A DNA stretch of 64,000 nucleotides from Aradus depressus (Eukaryota > Arthropoda > Insecta > Hemiptera > Aradidae). The notes beneath the pieces were generated by a model. That model made no database searches. It saw only the letters and a list, made by a program, of their open reading frames with translations, and was not told where the DNA came from. The DNA lies in assembly GCA_963662175.1 (NCBI GenBank), contig OY759221.1:34594045-34658044 (forward strand). Reading direction: 5' to 3'. The position numbers were made by a program, and so were the translations under genes. This document shows positions 1 through 64,000 of the stretch, piece by piece. Position 1 is the first letter of the stretch; each line of letters starts with the position of its first letter.

Positions 1-66
1 TCGTAAAATTTTATGACTCCCATAGTAGAGTTGGGCTCAAGTCCACCAGAGTGACGAAAGACGGCT
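1..66 (+). repeat. SINE1 tail fragment
   Basis: Matches the 3' part of the SINE1 family (block with 'gactcccatagtagag', then 'ccaccagagtgacgaaag'), in the sense orientation. The head is outside the window or missing. Confidence 0.7.
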
Positions 67-93
67 CATGAAAGTGATTTATATACATATATA

Positions 94-400
94 CAGTAGA
101 ACCTCTTTAAGTCAAACCTCGATAAGTCGAAAACCACCAAAACTCGAAAAAAAAGTTTTGTTCCTTTCCCTTCAAGCCCCAAAACCTCCATTACTCGAAA
201 TTTCAACCCTCTATTAGTCGAAATAATCAGTGAGTCCCTACAAGCCATTTTGGTACATATTTTCCCTCTATAACTCGAAAACATAAATTGGACCTCTGTA
301 TCTCGAACATAGCAATGTTTTATTTTACAACCTTTACTACTCGATTATTTGAAACTTATTACCTCTATAGCTTGAAGAAAAATAAGTTACCGACTTTAAG
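94..400. mobile_element. Pogo/Tigger-like element end (left terminus)
   Basis: Begins at a TA with 'cagtagaacctctttaag', followed by many short 'actcgaaa/agtcgaaa' units. A reverse-complement counterpart ends at about 20909 ('tcgagttttgactgta'). The CAGT...AACCTC start next to TA is typical of pogo-type Tc1/mariner ends. No transposase is visible, so this is a relic terminus or a MITE. The class assignment is inferred from the terminus only. Confidence 0.45.
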
Positions 401-459
401 AATTTGCCGACAATGTACTCCATTGTTTCTTAGAAAACAATTTAGGAGTATACAATACT

Positions 460-740
460 ATTAGAGCACTCTTTCGTCACTCTGATGGTCCATGAGCCCG
501 ACTCTACTGTGGGAGTTTTTGCCTACCCTAAATTTTTATTCACCTAGGGTAGGGGTCTTTAACGAGTAACTGACATCGTACAGGCTCGGGACCATCGCTT
601 AACGTCCCATCCGAAGGACGGCGTGCTTAAGTTTATTTTACCTCCCAGATAAAATAACCTAAGAGCCTAGGTCGGGCTTGGAACCCACGATCTTGAGCTC
701 AGAAGTCAAGCACGCATACCACTGAGCTACCGGCGCCCTC
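460..740 (-). repeat. SINE1 copy (tRNA-derived SINE)
   Basis: Reverse-strand SINE1. The tRNA-like head lies at the right end ('gagctaccggcgccctc') and the tail at the left. The 3' end is truncated, so the usual 'gactcatgcccgggc' block is absent. Confidence 0.8.
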
Positions 741-834
741 TATACGTATATATGTTATTTATTTATAAACGTTGATGTATATAGGCCCTAGACTGTCAAC
801 AGTCTATAAATATATTTTCACTTAGCTATACGGA

Positions 835-1076
835 TGTTATGTAATCTGTTAAAAATTTCATGTTTCCCGATACCACGATTTCAAAAATAAAAAGTCGTCG
901 ATGGATCACCAGTTATGTACTTCCCCAGAACGAATTTATCAATTAAGTTATCGCTTCCCCTTCAAAGCCCTGGACTCCCCTTCCCTTCGGCTGATTTCGC
1001 TGAAAATTAACAGGTATTGTCCTCATAGGGGTTTTTGACTTGAAATATGAAATTTAATGTTGATCCATTCATTACA
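835..1076 (-). repeat. Repeat R fragments
   Basis: 835-880 is a short forward start of repeat R ('gttatgtaatc...tttcatgttt'). 886-1076 is the reverse-oriented end: the hairpin word related to 'cggtgaatcaccg', then 'acttccccagaacga', then the 'tgatccattcattac' module. No coding capacity is seen. Confidence 0.55.
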
Positions 1077-1416
1077 TGCCAAAGCATGTAAGGAGACTGT
1101 AACTAAAAAAATTAATAGTTTGAGTTGCTGTCAGTCTTTCATGAGTGGTTATTGCATTTCTCATATTTGTGTCTTGCTTTTTTATTAAATGAGAAACTAA
1201 TGAATGTAGTTGAAGATAAGTTTCTTCGTCCATTCTCAAATAATTATTCCAATCTTTAGGATGAAACCTGAGCTCCTCCAAAATATTTATATGTGAATAT
1301 TTCGCCCTTTTTGAAAGCCAGTCTTTAACCCAAATTTTTCTTCGATTTATTTTTTTGGATGCAACAATGTAAATAGCCACAGCACCATATAACAACAATT
1401 CCTCATTACTTGACAT
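1072..1416 (-). pseudogene. Harbinger-type transposase, N-terminal fragment
   Basis: The 114-residue frame contains the sequence typical of the region before the DDE domain in PIF/Harbinger (ALP1-like) transposases: 'RKIWVKDWLSKR', then 'LEELRFHPKDWNNYLRMDE', then 'KKQDTNMRNAITTHERLTAT'. These elements encode a DDE nuclease that acts with a Myb/MADF partner. The DDE catalytic domain is absent because the frame runs into unrelated sequence after 'ERLTAT'. It is a dead 5' fragment. Related fragments at 19510-19857 and 44910-45154 belong to other lineages. Confidence 0.75.
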
Positions 1417-1625
1417 TTTTAATTTAATTTATTATAAATTATTTAAACAAACAAATCAAAGCTCGAAATAAACTTTTATTCCAAAATAAAAACAAGATGA
1501 TGTCACACACTCAACTGACTGTGTGTAGACACCAGACCTATCAGTTCGATTTGATCAGTTTTAACTGATTTTAAAACTGATCAAATCGAACTGACACACC
1601 AAACTGACCGTGTATAGGGGGCCTT
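1077..1625 (-). mobile_element. PIF/Harbinger relic
   Basis: Holds the N-terminal transposase relic at 1072-1416. To its right is a region with a strong palindrome (the 'ttgatcagtttt' and 'aaaactgatcaa' arms around 1550-1585), ending near 'tataggggggcc'-like bases at a TTA. The left half is missing at about 1077, so this is a truncated element. Harbinger ends and TTA target sites fit, but no matching left terminus is present. Confidence 0.6.
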
Positions 1626-1639
1626 AGACTAAGCACGAA

Positions 1640-1765
1640 ATTTAGTAAGAAGATTCAGAAGTCCTTGAGTCAGACACATCTTAATTTCAAACAATCTGTA
1701 AATCGGGTTCAGAGGATGAGCGAAAACTTAGTTAATCAATTCGCTCTGGGGAAGTACAGTTTTTC
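1640..1765 (+). repeat. Repeat R fragment
   Basis: Forward-oriented end portion of repeat R ('gagcgaaaacttagttaat', 'ctggggaagtaca'). The terminal hairpin word is lost. Confidence 0.5.
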
Positions 1766-2154
1766 TGTTTTTTTAAAAATATATAGATGTTGGTATCAGT
1801 ATAGGGGGAGGGAGGGGGGGTCGAGGCGATGACCCCTTAATTCGCCCTCTGATAGGAACAGGTTACTTGCCGATATCCCGCTATATCGGGAAGACTATCC
1901 CAGACAGAAGCCCTGGTGACTAAAGTCTGCAGCAGATGACTTACATCATTGTCCGACCTATCTCTTCTCCCCGTTTCAGTTTCTCTTTTTACAAAAGGAC
2001 TCTGGGTTACCTTGTACAGACTGGATTTAGACACCTTGCGTCACATCTTCATATAAGGACATCATCGTCCTACTTACGTACTACGTCATGTAGGTACCAC
2101 CTCACTATACGTCAAATTAGACGTATTTTCTTTTACTTTTCCCAGTTATAAGAG

Positions 2155-2320
2155 GTATAGGGGAAGTTATGTAATCGTTTAGAAGTACGATATTAAATTT
2201 TCACCAGAAATTAATATCCTCTGATCCCTCTTCCCTTCGGTTGTTTTCGCTGAAAATTTATAGGTGTCGTCCATATGGGGTTTTGGATTTACATGTGAAA
2301 TATCTTGTCGATATATACAT
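2155..2320. repeat. Repeat R composite
   Basis: Starts as forward R ('tataggggaagttatgtaat' followed by 'ttttcacc') and then continues as reverse R ('ccctcttcccttcgg', 'gtcgatatatacatta'). Two opposed fragments abut, probably after an internal deletion. Confidence 0.5.
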
Positions 2321-2339
2321 TACAGTTAATATATTTTTT

Positions 2340-2995
2340 TGTAATGCCGATACAACACCTTTTATCCCAATATTTACAAGATCAACTCCAACCATACCTA
2401 AACCTGAATGCTCCTTTCTCACACATCAAAGCACTGGCTCAACTCCGTCTATCTGGCAAGTACTATCTTAAAATCAGTTACAAAAATAATATATACACCC
2501 TGAATCCCCAGGAATTTTGTACAATCTGCAATAAAAAACGAATTGGAAGACGTATACCATCTGTTAATATCCTGTCCGATATACTCCCCCATTAGAAGCC
2601 ACTTCCTGCCACAGAGTGTCAGTTTAGACCAATCTAATTTTCATACATTACTCCTGGCCCATAATAAGAATGATATCTCAAACATTTTCTATTATTTAAT
2701 CAGGGCTCTCAAACTTAGATCATTCATTGTTAATGAATAATGTATTTCAACTTCCATATTGACTGTCTTCGTTACATTTTTATTATTAGTTTGTAATCAC
2801 TTATTTTATTTATGTTATTTATTTAGTTTGTTAAAGGTTCCCTTATATATGTCATTATTGTTCAGCTGATTAATCTATAATTTTGGAAATGTAATATTGT
2901 AAAAGTAATAGTCACTGACTCAATTGTATATATACAATTACCCCTATAGGGGTGATCCCTTTAAACAATAAATATTATTATTATTATTATTATTA
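2340..2995 (+). mobile_element. LINE 3' end (LINE-A-like) with ATT tail
   Basis: Two overlapping frames (2305-2595 and 2543-2740) together show the C-terminal zinc-knuckle typical of non-LTR retrotransposon ORF2: 'CTICNKKR' followed by 'EDVYHLLISCP'. That is a C-x2-C, then H-x4-C arrangement. A one-base frameshift separates the two halves, so the ORF is dead. A 3' UTR of about 250 bp follows and ends in an (ATT)n run at about 2973-2995, which is how several retroelement tails end in this window. It is 5' truncated, as is usual for LINEs. Confidence 0.65.
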
Positions 2996-3600
2996 TATTT
3001 TTTGCATTAAGCCTCCTTCTAATTCCCCCCTTTATTCGGTTGAAAATCAAAATGTCGCCCTTATAGAGTTCTGGGTACACATAAAATTTCGTGTCGATAC
3101 ATTCAATACAATCCTGAGTGTGTGTGTGTGTCTGTCTGTGTGCAAGTGTGACTGTGTGTGTGAGTCTGTGAACACGGTAATACATTAATAATTATTAATG
3201 TATAGTCTGTGAACACGGTATATACATTAATAATTATTAATGTATCGACACAACATTTTGTATGTGTACTCAGAACACCTTGACTACGACAACTATTGAT
3301 TTTCAACCAAAGCGACCAAAGAAAAGTGTAGGATCAGAGGAGATGAGGCTATCTCAAAATCCCTAAAGAATGTCAATGTAAAGAATGAATCAATATGAAA
3401 TTTAATATTTAAAGTCAAAATCCCATGGTGAGAGCTCAACTCAAAAACACTAATTACTGCTCATGAATGTATCGACACAACATTTAATATGAGGATTCAA
3501 AAGTCAAATATTATGTTTAAGCGTAAATTTCAATTAGTTCTGGAGGGAGAGCGAACGCTTATTTGATTAATTCATGCTAGGGAAGTATGAAAACAGAACA
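2996..3600. repeat. Repeat R, reverse fragment followed by forward copy
   Basis: 3000-3110 is reverse-oriented R. 3115-3600 is forward R with its modules ('tgaatgtatcgacacaaca', then 'gagagcgaacgcttatttga' and 'ctagggaagtat'). Inside are a GT-rich run (3117-3170) and a duplicated self-complementary word 'ttaataattattaa' (about 3184-3197 and 3227-3240). Confidence 0.5.
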
Positions 3601-3856
3601 CCCCAATTTCTGATCTGTTATACTCGTACAACTTCGTTTAGCAGCCCTATTTTACAGAAGCCACAACTGAAAAATATTTTCTCAAATTTCATTATTTCAT
3701 AAGTATAAAACTAGTTTTTACAAAGTTTGCTTGGTTTTGTTGAATATCAATAAATATCAACAGAATATTAATGTATTTCTAGATACTTACTTAGAGTTTC
3801 GCGTTGAATATTATAGATACTACAGACAAAGAAGGGGAAGTTATAATAATGTAAAG

Positions 3857-4042
3857 AAGGAATGAGGAACCTTTTCAAACTCGCCAGAGTTATGGCGTCC
3901 GAAGAGTTCGCGGACCAACAGGAATATAAAGATTCGATCTCAGAAAAGAAGAATGAGGAGGCTTTTCAAACCTGCCAGAGTTATGGCGTCCGAAGAGTTT
4001 GCGGGCCAACAGGAATATAAAGATTCGATCTCAGAAAAGAGA
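3857..4042. repeat. Tandem duplication, about 97 bp x 2
   Basis: Two adjacent near-identical units, each running from 'gaatgagga' through 'gccagagttatggcgtccga' to 'gattcgatctcagaaaag'. They differ at a few positions. No coding potential is recognised. Confidence 0.8.
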
Positions 4043-4222
4043 TGGTCAGAAGAGAAAAGTACCGTTGGACTGTGGGACAGGCAAGCCTAGCTAGATAGAT
4101 GGCGGTGGTGGTGTTTATCTGTCTCTAATAAGAGGGAGGTATGGAATCGTGTGGGCAAGATAACGGTGCTCTGGGGCCAGCTGTCCCAGGCAGGCACAGT
4201 CGCTAGCACCACCCACCCGCAC

Positions 4223-4662
4223 TCCAATAGTCCTATAACAATATAAGTAGCCACAAGTCTGGCTGTTCCTCATCCTGGTATACTGCACATTATGATAAGT
4301 AGGTGTCCCTTGGCCTACCTTTACCTAGTTATGTGTCTCCAATAGTCCTATATCAACATAAGTAGCCACATACCGGCTGTACCTTATCCTGGTATTCTGC
4401 ACGTTATGATAAGTAGATGTCCCTTGGCCTACCTAGTTATGTGTCTCCAATAGTCCTATATCAACATAAGTAGCCACATACCGGCTGTACCTTATCCTGG
4501 TATTCTGCACGTTATGATAAGTAGATGTCCCTTGGCCTACCTAGTTATGTGTCTCCAATAGTCCTATATCAACATAAGTAGCCACAGACCGGCTGTACCT
4601 CATCCTAGTATACTGCACATTATGATAGGGTGTGCCTTATCCTAGTTATATGTCTCCAATAG
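4223..4662. repeat. Minisatellite, about 108 bp unit, 4 copies
   Basis: The word 'tccaatagtcctata' recurs at about 4222, 4338, 4446 and 4554, with a degenerate fifth start at about 4655. The spacings are 116, 108, 108 and 101 bp. The two central units are almost identical, pointing to recent homogenisation. It is followed directly by a SINE3-type tail, so it may be expanded sequence inside a SINE3-like element. Confidence 0.85.
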
Positions 4663-4770
4663 TTGAAATTGCCCTTTCATTTCTCTCTTAGCACATTTGC
4701 TTGTAGTATTTATTTTTTATACAGTTGTAAATATCTGTTTGTAAAATAAAAAATAAATAAATAAATCAGT
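4663..4770 (+). repeat. SINE3 tail fragment
   Basis: 'ctcttagcacatttgcttg', then 'atacagttgtaaatatctg', then an A-rich (AAAT)n end. This resembles the tails at 29550-29630 and (reversed) 42007-42090. Confidence 0.5.
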
Positions 4771-5479
4771 ATACACAAATGGATAAATAAGTGTAAGTGA
4801 GGTAAAGTGTGAAATGTGTTTTAATATCGCGAAAATTTATAGATACCATAGAGAGAGTTGGCGAAAGAATGTCGCGAAAATGTTGAGACTATCTGGGACT
4901 TGGAGTAATTGGCAACATACACCCAAATATGGGGCCCTATTTCCATTTCTGCCCGCGCATAAGCAAGTACTTTGTGAAACCACCAACCCAACTATCCTGG
5001 CTGGTGGACCGAGAAACCAATGAGGTAATGTTCGACTTTGGCCTCGTTTTGTAATCCAAACATCATCCATCCATCTACTCAAACTGTTTGTTATAATAAC
5101 ACCACTTTTTTTGGTGATGAAATTATTTACTTCACTCTTGATAACTAAAATGCAGTTTTCTGCATTATACTTCAAAAAAGAAGGAACAACCTCACGTAAA
5201 TACTGTATCAGTTTAACTCTCCTAATTTTCGAGACTAGTATATTCGATGTTTTAAGAAAAATCCGAAAATATCCTTACTTTTTCAGATCTTTTGTTTCAC
5301 TTATACAAGAACTATTTTTTTTTTTTTTTTTTTCAGTCATACTTCATACAATGGAGTGAGATAAACAGCCAAGGATGCGTTAGAATTAAAATAATTACAA
5401 AAATTGGAAATAAATAAATATAAATAAGTACATAATGGCAGAATAACAAAGACAAGTTGGTAATAATGCAAATAGAATA
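4771..5479. other. No gene recognised
   Basis: Unique-looking AT-rich sequence. It has a T run at 5318-5333 and short ORFs without recognisable domains. I see no feature to annotate. Confidence 0.5.
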
Positions 5480-6010
5480 CATAATGAATAAATAAAATAA
5501 ATTCGTTATTTTAACAATTGTCTTTCCACAAGAAATGCATACATACACTAACAGTTTTGGCATTACACATCTTCGGGTTTCAATATAATAATAATAATAT
5601 TATTTATTTCCATTAAACCATAAAATGGTAATAGGATACGTCATAATATTGTATATATCAAGATAGCTTATAATTTAGATACATAAACAGATATTAACTC
5701 TAAGAATCTGACACAAATGAATTAGAATTAACAATACTACTAAAAAATAAAATAAAATGAATTCATTAAGAGTTAATATTTGTTTATATATCTAATTTAT
5801 AATCTATCTTAATGTATACATTCTCATGACGTATCTTATGTTACTGTTTAAAGAAAGACTCTAAAGACATGGGGATTCGAAAATACAAACCTTGCAAATT
5901 TAAATGTCACTAAACCGAAACTGTTCCACTTTATCTATATATTTTTTGTGGAATTAGACAATATAAAAGTTAACAAGTTCTTCGTTTTTATTTATTTTAT
6001 TTGCTTTCCA
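5480..6010. repeat. Inverted pair of T-repeat ends with Penelope-like flanks
   Basis: 5575-5700 (reverse) and 5765-5850 (forward) are opposed copies of the T 3' module ('gttaatatttgtttatatat', 'ttaatgtatacattct', 'gacgtatc'). The reverse copy starts with (ATT)n. The left flank (5500-5570, reverse) carries a decayed hammerhead-like word and 'cttgtggaaagacaat' on the complementary strand. The right flank (5925-5965) carries 'ttttgtggaattagacaat'. Matching outer flanks in opposite orientation suggest a palindromic Penelope-like structure like the better preserved ones at 15132 and 46535. Confidence 0.45.
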
Positions 6011-6133
6011 CTACATCGACACATATCGCAGAAATGTACTCGGACATAAATGGACGGATATACATAGGAAAAAAAAAAGACTACAATTTTTAAGAAAATG
6101 TAATTTTGAATTTTACACACATTAATTTAGCTA

Positions 6134-6846
6134 TTACGGTACGAAGTCCGAAAATTGTTTATAAAAACGCCGCACTAAAATTGGATTTGACAATGACCAA
6201 CTTTCACCATTGATCTCCACAAATCTTTCCAGGGAACTTCTTAGTCCCTCCAGTAATTCACAGTTAAAGATTATATGATGGACTGTCTGCAGCTGGGTGC
6301 CACAGAGGAACATCCTGAATCTGTGGAGGTAGTGTCTCATCTAGCCGTGTCCACTCTAGACCATTGTCCCGATGGACTGGGAACGGTCTGTCCTTCTTCA
6401 ACCCCAAACTGTCCTCTACAGTCGGTAAGAAGCTCAGTGTGACCGCTCCTTTGCTCGTCCGCCTCCATTGTTCCTTCCATTTCAGGATGGACGTCCATCT
6501 CGCCTTTGCCGCTACCAATGAGTTTAGATATTTGCCGAAGCGGTCTTTTGCCTGACAGTCCGCACGCTCGTTACCGGTTACCCATGATCCAGCCCTCTGA
6601 AGACTCCAGACCCGAACTCTGATTTCTTCTATTAGTGGCAAGTGGTTCCTGTGATTTCTCAAGCCGTCTATGCTCACTACCACTGTAAACGAAGAGCCGT
6701 CTATAAAAAATTACAGCACTTGATATTAGGGTCCTATTGGCTTTGTGCGGCTGTGACTTAAGCCTTATCCCCCCCTGGATCCTAGTCATTGACTCATGAA
6801 ACCGTAAAAAAAACGAGAGTGGGTCGTGGCTCAGTTTCAGAATCAC
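6134..6846 (-). mobile_element. LINE ORF2 C-terminal relic (RNase H-like plus zinc knuckle)
   Basis: On the reverse strand three frames (6571-6846, 6264-6683, 6134-6340) together look like the end of an I/Jockey/R1-group ORF2. 'GSWVTGNERADCQAK' matches the RNase H motif G-N-E-x-A-D-x-x-A-K. A basic stretch follows, and then 'HRFRMFLCGT...TVHHIIFNC', a degraded C-x-C...H-x4-C knuckle that has lost one cysteine. Frameshifts show it is inactive. Confidence 0.65.
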
Positions 6847-7207
6847 TGCAGTAAGTAAAACCTGTTTAATTTAAAATGCAAATGAAAAGTTTCATAATGA
6901 TAGGTTGTTGTTTTCTAAATACTTTCAGTTAATGAGGGAGGGTCTGATAAGACCGGTATGTGTGTGTGAAAGTGTAAATTCTCGTCAAAGGATGTGCAGA
7001 CAGCGTTACTGAAGATTTAGCCACACTGGATGGGTATCTAGGCAACACTCTCCGTTCTCCCGCTAAGACGTCTTCACTTTTACTTCAGTCTCTATTAACA
7101 GACGTTAAGCTCTGATTAGTTGCACATATGGTCAACTTTTCAACATTTTCTTACTAAATACGAAAGTTCTTCTGAGCTCAGTAACTATAGGTTTTGTTTC
7201 TTACTAT
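6847..7207. other. No gene recognised
   Basis: Unique-looking sequence between a LINE relic and a SINE1. I see no coding or structured feature. Confidence 0.5.
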
Positions 7208-7393
7208 GACTCATGCCCGGGCTTTTGTTGGAGTCCTACTTAAATTTATTCACCTAGGGTAGGAGTCTTTAACGAGTGCCTGATATCTTAAAGGCTCGGG
7301 GCCTTCGCTTAACGTCCCATCCGAAGGACGGCATACTCAGGGTTTTTCATCTCCCAGATAAAAACCTAAGAGCCTCAGCCGAGTTTTGAACTG
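7208..7393 (-). repeat. SINE1 copy, internal deletion
   Basis: Reverse SINE1. It keeps the terminal block ('gactcatgcccgggct') and the central block ('taacgtcccatccgaaggac') but has lost the middle 'tcatatcgcc...ccgactctac' part. The tRNA-like head is truncated. Confidence 0.75.
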
Positions 7394-7689
7394 TAGGTAA
7401 TAGCTTCAATACAAATTGAATGCAAAAAATACCTAGTCCTCAAAACTTGAGAGCAACACGAGCGTCGGTATATTCAAAAAAATACCCAAATGTTCGCGTT
7501 TGTTTGAGGAGGAAAAATTCGTCAATGAATCACCATAATTAATCAACTAAGTTTTCGCTCTCCCTCCAAAAGCAATTTACTGATTTGGTTGAGATTCTGA
7601 ATCTCAGAATAGCTAGCTATACGCTAGAGAAGTAAAAGTGTCGTCCATGAACCACAAATCAAACCAAAGTTAACACCACTACTTCACGG

Positions 7690-8450
7690 CCTAACTGCAA
7701 GAGTATTTACAAGATACCGCTTACATTTACGACTTAATTAAAAACTTACTTCTGATAAAAGTTGTAGAGAAAACTAAAGACCCCTTTTTTTTACTCTTGT
7801 GTTAGCCAAGGAGGATTGACATTTTGTATACTAGTTTTTTTGTTTTGTTTTTTTCTTATCATAATTCGTTGACCTTTCGTAAAGGCCTTGGACAAAATCG
7901 AAAACACCAAACCGGTATACTTTTAACCGAAACCATTCAGTCCACACCTTTGATATAAGGAAGAATTGTAATCATACCAAAAACCTGGATCGACTTTTCA
8001 ACAGAATTTCACGTTTCAAGGACCTGTTTTAACTATTTTCACCTGATGCCTGTCTTTGTGTGTATGCGATTGGAATTTTGTGAAAAGTCCAACTCGAGAA
8101 CAATTGTAGCAATGAAATTTTTAAGGTGAAGATCTTAGATCTGATTAGATTTTGACCGAAATCAGAGGAAAAATTAGACAACTTTACATCGGAGACTAAC
8201 TACTTTTACAAAATACCGTTTATATTTATGACTTAATCATAAATTTCTTTGTGTAAAAGTCGTGGAAAAAACTGAAAGAGACATTTTATATAAAATATAA
8301 TTTTCGAAGGTTTGCGACATACGTCCTGAAAACCGATCCAAAATGATGTCTCGATACCCCGTATTTGTAGATGTTAGCAAACATCGAGCACGATTTACTC
8401 GATAACGGTTAGTCCTTTCTAAAGAATTGTTCTAACCAAAAATGTTCATT
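7690..8450. repeat. Dispersed repeat W (two partial units)
   Basis: The word 'ataccgcttacatttacgac' near 7715 and its relative 'ataccgtttatatttatgac' near 8210 mark two partial units in the same orientation. The second continues to 'aaacggttagtcctttctaa'-like sequence near 8410. A further copy at 35365-35760 has the same order of blocks. No ORF, tRNA-like head or terminal repeat is visible, so the class is unknown. Confidence 0.5.
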
Positions 8451-8452
8451 AT

Positions 8453-8788
8453 AGGTTAGGTTTTATGACTCATGCCCGGGCTTTAACTACGAGGTCATAT
8501 CGCCTACTATCAGAGCGCTCTTTCGTCACTCTGGTGGACATGAGCTCGACTCTACTGTGGGAGTCCTAAATTTACCATAAATTTTTATTCACTTAGAGCA
8601 GGGGTCTTTAACGAGTACCTGACATCGTACAGGCTCGGGACCATCGCTTAACGTCCTATCTGAAGGACGGCGTGCTTAAGTTTATTTTACCTCCCAGATA
8701 AAATAAACTAAGGACCTCGGTCGGGTTTCGAACCCAAGTTCTTGAGCTCAGAAGAGAAGCACGCATACCACTGAGCTACCGGCGCCCT
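8453..8788 (-). repeat. SINE1 full-length copy
   Basis: Complete reverse SINE1, from the TTAGG-like tail ('aggttaggttttatgac') to the tRNA-like head ('gagctaccggcgccctt'). I found no convincing target duplication. Confidence 0.85.
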
Positions 8789-9072
8789 TAAATTTTTTTT
8801 ATAATTACAATTCATCGAAGCCTTCGTTACAATTCTTTTTTTTATGTAGACATCAAATAAACAACCTAAAAATGAATTTAAACATAGCTTTGAACTATTT
8901 CAGACGTGTATTATTATTAGTCTAATATAAGACGTCCTTGGATAATCTGGGGCGGGGATTCAGTTTGTCTTTACTTTTAGACCACGCCTCGCCTCTCTTC
9001 TTATATACAAACATGTTATCCTTATTGCAAAGTAGTTCGGTAATTGGCTATTCCAAAAAAAAAATATATACA

Positions 9073-9113
9073 TTAACTACCGGTTTAAGCATTACACCAA
9101 CTTCAGGTTTAGT
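9073..9113 (-). ncRNA. Hammerhead-like motif, ACCGGT class (decayed)
   Basis: On the reverse strand: AAC, CTGAAGT (core, last base changed), a helix II-like segment, TAAA (expected GAAA), then ACCGGT, A and GTT. The predicted helix III word ACCGGT is self-complementary and AAC/GTT can form helix I. Two core changes make activity unlikely. A related decayed copy is at 16666-16705. Confidence 0.4.
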
Positions 9114-9544
9114 TATAATCATTGACAAGTTGCTGAGAGCTGCCAACTTTGGTTTGAACCGAATGACCTTAATTCTGCACTCAGACCGTACTTGGCCTGC
9201 GGTTTAGTTGGGTAACATGACATTAACTATGCAAGTCTTAACCGCACTGTAAAGGTGCAATTAATAACCACGAGCCACTAAGATTAATGCAGCGGTTGCT
9301 GCCTTTGACAAGTTAAGGAACTACTTTCTTTAGTCATAGCGTCCGTTGTATCTTGTAATATGGATCATTAATTCTCAGAGCTAATTTCTTCAAGTCTGTT
9401 TTCGCGTGAATCAAGCAAACGGCGAAGAAGTGGGTTGTCATTTTAGGACGTACTCTACGTATTTTTCTTGGGAAAAATGTATTTTCTATAAAATGTCCCG
9501 TTACGTTTTCTCTACAAATTTTTTTGAAAGGATTTTCGATTGTC

Positions 9545-9915
9545 CTAAATATTAGCGATATTTAATAATAAATTTATTTCCGTTAAACCAATACATGGTA
9601 ATAGGTAAGTTAGTCATTGAGATAAATTTATAAATTAGATGTATAACTACTTGAGTCTAACACATATATGATTAGTCGTAATAATAAAACTATTAAAGAA
9701 AGTAAAATGAAATTAATAAAAACTTAACAAATAAATACTTAAAAATATATGAGTATATAAAAAAAATTAAAACAAGATACGTTTATAATGAGAAGACATA
9801 TTTTTCAATTTAATAAAAATTAAGATAACTATTTTACAAAAAAAAAAAACTCTTCGGAAGTGTCTTTATCCCAACGATGTTTCGGGACGTTCTTACGTCC
9901 CATCATCAGGTCCCA
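9545..9915 (-). repeat. Repeat T with hammerhead-like motif
   Basis: Reverse copy of T. The (ATT)n and 'ttatttccgttaaacca' end is at the left, and the hammerhead-like motif is at the right (9879-9910). It is an uninterrupted version of the sequence that is split by piggyBac and an R1 LINE at 25065-28175, so it serves as the empty-site reference. Around 9700 it reads 'atgaaattaataaaaac', where the other copy carries the piggyBac insertion. Confidence 0.7.
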
Positions 9916-9918
9916 CTG
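9870..9918 (-). ncRNA. Hammerhead-ribozyme-like motif (ACGT class)
   Basis: Reverse strand: GAC, CTGATGA (core), a perfect helix II stem GGGACGT/ACGTCCC with a four-base loop, then GAAAC. The bases after the core read ATC then GTT. Compared with the copy at 31968-32006, ACGTC has become ACATC, as expected from CpG decay. Helix I would be GAC/GTT. Activity would need dimer formation, because helix III is only a four-base self-complementary word in the inferred ancestor. Confidence 0.6.
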
Positions 9919-9922
9919 AAAA

Positions 9923-10011
<89 letters not shown>

Positions 10012-10024
10012 TATATATATATAG
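9919..10024. repeat. (AT)n microsatellite
   Basis: About 100 bp of nearly pure AT dinucleotide repeat. Confidence 0.95.
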
Positions 10025-10072
10025 ATTAATCTATTATAAATGAATATATAAAAATACTAAATAAAGTCCTAA

Positions 10073-10225
10073 ATTTTGCCTACCCTAAACTTTTTTTTAT
10101 TCACCTAGGGGTCTTTAACGAGTACCTGACGTCAGACAGGCTCAACACCATGGATTAACGTCCTATCCGAAGGACGGTGTGCTCAAGGTTTTTCATCTCC
10201 CAGATAAAAAATCTAAGGCTCACGG
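10073..10225 (-). repeat. SINE1 fragment
   Basis: Reverse central SINE1 block ('gtcctatccgaaggacgg', 'catctcccagataaaaa'). Both ends are truncated. Confidence 0.7.
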
Positions 10226-10229
10226 TACG

Positions 10230-10545
10230 ATCAGTTCAGTACGAACAATTCAGTTGTTCTTCCTCTTAAAGGAGTTGAGCTTGGAGTTGAAGTCTCCGTG
10301 ACCTGATAGTACTGGGGCGTTGGTTACTGAACTTCCGGGAAATATGCATAGTTCGGTCGGCCATCCAATGATCGTGACCACCGCTATTCCCATTTCTTCA
10401 CAATCCATTTCTGGTCAATGTCTTTGCAATGGTCTGATCAGGACTGTCCGCGCATCTCTTCCTCCAGACGCAAGGGTTCATCTATATCTGCTTCTAAAGA
10501 TTGCGTATACAGAAGAATATAGAAAGTATATGAAAGTAAAATAAG
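10230..10545 (-). mobile_element. LINE-A C-terminal relic
   Basis: The reverse strand encodes 'LSGHGDFNSKLNSFKRKNN', the conserved motif before the zinc knuckle of I/Jockey/R1-type ORF2 (compare 'LTGHGGF' at 27478-28068). The same words occur near 55590 on the + strand, so both are copies of one LINE. Stops interrupt the frame. Confidence 0.6.
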
Positions 10546-11044
10546 TTACATAGACAATTAAAGGTTAAAATATAATTCAACCCAACTAATTATGTAATTC
10601 CAAAAATAACATTCACCTTTAGGCTGCGGTTAAATCAGCCCTATTGCAAAGATCAGAAAAGAGGGGGTGGAAATGAAATTGTGAAATATTTTCGTTTTCT
10701 GACAAATAGAAACAATTGATAACATTTTCTCAAGGTCTTTTTTTTGAAGTGTAATGTTGGCTGCACCTTTGCCAAGGGCATTTAGTCTGTGTCAAGAATA
10801 GCAACAGAAATCCGTACATTGTTATTTTTATACGTAATTATGTATGTTATTAAAATAATATGCTTGAGAAATCAGAAGTCATTATGGCATTTTCCTTATG
10901 GCGTTTTCTTTCACCTAATTACTTAAGTGTGGAGAATCTCTTAGAGACATCTTGAGTTCAAATAGTGCTTTGTGATTGCTTATAAATAGCAGTTTAGAAA
11001 AAAAAAAAAAAACCAATTGATCGTTTGAGTAAATCAATAGTTGA
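10546..11044. other. No gene recognised
   Basis: AT-rich, with an A run at 10998-11012. I see no coding or repeat family here. Confidence 0.5.
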
Positions 11045-11320
11045 ATTTTAAATCCTCACAGTAAATTTTGTGTCGATACATTCATTACATCGGCAGGTAT
11101 TAGGATTTTCGTGTTCCTCTTCTTTGTATCCTCCCTTCATTTATGCCGATTCTCCTAAAAATTATTATGTTTCGCCCTTATGGGCCTCTGGCTACAATGT
11201 TGTGGCAATACATTCATTACAACTGCAGCCATTAGAGTTATTGTTAAGCCCCCATCTAATCCCCCCTTCTCTTTAGGCGATTCGCCTGAAAATCAATACC
11301 TCCATAAAATTTTACCTCCA
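11045..11320 (-). repeat. Repeat R fragment
   Basis: Reverse R with two 'atacattcattac' modules (about 11077 and 11209), 142 or so bp apart, plus 'ccccccttctctttaggcga'-type sequence and 'gaaaatcaatacc'. Confidence 0.55.
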
Positions 11321-11380
11321 AGATTGAACATTGAGTAAAAACTTGTTTCAAAGTTTTTATGTAGGCCGTGAGGCATCGCA

Positions 11381-11502
11381 AATTTTGCATACCCTAAATT
11401 TTTATTCACCTAGGATAGAGGTCTTTAACGAGTGACATCGTATTGTTCGGGACCATCGCTTAACATCCCATCCGAAGGATGGCGTCCTTAAGTTTATTTT
11501 AA
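11381..11502 (-). repeat. SINE1 fragment
   Basis: Reverse central SINE1 block ('attcacctaggatagaggtc', 'catcccatccgaaggatgg'). No head or tail is present. Confidence 0.7.
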
Positions 11503-12406
11503 TTTTTATGAGCTGATTTGTATCAGTTTTCCCATCCACCCTGGAGTTCGGCGTTCCCCATACAGCCTGGACTGGTCCAGAGGTAGGTAGACTTCTTTAT
11601 TTGTTTCTCCTAATTGCAGAGCTGCCAAGGACAACCAATCCAGTCCTCGGACGGGAACCCTGCTCTTAACGGAGTTACTATTTTGGAGGTTGCATTTAAC
11701 TTGCATAACCAGCTCAAAGGTTAAATTTGCATCTATACTGCAATATAATTGGTTACTTCAACCCATTCACACATAAAGAATACAAAATTCTGGGGGTATT
11801 GAGGGTCAGTCAATGAAGAAAATACTATTCAAATGCCAACGTTTCGATATATTTCATATCATCATCAGGGCCTAACAAACATGGGGGTATCAAGATTAGA
11901 AAAATATAATGGGTGATCGATTAAAATTATATATAGGTACATAAATATACATTCACTCATACAACTCCACATAAATACATATATACATCCTAATACATTC
12001 ACATACATATACACATTGATGAACAACAAGGAAACTTACTATGAATATAGATGGTTGAGGAGAAGGCATGAAGACTGTGAGGTCTTACGTTCAACTAAGG
12101 GTACAGAAGGGTCGAGGGTAACAGATAATAAATCCGGGGAAAACCCCAGTTAACGGGACTTAAATTTGAAGAGAACTACTTACTGGCTAACAGATATTTT
12201 ACTATGTTGAGAAAAAATAAAATAAAATAAAAACTCTATAATTATATAAATAGTAACATAATTTAACTTATTAATTAAATGAAGAACTTTAGACAGAAGT
12301 GACACTAACCGAAAATGAAATAATACATAATAAAGAATAAATAGACACACAATGAAATTAATCTAAATTTTAAATATTAAATATAATTGGAGACAGAACT
12401 ATGGAT

Positions 12407-12827
12407 TCAGCAGTTTTGAAGCAAATTGGCATAAATGTTGCTCAGGTTATTGGTATCAGTGCGAAAATTGACAGTATTTGAGGTTTTGGCAATATACACC
12501 ATTTCCAGTGTCAGCCTTTTATAGTAATTGATTTCTCTGTCGAGAATTTTGGTGTTAGCGAAATCAAACTTATGTTTGTTCAGGCTATGGTGTTTGATTA
12601 GGGCGCTGCAATTATCGGAGTCAGTTTTTGTTCTACAATCATACTCATGCTGGTATAATCTCTTTTTTAAATATTGAGATGTCATAAGATGATGAACAAT
12701 CTGAACAGGGTATCTGATAGATGAGGTCAGACTGGTTGTTTTTTGGGGTAGGTTCTTTAATTTGGTATGATACCCCCATGTTTGTTAGGCCCTGATGATG
12801 ATATGAAATATATCGAAACGTTGGCAT
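12407..12827 (-). pseudogene. GIY-YIG endonuclease domain of a Penelope-like element
   Basis: Two overlapping frames. The upstream one holds 'SDLIYQIPCSDCSSSY', the GIY half with the C-x2-C of Penelope GIY-YIG domains. The downstream one holds 'TSQYLKKRLYQHEYD' and '...SALIKHHSLNKHKFDF', the arginine/histidine helix and the following H. Where the second motif (Y-I-G-Q-T) should be, a small deletion or frameshift leaves only Y and TSQ. The nuclease is therefore broken exactly at its YIG motif. In live elements this domain nicks target DNA for reverse transcription. Confidence 0.85.
12788..12825 (+). ncRNA. Hammerhead-ribozyme-like motif (ACGT class)
   Basis: GCC, CTGATGA, a helix II hairpin (GATAT...ATATC with a short loop), GAAAC, then GTT and GGC. 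Helix I would pair GCC with GGC. Helix III is the self-complementary ACGT, with cleavage predicted after the T following it. Identical motifs occur at 11835-11873 (reverse) and in both arms at 15132-15734. Confidence 0.65.
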
Positions 12828-13074
12828 TTGAATAGTATTTTCTTCATTGACTGACCCTCAATACCCCCAGAATTTTGAATTCTACAGTCGCTAGCAAACA
12901 TCTATAAAGAATACAGTTAAGGAATAAAGTTCATTTCTTTAAAACTTCAAGAGGGCTTTCTAATTTTCAACTTCTTAGTTGTGGAACATTGTAATAATAA
13001 TAGAAGAGAAGTCTAAGAAAGAAATATATTTTATATTTATTTACGTTTTTATTTTAGTTTTATTTATTTTTAGA

Positions 13075-13410
13075 GGGTTAGGTTAGGTTAGGTTTTATGA
13101 CTCATGCCCGGGCTTTAACTACGAGGTCATATCGCCTACTACCAGAGCGCTCTCTCGTCACTCTGGTGGACATGAGCCCGACTAAATTTTGCCTATCCTA
13201 AATTTTTATTCATCTAGGGTAGGGGTCTTTAACGAGTACCTGACATTGTACAGGCTCGGGACCATCGCTTAACGTCCCATCCGAAGGACGGCGTGCTTAA
13301 GTTTTTTTTACCTCCCAGATAAAATAAACTAATGGCCTCGGTCGGGTTCGAACCCACGACCTTGAGCTCAGAAGTCAAGCACGCATACCACTGAGCTACC
13401 GGCGCCCTCC
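13075..13410 (-). repeat. SINE1 full-length copy with target duplication
   Basis: Flanked by 12 bp duplications 'tttatttttaga' (13063-13074 and 13411-13422). On the + strand it begins with three TTAGG-like units ('gggttaggttaggttaggtt'), so the SINE tail in sense is (CCTAA)n. The tRNA-like head is at the right. Clean duplications indicate LINE-type insertion. Confidence 0.92.
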
Positions 13411-13504
13411 TTTATTTTTAGATGTTTTTAGTATTTTTTAAAAAATACATAAGAATCTTATCCCTTATCGTATGTATCCTTATATTTAATGTTTTTTTTA
13501 TTTC

Positions 13505-14245
13505 CCCAGCTTTTATGAAATGTAGGAGAAGTTATGTAATCGGTTGGAAATTCGAAGTTAATTTTTTACCAGAATTGCATGTTCTCTCTGTGTGTGTCTT
13601 TGTTTGAGAAGAACAGAGGGAGGTTTAAACCAAAAACTCCAATAATTGCGGATGTAATGAATTTACCGACTCAAAATTTAGTATGAGGATTTAGAAACCC
13701 CTTTGTTAGTCAACTTTTAGTTATTACCCCCATACATTCGGTTGGTTTTGGAGGAGCAGCGAAAATTTAGTTGATTAAATCATTCTGGGGAAGTACATTG
13801 CCGGTGATTAGATTCGTATTAATGAATTGACTTATGAAATTTCGTGTCAATACTTTCATTATAACGACATCCACAGCTATTATGACTGACAACCGTAAGT
13901 AAAGATAAATATCTATTTTGGCTGGTCTTAACCTTGAAAACTTTGATAACTATTTATTATTTGTAATGAATTTATCCATACAAAATTTAGTATGAGGATT
14001 TAGTAATTTAGTATGAGGATTTAGTAATTTAGTATGAGGATTTAGTAATTTAGTATGAGGATTTAGTAATTTAGTATGAGGATTTAGTACGAGGATTCAG
14101 TAATTTAGTATGAGGATTTAGTAATTTAGTATGAGGATTTAGGAGTCTCTATTGAATATTAGCTCAGATGATCGCCTCGTTTTGTAGAGGGAGCGAAAAG
14201 TTAATTGATTAATTCGGTCTGGGGAAGAATGTCTTCCCACTTTTA
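13505..14245 (+). repeat. Repeat R with an internal minisatellite
   Basis: Forward R starting at 'aggagaagttatgtaatcgg' (near 13524) with its modules and ending near 'ctggggaagaat'. Inside, at about 13985-14145, the 20 bp word 'aatttagtatgaggatttag' is tandemly repeated seven to eight times. This is a local expansion of a module that occurs once in other R copies (for example near 49888). Confidence 0.65.
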
Positions 14246-14610
14246 TTCCTTTTTTTTAAGTTTGCCCCATTTCTCAACTTAGATAAACGTCGTATCAGCT
14301 GCAGTGATTATTAGAACGGGCTATCTACAGGTTACCTTCATGTCCTTCTGTCGGTAGGTATATAAAGGATCAAACTAGTGAAAGACAAAATGGAGAGCGT
14401 CCTTGCCCGGCCCCGCCCGAGTTACGTCACTCAGGTGAAATGTTACCTGTCCTCCCCACCTCTCTCTGCTCCGTCTATCGACATTGATGTCTGTTTTAAC
14501 AATATCTAGGCCCTTCTTGATGTAAGCGTTATAAGAGTTCCTGTATTGGTTCATCTCACTAGCCTAATGTCCTAGCTTGACAATAAGCCCCTCTCCGTGA
14601 TCCTTATAAA
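14246..14610. other. No gene recognised
   Basis: Sequence of higher GC than its surroundings between repeat R and a split SINE1. There is no recognisable coding region. Confidence 0.5.
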
Positions 14611-14638
14611 GTTAGTTATTATGATTCGGGCTTTAACT
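14611..14638 (-). repeat. SINE1, left part of a copy split by hAT
   Basis: 'ttatgattcgggctttaact' is the tail of a reverse SINE1. Its continuation is at 16268-16403, on the far side of the hAT element. Confidence 0.8.
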
Positions 14639-15131
14639 TAAGGTGACCATCCGTCCCGATTTTTTCGGGACAGTCCCGATTTTTGAGGTTGGGTCCCGAA
14701 ATTTTTAGACGGCCGTTTGTCCCGAATTTAGGTGTGGGATTGTCATTTCAACAAAAAATTTCAACTATCCAACCAACCTCTCGGCATAATCCAAGCGAGT
14801 TGCATTATGGGATACCATGGGGCAAATAATCAACATTACGAGTGATACAATTGAGAAATAAATGGAAAGAGTTGAAAACTCTTCCTCAAAAAAAATGGGT
14901 TTGAGATCTTCACTCACTTTAGTAAAAACTGTGTTCCAAGTTCTAATATATTAAAGGTTGCTGAATTTGTGCTTTGCCTTCCCGGAACAAATGCACCAAC
15001 TGAAAGACTTTTTTCTTTAATGAACGATTTATGGTCACCAGAAAAAACTCGATTAACAGTCGACACTTTAAAATCAATTTTAGTTACAAAAGTCAACTTT
15101 AATATGTCCTGCCAAGACTTTTATAAAATGT

Positions 15132-15734
15132 AGATGTTTGCTAGCGACTGTAGAATTCAAAATTCTGGGGGTATTGAGGGTCAGTCAATGAAGAAAATAC
15201 TATTCAAATGCCAACGTTTCGATATATTTCATATCATCATCAGGGCCTAACAAACATGGGGGTATCAAGATTAGAAAAATATAATGGGTGATCGATTAAA
15301 ATTATATATAGGTACATAAATATACATTCACTCATACAACTCCACATAAATACATATATACATCCTAATACATTCACATACATATACACATTGATGAACA
15401 ACAAGGAAACTTACTATGAATATAGATGGTTGAGGAGAAGGCATGAAGTCTTCATGCCTTCTCCTCAACCATCTATATTCATAGTAAGTTTCCTTGTTGT
15501 TCATCAATGTGTATATGTATGTGAATGTATTAGGATGTATATATGTATTTATGTGGAGTTGTATGAGTGAATGTATATTTATGTACCTATATATAATTTT
15601 AATCGATCACCCATTATATTTTTCTAATCTTGATACCCCCATGTTTGTTAGGCCCTGATGATGATATGAAATATATCGAAACGTTGGCATTTGAATAGTA
15701 TTTTCTTCATTGACTGACCCTCAATACCCCCAGA
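15132..15734. mobile_element. Palindromic Penelope-like terminal insertion
   Basis: Bounded by a 15 bp target duplication 'acttttataaaatgt' (15117-15131 and 15735-15749). The insert is an almost perfect head-to-head inverted repeat with arms of about 280 bp meeting at about 15449. Each arm equals the terminal sequence of the element at 11785-12903. No coding sequence remains. Each arm carries a hammerhead-like motif (15210-15246 reverse, 15651-15688 forward). Confidence 0.9.
15651..15688 (+). ncRNA. Hammerhead-ribozyme-like motif (ACGT class)
   Basis: GCC at 15652-15654, CTGATGA at 15655-15661, a helix II hairpin to 15677, GAAAC, self-complementary ACGT, then T (predicted cleavage site) and GGC at 15685-15687 pairing with GCC. 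All invariant core positions are present. The mirror copy in the left arm is on the reverse strand at 15210-15246. Confidence 0.65.
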
Positions 15735-16267
15735 ACTTTTATAAAATGTTAATTTCAAACAAAACCTTGCTAAAAAAATTCATTCACCTGAAAAGTACAA
15801 TGCCTAATTTATGTAACTATTTAACCAGTTTTATTTATACTTAAGCAACATATCAAGAATTTTTGTTGTATTTTTGTGTGTATTTAAATAATTAAAAAAT
15901 AATTTAATTTCTTACAATTCACAAATCTCTTATCTAAATTATAAAACAAAATTATCTTCATCACATAGCCTTTCTATTCTGTACATATTTTCCTTATTAT
16001 TATTAATCTACGCCTATCCAAATTAACCCGCAAGGATCCCCACAGACCTGCATCCATCAGGCATCCATGACCCTCGTGGTCGAAATGCCTTAAAGAAGAG
16101 AAAAAAAAAAATAAATAAATAATTAAAAAGTTCATTAAGACTCATTAATGATAATAAGGTGTATGTTATTTTTATTATTAGGATTTAATGTGGTAATGAG
16201 GGGGGGGGGGGGGAGGTAATTATTTTGGACCGTACTGAATTCTGTTCTAAAAAATATGGTCACCTTA

Positions 16268-16403
16268 CTTTAACTATAAGGTCATATCGCCTACTACCAG
16301 AGAGTTCTTTCGGCACTCTAGTGGATATGGGTCCGACTCTACTGTGGGAGTCCTAAATTTTGCCTATCCTATATTTTTATTCACCGAGGGCAGGGGTCAT
16401 TAA
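16268..16403 (-). repeat. SINE1, right part of a copy split by hAT
   Basis: Starts with the duplicated 'ctttaact' and continues the reverse SINE1 ('aaggtcatatcgcctactac', 'gactctactgtgggagtcc'). The head half is lost after 'cagggg'. 16500-16560 then carries an end of repeat R ('cataacttcccc', 'tacttcgtatagc'). Confidence 0.8.
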
Positions 16404-17524
16404 GGTTTTAACTGTCCTTTTTTTAGTTCTCAGCTCCAATTCATCGTCATCACAGACATTGTTTTCGGAGGGCGGAAAACATGAAATTTTGTTGAAAACT
16501 TGGTATCGAATTTCTCACCGTTTACATAACTTCCCCTTTACTTCGTATAGCTAGCGAAGTAAACATCAAATAGTGATAATATATATAATGATATGTAATA
16601 ACGTAACAGCCTGATGTAACCGATATGAATGATTTGCACCCAGTAAACTTGTCTTAGTTTATTACTAAACATGACGATGGTGTAATACCGAAACTGGTAA
16701 TTTATGTCTACATTTCTTATGGAATAGACAATATTTCAAAAAACGAAGTTTGTATTATTTATTTAATATACAGTATGTGGTAATTAAAAAAAAAATGATG
16801 TGTTAAATAAAATAAATAAACGATTAAATATTACCCCATTTCCTGTAGAAATTATAACTGGTCTTCCACTAAATTTTAATTTCTACAGTAGTTTCTGAAA
16901 AGGGCCCTAAAAAAATATAGAAAGTTCAAAACATGCAATTTTTAAGAAAGTGCACATATTTAAAAAAAATTGTAATTAACGAATTTTTCATTTGGATTTC
17001 TTCTAAATTTAATACAGAGATGTCATTTGTTTTTCTAAATTTGCAAAAATGTTCAATCCAGTCGAAAGGTATAAAGTATCTTATTGGGTTTATTTAAAAC
17101 TAATCTACATTATAAATTTAATAACTAATATTTAAATATAAAAAAATCAAATTATTTACAAAAAGAAATCTTACGAACTAATTAGGTAGGTACTTAAAGC
17201 TATATCAGTATTTTTTTTTGTTTTATAGTGGCCATTATTTATAAGTCTCTTATATTTTGGGCATAGATACATAAAAATAAAAAGTACCTTTTCTTTTCTA
17301 CGTACTTCTAATGTTACAATTTTCACTCCTATGCCTTCTCTACATCTTCTCTCACTCAGACTGGTTCATTACTTGTTTCAACACATCCCTCTAGACTGTC
17401 TACTTCCACAACACAACACGACTGTTTCTTGGCTATTTGAAACAGCTGTTGTCGTCATTTGTTCTTCTTTCATTGGTTGTTCACATTTCGTTTTAAAACA
17501 AAATGCGACTAGTCGCATCTTTAT
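16404..17524. other. No gene; decayed Penelope-like tail
   Basis: 16666-16760 holds a decayed hammerhead-like word (ATGACGA, hairpin 'ggtgtaatacc', GAAAC, TGGT) followed by 'tcttatggaatagacaat', a string shared with other Penelope-like ends in this window. The remainder is AT-rich without a recognised feature. Confidence 0.4.
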
Positions 17525-17831
17525 AGGTTAGATTAGATTTTATGACTCATGCCCGGGCTTTAACTACGAGGCCATATCGCCTACTACCATAGCTCTTTCA
17601 TCACTCTGGTGGACATGTGCCCGACTCTACTGTGGGAGTCCTAAATTCAGCCTACCCTAAATTTTTATTGACCTAGGGCAGGGGTCTTTAACGAGTACCA
17701 GACATCGTACAGGCTCGGGACCATAGCTTAACCTCCCATATAAAATAAACTAAGGGCCTCGGTCGGGTTTCGAACCCACGTTCTTGAGCTCAGAAGCTAA
17801 GCACGCATACCACTGAGCTACTGGCGCCCTC
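17525..17831 (-). repeat. SINE1 copy
   Basis: Near-complete reverse SINE1 with a TTAG-type tail at the left and the tRNA-like head 'gagctactggcgccctc' at the right. The central 'ccgaaggacggcgtgc' block is deleted. Confidence 0.85.
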
Positions 17832-19095
17832 TCCATCTCTGTATATTTATTCACTATTTAATTTACTTCTCAACTCCTAACAGCTGTTTTTATACAATAC
17901 TAATTGATTTTTTAATATATTAATAATTTTAATGTGTGTAAATTTTTTACATCACAAGTGATTATGTGAATCGTTCGAAACTTAGTATAACTCCAAATCA
18001 GAAGTGATTGTACCAAGGACAGTATTGTATCCCAGGCCTCTAGTCTACCGCTCTTCAGGGCCTCTTTTGTCAAGAGGTTATATCCCCTGGCATTTCTCGA
18101 CCGACACTTTTGTTCCTGAACGCACAAAGCTAACCATCCGAATCTCCTTGTTGAACCGTTTAGAGACGGACAAAAAAAAACTGAGGAAGCTATGAAGAAG
18201 TCTGACGTTCTCCTGACGGCTTACCACGTACAGAGAGGTGCATTTTAGTTTCAGGCTTCTATAGTCAGCCATTTAAAGAGTTATTTGTAGAAGTGAATTA
18301 AAACGGTACAATGAGAAATAAGGAATGCCGTTTTTTTAGGAGACCGTTGGTTGACGACTATAAAACGGAACTCTTGTAACAAACGTAGGAGATAATACTG
18401 TATACTAGTGTTATCTAGAGAACGAAACAAGGTGTAAGCTTTAAAATGCCAGTAATACTGCAATAGCGAAGATGAAACTCTTTGAAATAATGTGTTTATT
18501 ATTATGTATAGTTGCTTTCTAGTGAAGCCTCTAACGCCTAAATTAGGAACAAATTCGCTAGACAATATATCGGTTCTGTCTGGTGACGATTGCGGGACTT
18601 AGTATCTTAATAAATAAAACAAAATTCTTTATTTGAAATATAGAAATGTCCACAAGAAATGTACACATGAACTCTACCAGATGCATTACACCATCGTCAG
18701 GTTTAGTTAAACTAAATGAAATGAAAAATAATCTTTATTCTGGGACATACGTCCCCTAAGAATAATAACATAAAGAATAAACAAGAGTATACAACTATCA
18801 ACCAGTTGAGAAGAATAAAAATAAAAGAAAAGAGGTCTTCAGGAATAAATATTAAATGTTAAAGACAGGCAATGAGTAAAACAATATAATAAACTAGTGA
18901 AAAATGATAAAGAGAAATTAAAAATAAAAATTAGAAAAACAAGTAAGAATAATAATGTGAAACATGGTGACAATAATGACTTGTATATGAATGAATTGTA
19001 AACAACTGGACTGATGAAACAGAAGAGTGACAATTGGTCCAGTGGAGTGAGAGACTTATAGGAAGACGAGAACTATCTCATAGGAGTCAGCCTTA
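17832..19095. other. No gene; retroelement debris
   Basis: 18650-18720 carries another decayed Penelope-type end (reverse strand CTGACGATGG with the hairpin, GAAA lost). 18725-18790 resembles a T/LINE tail ('aataatctttattctgggac'). The short ORFs lack recognisable domains. Confidence 0.4.
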
Positions 19096-19991
19096 GTGGG
19101 GTTTCACACCAAAGCCGGGCCGAGCCGAGCGGTTTTGAGCAGTACTACCTCCCGCCAATTCGAGCGTTTTCTGCCAAGCCGTTTTTTTCCGTCATTCAGT
19201 CTAGTTCGGCGTTTGAGTCCAGTGAGTTACATCATATTCTTCAACGTTATTTTCTACCTTTACCAATAACAGAACATAGATTGAATATATTTGTACAATA
19301 TCTGATGGGCCCCTATTTGTAAATACAATTTAGGCCAGTTCATTTTTTCTTATTTTTTGTACTGATTTTTATAAATAAAATTTCTTAAAACGTATTACTA
19401 TGTTCTTATTACATCCTTTTTCAGTTGTAGATAAAAATAAATTCAAGGTTAAAAGTAATTAACAATTTATTTAAAATCTTGGTTATTTACCGAATAGTCA
19501 CCAGAAGAGCTATTTCATGTGAAGAAAGGCTGATTCTTCACATGGAATAGCTCTTCTGTAGTTCGTGTTTCTTTTGTGGATTTGTGGACAAATGGATACC
19601 AGTATATAATCAAATGTATGGGTACTCATTCTAAAATATCTCCAAAACCGTTCTTCATCTTCTCGTAGTTTCTCGTATAGAGTTACGAACTGTCCATTAG
19701 TCTCGTGATCTTTATTTATATTGTGAGTCCAGTATCGCCTTCTTTCTCCCAAACATTCATCATCAAGTGATGAACTACCCAATAACATCATCATCATCAA
19801 AGTTGATGACATCATTTTGCACCACGTTTCAACTGAGACTGAATAGGAAAGAAGCACCTCTCACTACAAGGCTAGAAAACCTACTGAGAGCAAATCGGCT
19901 TTGATGCGAACGCAGGCAGATTCCGCTCGGCTCGGCTTCGCATCGCATCGCCCGGCCCGGCTCGGCTCGGCTTTGGTGTGGCTAAGGGCCC
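19096..19991 (-). mobile_element. PIF/Harbinger deletion derivative
   Basis: Flanked by TTA (19093-19095 and 19992-19994), the Harbinger target. The ends are inverted: 'cacaccaaagccgggccgag' at the left, and at the right its complement ending in 'ggctttggtgtgg'. GC-rich subterminal repeats of GGCTC/GAGCC occur at both sides. The interior retains only the N-terminal transposase fragment (19510-19857). Confidence 0.85.
19510..19857 (-). pseudogene. Harbinger-type transposase, N-terminal fragment
   Basis: Reverse frame with 'ERRRYWTHNINKDHETNGQF', then 'LREDEERFWRYFRMSTHTFD', then 'KRNTNYRRAIPCEE'. This is the region preceding the DDE domain in animal Harbinger transposases. The frame ends abruptly after the 'AIPCEE' word, so the catalytic domain is deleted. 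Confidence 0.8.
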
Positions 19992-19994
19992 TTA

Positions 19995-20699
19995 GGAATC
20001 AGAGGTTTGCTGAGTTAGGAGATAATGGAAAAGTAGGGACTTAAATGAATGAAGATTGGGAGCATGGCGGATATGGAGAGGGAGAGAGTTCCAGAGGGAG
20101 TTAGCTTGGATAAGCAAGGAGTTGTGACTAAGACAAGTTTGCTGCGTGCAAATCATAATAATAATAACGTCTTTATTTCTTTATCTTTTTACAGATGCGC
20201 ATTAATAATAATAACAATATTGACAGACAATACTCATGGTCAAATTGACCGTCTGGGGGGTTATCTCTTCTATTTCTACTCGATAATACACATATATAAA
20301 AGTGACAAAATAAAAATAAAATAATTCAAATACAAATGCAGTAATTTACAAAATTAAATGATCCTTTAAAAAAACTAAGAAAAAATAAAAATAAATAGAG
20401 TGGAAATCTTTCATATAGGTACCTACATAAGGTAGTTGAGAAATGAACTAGACTCTCAACTAGGAAATACCCATGACTTTACAGTTAGGATTGCTCTGAA
20501 ATATTTTTTTTTCCTTTTTCAACAAAATTATTACATTCTAAAACAAAATAAACTAATTCATATGTGAAATGATGTTAGTGTGTTCACAAAATTACTGACA
20601 GTATAAGAACGTTAATAACTTCATGTTCTACTACAACAAATAATCGAACAGTATCCAGAGCTTGCTTGGCATCTTGCCATAAGTGTAGTAAACAAACAT
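19995..20699. other. No gene; retroelement-like tail
   Basis: 20150-20330 looks like a retroelement tail in reverse ('aataataataacgtctttat'). I see nothing else. Confidence 0.4.
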
Positions 20700-20909
20700 T
20701 ACATCACCCTATCCCCAAAAACCTCGAGTCTCCAGGTTTAGGAAATTCGACTTACAAACTTTTAATCCTTTCTCCAGTTGGTATTTTCATTTCGAGTTAT
20801 CAAGTCTCAGTTTCGAGTAAACGAATTCAATTTTAATTATAAATGGATTTTTTTCGAGTGAACGATATTTTTCGACATCGGGTTTTGACTTATCGAGTTT
20901 TGACTGTAT
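20700..20909. mobile_element. Pogo/Tigger-like element end (right terminus)
   Basis: Contains 'gagtttcgagtaaacga'-type units and ends with 'cttatcgagttttgactgta' next to TA. The reverse complement matches the start at 94 ('cagt', then 'aactcgataagtc' units). No transposase is present. Confidence 0.45.
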
Positions 20910-21469
20910 ATTGATTTCAAGACAAATCGACCTCGTAAATGTTTATTTGAAAGTTTTTCATCAACAATGAGCAGCTAGCGATACGAGTTGGGCGATGAAT
21001 GGCGTGAAAGCGGCAGACCAAAGACCACTTCTTCCGACGAATATATCCCCGATTGGATAGTTACCTGACTTTAAGGAGTTTCTGAGGTTTCGATGGAGGG
21101 CATGTTGCTCTGGGAGGACACCGAGTAGGAAGTGGAACCTGCTGCTTTGTAAGACAAGTCTTCCAGCTGTGCGGCTGTTCAACTGGTCAAAATACGGAAA
21201 GAGGAAGTCGAAGAAAGAGATGGACCCCTTTCACTGTTATTACCTCAGTCTGAAGACAGAGGTGATATACTTTCGCCAGTCAGGGGGACAAAGATTAGCG
21301 AAGAAAGCTTCTCTTGACAAACATTATTATATAATAATGTGTCACTCAGCAACACAACAGGACAAATGTCGCCTTCTTTAATTGTAACTTATGGTAGTGT
21401 ACCTCCATGTGGCGTAGTGGCTAAAGTTGTTGCTTTGTGATAAGAACGTTCCTATAGTTGTTATTACTT

Positions 21470-22090
21470 CCACAGCTATACAAAATTAAGTTAAGAGTAC
21501 CCAGAACCCCATAAATTCGATAACTATGGATTTTCAACTAAATCGGTCAAAGGGAAAGAAGTGATTAGAGGAGGGCTTAACACAAAAACCCAAATAACAG
21601 CCGATATAATGAATGTATTGACACGGAATTTTATATGTGTACCCAGAACCCTATAAATTCGACAACTATGGATTTTCAACTAAATCGGTCAAAGGGAAAG
21701 AAGTGATTAGAGGAGGGCTTAACACAAAAACCCAAATAACAGCCGATATAATGAATGTATTGACACGGAATTTTATATGTGTACCCAGAACCCCATAAAT
21801 TCGACAACTATGGATTTTCAACTAAATCGGTCGAAGGGAAAGATGTGATTAGGGGAGGGCTTAACACAAAAACTGTAATAACTGCAGATATAATGAATGT
21901 ATTGACATTCAGAATGTAAATTCAAAACTTCATAAGGACAACTTTAACAAATATTTAGCCAAATTTTGCCAATGAGATGGGGGGGAGATCAACTTAAAAA
22001 GGTCGTCAGTGAATCACCGGCAATGTACTTCCCCAGAACGAATTAATCAATTAACGTTTCGCTCCCCCTCCAATATCAGTCGACCGTTTG
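21470..22090 (+). repeat. Repeat R with three tandem modules
   Basis: The module from 'gtacccagaacccc' through 'tatggattttcaactaaatc' to 'aatgaatgtattgacac' is present three times in tandem (starts at about 21495, 21638 and 21780), period about 142-144 bp. The right part (21975-22080) is a reverse R end ('cagtgaatcaccgg', 'acttccccagaacgaatta'). Confidence 0.75.
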
Positions 22091-22129
22091 CGTTAATATT
22101 CAACGGTAGACTTACATAGAAAAATAGGC

Positions 22130-22245
22130 TGCTTCTTGGACAGCGAAATTGGAAAGCAGCTGAACAGGACAGAGCCGAATGGCGGAGGCTCATTGAGGAG
22201 GCCAGGACCCACTAGGGTTGTAGCGCCAGAGAGATAGATAGATAG
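22130..22245 (+). mobile_element. LINE ORF2 extreme C-terminus (RTE-like)
   Basis: The + frame reads 'NWKAAEQDRAEWRRLIEEAR', then TH, a stop and 'GCSARE', followed by a short (GATA)n run. 'D-R-x-x-W-R-x-L-I-x-E-A-R-T-H' close to the stop is typical of the very end of RTE-group ORF2. Only this end is present. Confidence 0.55.
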
Positions 22246-22887
22246 ATAGACTTACATAGGGGATAATACTTTAAGAAGGTGAAAGAACGAGTGCCAGCAA
22301 CAACAACAAAAAATCAGTTAAAAAAAAAAAACTACATTAGAAAATGCGAAAATTACACAAACTGATTTATTTCAGTAGTTTTTTATCAAGCAGTGACGCT
22401 AATGATAGTAATTATAATTCAATACACCTTGAGAAGAGATCTCCTTATTTAAGTCACTAAAAGAATTTAAAAGATTGGGTTTTAATACGTTATAAATATA
22501 GACTGAGGCAATGTAGAGGGTATTAAAAGGCTGCAATGGTATTGTTTATGTTTGTGCAGGTGTATGAAAGTAAACCCACCATCACTCCCTCCTTAAAATC
22601 TCGTTTTTGTGTTGTTTGTTCTGTCCATGAACTGTATTTTTTTTTCTTTTCCGAGGGCTGATTGTATCACCGCGGCCAGAGTAGGCCTATTGCGTGCTTA
22701 AACTGTATTTAGTTTGTTATTACATTTTTAACTAAATTATTATTATTATTAGCAATATAATCATTAAAAATTATTGTTTCAGATTGGGATCATCAGTACT
22801 CAGGCGGCACAAATCCCCATCTCTACTCTAGGTAAGCAATACTTCTTTTTTTTTTTTTTTTTGTAACTTGAATTGTCTGTTTTTGTG
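22246..22887. other. No gene recognised
   Basis: AT-rich sequence with A and T runs. I see no feature. Confidence 0.5.
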
Positions 22888-22992
22888 AACCATGCCCGGG
22901 CTTTAACTAAGAGGTCATATCGCCTATCAGAGCGCTCTTTTGCCGCTCTAGTGTACCATTCTACACTGGGAGTTCATAATTTCGCATACTGC
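22888..22992 (-). repeat. SINE1 tail fragment
   Basis: Reverse tail block ('catgcccgggctttaacta', 'aggtcatatcgcctatcaga'). The head is missing. Confidence 0.7.
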
Positions 22993-23065
22993 TCAGATTG
23001 TAATTAAGTGAACAGCTCCTCTTAGACACTATTTCTATAATTTATATTATATTTTATCTTTTAAT

Positions 23066-23250
23066 GACGCCTATAGCTCAGTGCTTGCTTACGGTCGCGG
23101 GTTCGAACTCCGGCCGAGGCCTTTAGTTTATTTTATCTGGGAGGTTAAAAAAACTTCATGCCGTCCTTCGAATGGGACGTTAAGCGATGACCTATTAGGT
23201 ACTATGTTATGCTTTAACGGAAATAAATATTATTATTATTATTATAAATT
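23066..23250 (+). repeat. SINE1 head joined to LINE/T-type 3' end
   Basis: Starts with the SINE1 head ('tatagctcagtgcttgc', then B-box-like 'gggttcgaactcc') and body up to 'gggacgttaagcgatga'. It then switches to 'tatgttatgctttaacgg', 'aaataaat' and (ATT)n, the 3' end seen in T and LINE-A. Other SINE1 copies continue with a different 3' half. A SINE sharing its partner LINE's 3' end is a recognised arrangement. Confidence 0.7.
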
Positions 23251-23274
23251 TATTTATTTTGTTTAGATGTAATA

Positions 23275-24077
23275 CATTAGACTCTCCCTTATCCGGCGCT
23301 CTGTTAACCGGCGAGCTCCCTTATCCGGCGCTCGCAAAATAATATCTTGGTTAAACTAAAATTAACATTCAATTATTAGATTATCTATTATATGAGCCAC
23401 GTGTATTTACGAGCACGTATTCGTAACTCACGAATCTTTTATGAATTTTTATTGTACATACATACATATGTACATTGTATTTATAATGAAGGGAACGCTG
23501 ATATAGTGGTCTTTTTTTTTAAATCATCAAGTTATAAAGTGATAAAACAATGACTTCCACTTCAAAAATAAGGAAAATTGTTCTTTCCATCCAACAAAGA
23601 TTGACGGCAATTGAAAGGATGGAAAAGGGAGAAACAGCTGCTAAAATAGCCAAGGAATTAGGGGTTGGTGAGAGTACAGTTAAAAATTGGGGGAAAAGTA
23701 AAGAAAAATTGAGGAAATTTGGTTCTAGTGTACCTTTGGAAAAACAACACCTCAATGCCAGATCAACTTTAAAGAAACCAAATTATAGGAACTTGACAAG
23801 GCAGTTTGGATGTGGTTCGTGCAGCAACGCCACCTAGACTGCCCTAGAAGTGATGTCATTTTAAAAGAAAGAGCCATTTCATTGAATCAAAGCATGAATG
23901 GGGATCCCACATGTGAAATACATACCTGTTTTATACCTTAGCTCACCTAAAAACACTTTTTTTTATACTTTAATTGATACATTTTTTCTCATTAATTGAT
24001 GATTTCCGTTATCCGGCGTTTTCTGTTATCCGGCGTCACGTCGGTCCCGGCAACGCCGGATAAGGGAGAGTCTACTG
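23275..24077 (+). mobile_element. Pogo-like element, internally deleted
   Basis: TA duplicated at both ends (23273-23274 and 24078-24079). The terminal inverted repeats contain 'agactctcccttatccggcg' at the left and its complement at the right. Extra copies of 'ttatccggcg' lie inside each end (left at about 23319, right at about 24008 and 24028), probably transposase binding sites. The interior keeps only the DNA-binding part of the transposase. Confidence 0.88.
23550..23935 (+). pseudogene. Pogo/CENP-B-type transposase, DNA-binding half
   Basis: Residues 1-60 form a CENP-B N-terminal helix-turn-helix: 'QQRLTAIERMEKGETAAKIA', then 'KELGVGESTVKNW'. After about residue 80 a frameshift moves to a frame with 'AVWMWFVQQRHLDCPRSDVI' and 'LKERAISLNQ', which is the Tc5-type second helix-turn-helix. 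The DDE nuclease is deleted. Elements of this kind gave rise to host genes such as CENP-B and jerky, but this copy is broken. Confidence 0.85.
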
Positions 24078-24699
24078 TAATTTTAGGTTTAATTTTAGTT
24101 TTACCACTGTTATTAAAAAATCGAGAAGTATTTCAGAATGGCTTGAAATTCCAACCAATTAAATTAACCAACTAGACATCTGTGCCATTTTTGTGGTTTG
24201 ATATCACCGATTGATGTTGCCTCGCTGTACAGTTCATTTACCGTTTAGCATCGTCACGATTGATATCGTGTTCATCGATATCGTGTTGCTACAAACCTCT
24301 ATAAATGATCGCCTATTCCTCTGCCTTTAGTTTTTTCCATTTATTTATGTGATTATTAGGAAGTTTATTCGTGCATCCTACAAATGTTTATAGAGAGAGG
24401 CCAGAAATTTTTTAAAGCGGCTCTATAGATTTTTCATTTATCCTTTTGTTTCCTGCATTAGAACTTCATCCTGTTTAATTGGGCATTCTTATGATTAATT
24501 CTTTTTACATTTTGAACTTTACGATTTCACTTCTTCATGAGAAATTCGTCTGCAAACTTTCTTTTGACCCCTAGGCACGACTTGAAACCACAGTGCACTC
24601 CTCAGTTTTCTCTGTTATGATAATAATTTTTTTTTTTTTAAATTGCGTTCTTCTTCGCCTGATTTAGCTGAAAATCTTTAGTCAGTTATTTTAAAACAG
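24078..24699. other. No gene recognised
   Basis: AT-rich with a T run at 24630-24640. I see no feature. Confidence 0.5.
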
Positions 24700-24920
24700 G
24701 GACTACGCTGTCATATAGCCTAATACCAGAGCGCTCTTTCGTCGTTCTGGTGGACATGAGCCCGACTGACCTGTAGGACTGTCCAACTCGGAACTAACCG
24801 TTCAATGTCCCATCCGAAGGACGACGTGCTCAAGTTTTTTTTTACATTTCAGATAAAAAAACTTAATGGCCTGGTTCCAAACCCGCGATCTTGAGCACAG
24901 TAGGCAAGCACGCTACTTCT
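24700..24920 (-). repeat. SINE1 copy, diverged
   Basis: Reverse SINE1 ('ccagagcgctctttcgtcg', 'gtcccatccgaaggacgac', head near 24905). The 'ggcgccc' start is lost. Confidence 0.75.
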
Positions 24921-25241
24921 TTGCTATCCCTCTGTCTCCCTCCCATAAAAAGAAATAAATGAAAAAACTACATTGCTGGAATATTTACTTAATAACTAAG
25001 AAAAGTAAACTATTTTTCTGTAGCCATGTAAAGTAAACTAATTACTCCTTTCCATATTTTTTTATATATAATAATAATAATAATAAATTTATTTCTGTTA
25101 AACCAATAAATGGTAATTGGATACGTCAAAAGAATTTATACATTAAGATAGACTATAAATTAGATTTATAACTACTTGAGTCTAACACACGTAAGATTAG
25201 TAGTAGTAACAAAACTATTAAAAAAAGTAAAATGATATTAA

Positions 25242-27164
25242 CCCTCTAATGGTAAGGTGAACTTTTGTAACGCATACGGTAAGATGGGGTCTGTATGGAC
25301 CCCACGTGTATTTCTTATAATTTCGGGTTTACTTAAAGCACTTACATCAAAAAACATAATTAATGGTCTTAGTTGACGTCAACCCATGAAAAAAATAGGT
25401 TATTAGAAAAAAAAAAAAAAACAAAAAAAAAACTAATTGATAAAACTATAATTTTTTTTTTTTTTTTTAATGTAAAAAGATCATTATTTGAATTAGTTTC
25501 ACAACACAAGTATTAAATAATAGAATAGCTAACATGCTTCACACATCTAGGTAGGTAGCTAAAAAGAATAATAATATTAATAGAAGAAAATAAACTTATT
25601 CAGGAACAATTTGGACTAGAACAAAAAAAGTGATAGTAAACTAAAGATGCAACTAATAATCACAATAATCACAATAATCACAATTGGAGCACAAAGTTGT
25701 TTTTATACAGTCCTATGACTGCCAGATAAACTTTCATGGCAGTTGGTGCAGGTTTCAATACTCTTTCTGTCCTTCGCGCGAGGACAAAAAGTGATAGTAA
25801 ACTAAAGATGCAACTAATAATCACAATAATCACAATAATCACAATAATCACAATTGGAGCACAAAGTTGTTTTTTTTACAGTCCTATGACTGCCAGATAA
25901 ACTTTCATGGCAGTTGGTGCAGGTTTCAATACTCTTTCTGTCCTTCGCGCGAGGACAAAAAGTGATAGTAAACTAAAGATGCAACTAATAATCACAATTG
26001 GAGCACAAAGTTGTTTTTTTTACAGTCCTATGACTGCCAGATAAACTTTCATGGCAGTTGGTGCAGGTTTCAATACTCTTTCTGTCCTTCGCGCGAGGAC
26101 AAAAAGTGATAGTAAACTAAAGATGCAACTAATAATCACAATTGGAGCACAAAGTTGTTTTTTTTACAGTCCTATGACTGCCAGATAAACTTTCATGGCA
26201 GTTGGTGCAGGTTTCAATACTCTTTCTGTCCTTCGCGCGAGGACAAAAAGTGATAGTAAACTAAAGATGCAACTAATAAAATCACAATTGGAGCACAAAG
26301 TTGTTTTTTTTACAGTCCTATGACAGCCAGATAAACTTTCATGGCAGTTGGTGCAGGTTTCAATACTCTTTCTGTCCTTCGCGCGAGGACAAAAAGTGAT
26401 AGTAAACTAAAGATGCAACTAATAATCACAATTGGAGCACAAAGTTGTTTTTTTTACAGTCCTATGACTGCCAGATAAACTTTCATGGCAGTTGGTGCAG
26501 GTTTCAATACTCTTTCTGTCCTTCGCGCGAGGACAAAAAGTGATAGTAAACTAAAGATGCAACTAATAATCACAATTGGAGCACAAAGTTGTTTTTTTTA
26601 CAGTCCTATGACTGCCAGATAAACTTTCATGGCAGTTGGTGCAGGTTTCAATACTCTTTCTGTCCTTCGCGCGAGGACAAAAAGTGATAGTAAACTAAAG
26701 ATGCAACTAATAAAATCACAATTGGAGCACAAAGTTGTTTTTTTTACAGTCCTATGACTGCCAGATAAACTTTCATGGCAGTTGGTGCAGGTTTCAATAC
26801 TCTTTCTGTCCTTCGCGCGAGGACAAAAAGTGATAGTAAACTAAAGATGCAACTAATAAAATCACAATTGGAGCACAAAGTTGTTTTTTTTACAGTCCTA
26901 TGACTGCCAGATAAACTTTCATGGCAGTTGGTGCAGGTTTCAATACTCTTTCTGTCCTTCGCGCGAGGACAAAAAGGTTATTGAAACGTAAGGTGGGGTC
27001 TGCGGCGACCCCAGAGTCGGACACGTGAATTGCAAGCGAGATTGAGATGAAAGGGGTAAGTAGCTTACCTGAGACTTGCGGTCGGTCTGGATGAGTTCCC
27101 TAGAAGGTACGTAAAGTAAACAACAGTTTGGGGTCCAAAAATACCCCACCTTACCATTTGAGGG
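25242..27164. mobile_element. PiggyBac-like non-autonomous element
   Basis: Duplicated TTAA at 25238-25241 and 27165-27168. Terminal inverted repeats start CCCT: left 'ccctctaatggtaaggtg', right (reversed) 'ccctcaaatggtaaggtg'. 'ggggtctgta' with 'accccac' near both ends forms subterminal motifs. No transposase frame was found. Most of the interior is a minisatellite. The empty site is visible in the paralogous T copy near 9700. Confidence 0.9.
25619..26970. repeat. Minisatellite, 144-146 bp unit, nine copies
   Basis: Unit boundaries at 'gcgcgaggacaaaaag' fall at about 25781, 25952, 26096, 26240, 26386, 26530, 26674, 26820 and 26966. Spacing is 144-146 bp except for one unit of 171 bp, which carries extra 'aatcac' repeats. 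Units are nearly identical, including an 8 T run, so the array is recent or homogenised. Two units have an extra 'aa' after 'ctaat'. It is confined to the piggyBac element. It is not a CRISPR array, because there are no short repeats with unique spacers. Confidence 0.95.
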
Positions 27165-27266
27165 TTAATAAAAACTGAATAAATAAATACTTAAAAGTAT
27201 ATAAGTATAAAAAAAAAAAATTAATGCATAGATACATTTAAAATAAGTGGACACATTTATCAATTT

Positions 27267-28068
27267 TTTTTTTTTTTTGCATTGGAGGGGGAAATGCTGT
27301 GACGCACATCCAGGGAAGGTAGCCCTGGATAGTGTGGGACTCGAGCCGATTCACCATACCCACTAAAACCCCCTCCTTGCCGATCCTGATTCCCTTCCGC
27401 GGAACTGACGGTCTGTCATTACTTCGCGGAAGGGAGGAAGGGTGGCTGGTAACGCCCCTTCTTCTGTTTTATTATCGCTACTGTTCCTTGTCAGCCCTCT
27501 CCTGAAGGGCCAACCCGCCCATGATGAGCGCTGCAAAATCGCAGCCTTCATCCCACGACTCCTGGGAGCGCAGTATAGCGTCCACGTAACTGGTAGCAGT
27601 CAGTGGGGCGCCCATGCTGCACTCCAGATTTTTCCTTCCCTCCTCAAATCTGGGGCATTTGAGGAGGACATGCTCCGCAAATTCCGTCTCACCAAGGCAC
27701 GCGGGGCAGTCTGGTGTTGTTGCTGCCCCGATTTTGTGGAGGTACCCCCGGAACCCACCGTGTCCCGTGAGTACCTGGGTGAGGTGGTAATTCACCTCCC
27801 AATGCTTCCTGGTGAGCCAAGGCTCGACTCGAGGGATGAGCCGATGGGTCCACCGTCCCTTTGTGGACTTGTCCCATTCTTCCTGCCACTCCCTAATTGT
27901 CCTGGCCCTCTCTGGCTCTGCTGGACCAGGGCTGGCCCCCGCGTCCTGATAGAAGACCCGGTTTCCCCTGCGGTCGAAGCGCTGCACCACCTCTTCCACC
28001 TGAACGGGGTCTTGTTTCCTTTTGAAGTGTCGCGTACGCTCCCGCGCCAGTAGGTCAATGGGGGGCAA
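27267..28068 (-). mobile_element. R1-clade LINE, 5'-truncated 3' end
   Basis: Flanked by a 10 bp target duplication 'ttatcaattt' (27257-27266 and 28069-28078). The reverse strand has an open 196-codon frame (27478-28068), starting at the truncation, with 'STKGRWTHRLIPRVEPWL', 'HLTQVLTGHGGFRGYLH', then the knuckle 'CPACLGETEFAEHVLLKC' (C-x2-C-x8-H-x4-C). This is the C-terminal part of an R1-clade ORF2, normally after the reverse transcriptase. A 3' UTR and a short A tail (T run at left) follow. The uninterrupted frame and clean duplication suggest a fairly young insertion. GC content is well above the surroundings. Confidence 0.9.
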
Positions 28069-28309
28069 TTATCAATTTAATAAAAATTAAAATAACTATT
28101 TTTCAAAAAACTCTTCGGAAGTGTCTTTATCCCAACGATGCTTCGGTACGTTCTTGCGTTCCTTTATCAGGTGCGAGATATAGAAAAGAAAAAGAGAACA
28201 ATGTAACTATAACAATAAAAAAAAATAATAAAAATACATAAATCAATTATAAATGAATAAACAAAAGGATAAGTAAGTAACTAGATTTTCCCTATTTATA
28301 TGTATTGGT

Positions 28310-28346
28310 ACTGGCGCCGATGGTAGCACAGAAGTAGCGGTCTTTT
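28310..28346 (+). repeat. SINE3 head, split by hAT
   Basis: 'ggcgccgatggtagcaca' and following bases resemble a tRNA-like 5' arm. The B-box-like 'gtgagttcgatcctatccc' lies beyond the hAT insertion at 29368. The body continues to about 29640. Confidence 0.6.
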
Positions 28347-28354
28347 GTGTAAAA

Positions 28355-29353
28355 CATGTATGGGCAACCTTTGACATGTTGCGGGCCAAACTTTAGTGTG
28401 CAAATACGTTCGCGGGCCGCGTAGATGGTTCAAAATAAAATAACGTCGGACTTTAAAGTAGTGTTCATAATTTTTAGCGATAGATATCAGACATGAAATA
28501 ATAAGACAATGTTATTATAATACAATTTATTAAAATAACAAAATGAAATGAAAAAAAATAGGTACAATATTATAATTAAATCGTGAAATTTGGAATTATT
28601 ACAAACTACGAAAGTTAAGTAGCGACACCGAAATCAATGAGACACTTGAGCTTGAATTTGGGAAACTAATCCATTGATGTTTGGATTAATTCCACTGATA
28701 AAAAGACGTAAAGAATTTTCCAAATTATCTTCAAGTGAGCCTTCTACGATGTTTTGATTTATTAACTTTCATCATTGAAAAGAACTGTTCGCATTTATAA
28801 GTACTGCCAAACGCACAAATCAATCTTCTATGGTCTTCTTCGAGGTATTTTTTGTAGAAATCGCACAACTCCACGTCTTCAATATTAGATTTTAGGAGTG
28901 AGTTTTCTTGAATCTCGATCAACTCCATTTGCAAGTTTATTGGAGCATTTTGTACATTACTTTTTGTTGGATTAGCAAATAAATTGAAACAGTCTTCCAT
29001 GTTTTTGAAATCGCCAAATCTGTTCGAAAATTGCTCCGACAGTAACTTGAGTTCTTCAGCATATTGAGCATAAGCAATATTTTCATGCGCAGAGAGCGTG
29101 GTGAAGTGGTAACTGTTACCAGACAGCATCTGTGCTTCCCACAAGCGGATTTTGTTCTGAAACGCTTTCAAATGGCTGTACAAATCATTTACTAACTGTC
29201 CTTGTTTTTGAAGTTTCAAATTTAAATCATTCAAATACCCTATCCTACTCGATCTTCCTAATTTGGATTGAGTGTGAGTAAGTAGTGTAATATATTTTTT
29301 TTTTTAATTGGGTTTTTCAAAATGTCTCGCGGGCCGGTTGTTGCCCACATATG
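28355..29353 (-). mobile_element. hAT element inserted in SINE3
   Basis: Perfect 8 bp target duplication 'gtgtaaaa' (28347-28354 and 29354-29361). Short imperfect terminal repeats: left 'catgtatgggcaacc', right (reversed) 'catatgtgggcaaca'. Both ends also contain 'gcgggcc'. The interior holds a C-terminal transposase fragment on the reverse strand. Confidence 0.9.
28635..29290 (-). pseudogene. hAT transposase of the GTF2IRD2/ZBED-related type, C-terminal fragment
   Basis: The main frame (28731-29234) contains 'LNDLNLKLQKQGQLVNDLYS', 'LKAFQNKIRLWEAQM', then 'FGSTYKCEQFFSMMKVNKSK'. The last word is the hAT dimerisation core (S-T-Y-x-C-E-x-x-F-S-x-M-K), typical of the hAT group related to the transposase-derived part of GTF2IRD2. 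A frameshift near 28735 moves the ending ('RLFISGINPNINGLVSQ') to another frame. The zinc finger and DDE parts are deleted. I place it in this group from motif similarity only. Confidence 0.8.
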
Positions 29354-29361
29354 GTGTAAAA

Positions 29362-29640
29362 AGACCGTGAGTTCGATCCTATCCCGGGACTCCGACAGTC
29401 GAGACCCTACAAACTGGCCTCAGCATTTCCTAATTCTAATTCTAATCCGTGCCCTTCACTCTGCCAAGCGAACTCAATGACGCTTCAAGCTCCAGTGGCC
29501 TAGAGACCTCCTTAGTAGCAGCAGTGACAGTCCTTCTCTCTTGACGTTGCCATATTTTACACTTTTAGCACATTTCCCTGTTGTTTACATTATTCATACA
29601 ATTGTAAATACTAAAAATGATTCTTAGAGTAGAAGGGGGC
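29362..29640 (+). repeat. SINE3 body and tail
   Basis: Continues the split SINE3: 'gagttcgatcctatccc', 'gcctagagacctccttagta', 'gcagcagtgac', then 'acttttagcacatttccctg' and 'caattgtaaatactaaa'. A reverse copy at 42007-42365 shares these blocks, which defines the family. Confidence 0.6.
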
Positions 29641-29683
29641 TGGGGCTCATGTTCACCAGAGCTGAGAAGAGCGCTTTGATATA

Positions 29684-30321
29684 CAGGGTGGCCCAGATAA
29701 GCGGGCCACAAGTGAAATAACTCCTAAACGGTTAGAGATATTAAAATTGTGCATAGGACTAAAGTTGTAGCACTCGCAGAGACCTATAGTATGGCGTCCT
29801 CGAAAAGACAAAAATGACCCTTTTAATGGCTCAAATAGCCCTTCGAAGGGCGGGGTTCCCTTTTGACCCTTAAGTTTCATTACATTTTATTAAAGTACTA
29901 ATGAAACAAGGAAGAACTGTGCAAACAGATTTTTGATACGTCAAATAGTTCTCGGAACAAAAACGTTTAAAGTTGCACATTTTTCTTATTCTGAAGTTAG
30001 TTGGAATTTAATAACTTCAGAATAAGAAAAATGTGCAACTTTAAACGTTTTTTTTCCGAGAACTACTTGACGTATCAAAAATCTGTTTGCACAGTTATTC
30101 CTTGTTTCATTAGTACTTTAATAAAATGTAATGAAACTTAAGGGTCAGAAGGGAACCCCGCCCTTCGAAGGGCTATTTGAGCCATTAAAATTTATGTTTT
30201 TTCGAGGACGCCATTCTATATCTCTCGGCGAGTGCTACAACTTTAGTCATATGCACAACTTTGATATATCTAACCGTTTAGGAGTTATTTCACTTGTGGC
30301 CCGCTTATCTGGGCCACCCTG
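29684..30321. mobile_element. Palindromic MITE with long inverted repeats (Tc1/mariner-like ends)
   Basis: Two arms of about 310 bp are near-perfect inverted copies meeting at about 30000. The outer ends read 'cagggtggcccagataagcg' and its complement, each next to TATA, consistent with a TA duplication. The ORFs in each arm are mirror images of each other, not genes. The host sequence looks like a SINE1 tail ('gggctcatgttcaccaga' at the left). Ends starting CAGGGTG-GCCC at TA are common in Tc1/mariner MITEs. The transcript would fold into a very long hairpin. Confidence 0.88.
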
Positions 30322-30404
30322 TATATGAGATGAGTCACGAAGGGCAATAACAACTTGTATTGGAATCGAACATTTGATGTTATATCACACTTAGTTGAAT
30401 AGAG

Positions 30405-30690
30405 TGCATAACGTGCTTGTCTACAGAGCTCAAGATTGCGGGTTCAATCCTCGGTCGAAGCCCTTAGGTTTTTTATCTGGGAGATTAAAAAACTTTGGGC
30501 ATGCCGTCGTTTGATAGAACGTTAAGCGATGGTCCGTTAAACGATGTCAGGTAGTCGATTAAGTTGGTAAATTAACTAGGATAGGCAAAATTTTGGACTC
30601 CCAGAGTAGAGCCGGGCTCATGTCCATCAGACCGACGAAATAGTTGGTATGACCCCTTAGTTAAAGCCCGGGTATGAGTAACAATAACTA
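30405..30690 (+). repeat. SINE1 copy
   Basis: Forward SINE1 with a B-box-like 'gcgggttcaatcctcgg', the body 'agaacgttaagcgatggtcc' and the tail 'aaagcccgggtatgagtaac'. The first bases of the head are diverged. Confidence 0.8.
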
Positions 30691-31257
30691 ACTCATAGTG
30701 AAATAAAAGCAATATGGAAATTATTTCAAAATTTAATAAGATATTTTAGTTCTCCAACATAAATTTATAACGCTTTACTTTCCTTGATAATGGATTAGTT
30801 TACAGTCTAGGAGACAGTAGAATGGAGAGGATGACAACGACCTTGTGGAAGCTATATCTTCAGTCTGATACTCTTGTGTCACTCAGTCCCTCTGAGCTGG
30901 CCAGCTGGCCATGCCAAACTGGGTTCTTCATGCTAAATTCGATTCTAGGAGTCTAGTCAGTTGTGTCGAACTGCATTCTGATCTTTAGACCGTGCTCAGA
31001 ATACCAAAGTTCCTTCACTTTTACAAATTAGCAGTGCACAAGTATTTATGTCAGGGTCAAAATTATGGAGTCAAAACTTGTGCAGATGCTCGAAAATTCC
31101 CAAACTATTTTGCTAATGAATCTAAAAATTCTCTGACTGTGGGATAAGTGAGATTGGAATCTATCGAATCTTCAAGATCCGAAGATGGGAAACTAAAATT
31201 ATACAAAAGAAATTCCAATTTCTTGCAGTTTCCTCAAAACCCAGTAGTCGTAGTTTC
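30691..31257. other. No gene recognised
   Basis: I see no coding region, repeat family or structured element. Confidence 0.5.
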
Positions 31258-31440
31258 TATAATAATAATAATAATAATAATAATATTTATTACCGTTAAA
31301 CCATAACATGGTAAATTGGATACATCGTAAAAATGAATCAATTAAGATAGCTTATAAATTAAATACATAACAGTTATTAACACTTAGGGTCGGAAACTCA
31401 TGTGTTTAGTAATAACAATAATAGTATACTCATATTAGTA
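31258..31440 (-). repeat. Repeat T 3' module
   Basis: Starts with (ATA)n at 31258-31283, then 'ttaccgttaaaccataacat', continuing into the T module. It is reverse oriented. Confidence 0.65.
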
Positions 31441-31459
31441 AATACAGTAGAGTTAGTTA

Positions 31460-31483
31460 ATGTGACTCATGCCCGGGCTTTAA
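31460..31483 (-). repeat. SINE1 tail scrap
   Basis: 'gtgactcatgcccgggcttt' only, joined directly to a LINE-B fragment. Confidence 0.6.
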
Positions 31484-31800
31484 GAACAATCTGCAGAGAA
31501 ATATTTAAAAAACTAAAAATCCTGCCTTTGCCTCCGCATTTGAAACTTTAATGGTTATTAGGAAAAATAAAAACTGTTTCCCTCAACAACAATTCTAGTC
31601 ATGATTACGATACCAGGAAGAAAGATGATTTTCGAATAACTAAACATTTCTCCCCTCTTTTTGAAAAAGTATAACTCATAAAGGAATTAATTTATTTAAT
31701 GCCCTTCCCCACTTCTTGAAGACAGTAGAAACAATAAGAAGATTTAAACTTCAACTAAAAACGTTCATGTTAGAGGAAACCTTCTATTTGGAAAAGGAAT
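31484..31800 (+). mobile_element. LINE-B ORF2 C-terminal relic
   Basis: The + frame contains 'CREIFKKLKILPLPPHL', 'KIKTVSLNNNSSHDYDTRKK', 'DDFRITKHFSPLF' and, in shifted frames, 'LFNALPHFLKTVE'-like text. The order 'I-F-K-x-L-K-I-L-x-x-P', 'H-x-Y-x-T-R' and 'N-x-L-P' is the usual end of a Jockey/CR1/RTE-type reverse transcriptase protein. Stops and frameshifts show it is dead. Other copies: 40143-40905, 58440-58770 and 60575-60990. Confidence 0.65.
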
Positions 31801-32325
31801 TTTTTTTCATTGTTCAAAAATAGTGAAATAACCATAATAAAAAAATCTTGTTTTATATTCAAAAATATAATTTTTTTGGCAGTTCCTCCACAGATAGCCT
31901 CCTTTAAGGTCTGAAGAAATATTATAATTGTTACTGTTATTTTTAATAATTGTTATTGTTATATTTAGACCTGAGGATGCGACGTGAGAACGTCCCGAAA
32001 TGTCGTCGTGAAAAGACACTTCCGGAAAAGTTATCAAAAAATATTATCTTAATTTCAATTTAATTTTTAAAAAATACCTATAAATACTGTATTTATTATA
32101 AACTTTACCTCTGCATAAAATTATTATTTTCGTACTCATTTTTTCAAGTATTTATTTATTAATTTCTTTTTCTTTTTAGTACTATTCTTATCTAATCTTA
32201 TCTAAGAGTTAATATCTGTTTAAATATCTAAATTATAAACTATCTTAATGTAAACATTCTTAAGACGTATCCTATGACCATGTTATGGTTTAACGGAAAT
32301 AAAAGTATTATTATTATTGTTATGA
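31801..32325 (+). repeat. Repeat T, forward copy with hammerhead-like motif
   Basis: The hammerhead-like motif at 31968-32006 is followed by 'gacacttccggaaaag', an AT-rich body, the T module ('gagttaatatctgtttaaat', 'gacgtatcctatgacc'), and the end 'atgttatggtttaacgg' plus (ATT)n. Confidence 0.7.
31968..32006 (+). ncRNA. Hammerhead-ribozyme-like motif (ACGT class)
   Basis: GAC, CTGAGGA (N7 is free in hammerheads), helix II GACGT/ACGTC with a short loop, GAAA, TGT, C (predicted cleavage site) and GTC. Helix I pairs GAC with GTC perfectly. The helix III word is ATGT, one transition from ACGT. Confidence 0.6.
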
Positions 32326-32553
32326 GTTCATATCGCCTACTACCAGAGCGCCTTTTTATCACTCTGATGGACATGAGCCCGACTCTACAATGAGAGTCCC
32401 AAATTTTGCCTACTATAGGTTTACCCACCTGGAATGGGGGGTCATTGCACAGGACCATTGCTTAACGTCCCATCCGAAGGACGGCGTGCTCAAAGTTTTT
32501 TCACTACCAACATAGAAAACCTATGGGCCTCAACTGGGTTTGGAACGTGATAA
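32322..32553 (-). repeat. SINE1 copy
   Basis: Reverse SINE1 immediately after the (ATT)n of repeat T. The blocks 'catatcgcctactaccagag' and 'cccatccgaaggacggcgtg' are clear. The head is decayed. Confidence 0.8.
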
Positions 32554-32554
32554 G

Positions 32555-32660
32555 TATATTGTTAGTCAACTATTGATTTGTAGCCCAAACGTTAGATTGA
32601 TTTTGGAGTGAGAGCGAAATCTTAATTGATTAATTCGTACTGGGGACGTAGATTGGCAAT
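32555..32660 (+). repeat. Repeat R end fragment
   Basis: 'ttagtcaactattgatttg', 'gagagcgaaatcttaattga' and 'tactggggacgtagattgg' are the last third of forward R. Confidence 0.55.
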
Positions 32661-33138
32661 AACTGGCGCTCTTTTCAGTATTATTCCAAGATGGTTTATG
32701 TTGGAACTTCGTGACTAAGATCTATCAGAATGCAGGCCAAGTCTCCTCAGAACCTCCTGGAGCCTTGCGTGATCCCCACCCATTTACCACTTCCTTCTCA
32801 ACTAATATAAACGTCATATTTCTTTATAATTATTTTAAACTCTAATACAAACACGTAGTTAATTTTCATTTACTCGTCACGAACTATAAACCACCGTATA
32901 CATATTAATAAGGCACGCCTTGAGTTAACTCTAATTGGAAATATTAACAAGTGTATTATTTGATATTCGTGAAGGCTCGCAAAAAAAAAATTAATACGTT
33001 TTCCAACATAAGCATACGAGCGGTGATCAAAAAGTTTCAGGACTTTTTTTAAAAAATGTATTAAAAACATTTACAAGTTATTGGACATTGTCTCCTTTAA
33101 AATACTCCCCTTGGGAAGCTATATATTTTTCCCGCCAC

Positions 33139-33511
33139 CGCACAGTGTGAAATTTATGAGTTTTGATTTTCAAAATTCGAGCCCCCGCTCAATTTTCATA
33201 ATGACAACATTATGACTACTTTTGGCTAAAATAAACATTGAATTCGTAATCAGCGACCCAAAAAACATTAATTTAAGTTGTAAAAATCCGTTAAAAAAAA
33301 CGTAGACAAAAAAATTTATAATTTTTTTAAATTTTCGCGGGATTTTGGCAGCTGTCAATTGGCATATAATATCTTGATTGTGAAGCCCGCAGTTACCTGA
33401 TAAAAAGCCAGCTTTTACAAATATTTTGCACCTAGTTTCATCCAAATTGATCAAAAATTGAGCGGGGGCTCGAATTTTGAAAATCAAAACTCATAATTTT
33501 CATATTGTGCG
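33139..33511. mobile_element. MITE inside mariner
   Basis: About 55 bp imperfect inverted repeats ('tatgagttttgattttcaaa' at the left, its complement at the right) ending in 'cgcaca...tgtgcg'. The 105-codon frame inside (33170-33487) has no recognisable domain and spans the repeats, so I do not treat it as a gene. Confidence 0.75.
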
Positions 33512-34012
33512 CCGTTTCCACTGCTGGAAGGACCCTGAGAACTCGTCTTCTGGAATGCTGTTCAGCTCCTCCTGCGATTTTTCTTTAATTTCGTCAGTTG
33601 AGTGAAATCTCTGCCCTTTTAAGGGTAACGGAAACAGGAAAAAGTCCGCAGGGGCCAGGTCTTCCTGACAAACCTGAACTCGGTATTCTTTTTGATCCTC
33701 GGTCAACAGTCTCGGGACATAATTTGGCACCACTCGGCGCATCTGCACTTGTTCAGTTAAAATTTCTTGTCATGAGCCAAATGAAATGATCCATTCCTCT
33801 GCCATTTCACGGATGGTTAGTCGACGATTTGATCGCACAAGAACGTTCACTCTGGCAACAAGATCATCGTGAGTCGAAGTTGATGGGCATCCTGAACGAG
33901 GATTGTCTTCTAACGATGCTCCGCCTTCTTTGAACCTCTTATACCACTCATAATATTCATTCCCAAAAGCCTCTTGCAACATCTGAAAAGTTTCTGTAAA
34001 AGTTTTACCCAA
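33512..34012 (-). pseudogene. Mariner transposase with the catalytic core deleted
   Basis: The upstream frame (33770-34012) has the mariner helix-turn-helix: 'YYEWYKRFKEGGASLEDNPR', 'SGCPSTSTHDDLVARVNVLV', 'RSNRRLTIREMAEE'. The next frame (33500-33748) begins 'MRRVVPNYVPRLLTEDQKEY', the linker before the first catalytic Asp. It then jumps at 'VCQEDLAPADFFLFP' to the 'D-L-A-P-A-D-F-F-L-F-P' word, which holds the third acidic residue. The first and second catalytic aspartates are therefore lost by an in-frame deletion. A frameshift separates the two halves. Confidence 0.88.
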
Positions 34013-34589
34013 CTTTACACAAAACTTGACACAAACGCTTTTCTTTTTGATTCATTTGACAAAAGATCACAAAATAGCCTAACATGAGAAACTTTTCATA
34101 AAAACGTCTGTTACTTCACAACAAAGTAGGTTGTAGAGAATCTAGAAAAACAGCTGAGCTCAGAAAGAGTTACAACTAATGCTGCCAACCGTACCGCTCT
34201 CAATCCAAAAAGTCCTGGAACTTTTTGATCACCCCTCTGTGCTTGCTACAGGTTATTTCACCTCCCATATCAAAAAGCTAAAGTACTCGGCTATATAAGA
34301 GTAATACCTGGCAAATAATATTTTTTAAGCAGATTATATCTGCTTGAAAATATCATGAATACAGTGTATGTAAAATATAGTGATGTTTAACGATGATTTT
34401 AAAATCATCACTTTCAGAAAAATTATGAAGTTGAAAGTTCACGAGGTCAAAGTTCATTTATCTTCTATATAATAAAACTTTCATTTCACTTTAATCTTTT
34501 ATTTTTTAAATGTTTTTTTTTGTGTTTTATATTCTCCCATGATAACCAGGAAGAATGGGCTTAATTAACCATCCTCCCTTCTGAAAAAA

Positions 34590-34900
34590 TATTTAAAAAG
34601 TCATAGGTGAATCTCCGGCTATGTACTTCCCCAGGAGGAATTAATCAGTTAAGTTTTCGCTCTCCCTCCAAAGCCAATCGACCGGCTAAAACGCAGTATT
34701 TGACTTACATAGTGGCTTCCGAATCCTCGTACTACATTTTATGTCAACCCATTCATTGGCAGTAATTAGGATTTTTGAGTTGAGCCCTCTGATCCTTCCT
34801 TTTATCCGATTCGGTTGAAAATTAATAGTTGTCATCCTTATGCAGTTCTGGACACAAATAAAATTTCATGTCGATACATTTATTGTATAAGGAGTCATCG
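34590..34900 (-). repeat. Repeat R, reverse copy
   Basis: Starts with the hairpin end ('gtgaatctccggctatgtac'), then 'cgctctccctccaaagccaa' and modules to 'gtcgatacatttattg'. A closely matching block recurs at 37150-37330. Confidence 0.65.
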
Positions 34901-35039
34901 TGTTCACAGACTGAAATATTTTAAAAATAAAGTAGGTAAATAAAGATCAATAAGAAAGAAGACGAAAAATACATAAGTGGTATAAGATATGGGGAGAGGC
35001 AGTTCAAGTGAAAACAAGTGATCATCCTCAGTGGCATAT

Positions 35040-35078
<39 letters not shown>
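35040..35078. repeat. (TA)n microsatellite
   Basis: About 38 bp of TA repeats. Confidence 0.9.
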
Positions 35079-35084
<6 letters not shown>

Positions 35085-35111
35085 TTAATATTTCTTGTTC
35101 CCTTAGTTATT

Positions 35112-35354
35112 GTGAATCATGCCTGGGCCTTAATTTAACTTAATGAGGTCATATCGCCTACTATCAGGCTCCTAAATGGAGTAGGGTTTTTAAGGAGACC
35201 CTGACATCGTACAGGCTCGGGACCATCGTTTCAACGTCTTATCCGAAAGACGGCCCCGCTCAATGTTTTTCACCTCCCAGAGCCTCGGCCGAGTTTCGAA
35301 CACATGATCTTGAGCTAAGTAGGCAAGCACTCTACATCTGAGCTATCGGCCTTC
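35112..35354 (-). repeat. SINE1 copy, diverged
   Basis: Reverse SINE1 with the middle 'gactctactgtgggagtcc' block deleted. The head reads 'gagctatcggccttcc'. Confidence 0.8.
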
Positions 35355-35364
35355 CTTGGTCCGC

Positions 35365-35760
35365 GTTTTAGCTCAGAAACAATTGTAACAATGAACTTAA
35401 AATTTGAGAGAAAAATGTCACATGGGCTAATTTAGTTCTCATTAGATTTTTAGCGAAATCAGACGATCACTTTACTTCTGGGCCTAAGTACATTTTACAC
35501 GATACCGCTTATATTTATGATCTAATCGAAACTCATTTCAAATAAGAGTTATAGAGAAAATTAGAAAGCATATTATATATGAAATACAATTTTTTCCTGA
35601 AGGACCAGTTTGCGAGATAAGTGCCTAAAGCCATCCTGAAAGGTCGTTTTGAAACCAATTTTTTTAGACGTTAGCTTGATTTACACGAAAACGGTTAGTC
35701 CTATTGAAAAATTTGTCTCCACCAAAAATATTTTTTATTAATTTTCCAAATGGATACGAG
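35365..35760. repeat. Dispersed repeat W
   Basis: Same block order as 8090-8450: 'gaaacaattgtaacaatgaa', 'ttagcgaaatcag', 'gataccgcttatatttatga', 'cgaaaacggttagtccta'. It starts directly at a SINE1 head. No coding region, terminal repeat or promoter box is recognised. Confidence 0.55.
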
Positions 35761-36119
35761 AAGCGGAAAATTGTGATCTGTAAAAAAAGTGGTTGGTATA
35801 AGAAAATCATGTGTTCCACATCATTTATATTGTTTTGATTTTTAATAATTTTTTAGTTTGTACTTCAACTTTGTACAAAATGTCAGTTTAATAGCTTCAG
35901 AAAACTCAAGTAGAAAGTGAGAGAGATTAAGTAAAATCCTAATAAGGTTTTCAATCAACGAAGCTATAAATATTTTGAACTGAAGCTCTCAACGTCTGCG
36001 CAGCCGCTACTCCCCTCAGAAGGATTTTGCTAATCTCATTTGAAAAAATTCTCTAATAGCCAAAATTTCAAATAAGTCAAAAGTTAATTACAATTAAGAT
36101 GCGGATTCATTTTTTACTT

Positions 36120-36215
36120 CTTAAATGAAGTATAGGGGAAGTTATTTAATCGGCCAAAAATCATGGTATTTACTTAATTCGATCTGGGGAAGTGTGGTGT
36201 TTCACCGACGACCTT
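36120..36215 (+). repeat. Repeat R, start joined to end
   Basis: 'gaagtataggggaagttatt' followed closely by 'cttaattcgatctggggaag' and 'tttcaccgacgac'. The whole middle is deleted, leaving a short R derivative of about 90 bp. Confidence 0.55.
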
Positions 36216-36397
36216 TTTTAATATCCTCACTCTTTCCAACCCATTCATTAGATATATTGCGGGTGTGTGTGTGCACCTAGGGACCTAAGTATCCAGTGCG
36301 TTTATCTCTTCCCTGTTAGCTCTACTGTGGGAGTCGTAAATTGTGCCTACTCTGTTTAAATTGCCTTGGATTGAAATCTTTAACGAGTATCTGACAT

Positions 36398-36556
36398 ATT
36401 TCTTCATGGTAGGCGGAATACAGATGTATCAATCTAACTATACATTTTATTTTTACCACAACTAGTTTCGGAAATTTGCCATCTTCAGGTGGTGATACTA
36501 GTTGTTGTAAAAATAAAATATATAGTTGGATTCATACATCTGTATTACTCATTTAA
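36398..36556 (-). mobile_element. Hairpin element with hammerhead-like loop
   Basis: An inverted repeat with arms of about 50 bp (36416-36466 and 36496-36547) encloses a 30 base loop. The arms and loop together contain a full hammerhead-like core on the reverse strand (36455-36493). Flanked by a near-identical 10 bp duplication. No coding sequence. It resembles a minimal Penelope-type terminus. Confidence 0.8.
36455..36493 (-). ncRNA. Hammerhead-ribozyme-like motif (ACTAGT class)
   Basis: Reverse strand: ACCAC, CTGAAGA, helix II (GG...CC with an AT loop), GAAA, CTAGT, T (predicted cleavage site), GTGGT. Helix I pairs ACCAC with GTGGT over five base pairs. The helix III word ACTAGT is fully self-complementary. 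All invariant core positions are present. Helix II is weak (two to three pairs). It is the best helix I match in the window. Confidence 0.65.
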
Positions 36557-36615
36557 ATACCTGACATCGTGCAGACTCAGTAGGCTACTAGCTTACGTCT
36601 GAGCTACTAATACTC

Positions 36616-37149
36616 GGCACTAAAATTGCGTTAATCATAAATCATGTCTGGCTACGCCCGTTAATTCCCCCAACATCTGAGTACTCTCACAAACCGGATT
36701 AGTCTGTTGAAACATTCCGCCCACTGTGTGAGTGGACAGTTTTCCCCAGTTGATTTGGCAAGGTAAGCAACAAGAGGTCAGTCTGTAGTCTGGAGGTTAC
36801 GTGATGTTGTAGTACTTTCAAACTAGATAGATAGAAGTGACACGACGGATTGGCTGGATTGGGACCATGGGCTGGCCACTTTCACAACCTCTCCAGGACC
36901 ACTCCCTCCATCTGGGAGGGCCTCCAGTACTCCTACTGAAATATGGACATAATGATACGCCTAAGGAAAGTGCATGTTACTCCGCCTAGAGTCGCGTCAA
37001 GCAAGTTGGTTAACCCCATCCGTTACGACTGCAAGTTCAGGTGGTACAACGTAAATTTCCCCTTTCTGAGTCATTTTAATTACCGTTTTCCAAGATGTCT
37101 AAAGCCTCGTTAACTGTCCAGTCAATTAGTATCACTTCACCACTGAAAT
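36616..37149. other. No gene recognised
   Basis: No family recognised. The sequence is less AT-rich than its surroundings and has no convincing reading frame. Confidence 0.5.
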
Positions 37150-37830
37150 AAATTTAAAAAAATCGTCGGTAAATCACCGGCTATGTATTTCTCCCGTAAG
37201 AATTAATCAGTTTAGTTTTCGCTCTCCCTCCAAAGCCAATCGACCGGCTAAAACGCAATATTTGACTTACATAGTGGCTTCCGAATCCTCGTACTACATT
37301 TTATGTCGACACATTCATTACATCGAACCCATTTTCTCTGGTGACCCCTCCGTTCGACAGATTTCGCGAAAAATTAATAGGTGCCATTATTATTAGGTTT
37401 TGAATTTAAATATAAAAATTTTATATCGATAAATTCATTAAATGGGCAGTAATTAGGATTTTTGAGTTGAGCCCTCTATCCTCCCTTCGGTTCATTCCGC
37501 TGAAATCTAATAAATGTCGTCCTCATAGGGTTTTGAATTTACATATGAAATTTCGTGTCGATACATTTATTTTATCGGGAGTTATCGTATCCACAGACAC
37601 AAAGACCTTCTTGTTCATTTTCGAATAAATAAAACTAAATCCTCATACTAAATTTTGTGTCGATGAATTCATTACTTCGGCAGTTATTACAGTTTTTGAA
37701 TTAAAACTCCTCCCCTGAACTCCCTCTTCTCTCCGGTCAATATCGCTGAAATTTGATAGGTTATGACGTCATTGTGCCTGAAATGGGGTTTCGGCCACAC
37801 TTATAAAATTTCGTTGTTAGAGGATTTATC
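37150..37830 (-). repeat. Repeat R, long reverse copy
   Basis: Begins with 'cgtcggtaaatcaccggcta' and shows at least four copies of the 'tcgatamattcatta' module (about 37304, 37426, 37560 and 37660). Spacing is about 100-135 bp, as in other long R copies. Confidence 0.7.
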
Positions 37831-38050
37831 GGGATTAATCTAAATTTTTATTTTTTTTCAGACAAGACATTTTTACTAAATGACTATTCATATTTTTAAT
37901 TTCAAGTCAATAGGTAGATGCCTGGATTAACAACAACAGGACTTAACCACCGTAAATACAATTTGAAGAGATGAAATGTATTTATATATCTGAATATTTT
38001 ATATAATCTTCATTACTTACTTATTGATCATATTATCTTACCTTTAATAA
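37831..38050. other. No gene recognised
   Basis: AT-rich; the insertion target of the next SINE1. Confidence 0.5.
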
Positions 38051-38063
38051 TATTAACGAATAT

Positions 38064-38416
38064 ATATAGAGGGCGCCGGTAGCTCAGAGGTATGCGTGCT
38101 TGACTTCTGAGCTCAAGGTTGTGGGTTCGTAACCCGACCGAGGCCCTTAGTTTATTTTATCTGGGAAGTAAAATAAACTTAAGCACGCCGTCCTTCGGAT
38201 GGGACGTTAAGCGATGGTCCCGAGCCTGTACGATGTCAGGTACTCGTTAAAGACCCCTACCCTAGATGAATAAAAAATTTAGGGTAGGCAAAATTTAGGA
38301 CTCCCATAGTAGAGTCGGGCTCATGTCCACCAGAGTGACGAAAGAGCGCTCTGGTAGTAGGCGATATGACCTCGTAGTTAAAAGCCCGGGCATGAGTCAT
38401 AAATCCTAACCTAACC
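38064..38416 (+). repeat. SINE1 full-length copy with target duplication (reference copy)
   Basis: A 13 bp duplication 'tattaacgaatat' flanks it (38051-38063 and 38417-38429). The head 'gggcgccggtagctcagagg' contains an A-box-like TAGCTCAGAGG. The B-box-like 'gggttcgtaaccc' lies about 40 bases on. These are internal RNA polymerase III promoter elements inherited from a tRNA. A body of about 260 bp follows with two inverted words ('ttttatctgggaagtaaaat', and 'agagcgctct' within 'gacgaaagagcgctctgg'). The 3' end is 'ataaatcctaacctaacc', a telomere-like (CCTAA)n tail. It needs LINE proteins in trans. Confidence 0.93.
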
Positions 38417-38629
38417 TATTAACGAATATTATATAAAAATAATATTTTCGTTTTTATGTAATGATAATGAATCATAAATCAGTTCATGTTGTGTTACATT
38501 TTTATTTTTTGATTATAAGTCAAATTGCTCATTTTTTCATTTTTCATTATATACTCGTAATAAAAACATTTTCAAGAAATAAATTGTAAGAAAACACGAA
38601 TGTTTTTTATATTGTCTATTTCACAAGAT

Positions 38630-38785
38630 AGAAGTCTTTAACCTCATATTGTACTGTCTTGGGACCATCGCCTAACCAATCCGAAGGACGGCGTGCTCAA
38701 AGTTTTTTTACCTGCCAGGTAAAAAACTTACGGACTTCGGCCGGATTTCGAACTTGAGCTCTTTAGGCTAGCATGGCGCCCTCTA
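38630..38785 (-). repeat. SINE1 fragment
   Basis: Reverse SINE1 with the head 'ggctagcatggcgccctc' and body 'aatccgaaggacggcgtgct'. The tail half is missing. Upstream (38600-38630) lies 'tatattgtctatttcacaag', a Penelope-type end string. Confidence 0.7.
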
Positions 38786-38819
38786 TTAAGAATTTTCTAT
38801 TCATTTATCTTTTATAATT

Positions 38820-38980
38820 TATTTATTTTTTTCAATATATTATTATTCATCTCATATGTATTCATATTCTAAGATGAGGTTGATGTATATAATTTATAAG
38901 CTATTTTGTTGTATACGACTGTATGATGTATCCAATTACTATGTTATGGTTTAACCGAAATAAATATTATTATTATTATA
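38820..38980 (+). repeat. Repeat T 3' module
   Basis: 'taatttataagctattttgt', 'gatgtatccaattactatg', 'ttatggtttaaccgaaataa', then (ATT)n. Confidence 0.65.
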
Positions 38981-39390
38981 TCGAGAAAAAGATAATGTTA
39001 TGAGCTAGGAAGATGACGTTGAATATTACGCTTCACTTTCCAGTTCAAAAAATGTGTGAGCATTCTATTAAAATAAAGATCGTCTTTTAGTTCCGCACGC
39101 ATCTCAGCCTCATCAGGTGCATTTTATTTTGTGCATACATAAAAGAGATTGGTATTGAAAAGGGTTATTCACCTCTATTTAGCAGGTCGTCTGAGCACTG
39201 AGGATGCCACCAGAGAGCCTCGCACTTGTTACATTCCTGGAGGTCCCGACTCTTCGAATCTTCCTAGCGTAAATACTCATACGGCTTAACTGGGGTATTT
39301 TCCGATGAAAAAATTTAAAGTTAATAAAACGTATGAAGGGAAACAATACGAGTACAAGCTATCTGCAAAAGTTCTTAAGTTAAAATATTT
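38981..39390. other. No gene recognised
   Basis: 39085-39120 reversed contains CTGATGAGGCTGAGATG..., a hammerhead-like start lacking a GAAA partner. Nothing else is recognised. Confidence 0.4.
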
Positions 39391-39394
39391 AAAC

Positions 39395-39650
39395 TTAACA
39401 GAGGGCGCGGGTTCGAAACCCGGACCTTGAGTTTTTTTCATCTGGGAGGTAAAAAAACGTTGAGCACGCCGTCCTATGAATGGGACTTTAAGCGATAGTT
39501 CCGTTAAAGTCCTCTATCCTAGGTAATAAAATGTGAGTAGGCAAAATTTTGGACTCCCATAGTAGAGTCGGGCTGTCCATCAGAGCGACGAAAGAGCGCT
39601 CAGTCGATGATATGACCTCTAGTTATAGCCCGCGCGTAAACCACAATAAC
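39395..39650 (+). repeat. SINE1 copy, head deleted
   Basis: The A-box part is missing. It starts at 'gggcgcgggttcgaaaccc' and continues with body and tail ('aagagcgctc', 'agttatagcccgcgcgtaaa'). Confidence 0.8.
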
Positions 39651-39771
39651 GAATTATAAAAATACTACTTGAAGAAATGAAAGAATAAGTGGCGAAACCA
39701 TACTTTCCATCTCACAGGAAGATGGAGAATAAAACTGAGTGTAGTAAGAATCCAGTAAAAGTAAGGTTCTA

Positions 39772-40083
39772 GTTAGTTATTATGACTCATGCCCGGGCTT
39801 TAACTACGAGGGCATATCGCCTACTACCAGAGCGCTCTTTCGTCACTCTGGTGGACATGAGCCCGACTTTTGCCTATCTTAAATTTTTATTCACCTAGAT
39901 CAGGGGTCTTTAACGAGTACCTGACATCGTACAGGCTCGGGACCATCGCTTAACGTCCCATCCGAAGGAAGGCGTGCTTAAGTTTATTTTACCTCCCAAA
40001 TAAAATAAACTAAAGGCCTAGGCCGGGTTTTGAACCCACGATCTTGAGCTCAGAAGGCACGCATACCACTGAGCTACCGGCTC
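39772..40083 (-). repeat. SINE1 full-length copy with target duplication
   Basis: A 12 bp duplication 'agtaaggttcta' (39760-39771 and 40084-40095). This copy ends in 'ataactaact' rather than CCTAA, so it represents a second tail subtype. Confidence 0.9.
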
Positions 40084-40142
40084 AGTAAGGTTCTATTAAG
40101 GCTCTGGATTCTAAGAGTCCTTCTCCTCGTAACTTAACCTTA

Positions 40143-40905
40143 TTAATCTACATTACTAAAAAAGAATATCCATGTTAGCTTTAGCCTTTGAATGACAATG
40201 AGTATTCTGTTTTCGAATAGAGGGTTTCCTCTAACATAAACAATTTTAGTTAAAGTTAAAATTTTGTTATTGTTTCTATTGTCTTCAAGAAGTGGGGAAG
40301 GGTATAAAGAAATTATTTTTTTACGAGTTATACTTTTTTTTTTAAAAAAAAAAGGGGAGCAATTTTTAGTTATTCGAAAGTCTTCTTTCTTCCTGGTATC
40401 TTCATCATGACTAGTATTGTTGAGAGGGAAAATATTTATATTTTTTCTAATAACCATGAATGTTGTTAATATAAAATAATTTTAGAGGGCGCCGGTAGGT
40501 CAGTGGTATGCCTGCTTGCTTTCTGAGCTCAAGGTCGTGGGTTCGTAGCCCGACCGAGGCCCTTAGTTTATTTTATCTGGGAGGTAAAATAAACATAAAC
40601 ACGCCGTCCTTCGGATGGGACGTTAAGCGATGGTCCCGAGCCTGTACGATGTCAGGTACTCGTTAAAGACCCCTGCTCTAGGTGAATAAAAATTTAGGGT
40701 AGGCAAAATTTAGGACTCCCACAGTAGAGCCGGGCTCATGTCCACCAGAGTGACGAAAGAGCGCTCTGGTAGTAGGCGATATGACCTCGTAGTTAAAGCC
40801 CGGGCATGAGTCATAAAACCTAACCTAACCTATTAAATAATTTTAAGTTGTTTAAATATTTCTCTGCAACTTGTTCTTTGATTAATATTGTTTATAATTC
40901 CTAGT
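40143..40905 (-). mobile_element. LINE-B relic split by a SINE1
   Basis: Reverse strand. The frame 40143-40457 carries 'MVIRKNINIFPLNNTSHDED', then 'TRKKEDFRITKNCSPFF', matching the copy at 31484-31800. The part upstream in the element ('aatatttctctgcaacttgt', near 40855-40875) lies beyond the SINE1 insertion. It is broken by indels. Confidence 0.7.
40485..40834 (+). repeat. SINE1 full-length copy inside LINE-B
   Basis: An 11 bp target duplication 'aaataatttta' (40474-40484 and 40835-40845). Complete head, body and (CCTAA)n tail ('aaaacctaacctaacctatt'). The low divergence from the other full copies suggests a younger insertion. Confidence 0.93.
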
Positions 40906-40979
40906 GCTTTCGTTTGAAGTCCAAGTATGTACCTATTTAGAATGTTGAAGACTATCTTAAAAGGCATAACTAAGAGGTG

Positions 40980-41173
40980 TGGGGGTCATAGTGGCCGTGC
41001 GGACAGAGCGTAGGGCTTTAGTCGCATGACTCACCATGGTTTGCGGGTTCGAATCCCGTTGGGGAGTGAGTTTTATTTCGTAGATAGAACTCCCTCCCGG
41101 GGTCATGGATGTCGCAAATAACTAGATAGCACAGTGCCATGGCTAATATGCATCGTACATAAGACCAAAAAAC
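40980..41173 (+). repeat. SINE2 copy with target duplication
   Basis: A 12 bp duplication 'aactaagaggtg' (40968-40979 and 41174-41185). The tRNA-like head of about 90 bp has an A-box-like 'tagtggccgtgcgg', a long variable arm, and a perfect B box 'gggttcgaatccc', as in class II tRNAs (Leu/Ser type). The tail is unrelated to SINE1 ('tagatagcacagtgccatgg', 'catcgtacataagacc') and ends in A6. It is not a functional tRNA gene because the acceptor ends do not pair. Confidence 0.88.
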
Positions 41174-41185
41174 AACTAAGAGGTG

Positions 41186-41815
41186 GTCCGGACCCAGAAA
41201 AACATATTCAAGGTTAACTAACTTTTCCCTTTTTTTTCAAAGAAAAGCCATTACTATTTTTTGTTGCTTCATCAGATAGAAGATGCGGAAGTGAGAGGGT
41301 GGATATCCGTTGCGAATGGCTGCCCTGACCTCGAACGGACAACAAAAGGTCGTGCTTGCTCGGTCGGTACCATAGTGATAGATATTGTACAATATATCTA
41401 TATACCTATTATACAGAGTATCTATTATCTAGGATATTTCCTACATGCGCTTTGTTATTTTTCTTATAATTAGGTGGAAGGACTCGGATGAGTGGTTAGC
41501 AACTCAGGTTACAAATCCTCAATGAGTTGACTTTTTATAAATTGACTTTGTAGGAATGCTGTGATTTTGCGGCTAGTCACTAAATAAAATGGATATGGGA
41601 AAACAATTAAATTAATCAAAAAAAAAGTGAAATTAAAAATGAATTTTTTTTAAACACATCAGGTTGAAAAATGTCTTCTCATATGATTCTGCATAAAAAA
41701 AGTTTATAAAAACGCATTATTCTTTAATATGAGTATAACATGCACAAATATTTCAGTATTCAATAATATAATAAAATAAATTTTCTTTATTTTATTAAAA
41801 TATTTGTTAATGTTA
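41186..41815. other. No gene recognised
   Basis: AT-rich with short frames lacking domains. Confidence 0.5.
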
Positions 41816-41816
41816 T

Positions 41817-41935
41817 GTTGGGGGCCATGGTGGCCTTGCGGGCTGGAGCTTGCGGGTTCGCATCCGTCCGGATTGAGTTTTATTTCGTAGATAACATAAG
41901 GGCATCGAACATAAGCCCAAAAAAAAAAAAAAAAA
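41817..41935 (+). repeat. SINE2 copy, internally deleted
   Basis: 'gggggccatggtggccttgc', then 'gcgggttcgcatccg', 'gagttttatttcgtagata', and a short tail with A16. An 'aatgtta' repeat at both sides (near 41811 and 41934) is the probable duplication. The variable arm and most of the body are missing. Confidence 0.8.
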
Positions 41936-42006
41936 TGTTAAAGCAGGACTCCCCCCCCCCCCCCCCTCCCCCAGGTGATTTGTATGAATATGACAACTTA
42001 GCAAAC
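41936..42006. repeat. Poly-C tract and linker
   Basis: Sixteen-C run at about 41951-41966 between the SINE2 A tail and the SINE3 T run. Confidence 0.8.
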
Positions 42007-42365
42007 TTTTTTTTTTTTTTTTAGAATTAGGTATTTGATATTGTATAAATTATATATACAACAAGCAAATTTGCTAAAAGAGAAAAATATGGCATTGTAA
42101 AAATATCAAGAGGAGAGAAGTCATCCAGTGGTGACACTCCCTAGGCACTGAGTTTTTTTACGGCTATGGCCGGTTGTAGGGCCGCCAATCTACCTTGATT
42201 GGCGCTTCACGAGAGAGCTATAACTATATGGCTGAGTTGCGCAGGGGAATGGTCGCAGGTGGGTCGTGTTAGGGCACTCAACTAGACACTGAGTTGCACT
42301 AATTTATAACTAACAGTCACTGCTGCTACTAAGGAGGTCTCTAGGCTATTTGCACTTGAAGCATC
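42007..42365 (-). repeat. SINE3 copy
   Basis: Reverse. The T run (A tail) is at 42008-42022, then the complement of 'tttagcaaatttgcttgttg', and further right the complement of 'gcctagagacctccttagta'. It shares blocks with 28310-29640. Confidence 0.6.
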
Positions 42366-42944
42366 GTTGGGGAAGTGTGGCAGAATATAAAGCACGGACT
42401 AAAGGATTACTATGGAAACTCAGGGAGGAAAATAACTTATTGTACCTGGATTTAGTTACTTCGGTGATGTAGGGAATGCTCAGGTCAGTATGGAGAATCT
42501 TGATAGAAACAGAGTAAGGAGCATTGGATATTGTACGAAGGATTGAAGGGATAGCAAACTCAAATGTCACTTTTGAACTTTCTGCTGGTGATGACGTAAT
42601 ATACACTTAATGTATATATTTTTATGAAATAAAACAATATAAAGGTTAAACAAGTTCTTAGTTTTTATTTATTTTATTAGCTTTCAACTTTATCGACACA
42701 GATCGCAGAAATATATTCAGACACTCCAATTTAACCTCATCTTAGTAATCTAAATATGAGTTTTGTTAAAGATGTCATTAGATGAGTACAGTTACTCCAT
42801 AGTCCCGTTAGACTCATTCGCTGCTCCTGACGTCAGTCAAATAATGTAACAAGATAATCTACTCGTGTAACAGGTTTAATAGCCAGCACCAAATGATGAT
42901 GACTGCCCCTCGCTCTAGCCTTTCTGCGCAATGAACTCATTCGT
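42366..42944. other. No gene; Penelope-type end string
   Basis: 42625-42685 has 'ataaaacaatataaaggtta' and 'gtttttatttattttattag', matching 5945-6005. No hammerhead-like core was found here. Confidence 0.4.
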
Positions 42945-43010
42945 AGGACACTGGTAGCTCAGATGTAGCGTGCTTGCTTACTGAGCTCAAGATCCCCTGT
43001 TCTTTGGGAG
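42945..43010 (+). repeat. SINE1 head fragment
   Basis: 'actggtagctcagatgtagc' and 'tgcttactgagctcaagatc'. The B box and body are lost. Confidence 0.6.
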
Positions 43011-43327
43011 GTGCCCAAAGACTCTAATGACGTCATTTGTTTACAGACTCAGACTGTTACTAAACCTGTCAACGAAATGTTAACCACCCCCCCTCCCCCC
43101 CGCCCTTGCTATAAATAAATACTACACAAAATATAATTCATAAGAAAGCTTTGGGTACGTATCCAACCCAAGGGCAGGAAATTCACCTTAGAAGACCAGA
43201 CGAGGTGGGTCCTACTGAACCAATTCCAAATCTGAAAAGTGTCTTTCTACACATGTTTACAAGTTTTGCAAAAAATCGAATAGATAACAATTTTTCATAA
43301 CCAATAGTGATTACCATAGGCGTAGCT

Positions 43328-43357
43328 GGGGGGGGGGGGGGGGGGGGGGGGGGGGGA
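43328..43357. repeat. Poly-G tract
   Basis: Run of about 29 G. A 77-codon reverse frame across it is a proline shadow, not a gene. Confidence 0.9.
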
Positions 43358-44563
43358 GGGAGGGGCCGGTCAACACGACCGAGATAATAAAACAATAGTT
43401 TACATTTCACAATCATATTCTTAGTTTAAGTTTAATTAAAGTTAATAATTAACAATCAGGTACCAAACACAAAATATTAGTATGTTATAACAAAATAATC
43501 AACACAAATTTAAATCAACAATTAAAATTTTCATCCGGTCTTATACAATAAGTAGTAGTAGAAAGTATCCTCAAATAAATAAGCCTTATTATTATTATTA
43601 TTATTTTTTTTTTTGGATCAAATCGGTCCAACACTTTTTCAACTGAAATTTATTTTTTACTATTTCACTTCGTTCAGCTGATAGCACTAAATGTACTCTT
43701 AAAAAAAACAATTATTTTCTCTTTTTACGGCTTTCATTGAATACATTCTAAAATATGCAGTTAGTCTTATTATTTTAGGTAAACATTGCATCGCGGTGCG
43801 GAGTTTTTGGGAGAGATTTTCAAATAGCCGAGCGGTTTGTTGTGGCACGCATGACGATGCGTTCGCTAAACTCTCATACTTCGCCGATTGAATTGGAGTC
43901 CAATCTTTAAGAAAACGTAATTTGAATCCGAATAACTTTTGACTGGGAACTGAAGCTTTTAATATCCTTGTCTTGACTGTAATGTTTGTCTGTGGTCGAG
44001 TTGTCGTTATATATTATAATTTTTTTAAATTAGGAACATTAGATCGCACTTTTCTGGGGGGGAGGGCACAGGGCATTCTGGGTGTCCTAGCACTCCAACG
44101 GTGATTACTATATTTCAATAGAGTAGTTAGTTTTACAAGAATAGTGTGCAAGCGTGTGTTGCGGATAGAGTTTTCAGACGAATGAACGTTGGTGTGAGTT
44201 TTGCAACGTACGAAAAACCAGACAAATGTGAAAGGTGGTTTTCCTAAATCACGATCTAAGATAATGAAGGAGTTACTTCATTTGAATTAGAGACGGTGGA
44301 GAGGTTCCTGGATAATAGTTTGGCCAAGGTGTCGGACGCAGTTAGAACCAATCCTTTCCAAGTCTTGTTAGTTTCTGGTCATTCATGCCAAGGGCAATCA
44401 AATTCTTTATATAATTAGTGTGGCTAATTTATATAATTGTATTCTAATTTTAAATGGACCTTCAATACAATTATTTTGAGTAATTAAATATTGCATCATT
44501 TGAATTGCATAAAAAATAATAATAAAAAATTTACCCTATTGTTTTTAACACTAAACATCTTAA
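43358..44563. other. No gene recognised
   Basis: AT-rich, with (ATT)n near 43590. A tRNA-like A-box word ('tagccgagcggtttg') near 43828 lacks a B box, so I do not call a tRNA. Confidence 0.45.
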
Positions 44564-44748
44564 GCTAAGAACACATTTTTAACACGCGTCGTGTTGACAC
44601 GCATTAACACGTGTCATAGAAATATCTATTACGTTATTTTAAATAGATCTATACATATTATTGTGATGTGTCGTCAGGGACAGACAACACGCTTTAACAC
44701 GTCATAACGCGTGTTTTCAATATCTGTAGTGATCAGATTTTCGTCAGA

Positions 44749-44930
44749 GTGTTAAAGCATCAGGACAAGGTTCAGGCAGCGCCGCCGCGAGTTTGTTTAT
44801 TGGAGGAACAATTTATAGAAGAAGTACGAAAGTATGATTTTTTGTACAACTTACAAAATAAGGACTACCGAGACCAAAGAAAACGACAAGAGGCTTGGGA
44901 GAAGATTGGTGGACAAATTCCTTCTTGGTC
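44749..44930 (+). pseudogene. MADF/Myb-like DNA-binding protein fragment of Harbinger
   Basis: The frame contains 'EEQFIEEVRKYDFLYNLQNK', 'DYRDQRKRQEAWEKIG'. This is the MADF signature (F-I-x-x-V-x-x-Y-x-x-L-Y, D-Y-x-D, W-x-x-I). PIF/Harbinger elements encode such a second protein, which helps the transposase reach the nucleus and DNA. Only the first half of the domain remains before the junction with transposase sequence. Confidence 0.8.
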
Positions 44931-45154
44931 ATCCTGATATACATTTTACACCTGTCATTGTCATTGCTGATTTCGGGCCACAGAACATGATATTCACCAA
45001 ATTCGTGTCTACGTTCGTTTATTGGATGAACCCAGTATTCTCTGGATTCATGTTGTAGCACAAGCAATGCCGCAGTAACAGCTACCATTTCCTCTTCTTC
45101 ATCCAACCAATCCATCTCTCCTTGTAGGTGCTCCATTATATTATAAGCGGACAT
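44910..45154 (-). pseudogene. Harbinger-type transposase, N-terminal fragment
   Basis: Reverse frame with 'REYWVHPINERRHEFGEYHV', 'LWPEISNDNDRCKMYIRMTK'. Same region as at 19510-19857 but of a different lineage. It ends after 'KKEFVH', where the deletion joins it to the MADF frame. Confidence 0.82.
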
Positions 45155-45309
45155 ACTAACCGAACGACACTACTTCACCAGTTTAAAAATATCAGCATTA
45201 ACACACGTTTTACAACACAGATATGTGTCCGGCATATCTGATGTGCCGCATCCTGACGTGTCGTGTTGACACGTGTTAACATGACACGTGTTAAAAATGT
45301 GTTCTTAGC

Positions 45310-45759
45310 TATAGTCTCTCATCAGAGCGTGTCTCGTTGATGTCCATGCGTGTATGTGTTGGCCGGTTGCGCGCGCAGCGCACACACACAACTACACACT
45401 TCTTTATCTGTGAGTCAGCTGTTTTTGAGCATTTCTTTTGTATTTTTACAACATTATTGATCATATTTACCGTTGTAGAGAATTTAACTAAAATATCAAT
45501 ATTACGAACTATAAAATGATCTTTCGGTAAGAAACTTTTAGGTTAAGATGCTTCGATAGCTTAAATTTGTCACAATAAATAAAATTTGTGGTAAAAGAAA
45601 ATAATATAGGAGTGTGAATCTAGAAAAATATAATATATAATATTTCAATATATGTATTATTTTATAATAAGTTATTAATATATAATAATAACTGCTAAAA
45701 ATATCGATCAATAAATAATATATTTGTTGTACAAATAATATAATGTTTTTACCCATTTT
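45310..45759. other. No gene recognised
   Basis: AT-rich with a CA-rich stretch near 45380. No feature is seen. Confidence 0.5.
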
Positions 45760-45860
45760 AGGAGATACCGAACAGCTTGGAGGTGGGACCGAAAGTTAAT
45801 AGATTAATTCGTTCTGGGGAAGTACATTCCTGGTGATTCACCGACGACTTTTTTTAAATA
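45760..45860 (+). repeat. Repeat R end
   Basis: 'gggaccgaaagttaatagat', 'ctggggaagtacattcc', hairpin 'ggtgattcacc', then 'gacgactttttttaaatat'. It is the clearest example of the R 3' end. Confidence 0.6.
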
Positions 45861-46534
45861 TTTTTCTTTAAATTTCATTTCAGTTAAATTTAGTATTTTA
45901 GAAGCTAATTTATCCACAATCGATCGTGTTTTTTTAGTTTCTTTCAAATAAATGTGAAGTGAAAAATGTCGCTTATTCAACTAACCAGTCTGATTTTTTT
46001 TTATATTCGTCCGAAATGTCTCTATTTATGGCTGATACTAGGAAAACAATGAGTGCCATGAAAATGAATTTCCAAAGAGAGGGTTGTGGAGCAGCTGAGT
46101 GGGTTATGTTAGTTGTGAGTTGCAGTACAAGGTCAGATCATGTCGTGACAGTACAGTACTGAATGTACTGCAGCCTGCAGCCTTGTGACACACCCTTCTT
46201 GGACTGCTCCAGATACAGTTCTTCTTACCATTCCTTACCATCTGGTAGGGCAGACTGCCCATGGCACAGAATAGGCCAATATTTCATTTGTCAATTAATT
46301 ATTTTAAATTATTGCCTAAATTCATGAACGCTTAAATGTTGGGTACATGAAAAATTCTGAGTACCAGAAACCGATCAAACCAATTATTATATATAAAAAT
46401 CGTGCGGCTTGATCGTCTATATCGATCCAAAGACACAAAAACGTTTAGTTAACTTTTCAATAGGGCTCGAGTGGGCCCTAAAGACAATCAATGAAAACTG
46501 ACATTATTGCAGAGATATTGTGAAATCATTCAAA

Positions 46535-46795
46535 TGAACTTGAAAGAAATAAAACTTGTTTATTTATGATATTGTCTAATTTCACCAACTATATTTACAT
46601 GGGAGTACTTTCGGTATTTCTACCATCCTCAGCCAAAAGCATAAGAGATAAGACTGATTATCTCTTATTAAGATTGTCTTATCTCTTATGCTTTTGGCTG
46701 AGGATGGTAGAAATACCGAAAGTACTCCCATGTAAATATAGTTGGTGAAATTAGACAATATCATAAATAAACAAGTTTTATTTCTTTCAAGTTCA
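46535..46795. mobile_element. Palindromic Penelope-like element with two hammerhead-like motifs
   Basis: Arms of 120 bp (46535-46654 and 46676-46795) are almost identical inverted copies around a 21 base loop. Each arm holds a hammerhead-like motif and then 'ggtgaaattagacaatatc', a string shared with other Penelope-type ends in this window. No coding sequence. Confidence 0.85.
46692..46733 (+). ncRNA. Hammerhead-ribozyme-like motif (AGTACT class)
   Basis: TGG, CTGAGGA, perfect helix II GGTA/TACC with a GAAA loop, GAAA, GTACT, C (predicted cleavage site), CCA. Helix I pairs TGG with CCA. The helix III word AGTACT is self-complementary. The mirror copy is on the reverse strand in the left arm (46598-46637). 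Decayed relatives: 50371-50410 (reverse) and 50988-51027 (forward). Confidence 0.65.
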
Positions 46796-47075
46796 TTCTA
46801 AAGATAATCGTCCTTCCCCATTTTCTGTTACTATCCCTCCTAAATCTGTGGAGCAGCTGGGTGGGTTATGTTAGTTGTGAGTTGCAGTACAAGGTCAGAT
46901 CAAAATTCTGAGTATCAGGAACCGATCGAACCAGTTATTATATATAAAAATCGTGCGGCTAGATCGTCTATAACGATCCAAAGACACAAAAACGATTCAA
47001 TAGGGCTCGAGTGGGCCCTAAAGATAATCGTCCTTTCCGATTTTCTGTTACTATCCCTCCTAAATATCTATTGTC

Positions 47076-47607
47076 CTTTTCCTGCATAATTTCGAAAAGT
47101 ATACATTCAGACTAAGGTAGCTCTACAGTACAGACGTAGCCTACTATGCCAATTATCCTGAGATCAGATCAGAGTTTTTAGCTTTAGGTATGGTATTATT
47201 TAAGATTAGGAAATAACTGATGACCTTTCGAGCCTCAAACGCCAATTCCTATTTCAAATACTACTCTTTGTTGATAGATACAAATTTGATTCAGATAGAT
47301 ATCTAGGCAAGGTAGGGTACATATGGTTTTCTACATCACTTTTACTTTTGCGAACGTTCCAATTGTGGAAGTAGGTCAGGGAACTTGTTCTTAACTCTTT
47401 CATAATTCTATCCAATCACAAATAAATTTTTATTTTATTTAACATTTAAATGTCCCCTCCCCTTGCTATAAATTGCAACTGGGTATAATTGCATAGGACA
47501 ATATTTATATTTAAGTCTTTCGAAAATGTTCTGCCACTCTTAAAACTTCGTAATTATTTACTTGCACTTTCTCGACCTAACATAAAAGATTTGTTCAACT
47601 TCCCCAC
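47076..47607. other. No gene recognised
   Basis: I see no coding or repeat family. Confidence 0.5.
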
Positions 47608-47697
47608 TTATACAATGTATAGGAGAAGTTATATAATCGGTCGGAAAATTGATGTTGAGTTTTCACCGGAATTTCATGTTTTTCCGACCCCCTGATT
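47608..47697 (+). repeat. Repeat R start
   Basis: 'aatgtataggagaagttata', 'atcggtcggaaaattgatgt', 'ttttcaccggaatttcatg'. It is cut by a SINE1 tail. Confidence 0.55.
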
Positions 47698-47760
47698 TGA
47701 GCGCTTTGGTAGTAGGCGATATGACCTCGTAGTCAAAGCCCGGACCTAAGTCATAATAAC
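47697..47760 (+). repeat. SINE1 tail fragment
   Basis: 'gagcgctttggtagtaggcg', 'atatgacctcgtagtcaaag', 'taagtcataataac'. Confidence 0.75.
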
Positions 47761-47767
47761 TTATATA

Positions 47768-48810
47768 TACAGGTTGTTCATTCGGTCTTGACCCAGGTAA
47801 ATAACTCGAAAAATAATGATTTGAAAATTTTTAACGTTTTGATGAATTTAAAAAAAAAATTTTTTTGACCAACTTTTTTTTTTTTTGCATATTTAGATTC
47901 CTGGGAAAAAAATTAAGGGGAGGTTAAATGAGATATTTTTTTTTTAGACTAATATTAATGAATTGTATTGTAGTGAATGTTCGAACTGATGTCCTGCAAT
48001 TTCAATACGTTTATCGAAGTTGTTCCGGAAAATTTCTCAAGGTTCTAGGATTTCTGTTGGTAGTGTTCATAAAATATTGAAGAACGATAAATTTCACCCT
48101 TACCATATTTCTCTTCATCAAACTCTATCTGGTGGAGATTCTAATAACGGTGTTATATTCCGTCAGTGGGCACGTGTACGAGTTAAAGTTAATTGTGATT
48201 TTTTTCGGTACACAATGTTTTCAGACGAATCAACTTTCACCAATATTGGATTAGTAAATAGGCATAATATGCATTACTGGAGTGCAGAAAATCCTCGCTA
48301 GTTTCGTCAAATGAATAAACAACATCCATGGTCAGTTAATGTATGGGCTGTAATCATCAATGACAAAGTAATTGGTCCTTTTTTTATCGACGGAAATTTA
48401 AATGGTCAAAAATATCAAGACTTTCTTAATAAAAAATTACCTTGAGCAATTTTCCTGAACAATTTCGATAAATGTATTGAAGTTGCAGAACATCAGTTCG
48501 AACATTTACTACAATAAAATTCATTTATTGGTTTAATATTGGTCTAACAAAAAAATGTCTCATTTAATCTCACCTTAATTTTTCTCCAGGAATCGAAATA
48601 TGCAAAAAAAAAAAAAAAAAAAAAAGTTGACAGTCAACAATTTTTTTTAAAATTCATAATAAACGATAAAAATTTTCATTTGTTTAAAAATTAAATTACA
48701 GCAAATAATACGGTCAATTCTACTCTACATTTTTTGTCTCAAGCATTTTTTGAGAAAATCATTATTTTTCGAGTTATTTACCTGGGTCAAGATAAAATGA
48801 ATACCCTGTA
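47768..48810 (+). mobile_element. Tc1/mariner-type element with long inverted repeats
   Basis: TA at both sides (47766-47767 and 48811-48812). Inverted ends 'gacccaggtaaataactcga' (left) and its complement (right). The inverted similarity continues inward for roughly 260 bp on each side. A + strand transposase relic lies between. Confidence 0.85.
48029..48445 (+). pseudogene. Tc1/mariner-superfamily transposase fragment
   Basis: Frame: 'SVGSVHKILKNDKFHPYHIS' (helix-turn-helix to linker), 'NNGVIFRQWARVRV', 'YTMFSDESTFTNIGLVNRHN', 'MHYWSAENPR', a stop at 48299, then 'PWSVNVWAVIINDKVIGPFF', 'IDGNLNGQKYQDFL'. The 'F-S-D-E' aspartate and the 'N-V-W-x-x-I' word are typical of the catalytic domain. 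The N-terminal helix-turn-helix and the C-terminal acidic residue are missing, and the internal stop shows decay. Confidence 0.82.
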
Positions 48811-48979
48811 TAGGGGAAGTATGTAATAGGTCAAAAATTCGATGCGGATTTTTCAACGGAATTTCATGTTTACCGACGTTCTAGTTCCAAAAATGAAAAA
48901 AAAAAAATTATTTGTATGTGTGTCTGTGAATATGATAACTCCCGATAGAATGAAAATGATGTTGATTTTCAGTCAAATT

Positions 48980-49015
<36 letters not shown>
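48811..49015 (+). repeat. Repeat R start with (AT)n
   Basis: 'tataggggaagtatgtaata', 'aaatgaaaaaaa', 'gataactcccgatagaatga', then an AT repeat at 48978-49015. Confidence 0.6.
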
Positions 49016-49019
<4 letters not shown>

Positions 49020-49547
49020 ATATTCATCAAGACCAATCATACGATAAGTTGCATTTTTTTAAAATTACCACTGCACGACGGCTGACTATTTTAACATAAC
49101 GGTCTGGAGTTTTCCTGATACTTAATCGGCGCGGACCCTCTTCTCCGGGACTTGACTCTTGAGGAACCCTGCCTTCTGAAGTGCTCCTCGTGGCCTTGGG
49201 GTCTCTGACCCCGCCCCCCAGACACACACACACATACAGACGGACCTTCACATACACTAGATGGAGGTTCAACACCCACATATTCAGATAACCAGACAGA
49301 CATTATATACCGGTTTCTGTTCCAGGATTAAGTACTCTTTTATTGGTACTATATACTTCTTCTTCGTATTTCCTATACAGGACTTAACTACATCTTAGCA
49401 TATTTTATGTCTTACATTTGATTAGGTATTATCATTTATTTATGCTTTTTATAGGATTTCATAGGTCATTGACTATCTTCAAAGTCCGTAAGTATAATGA
49501 AGTTTGTGCTAACAACAGTCTGTCCCAATGGTTTATGAAGTGGAAAG
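49016..49547. other. No gene recognised
   Basis: The overlapping reverse frames at 49027-49303 have no domain and are low in complexity. I see nothing to annotate. Confidence 0.5.
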
Positions 49548-50030
49548 GGCGCCAGTAGCTCAGAGGTTTTACTGCCCCAGCAATACGAAGTATAGGGGAA
49601 GTTATGTAATCGGCCAAAAATTCGATCCAGAGTTTTCAACGGAATTTCATGTTTACCAATCTCCTAGTTCCAAAAATGAAAAAAAAAAAAAAAAAAATCT
49701 TTCTGGATGTGTGTTCATGAATATGATAACTCCCGATAGAATGAATGTATCAGCACAAAATGTTAATATATATCCTGAACCCTCTAAGGACGACACTTAT
49801 TGTTTTTCAGCCAAATCGGCCAATGGGGGAGGTTTAACTGAAAAAAACTCTAATAACTGCCGTTGTAATGAATGTAGTGACACAAAATTTAGTATGAGAA
49901 TTTAGAAGCCACTATGCAAGTCAAATATTGCGTTTTAGCCCAAACAGTCGATTGGCTTTGGAGGGAGAGTGAAAACTTAATTGATTAATTCTTACTAGGG
50001 AAGTACATAGCCGGTAATTTATAGAAGAAT
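49548..50030 (+). repeat. Repeat R, most complete copy, preceded by a SINE1 head scrap
   Basis: 49548-49568 is a SINE1 head scrap ('gcgccagtagctcagagg'). R then runs from 'gccccagcaatacgaagtat' and 'aggggaagttatgtaatcgg', through 'gataactcccgatagaatg', 'aatgtatcagcacaaaatg', 'ggacgacacttattg', 'tttttcagccaaatcggcc' and 'aatgaatgtagtgacacaaa', to 'ggagggagagtgaaaactta' and 'tactagggaagtacatagcc'. Length is about 460 bp, with no ORF. Confidence 0.7.
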
Positions 50031-50034
50031 TTTG

Positions 50035-50180
50035 TTATCTAGGAGGGAAAACAACCTTGAGCACGCCATTCTTCGGATAGGACATTAATCGATGGTCTCG
50101 AGCCTGTGGCAATTTCTGGTACTCGTTTAAGACCCCACCATGACGTTATACTTAAAAAGCCCGGGCATGAGTCACGAAAA
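50035..50180 (+). repeat. SINE1 copy, strongly deleted
   Basis: Forward body 'aggacattaatcgatggtct' and tail 'agcccgggcatgagtcacga', with the head and middle missing. Confidence 0.7.
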
Positions 50181-50317
50181 GAACTACAACCACAACTAGG
50201 AGTGAGGGCATCTTCAAATAAATAAAAATTGATATAACAATCCGATTTCAAGTTTGCTTAAAGATCGTTATATTCGAAATATAATGTTAATCTATTAAAA
50301 ATCTAGAACTAGGAAAC

Positions 50318-50556
50318 GATAAAAAGTAAAGAAAAATGTATGTTTTAAAAAAGATTGTCTCACAAAATATATGGTAGTACTTTCAGTATTGCTACCATCT
50401 TCAGCCACGACTTAACAAATAATAGCTAACATTAATACCATAGAAAACATTAACAGACTCATTAAATTTATTACCAAATCAAAAATTGAATTATAGGATC
50501 AATGGACTCCTACATACTCGCTCCGGCTTTATAGGACTACAATTAGTCTTACGGCA

Positions 50557-50610
<54 letters not shown>

Positions 50611-51095
50611 TAAATGGAAGTTCAACCAGTTTACAATCCCAACTGACCCTTTTCAGCCTCCACTGGATTTTTCCCTGTCCCTTTCTCCTGTAAAGTCTTA
50701 AAACCTTGAAAAACATTTAAAATAAAATTTCGTCTCAAATAGAAAACTTACCAATAAAGGAAAACGTACACGTACTTTTTTTGTATATGTACTTTCTTTC
50801 TTAAAACTGTATATTTATTATTGTCATCTTTGATTTATTTGATATATTTGTATTTTAATCAACACTGATACTATTTGAAATTTTCCTTAGACGAAATTTT
50901 ATTTTTAATGTTTTTCAAGGTTTTAAGGTTTTTGAGGGACAATTCGGAGTGTTAACTTGTTGAACTTAATTTAGTATTTGTTAAGTCTTGGCTGAAGATG
51001 GTAGCAATACAGAAAGTACTTCCATATATTAGATATATTTGTGAAATAGATAATTTTTAAAAAACATACGTTTTTATTTACTTTTTATGGTCCAA
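50318..51095. mobile_element. Inverted-repeat element with terminal hammerhead-like motifs
   Basis: Outer arms of about 100 bp (50318-50420 and 50985-51095) are inverted copies, each with an AGTACT-class motif. A second, inner inverted pair occurs at about 50700-50745 and 50880-50925 ('aaaacatttaaaataaaatt' and complement). An A run of about 47 lies at 50561-50607. No coding region. It fits a decayed Penelope-like element with opposed termini. Confidence 0.7.
50988..51027 (+). ncRNA. Hammerhead-ribozyme-like motif (AGTACT class)
   Basis: TGG, CTGAAGA, helix II GGTA/TAC(A), GAAA, GTACT, T, CCA. Core positions are intact, and helix II has one mismatch. The opposed copy at 50371-50410 (reverse) has CTGAAGA, GGTA/TACT, GAAA, GTACT, A, CCA. 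Confidence 0.55.
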
Positions 51096-51709
51096 TTATC
51101 TTAATGACTATTTGTTAGTCAATTTTCCAAGACGAGCCACGTCTATTAATTTTTAACCTGAATTATTTAATCATAGTTCACCTTTGACTTCATTGTTTTG
51201 ATAAAGTCAGGTTTCTTGTTTCATTACATTTTGAAACCAATTTTGGTAACGTTTAAACGAAAAGCTAAACCTGTCTATCTGTCTGGAAACCTCACTGGTT
51301 GAAGTGTTTTAACTTTAAATTTTGTTCACGGATTTAGAAATTATATTTTAAGATACATTTGTCTATTTGAATACCTGTCGCTTACATGCAGAATTTTAAT
51401 GAATGTCTTGCAAACTCGAGGTAAACATTTCGACTTGAAGAAAATATTACTTACCTGGCTCTTGAACTGTGCTTCTGAAGATAACGGGCAGGAAAAAAAC
51501 CGGTCGAGCGCGACTCTATTCGCAGACAGACGTTTCTATAAGAAATAAGTTAATTAAAATATTAAATTATTATTAATATTCAATGAGAAGTTAGTGACTA
51601 CTGCAGTGACAAAATTACTATATTTTAGTCTGTATAATTTACGCAAACAAATTATTATTACATAAATTAAAGAAATTATAACTGTTGTTCCTAAACCACC
51701 AGTAGGACA
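51096..51709. other. No gene recognised
   Basis: I see no feature. Confidence 0.5.
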
Positions 51710-52005
51710 GTTAGTTATTGTGATGCATGCGCCTGCTTTAACTACGACGTCATATCGCCTACTACCAGAGCGCTCTTTCGTCGCTCTGGTGGACGTGAGT
51801 CCGACTCTTCTGTGGAAGTCCTAAATTTTGCCTACCTAGGTTTATTCATCTAGAGTAGGGGGTCTTTAACGAATTTCTAACATTGCAGAGGCTCGAGATC
51901 ATCGCTTAACGTCCCATCCAAAGGACGGCGTCCTCAAGGTTTTTTCACCTCCAAAATAAAAAACCTAAAGACCTAGACCTAGTTTCGAACCTACAGTCTT
52001 GAGCT
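51710..52005 (-). repeat. SINE1 copy
   Basis: Reverse, with 'catatcgcctactaccagag', 'cccatccaaaggacggcgtc' and a decayed head. Tail of the 'gttagttattgtga' subtype. Confidence 0.82.
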
Positions 52006-54129
52006 CAGTTAGTTCATCACTTATGCTATGTATTCTTTGCTTTTTAATAACTAGCAAGTACAAACGTTTTGGGAAGCACTCGCATCATGAGTATCTATAA
52101 TTTATCTGTTCTTTATGTTAACATTGTTTTTGCCAAACAAAATCTTCTTTGTTTCTATATTCAAACATAAGCCATGACTCTATAGAGGAATATAGAGAAC
52201 GACTGTTCTGTTAAAAGAAGTTTTTAAGAAGATAGATACTAATGATGAGAGTACTTCCCGAAAAGTTTGTAGTTGCTAATTGTTTAGAAAGCAAAAAATA
52301 AATTAGAGATGTGATAAATATGTTATTATTTATTTGCGTATTTACAACGACATATCTTGTCATTAGCGAGTGCGATGAGTTGAGAAGTGTCGGATGGGTG
52401 GCTGTACTTCTAAGGTACGTGACCGAGAGTCCAGGCTAGTCCTGGAGCAGGTACTTCTATCACGCTCGCTTAAGGCGTCGTGATGGATTCATGGATAATT
52501 GCTGAATAAGTGGATTAGCGTGAAGACGGAGTTAGTATATAATTCGATAGTGTATCCTGATAACAGAGGCTACAAATGGGATGTTAAGGTCATTATGGAA
52601 TCGGAAATTTGAAATGTAAAATGGCGCATTGGCAAAGTGACTGAAGGTGCTGTGCGCCATATCTCGATATCAGATTTTTATTATGTCGTGTAGTAATGAA
52701 AAAAAAAATATTGTATAATTTTCAGAAATAATCATTCAACAAAAACCAAAATAATTTTAGTTGAATGTTTAGTTGACAAATTTAAGTCAAATAACTCCGG
52801 AGATACGAGGGGTGGACAAACTTATTATAGCTTTGAAAGCTAATATCAAATGGATGCATTCAAATTAAAAAAGAAAAATTAATTGTTTAAGCTGTGATTT
52901 AGGAGGCCTATTCATACTCCCTTTGATGGGGGGCGGAAATTACTTTACAATTATTATATTTTAGCATTTTTACTTTGTGACTGTGTTTGCATTCAGAAGA
53001 TACATCTGTCTACGAAAATTCAATACCATTGGTTACAGACGCTAGGCGGCTCTGATGAAGAGACAGAGCGAAATCAATCTTGTAGCTACTACGGAAACAA
53101 ACAAAAAAAATTGATAATTTCGATAGAGATCAAGAAATATTGTGCAATTTCCTCTGCGAAAGTTTTAATTAATTTATATTTTTGCGTATTCTAATATTTT
53201 TACATAACGTCATTTCCGAACATGTTTACATGATCAAATATTTTTACATAATGTACATACATTTCAACTCTCTAAATCTACTTTCCCCCTGTTTCCTGCC
53301 CTTTTTTCCCTATAGTAATTACAGGTTTTTAAAATTAATACCTTTACGAAAGAGATAGAATCCACATTTCTTTGACTGTTTTCTTTAAATTTTATTGCAT
53401 AAAGTAATCGAAAATATTAAAACAGATTGTGGAGGGGGGGATTTGTTAGGAGGCTCTCGTTGAATTTTGATTGGGCACAATGGAACTATCAAATATATTC
53501 TTAAATATCAAAACAACATATTTTCCAATTATAACAACAAATAAATGAATATTTTGATTAGTATTTAATTAAAAAAAAAAAAAAATCACATAAAGTAATA
53601 GCTCGGTGTCCAGTGTTCCCAACGTGACAATTCTTAGAAAAATATTTATTTTCTTCATTTTCCACAAATATGTAACCTATGAACCTAAATCATTTTTAAA
53701 AAGTGATATATTGATTATCACCCTATATTTATAATGTTCTTTGGGCACACCGAATAACTTAATATATCATCACAGGATCTTATGATAAGCCTAACTTGGA
53801 TTTAGGCCGGTGAGATTGAGAAGGTTATGGAGGATCGTTTCCAAGGTAATTTTGTTTTCTGTCCTTTATAATGTAAGATTTTAACTGCCATAATATAAAA
53901 AAAAAAAGATGTTAAAAGCCTTATTGTGAGTTATTAGCATAACGTGTAAGGTTATTATGAACCGTAAAGTCATTGAAAATGATCCATTAGATTCCAGGTT
54001 AGGAATAACGGTATATTTTAACAACCTATTCATGAATTTAGTATTTAGTTGGTCACTTTCATTGTGTCTGAAAGGTGAATGATTTACGTAATTGATGCAA
54101 ATCAACATCTCAAATTTATTATTACTTCC
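52006..54129. other. Longest stretch without a recognised repeat or gene
   Basis: About 2.1 kb of AT-rich sequence with an A run (53571-53585). 53063-53095 contains CTGATGA and GAAAT 13 bases apart, but without a helix II stem. The reverse frame at 53881-54270 has no domain and runs into repeat R. Confidence 0.5.
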
Positions 54130-54690
54130 TATGTAAGGGAGGTTATGTAACTGGTCAAAATTCCATGTATAGTTTTCAACAGATATTTCATGTTTTCCGC
54201 TCCAAAAAGTGGTTGGTGAATCACCTCTACTTCCCCAACACGATTTATTAATTATATTTTCGCTCTTCATTCAAAGCCAATTGAGCGTTTGGACTTAACT
54301 TAATATAGTAGACTTATATAGTAGCTTCTGAATCTTCATGCTAAATTTTCTATCGATACATTCATTGGAATCTATGTCGAGCGACCCTTCTCTGGTCTCC
54401 CTCCCTATCCTTCGTCCGGTTTCCTCCCGTGCCGTCCTTATGGGGTTTTAAATTTAAATATAAAATTTCATGTCGATACATTCATTACATCGCGAATTAT
54501 TGGGATTTAAAAGTTGAGCTCTTCCTCTGATTCCCCTCTCCTTTGGCCGATTTAGCTGAAAATCAATAGGTGTCATCCTTAGAGGGTTCTGGATACAAAT
54601 ATATAAAATTTCTTGTCGATACATTAATTTTAACGTGTTTATACACACATGTCCGTTTACATAGCTTCCCCTATACTTCAAACAGCTGGG
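54130..54690. repeat. Repeat R, reverse copy bounded by opposed starts
   Basis: Left end 'tacttcctatgtaagggagg', right end the complement of the same start ('catagcttcccctatacttc'). Between them, reverse R with several 'gtcgatacattcatta' modules (54351, 54472 and 54617). The opposed ends make it look like an element with terminal inverted words. Confidence 0.65.
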
Positions 54691-55569
54691 GAAGTAATAC
54701 GACACCAATAATTAACATATGTACATATATATGTATACATACATAGCCTAAGGGGTTAGTTCCGCCAGTAAATATATTACTGTTGTCATACCTTTCGGTG
54801 GAAGCCGTCGTCATTGGCTGCTAGTCGAGTACTGTGGACGAGCGCTTTCGATGTGCAGACATCACCTTCAAGCCATTAACAGTGGCTAAAAAAAAAAATA
54901 TATATATATATATATGTATATAATAGATAAGTACAAGGAAACACAATTACCTTGACTTATTTTTCCTTCAGAGGGGATTGTAATTTACAATCCGTAAAAA
55001 ACCCAAGTTTGTGAAATTTTGAAGACATAGTCTTCTTGAGACTTACGAAACTGTTGTTTATAAGGTTGTTAACTCTCAGACAAGAACTGAGCTAATTTAT
55101 GCATTTTCTGCTTGAAAAGGTTACACGGGATACTTTCAAAAATAGACATTAGCCTATTTTTTGTTTGCAGAAATAAAAATGCTAAAGTGATGATTATAAG
55201 ATCACACATGCCAATTGCGGTGGATCTCTGGGGGAGGGGGATAAGCTAAATGATAATAACATTTATTTCCCTTTTATATGCGAAACATGATCTTTATATT
55301 TATATGTCGATTTAATATAATTTTTATTATTATCTTTAATTTTTTATTTACATACTCTTTTCTTTACTGATATTTGTTAATTTTTATGTCTGATTTATAT
55401 GAATTATTTTAATTATATTTTTTTCGTTCTTCTTTATATTTCCCTTTTAATGACCTGAGGAAGGGAGGGTCCGTAAAGATTTATCTATAGAAAGTTAAAT
55501 ACAAAATATTTATAATAAAAACATTAAATAATACCTATTGTATTAGGAATTTGACATTCATGTTTTATG
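54691..55569. other. No gene; decayed hairpin motif
   Basis: 54800-54895 reversed holds 'cttgaaggtgatgtctgcac', 'atcgaaagcgctcgtcc', a Penelope-type hairpin with the self-complementary word AGCGCT but a broken core. An AT repeat lies at 54896-54925. Confidence 0.4.
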
Positions 55570-56025
55570 ATGTATCCAACTACCCAGATATTATCAGGTC
55601 ACGGAGACTTTAACTCCAAACTCTTCTTCTTTAGGAGGAAGAACAACCCAAACTGTTCATGTGGAGGCATCTAGACTGCAGAACATGTAGTATTTCATTG
55701 CCCCCATTGACCAGTCCAGATTCGCAGGACCGGATCATACCTGGGACTGGATCTGCGGGAGTTGGTGACGGAGACTGGCTACCCAGTGTACAGCCGGTTT
55801 GTCCGCTCCTGGCGGGAGGAAAAAAAAGCGGTGTGACAGGCTGGGGCGACCACCGATCGCCACACGTTGGTCGACCGGTGGTCGCCCCCGGCCCACCATA
55901 ACCTCACTTAAGCACTAATCAGATCCCGAGCTTGCACTAAAGCAAGATGCACCCGAAACAATAAAGAGCAATATTAAAGGTATCGAACTACCAGGTTATA
56001 GTTTAACGGAAATAAATAATATTAT
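55570..56025 (+). mobile_element. LINE-A 3' end
   Basis: The + strand encodes 'LSGHGDFNSKLFFFRRKNNP', then 'NCSCGG', a stop, and 'TAEHVVFHCPH', the pre-knuckle and knuckle of an I/Jockey/R1-type ORF2. The 3' end 'gttatagtttaacggaaata' plus (ATT) is the same as in repeat T and the 23066 SINE. In-frame stops show decay. Confidence 0.7.
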
Positions 56026-56604
56026 TCTAAATGTAATAAATAGATACTGTGGTTTTCACATTGTCGCTAGGAGACAGATATACTATGAATTTCAACTTGC
56101 TGTACCTCAACTTGTAGCATTTTGGAAAATTATGATGATTAAAACAGTGATATTTTTGAAACGGATGAATAATGTAGAGAAGAAGTGAACGTTACAACAT
56201 CGGTTTATTCTCATCGTAAGGTTCTAGAAAGGAGAATTAGGAGTGTGAACGATGCCCTCTGACCTTATGAAGCTTGGCGGTTTGGCATCAACGTACCGCA
56301 ATAAAATTCAACTATATAAATTATAGATAATTTAGCGGTGAGCTCCAAGGCTCTTGGAAAGTCATATAGAGTCATCTTCACTTTAGTCACGAGTATGAAC
56401 ATAATATCGTAAACCTTAACATTAACACAATGAAATTATGTGTTTGTGACCGTAAGAGGGATGATGAAAGGAAGTGGTTTAAGCGTGAAGTCATTTTGTA
56501 TGTCTTCCCTTATTTAACCCATATGTCTTTTTATGATTAGTTTCCTTATTTCGAATATTGTCCAATAAGATCGTCCCGAAATATCGTCGTGAAAAATAAG
56601 AATG
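56026..56604. other. No gene recognised
   Basis: 56565-56600 has 'agatcgtcccgaaatatcgt', half of a decayed hammerhead-like terminus. Nothing else. Confidence 0.45.
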
Positions 56605-56830
56605 GTCATATTGCCTACTACCAGAGCTCTCTTTCGTCACTCTGGTGGACATGAGCCCGACTCTACTATGGGAATCGTAAATTTTGCCTACCCTAAATTT
56701 TTATTCACCTAGGTCAGTTACTCGTTAAAGACATCATACAGACTCCGGACCATCGCTTAACGTTCCATCGAACCCGCGATCTTGACCTCAATAAGCAAGA
56801 ACGCATACCACTGAGCTACCGGCGCCCTCA
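56605..56830 (-). repeat. SINE1 copy
   Basis: Reverse with a full head ('gagctaccggcgccctc'). The central block is deleted. Confidence 0.82.
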
Positions 56831-56869
56831 TATCTACTGTATTGATTATTATTATCTTTATTCCCTTTC

Positions 56870-57135
56870 TTATACGCTTTCTAAGGCAACAAAGCTGAAA
56901 CTTTACACCTTGATTCGTGCAGTATTAACTTATGGTTCTGAAGCATGGGAAATAACAAATACCGACGAACAAGCACTCCTGATCTACAAAAGGAAGATCT
57001 TGAGTTGTATCTACAGAGAACTCTGTGGGGGATAGGACTGGAGAAGAAGGACGAATTAGGAGCTATATGAGGGAGGCTGAAGGACGGAGGTGCGCATGAT
57101 GCGAGGATCCTACCTATGAAACCACGGCTGAGATG
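56870..57135 (+). mobile_element. LINE reverse transcriptase C-terminal relic (RTE-like)
   Basis: The + frame has 'KLKLYTLIRAVLTYGSEAWE', then 'ITNTDEQALLIYKRKILSCI', 'YREL'. The order 'L-I-R-x-V-L-x-Y-G-S-E-x-W' then 'K-I-L-x-x-I-Y' is the thumb region that follows the catalytic domain in RTE-type LINEs. Stops follow. The reverse frame 56881-57192 is a shadow. Confidence 0.7.
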
Positions 57136-57786
57136 TACTGATCGAACACCTTCTGGTGAACTGGCGACCGGTGGCGCACGTATATCTCTCAATGTATTTC
57201 AAGTCGTCGACTTAATTCAAATTATCGTTAAACGTTTCTGGTGACACCCTCAAATGGACTAGAAAGTCACAAAATCATCAAGAATTTCTTAATTTTATAA
57301 TCAATTTGATGATTAAGTTAGTATCTATATTTACTAATTTCTGCTTTCGTTCTATAGAAAACTATATCTTCATATGCTGCTGTCTTCCATCTTAGATTTG
57401 GTTTTGGGTTGTATGAGATTTTCTAATGTTCTAATTTTTATGCATATATCTCTCAAAATATAAATTACTACAAATAATATAATTTGTATTCAAATAGAAA
57501 GATTTCGACATATTTCATCGAAGTTCCCTGGGATTTGGAAATAGACGTTGATGGTTCGGTGATCTGTTCTGAACCATTGAGTATTGCAGTCACTGCTATT
57601 AATTTCTTACAAAACGCACATCTGTTTTGATGCTCTGTGTCTGTTCGCAAAGGTATTATTTCTGCATTGTTTCACAGATTCATCAATGTATTATGACATT
57701 TACAATAATTTCAATTAGATTTATTATGTCTAGAAAAAGTTTGTCTACTATGTTCTCATGTTTCATTGATGCTCACTTTATTGCAG
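57136..57786 (+). other. Upstream intron sequence of the ZP gene
   Basis: No repeat is recognised after about 57180. The sequence just before the exon ends in the acceptor 'tttattgcag'. Earlier exons (signal peptide, start) are not identifiable in the window. Confidence 0.5.
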
Positions 57787-57998
57787 GTGTTCCAGAGCCA
57801 CCTCCGGAGGTGCGTGTGAACTGCAAGAGTGAGGTGATGTCCATCACGGTCCGGACAGAGACGGGGGTGTTCGACGGTATGATCTACCCGAGGGGTCTGG
57901 GCCGTAACTCTTCCTGCATGTCCATCTATAGCAGGAGCGTTGGACCGCTCACCTACGACCTCCCACTGTCTGCCTGCAACACCATGAGCTCCAATATG
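57787..57998 (+). CDS. ZP-domain protein, ZP-N exon 1 (partial gene)
   Basis: Internal exon of 212 bp between an acceptor 'attgcag' and a donor 'atg|gtaaga'. It starts in phase 1 (the last two bases of a codon come first) and ends on a complete codon. The peptide runs 'VPEPPPEVRVNCKSEVMSI', 'TVRTETGVFDGMIYPRGL', 'GRNSSCMSIYSRSVGPLTY', 'DLPLSACNTMSSNM'. Three cysteines (NCK, SSC, SAC) and the 'G-x-I-Y-P-x-G' word match the start of the ZP-N subdomain of arthropod ZP proteins (cuticle and apical matrix proteins of the dusky/piopio kind). These are secreted or membrane-anchored and polymerise in the apical extracellular matrix. I cannot name the orthologue. The codons are more GC-rich than the flanks, as expected of a conserved exon. 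An N-glycosylation motif (NSS) is present. Confidence 0.9.
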
Positions 57999-58439
57999 GT
58001 AAGAAGGCACAATGTTGTATATATTTTAGATGCTGGATCGAACTGACAATGCGGGGAGACTGACCAAAATAAAGAGGTGAAGTATTGCTAGGCTTGAGGA
58101 GGTTAAAACTGGTTAAATAGCCAGGAGTTCAGGGAGTTACGAGAACCCTCTCCTTACATCAATTGACTTAGGATGAGAGGAGGGCTCTTCCCCTCACTCG
58201 CAAACTGCTACCAGAGATAAAAGCAGAGGGAAAAATGATTAGCGGATTGGGGAAAGGACAGTCAGGGAGGACAAACAAATAATAATATATAAATAAATAA
58301 ACCAAGAGAAATAAAATACATTAGTATATAAGTCATAAAAATTTTTTAAAAATAATAATTAAGACCTTAAAGGACGATATCTGTGCAGGAACTCTGCCAA
58401 GAAAATAAAAATGATCAAATAGTGTTTTTTTAATATGAA

Positions 58440-58770
58440 ACACAAATGATTTTTTTTAATGTCTTCAAGTGGGGAAGGGGAATAAGGAAAATTAATTATT
58501 TTATTTAAGTTATATTTTTCCAAAAGTTAGGAGCAATAGTTTTCGAAACTCGTTTTTCTTCCTGGTATTGTAATCATGACTGATATATAAAATATAATAA
58601 AAATATTTTTATTTTCCCTCATAACCAATAATGTTTCAGAGAGAAACAGCGCAGGCAAAGGCATAATTTTAAGTTTTTTAAATATATTTTTCTGAAGCTG
58701 TTCTTTGATTTTGGTTTATTTGTTTATAATTTGTATTTATCTTAGTGTTTTCTTTGGAAGTCTAAAAATG
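58440..58770 (-). mobile_element. LINE-B relic in the ZP intron
   Basis: Reverse strand, recognisable by the complement of 'atgactgatatataaaat', 'tcttcctggtattgtaatca' and 'tgtcttcaagtggggaagg', which line up with 31484-31800. Upstream, 'accttaaaggacgatatc', 'aactctgccaagaaaataaa' also occurs before the copy at 60575. It is decayed. Confidence 0.6.
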
Positions 58771-59459
58771 TTATTACTCGAGATACACGCTTTCTAATGT
58801 ATTAAACCATTGTTGATTATAAAAAGGAAGTAGGCGTAATATATATCCGACTTACTTAGACTATAGTTGATCCAGCCATAGTAGACATATTTTTTATTGA
58901 CTCTCAAAAGGCGCTTTTGTTTTCTTCTTCCTCCCCCTCCAGATATATAGAATACTCTCCACTCTAACGTATCCAAAATGTCCAAATTAAATAAACCTCT
59001 CCAACCGATATAAGAATATTCTCTAATCTGTCTGGACTAAGTAAGAAGAGCTCTAAAGAGGAAGATACATTTTGACCATTCGACATCTCCTGCCCTATAA
59101 TCTCATTCCAATCTTCACCTCTTCATGACGCATTTTTCTTATATTTTTAGTATAGACTCTTATCTATCCGGATATGTCTCTGTTGTCTTGATTTCTAAAC
59201 GTGATGTTTTCATGGGTTCGCTCACGCTTCATCCTTCATTTTCTATTTTATTATTTTGCTCGTTATTTCTGATTGATATAATTTTTCAGATAAATTTGAA
59301 GTTTTATGACTAACTGCTTTGGTGGGTTCTTACAAAAGAGTTAGTATTGTGTGTAGAAGTATCACCAGGAAATGTTCACTGACCTTGCTCCGAACAACGG
59401 TACAAGGCCTCCACACCTTCAAATACTGTTTTAGCTGTCTTGTATCTTAATTAATAATT

Positions 59460-59725
59460 ATTTTAAAAAAAGTTGTCGGTGAATCACCGGCTGTGTACTT
59501 CCCCAGAACGAATTAATCAATTAAATTTTCGCTCTCCCTCCAAAGCCAGGCGACCGTTTGCGCTAATATTCAACAGTTGACTGACATAGGGACTCTTAAA
59601 TCCTCATACTGAATTTCATGGGATTAATTCATTACATCGGCAGTTATTGGGGTTTTTGAGTTAAGCCTCTCCCCTACTCCTCTCCTATTTGGCTGAAAAT
59701 CGATAGGTGTGTCTTCAAGAACAGC
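59460..59725 (-). repeat. Repeat R reverse copy
   Basis: 'gttgtcggtgaatcaccggc', 'tgtacttccccagaacgaat', 'cgctctccctccaaagccag', then 'attcattacatcggcagtta'. Confidence 0.65.
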
Positions 59726-60574
59726 ATCGGTGATATTAGCCTAGAAGAGGCGGTTTTATGAGTTGTGTTGAAAGTGTGGTTAACCATTCACTCTTCTGGT
59801 TAATGTCTATAGCAATTAAATTAAAACCTACAACTTTGGAGCGCAATATCCATTTTAAATGAAATTATGTCTGCAAAAACTGTATATACATCTTCATTTA
59901 AATTAATATGTGGATCATTTAAGTCATACACGTTACCTTAAACTACAAATAACTTAAGATGGTTCCTTATATGTGCAAACAATGCCGAACCTAGTCATAA
60001 ATAAGTAATCAAGAAGCCAAGTGGTAAGTCTCTTCTGTTCGATTTTGAGTTATACACACTTGCGTTATCTACTGGCATGTGACTTGAACTACTTTACCGT
60101 AGTATGTTCTACTTCCCCAGTTATAAATTATGTGCATCAAACGATATTTAATCTTAGAACATAAACAAATGGAGATTAAAAAAAAAAAAAAAACTAATAT
60201 TAATACAATAGCTACATTTTTTTAAATTATAAATATTTTATATTTATATTCTGATTTTCTTTATATATTTTATATTCTTTAAGATAAATCTTCTATCGAT
60301 ATTTCGGGGCAATTACGCCCTTCTTCTATTCACAAATATATAGAAAAAAAAAATGTATATATATAAATTAATTAATTGACAAATAACATTAAATGTACTG
60401 CGATAGAACTTACAGGATATTGATGGAGGTCCTCTACCAAGAAAATAAAGATGATACCGAAGTATGAATTAAACCTTTTATAATTGAAACAAGACTTTTA
60501 TATGATATATATTTTTTTATGAAAAATGAGAAAATGAATTCCGTTCCAGAGTTGAGAGTGTTCTTTAAGATAAA
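59726..60574. other. No gene; decayed Penelope-like end
   Basis: 60285-60340 reversed reads 'agaagggcgtaattgccccg', 'aaatatcgatagaag', a hairpin plus GAAA with a lost CTGA. An A run lies at 60179-60193. Confidence 0.4.
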
Positions 60575-60990
60575 CATTTTTAATTTAATTTAAACAATCT
60601 TGTTTTCAAGAAGTAGGAAGAGCATTAAAGAAGTTTATTGATAGATAAATTAAAGAAAAGAGAGGAACAATATTTAATTACTTGGAATTTCTATTTCTTC
60701 CTGGGATCATAATGACTGATATTGTTGAGAGGGAAAATATTTATATTTTTTATATTGCCTGTATAAGTTTACTTCTCTAGCTAAGCGAAGTATATATTGT
60801 AATTCAACTGTTGAATATTAGCGCAAACGCAGTCGACTGATTATGGACGGGGAGCGAAAAGTCAGTTGATTAATTGATATTGCCCGTGATTCACCGATGA
60901 CTTTTTTTAAATATTTCTCTGCAGCTTGTTCTTTAAATAATATTTTTTATTATTTTTAGTGTTTTCTTATGAAATATGAAAATATTCATA
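60575..60990 (-). mobile_element. LINE-B relic with an R insertion
   Basis: Same LINE-B blocks in reverse ('tcttcctgggatcataatga', 'gagagggaaaatatttatat'). A repeat R derivative occupies 60772-60912. The LINE continues with 'aatatttctctgcagcttgt' after it. Confidence 0.65.
60772..60912 (+). repeat. Repeat R short derivative inside LINE-B
   Basis: Starts 'tacttctctagctaagcgaa', 'gtatatattg', then the R end ('gagcgaaaagtcagttgatt', 'gtgattcaccgatgac'). Because it interrupts a LINE that is continuous elsewhere, R behaves as a mobile element and its ends are roughly defined here. Confidence 0.65.
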
Positions 60991-61679
60991 CTATCTAAAT
61001 TATGAAAAAATGACTTGCTGCCCTTGACTTCTCCGTCATTTATATAATTGAGTATGTTTAAAGAGTATTTTAAAACTATATTTTTGCAAGATGGTGACTC
61101 TAACAACTAGTTATCCTTCTTATGAAGATGTTCCTGGCTGCTCGGTCAGATCCTATATTTATCTGTCTGATGTCAGACTGAGGTCACCCAGTGCCTCTTC
61201 AAGGCTCTCTTGCTCTTCACTATGACACAACCAATCACAGCCTGCTTATTATTTACTCACTAATAATTATATACTCGGAAGGAATGAGTATCTCCTCTCT
61301 CTTTTAGTCGTAAATATTTATATTTGTACGTTCTTATCGTTGCATAATCACAAGATGGTCAATTTTTCTATGGAATATTACAATTATTCAGATAAGAAGA
61401 CAGCTGACTTCAAGTTTTCTGCCAAGAAGCCACGAAATGTTCTTTGATCCTTAGTAACTTTTTCCTCGGTTCTTATCAATACTTTCTAATTTGTGCAATA
61501 ATAAAATAGCTAAGCCATGAGGAGTCACCAGTACCTCTGAGGCCCATTCAAGTCTATTTCTTCACATTGTTCATATCGGTGCATCTACTGATTGTTGCCA
61601 ATGCAACAGGCATAGATACAAGAAAATTGGTGGAAAACGTGAAACTCCTGCGGTCGTTAGGGGACAATAAGCGAAACTC
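60991..61679. other. No gene recognised
   Basis: Intron sequence without recognised features. Confidence 0.5.
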
Positions 61680-61980
61680 CTGACTATTCATGCCCGGGCT
61701 TTAATTACGAGTTCATATCGCCTACTAAAAGAGAGGTCTTTCGTCACTCTGTTGGACATGAGCCCGAATCTACCGTGGGAGTCCGAAATATTGCCTATCT
61801 AGGTTTATTCACCTAGGGCAGGGGTCTAATGAGTACCTGATATCGCACAGGCTCGGATGATCGCGTAATGCCCCATTCGAAGGACGGCGTGCTCATTGTT
61901 TTACCTTCTAGATAAAAAACCTAAGGGTCTCGGCCGAGTTTCGAACCTGCGATCTTGATTGAGCTTAGTAAGCAAGCGCG
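61680..61980 (-). repeat. SINE1 copy, older
   Basis: Reverse. It is diverged from the adjacent full-length copy at many positions and the head is truncated in an A run. Confidence 0.82.
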
Positions 61981-61997
61981 AAAAAAAAAAAATATAT

Positions 61998-62345
61998 AGG
62001 TTAGGTTTAGGTTTTATGACTCATGCCCGGGCTTTAACTACGAGGTCATATCGCCTACTACCAGAGCGCTCTTTCGTCACTCTGGTGGACATGAGCCCGA
62101 CTCTACTGTGGGAGTCCTAAATTTTGCCTACCCTAAATTTTTATTCATCTAGGGTAGGGGTCTTTAACGAGTACCTGACATCGTACAGGCTCGGGACCAT
62201 CGCTTAACGTCCCGTCCGAAGGACGGCGTGCTTAAGTTTATTTTACCTCCCAGATAAAATAAACTAAGGACCTCGGTCGGGCTACGAACCCACGACCTTG
62301 AGCTCAGAAGTCAAGCACGCATACCACTGAGCTACCGGCGCCCTC
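61998..62345 (-). repeat. SINE1 full-length copy
   Basis: Complete and close to consensus. Flanked by an A-rich duplication related to 'aaaaaaaatatata' (left about 61984-61997, right 62346-62359). TTAGG-like tail at the left ('ggttaggtttaggtttta'). In the intron it is antisense to the ZP gene. Confidence 0.9.
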
Positions 62346-62391
62346 AAAAAAAATATATATATAATTATTTTACATTCAGAATCTCCTTATA

Positions 62392-62656
62392 GGGCGCCGG
62401 TATGCGTGCTTGCCTTCTATAAAAATAATTTAATATAAAAACGCCGTCTTTCGGATGGAACGTTAAGCGATGGTCCCTCCTGTAGATGTCAGGTACTAGT
62501 TCAAGACCCTTGCCCTAGGTGAATAACAAATTAGGATAGGCAAAATTTAGGACTCCCACAGTGGAGTCGGGCTCATGTCCACCAAAGTGACAAAAAAGCG
62601 CTCTGGTAGTAGGCGATATGACCTTGTAGTTAAAGCCCGGACATGAGTCATAATAA
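62392..62656 (+). repeat. SINE1 copy, head internally deleted
   Basis: 'agggcgccggtatgcgtgct' lacks the A-box segment, and the B-box region is replaced by 'taaaaataatttaatata'. Body and tail are normal ('ggatggaacgttaagcgatg', 'aaagcccggacatgagtcat'). Confidence 0.82.
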
Positions 62657-62947
62657 CAAACTCTCCTTATACAACCAAAAGTCATATGAATATGATAATA
62701 AACTAACTCAATATGCTCACAAAATTATAATTTTTATAAATATTGTTAAGGAGTATATAATTCAATGAACACAAATCAATTTCTCTTGTATAAAAATGTA
62801 TTTCTGCTGGTATTTTCAACCTTTGAAACTTAGGCAGGTGTGAGCTCTTCTTGGAGCCTTAGAAATAACCAAATTGTCTGAGTGTATACCGTAATTATAC
62901 TTTTATAATATATATTATACATATTGTATTGATATTAATTGTTTCAG

Positions 62948-63087
62948 GAGGATGGCACTGTGGAGTTCTACAACACTATTGTGGTGCAGCCTCACAGGAA
63001 ACTGGTGACCAGCCAGGGTAAAGGGTTCCATGTCCGCTGCAAGTATACAACTCGGGAGAAGGTCATCACCAACGACATCAATGTCAA
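62948..63087 (+). CDS. ZP-domain protein, ZP-N exon 2 (partial gene)
   Basis: Internal exon of 140 bp after the acceptor 'tgtttcag', continuing the frame of the previous exon (phase 0). The peptide runs 'EDGTVEFYNTIVVQPHRKLV', 'TSQGKGFHVRCKYTTREKV', 'ITNDIN'. The 'F-Y-N-T-I-V-V-Q' strand and 'F-x-V-R-C-x-Y' carry the fourth ZP-N cysteine, so the two exons together complete ZP-N. The proposed donor is 'gtcaa|gtaggc' at 63088, giving a phase 2 end. Without splicing, the frame would hit TAG at 63089. A stop there would remove the whole ZP-C half, so splicing is much more likely, although GTAGGC is a weak donor. Confidence 0.85.
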
Positions 63088-63462
63088 GTAGGCCCTTTTT
63101 TTGGATATATATGTATAATATATCATCGATAGGCTTAGTGGTAAAATTGGCCGAGTTTAAATCATGAAAAAACTAAGGAAGCATTACAGATTTATTTGGT
63201 ATTAACCTGAAATATTTTTTCATGTTGACTTACGTTTAGTTGGTACTTCCGTATCGGACCGAAATACAAAGTTTGGTTGAAATATGTTTAACCACTTTCC
63301 TGTGATTATGGAAAGCTATAAATCACTTGTATGATCTTTGTTTTACTGATAAAACCCAAAACGTTTCCAAAAATACTCAATGTACAGACAGCCACCCCAT
63401 AACAATTTTATTTATAAAATTTACGGCATGAGCTAAAAGTGATACGTTAATTTCATTAATTA
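63088..63462 (+). other. Next intron of the ZP gene (start)
   Basis: Begins with GTAGGC. AT-rich, with no further exon visible up to the window end. Confidence 0.6.
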
Positions 63463-63745
63463 GTTGTTATGACTCATGCCCGGGCTTTAACTAGCTACTA
63501 CCACAGCGCTCTTTCATCACTCTTGGACATGAGCCCGACTCTACTGTGAGAGTCCTAAATGTTGCCTACCTAGGTTTATTGACCTAGAATAGGGGTCTTT
63601 AACGAGTACCTGACATCGCACAGGCTCGGGACCATCGCTTAATGTCCCATCCGAAGGACCGCATGCTCAAGGTATTTTTCACATCCCAGATAAAAACCTA
63701 AGGGTTTCAGGTAATCTTGAGCTCAGTATGCTAGCACGCTACCTC
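63463..63745 (-). repeat. SINE1 copy
   Basis: Reverse. Tail of the 'attagttgttatgac' subtype, and part of the 'aggtcatatcgcc' block is deleted. The head is decayed. Confidence 0.82.
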
Positions 63746-63759
63746 GGTCTCAACAGTGT

Positions 63760-63990
63760 AACGTCAGGTTTGAAACGTAGTATGGGCATTGTGTGATTCT
63801 TTTGGCGTGAGAGGGCTTAGCAGAACCCCAGAGCTGAACACCATACGTCCAGATAGGTCTGATAACAGTCTTGTAGACACTCAGTTTCTGGTTGAGACGA
63901 AGTTGAGATCGCTTGTCTAGTATTCTTTATCAGTCCGGATCGTCGTTTCATTTTCTGTAAAGTTTGCGTAAGATGTTTGTTTCAAGTCAG
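63760..63990 (-). mobile_element. Jockey-clade LINE reverse transcriptase fragment
   Basis: The reverse strand encodes 'LDKRSQLRLNQKLSVYKTVI', 'RPIWTYGVQLWGSAKPSHAK', 'RI'. This is the region after the catalytic domain of Jockey-clade ORF2 (L-Y-K-x-x-I-x-P-I-W-x-Y-G-x-Q-L-W-G). The frame is open for about 55 codons and then decays. It is antisense to the ZP gene. Confidence 0.82.
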
Positions 63991-64000
63991 ATATATGTCA

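Follow-up and report, generated by a model that had tools for sequence, protein, structure and literature searches.

Minimal type I hammerhead ribozymes in the pseudo-LTRs (pLTRs) of Penelope-like elements (PLEs) have been described in thousands of copies (Cervera & de la Pena 2014; Lunse, Weinberg & Breaker 2017, both as cited in PMC7761336 and PMC6466107). According to the citing passages, their helix III is missing or cut to a self-complementary stretch and an action as dimers has been reported; PLE hammerheads with a palindromic helix III acting as dimers are thus already in print. Penelope of Adineta vaga is described, in the sections of PMC3846280 considered here, as having an ORF for reverse transcriptase (RT) and GIY-YIG, inverted pLTRs of which one bears a 31-bp tail, target duplications of 8-10 bp, and junction palindromes; the term hammerhead does not occur in PMC3846280. 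For Poseidon PAc of Anolis, excerpts of PMC11167929 describe a PLE protein able to cut both target strands and to extend each of them, a tail that matches the segment separating two sites where reverse transcription begins, a hammerhead whose cleavage requires added protein, and insertion in vitro without hammerhead cleavage; later steps of PLE integration are called not yet validated there. The axolotl retrozymes are, in the passages of PMC7229834 used, short non-autonomous tandem repeats, whose hammerheads HHR_Amex1 and HHR_Amex2 possess a helix III of one base pair plus a palindromic tetraloop and of two base pairs plus a tetraloop, respectively, dimers being more active in both cases.

The window analysed here, a stretch of 64,000 nucleotides from Aradus depressus (contig OY759221.1), contains relics of about six families of this abundant, already described group. 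The several families noted in the first-pass annotation were thereby recovered, while the diversity of classes, which it had taken as the notable part, loses that standing. The motifs are real hammerhead signatures of the known kind, namely PLE minimal hammerheads of several families in very many copies within one large eukaryote-type genome. With a probability of roughly 0.9, they are minimal type I hammerheads of the PLE terminal (pLTR) region, present mostly as 5'-truncated inverted copies, for which pairing of two copies and cleavage at H17 would be assumed. The observed part of this explanation comprises the motif, covarying helices, palindromic words, RT/GIY-YIG ORFs in three families, target duplications, tails and layout.

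The pattern CTGANGA...GAAA occurs 20 times in the window versus 3.87 times expected, the highest of 100 shuffles being 10; two of the 20 matches are alternative ends of one site. Seven more sites (22777, 33580, 41235, 44715, 51475, 53052 and 55455) were discarded by eye as chance, and none of them passes the strict descriptor given below. Core (CTGANGAT), helix II and GAAA are found together at 11 sites, which are 9880(-), 11842(-), 12792(+), 15217(-), 15655(+), 31971(+), 36466(-), 46609(-), 46698(+), 50381(-) and 50992(+). The hammerhead architecture seen at at least ten sites in the first pass is thus confirmed, with 11842(-), 15217(-) and 46609(-) as additions. All 11 sites have the conserved core (CUGANGA ... 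GAA, A15.1-U16.1, H17) followed by one extra U, visible in the DNA as a T that separates CTGANGA from helix II; a paper in the references of PMC6155905 mentions, in its title, a viroid hammerhead with an additional nucleotide in the core. A strict descriptor, demanding a helix I of at least 3 bp, a helix II of at least 3 bp, a palindromic word beginning with A, and H17 other than G, yields 7 matches in the window and 0 in 200 dinucleotide shuffles, which supports the claimed occurrence beyond chance; since these matches, i.e., the four ACGT copies, both 46.6-kb sites and the 50381(-) site, derive from about three families, they do not represent seven independent events. The other four of the 11 sites each miss some requirement of the descriptor. 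Rfam hammerhead models generally need a closed helix III. In the structure-aware check proposed at the outset, the Rfam hammerhead families gave no match in the window, even at E<=1. Rfam matches to MIR6274 (46604-46726), mir-153 and mir-281 score below the gathering threshold and are located on palindromes or hairpins; they were rejected as miRNAs.

Table 1. Elements, motifs and target duplications in the window (positions counted from its first letter).
Feature	Position	Strand	Remarks
Decayed ACCGGT-family motif	9075..9109	-	core CTGAAGT, TTAA replacing GAAA; by eye, against family F
Hammerhead motif, family E	9873..9912	-	word ACAT, helix I GAC/GTT; missed by strict descriptor
Family A PLE insertion	11785..12903	-	inverted terminal copies, outward hammerhead on each, ORF relic in middle
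Its 12-bp target duplication ATAAAGAATACA	11773-11784, 12904-12915		tail at right end
Hammerhead motif, family A	11835..11871	-	helix III word ACGT, helix I GCC/GGC
C-terminal PLE endonuclease-region ORF relic	12410..12685	-	92/92 aa identical to L009 GIY-YIG ORF over aligned part
Hammerhead motif, family A	12789..12825	+	word ACGT
Family A palindromic insertion	15132..15734	.	two 290-nt arms, 100% complementary, 1-nt spacer; adjoins hAT relic (PF05699)
Its 15-bp target duplication ACTTTTATAAAATGT	15117-15131, 15735-15749		tail at left end
Hammerhead motif, family A	15210..15246	-	word ACGT
Hammerhead motif, family A	15652..15688	+	word ACGT
Hammerhead motif, family E	31968..32007	+	word ATGT, helix I GAC/GTC; one helix II mismatch; missed by strict descriptor
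Hammerhead motif, family D	36455..36493	-	word ACTAGT, helix I ACCAC/GTGGT; helix II third pair broken; missed by strict descriptor
Family B palindromic insertion	46490..46797	.	tail at left end
Its probable 12-bp target duplication	46478-46489, 46798-46809		one mismatch
Hammerhead motif, family B	46600..46635	-	word AGTACT, helix I TGG/CCA
Hammerhead motif, family B	46695..46730	+	word AGTACT
Family C (older family B relative), inverted ends	50323..51090	.	boundaries approximate, set by eye; no convincing target duplication, no family-B tail
Hammerhead motif, family C	50372..50407	-	word AGTACT
Hammerhead motif, family C	50989..51024	+	word AGTACT; helix II end pair broken (GGTA/TACA); missed by strict descriptor

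Most helix III words of the families are palindromes of 4, 6 or 8 bases (ACGT, ACCGGT, ACTAGT, AGTACT, AGCCGGCT), and the consensus word is palindromic in every family except E, of which the 3 copies seen all have non-palindromic words. The palindromic nature claimed for the words therefore holds for most families and fails for the family E copies. Likewise, of four sites assigned to ACGT, those at 12788 and 15651 carry this word, while those at 31968 and 9870 read ATGT and ACAT; neither is palindromic, each is one CpG-type change away from ACGT, and both are probably decayed ACGT. The ACAT word recurs in another family E copy (L018). At 9073(-), listed as an ACCGGT site, the sequence is CTGAAGT ... 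TTAAACCGGT, with both core and GAA broken; it resembles a decayed copy of the ACCGGT family. The family D motif is flanked by two inverted copies of its own 3' flank (about 36424-36547, by eye). Reading this motif as type III, with the help of a second ACTAGT upstream, would leave only ~7 nt for helix I and was therefore rejected on paper. All helix I partners given in the first-pass annotation (GCC/GGC, TGG/CCA, ACCAC/GTGGT, GAC/GTC and AAC/GTT) proved correct. The ACCGGT word is common to families F and I, the helix I of which differs yet matches (GAC/GTT and GTG/CAC, respectively); in families G and H, helix I comprises only 2 pairs. Formally, the 6-base and 8-base words resemble helix III of Amex1 and Amex2, as depicted in the part of PMC7229834 used.

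When the entire assembly is scanned, matches to three fixed-length motif patterns outnumber those to their reversed controls 9- to 134-fold (1,204 vs 97; 18,634 vs 139; 3,928 vs 420), and a fourth gives 1,036 vs 0. For a further pattern, with 38,610 vs 6,364 matches, 43 rows were picked by hand among the matches listed and the rest was dropped. Among the 100 matches listed for the 1,036-match pattern, 50 of them distinct, helix II is paired in 129 of 150 cells, compared with at most 113 in any of 5,000 shuffles, with GC, CG and TA all occurring at one position, and 93 bear a palindromic word, two palindromic and two non-palindromic words having been allowed by the pattern. Among the 100 listed for the 1,204-match pattern, pair 1 of helix I, pair 2 of helix II and pair 2 of helix III lie above all 2,000 shuffles, and the other six helix pairs do not; a 6-base palindrome is present in only 30 of them, in a list that includes chance matches. 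Covariation, claimed for the helices at the outset, is thus retained for helices I and II at some pairs, and for helix III only in the form of palindromic words, the statistics being inflated by related copies. Within one genome, minimal PLE hammerheads thus occur in several families side by side, and most of these families possess a self-complementary word of their own.

ORFs were inspected in one element each of families A (L009), F (L010) and B (L029). According to Pfam, L010 encodes RVT_1 (2.2e-10) and GIY-YIG (2.4e-6) within one ORF, and L029 encodes GIY-YIG (3.9e-5) and RVT_1 (2.6e-5, under the Pfam cut-off) in separate ORFs, while in L009 only GIY-YIG (3e-5) and no RT is found. From these ORFs in three families it follows that the elements are PLEs, which agrees with the Penelope-like link suggested initially; since ORFs were inspected in these three elements, the assignment of families C, D, E, G, H and I to the PLEs is based on motif and on layout where seen. 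The 125-aa window ORF, searched alone, gave no Pfam match above the cut-off and nothing useful in a PDB sequence search; no relative was found in viral contigs.

The layout of the insertions is mostly inverted. Among the matches listed, 48 of 51 neighbouring motifs less than 1 kb apart are inverted and face outward, 2 are on the same strand and 1 faces inward. An exact target duplication of 11-15 bp is present in 19 of 36 inverted pairs, compared with 23 of 1,260 cross-locus controls having an exact duplication of at least 11 bp, and exactly one tail is found in 29 of the 36. Inverted pLTRs, tail and target duplication, as expected of PLEs, are thus all represented. With Adineta vaga Penelope, as far as described in the sections of PMC3846280 considered, the elements have in common the ORF domains, inverted layout, target duplications, one-sided tail and junction palindromes; they differ in a one-sided extension of 20-47 nt and in target duplications of 11-15 bp. 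Poseidon PAc, going by excerpts of PMC11167929, is likewise a PLE with hammerhead and tail, its copies, however, being described as tandem. In comparison with the minimal PLE hammerheads, known here through citing passages and titles, type I architecture, self-complementary helix III stretch, location in pLTRs and high copy number are shared, whereas the mostly inverted instead of tandem arrangement and words of up to 8 bases are different.

In the proposed course of events, two transcripts of the same family would join by base pairing of their self-complementary helix III words, with helix I then forming between both strands as well, and the paired transcripts would cleave at H17. Palindromic insertions would arise by target-primed reverse transcription off both target strands, each start lying in the pLTR/tail region, and the two cDNA products would be joined head to head. 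Folding does not favour the initial idea that two RNA copies pair to complete helix III: in energy calculations performed without protein or tertiary contacts, the dimer hammerhead is the minimum-energy form in none of the 7 families scored; it outscores two monomers only in families D and H, is equal in B and worse in A, F, G and I. Furthermore, because the second copy lies on the opposite strand, a tandem cis-dimer of the PLE type cannot form within an inverted insertion; two tandem hammerheads per transcript are not what these 48 of 51 listed neighbours offer. By analogy with the retroviral kissing palindrome, the family-specific words might serve as dimerization-initiation sites. They would hold two template RNAs of one family together close to the 3' region; a dimer of the PLE protein would take up both RNAs and reverse-transcribe them starting on the two target strands, leaving a head-to-head inverted insertion of which only one end has a tail. 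This idea is very improbable; if true, divergent words would stop families from pairing with each other. The dimer idea can be put to the test by comparing words, copy numbers and the structure of insertions.

Palindromic elements with target duplications, one of which is seen by Rfam only as a sub-threshold miRNA hairpin, could also be regarded as non-autonomous DNA transposons (MITEs) whose inverted termini resemble hammerheads by chance. The RT and GIY-YIG ORFs have already refuted this for families A, B and F, and the unequally truncated middle of the elements, the tail on one end and the covariation of helices across families make it extremely improbable altogether. Barely better placed are retrozymes, i.e., non-autonomous tandem repeats with hammerheads that spread as circular RNAs. 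The type I motif and a weak helix III with palindromic loop are reminiscent of the axolotl motif, but the inverted neighbours and the RT/EN-type ORFs of three elements are at variance with the short tandem repeats portrayed in the passages of PMC7229834. That the hammerheads are relics or purely structural RNA, e.g., for protein binding, and not ribozymes, is unlikely, albeit less so; it would accord with the dispensability of cleavage for in vitro insertion in the excerpts of PMC11167929 and with folding disfavouring dimers, while core and helix II are retained across families of otherwise different sequence and palindromic consensus words are kept in all families but E.

As a possible though less probable alternative to two priming events, the inverted copies may stem from a single cDNA that primes itself (snap-back); self-priming has been proposed in the part of PMC3846280 considered. 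Arms share subfamily markers well beyond random pairings: 17 family B pairs show 19 differences versus a mean of 70 in random pairings (0 of 5,000), and 10 family F pairs show 7 versus 14.9 (44 of 5,000), the pairs of L034 and the 50-kb pair of the window being excluded. Matching arms would, however, also be expected from co-packaged transcripts of one locus, and in L036 and L041 the two arms belong to different subfamilies. A short palindrome, TTAGTT-CAT-AACTAA, at the junction of L011 is in line with snap-back. Two priming events, as in the PLE reading preferred here, are favoured by the one-sided extension: in all 19 pairs that show an exact duplication of at least 11 bp, one end carries 20-47 extra nt and the other at most 1, which implies that both ends start at different places. 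This excess of one-tailed inverted insertions offers a clean genomic handle on PLE integration.

The pattern CTGANGA(6-30)GAAA matched the window 20 times, against 3.87 expected and at most 10 in any of 100 shuffles. Seven of these were discarded on visual inspection and two mark alternative ends of the same site, which leaves 11 sites, in line with the at least ten hammerhead-like sites of the first-pass annotation. In all 11, helix II adjoins the core, with one extra T separating it from CTGANGA. A strict descriptor (helices I and II of at least 3 bp each, a palindromic helix III word starting with A, and H17, the cleavage site) found seven window sites of about three families, and none in any of 200 dinucleotide shuffles. 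It misses 31971 (word ATGT and a helix II mismatch), 9880 (word ACAT), 36466 (third helix II pair broken in the window copy) and 50992 (end pair of helix II broken). The word ACGT, claimed for four sites, accordingly holds apart from 31971 and 9880, and the ACCGGT motif at 9073, taken as intact, has a broken core. The Rfam hammerhead search that had been called for gave no match in the window even at E<=1. The families are listed together with other window features in the table; the family E words are probably decayed ACGT.

Hammerhead families and other features (window coordinates)
Feature	Location	Helix III word	Helix I strands	Source
Family A		ACGT	GCC/GGC	
Families B and C		AGTACT	TGG/CCA	
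Family D		ACTAGT	ACCAC/GTGGT	
Family E		ACAT or ATGT	GAC/GTC	
Family F	elsewhere in genome	ACCGGT	GAC/GTT	
Family G	elsewhere in genome	ACCGGT	AAC/GTA, 2 pairs	
Family H	elsewhere in genome	AGCCGGCT, 8 bases	TGC/GCT, 2 pairs	
Family I	elsewhere in genome	ACCGGT	GTG/CAC	
118-nt dispersed repeat copies	8456-8573, 13088-13205, 17533-17650, 62007-62124, others			
hAT dimerisation region relic	14876-15130			Pfam
CENP-B N-terminal domain relic	23538-23834			Pfam
HTH_32 relic, plus Mos1 HTH below cut-off	33773-34051			Pfam

The assembly holding the window (698 Mb, 74 contigs) contains 38,610 matches to CTGANGA(6-30)GAAAC, while reversing the pattern as a control gives 6,364. Fixed-length motif patterns separate more sharply from their controls (1,204 versus 97, 18,634 versus 139, and 3,928 versus 420), and the pattern covering families D and G gave 1,036 versus 0. 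Family make-up was taken from the matches listed (about the first 100 per pattern), every one on contig C1, and is not genome-wide. Among the D/G matches listed, helix II varies between GGCA/TGCC, GTCA/TGAC and GCA/TGC; in 50 distinct rows, 129 of 150 cells are paired, the mean of 5,000 shuffles being 92 and the maximum 113. The word is ACTAGT in 81 of 100 D/G matches listed, ACCGGT in 12 and non-palindromic in 7, the pattern allowing just the four words found in its rows. In the 100 listed rows of the 1,204-match pattern, which include chance matches and hold a 6-base palindrome in only 30, one pair each in helices I, II and III beats all 2,000 shuffles; for the other six pairs, the observed value is reached by 26 and 214 shuffles (helix I), 456 and 25 (helix II), and 2,000 and 15 (helix III), with kinship of copies inflating these tests and those on D/G.

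The hammerhead-bearing elements are Penelope-like elements (PLEs), the ORF basis covering families A, B and F, and the link claimed earlier is thereby confirmed. Between paired hammerheads, the family A locus L009 has an ORF with GIY-YIG (3e-5), and the family F locus L010 one with RVT_1 (2.2e-10) and GIY-YIG (2.4e-6). In the family B locus L029, GIY-YIG (3.9e-5 and 5.4e-5) and RVT_1 (2.6e-5; 24.4 bits, below the 29.6 cut-off) lie in separate ORFs. The window ORF 12410-12784(-) is identical to L009 in 92 of 92 aligned residues.

Neighbouring hammerheads are predominantly inverted and point outward. Among the 100 matches listed per pattern, this applies to neighbours within 1 kb in 25 of 28 cases (18,634-match pattern; 8 of the 25 apparently lie in one segmental array and are non-independent), 14 of 14 (D/G) and 9 of 9 (3,928-match pattern), and within 3.5 kb in 28/34, 14/14 and 9/9, respectively. 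For 43 hand-picked CTGANGA(6-30)GAAAC matches among those listed, 10 of 12 neighbours within 3.5 kb are outward, core sequence alike, with one same-strand and one inward. On C1 (~135000-689000), a family B pair recurs every ~65-77 kb (one step ~135 kb) and keeps almost the same distance from another motif, which suggests a segmental tandem array of large size.

An exact target duplication of 11-15 bp is present in 19 of 36 outward pairs from assembly and window, whereas comparing flanks between loci gave a repeat of this kind in 23 of 1,260 cases. All 19 carry 20-47 extra nt on one end and at most 1 on the other. By sequence, exactly one tail is found in 29 of the 36 pairs, none in five and two in two; the 36 loci were selected as pairs, so that tail and duplication counts are uninformative on single copies. 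If tail or no tail were chosen independently at each end, the one-tail share would be at most half (P(>=29/36) = 1.6e-4, assuming independent pairs). L050 counts as two-tailed by virtue of a match that has 4 mismatches and lies beyond the duplication; L016 (C1:1681200-1683600) is the sole clear insertion with tail sequence on both ends.

The two arms of one insertion mostly share their source, since they differ less than under random re-pairing: in 17 family B pairs (excluding L034 and the pair at 50 kb in the window) at 19 diagnostic places versus a random mean of 70 (0/5,000 re-pairings as low), and in 10 family F pairs at 7 versus 14.9 (44/5,000). Arms from different subfamilies occur at L036 and L041, and differing arms also at the decayed locus L046. 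In L030 (C1:3262000-3262900), an H-family insertion, the arms differ by a 78-nt block adjoining the hammerhead, representing either an indel or two template variants. Cleavage and extension of both target strands, which the accessible part of PMC11167929 reports for the Anolis PLE protein, would explain how insertions come to be inverted and to have both 3' ends facing outward. Self-priming, which the available text of PMC3846280 describes as proposed for Penelope elements, is a serious alternative origin of the inverted insertions.

Motif, covariation, ORFs and layout are established for these elements; the palindromic word would pair two RNAs of the same family. Helix I must then also form between strands, because U16.1 and H17 come from the partner RNA. 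Such a complex is nested and hence scorable by energy, with tertiary contacts and protein outside the model. Compared with two monomers it scores better in families D and H, ties in B and is worse in A, F, G and I; it is the minimum-energy form in none of these seven. For the Anolis PLE hammerhead, the same portion of PMC11167929 describes cleavage only upon addition of its protein.

Motif kind, PLE link and dimer idea are already in print, as far as the available parts of PMC7761336, PMC6466107 and PMC7229834 go. According to the first two, minimal type I hammerheads occur in the thousands, some of them within pseudo-LTRs of PLEs, with dimer action possible or reported, as the first-pass annotation had stated; they also describe a palindromic stem III sequence and tandem arrangement as needed. 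The third describes axolotl retrozymes whose helix III consists of a single base pair and ends in a palindromic tetraloop. In contrast to that tandem arrangement, the elements here are predominantly inverted, so a second sense copy is absent from the same insertion, and they differ further in their set of parallel palindromic words. Literature listings and the papers cited here gave no recognised description of the inverted layout or parallel words.

A family of dispersed repeats is also present in the window, with a 118-nt stretch occurring 11 times, plus adjoining stretches; one end of the repeat looks tRNA-derived and SINE-like by eye. An array of about nine copies, spaced 144-146 bp with one step of 171, occupies 25531-27013, and a nested palindromic element with a sub-threshold mir-153 match lies at 29679-30326.
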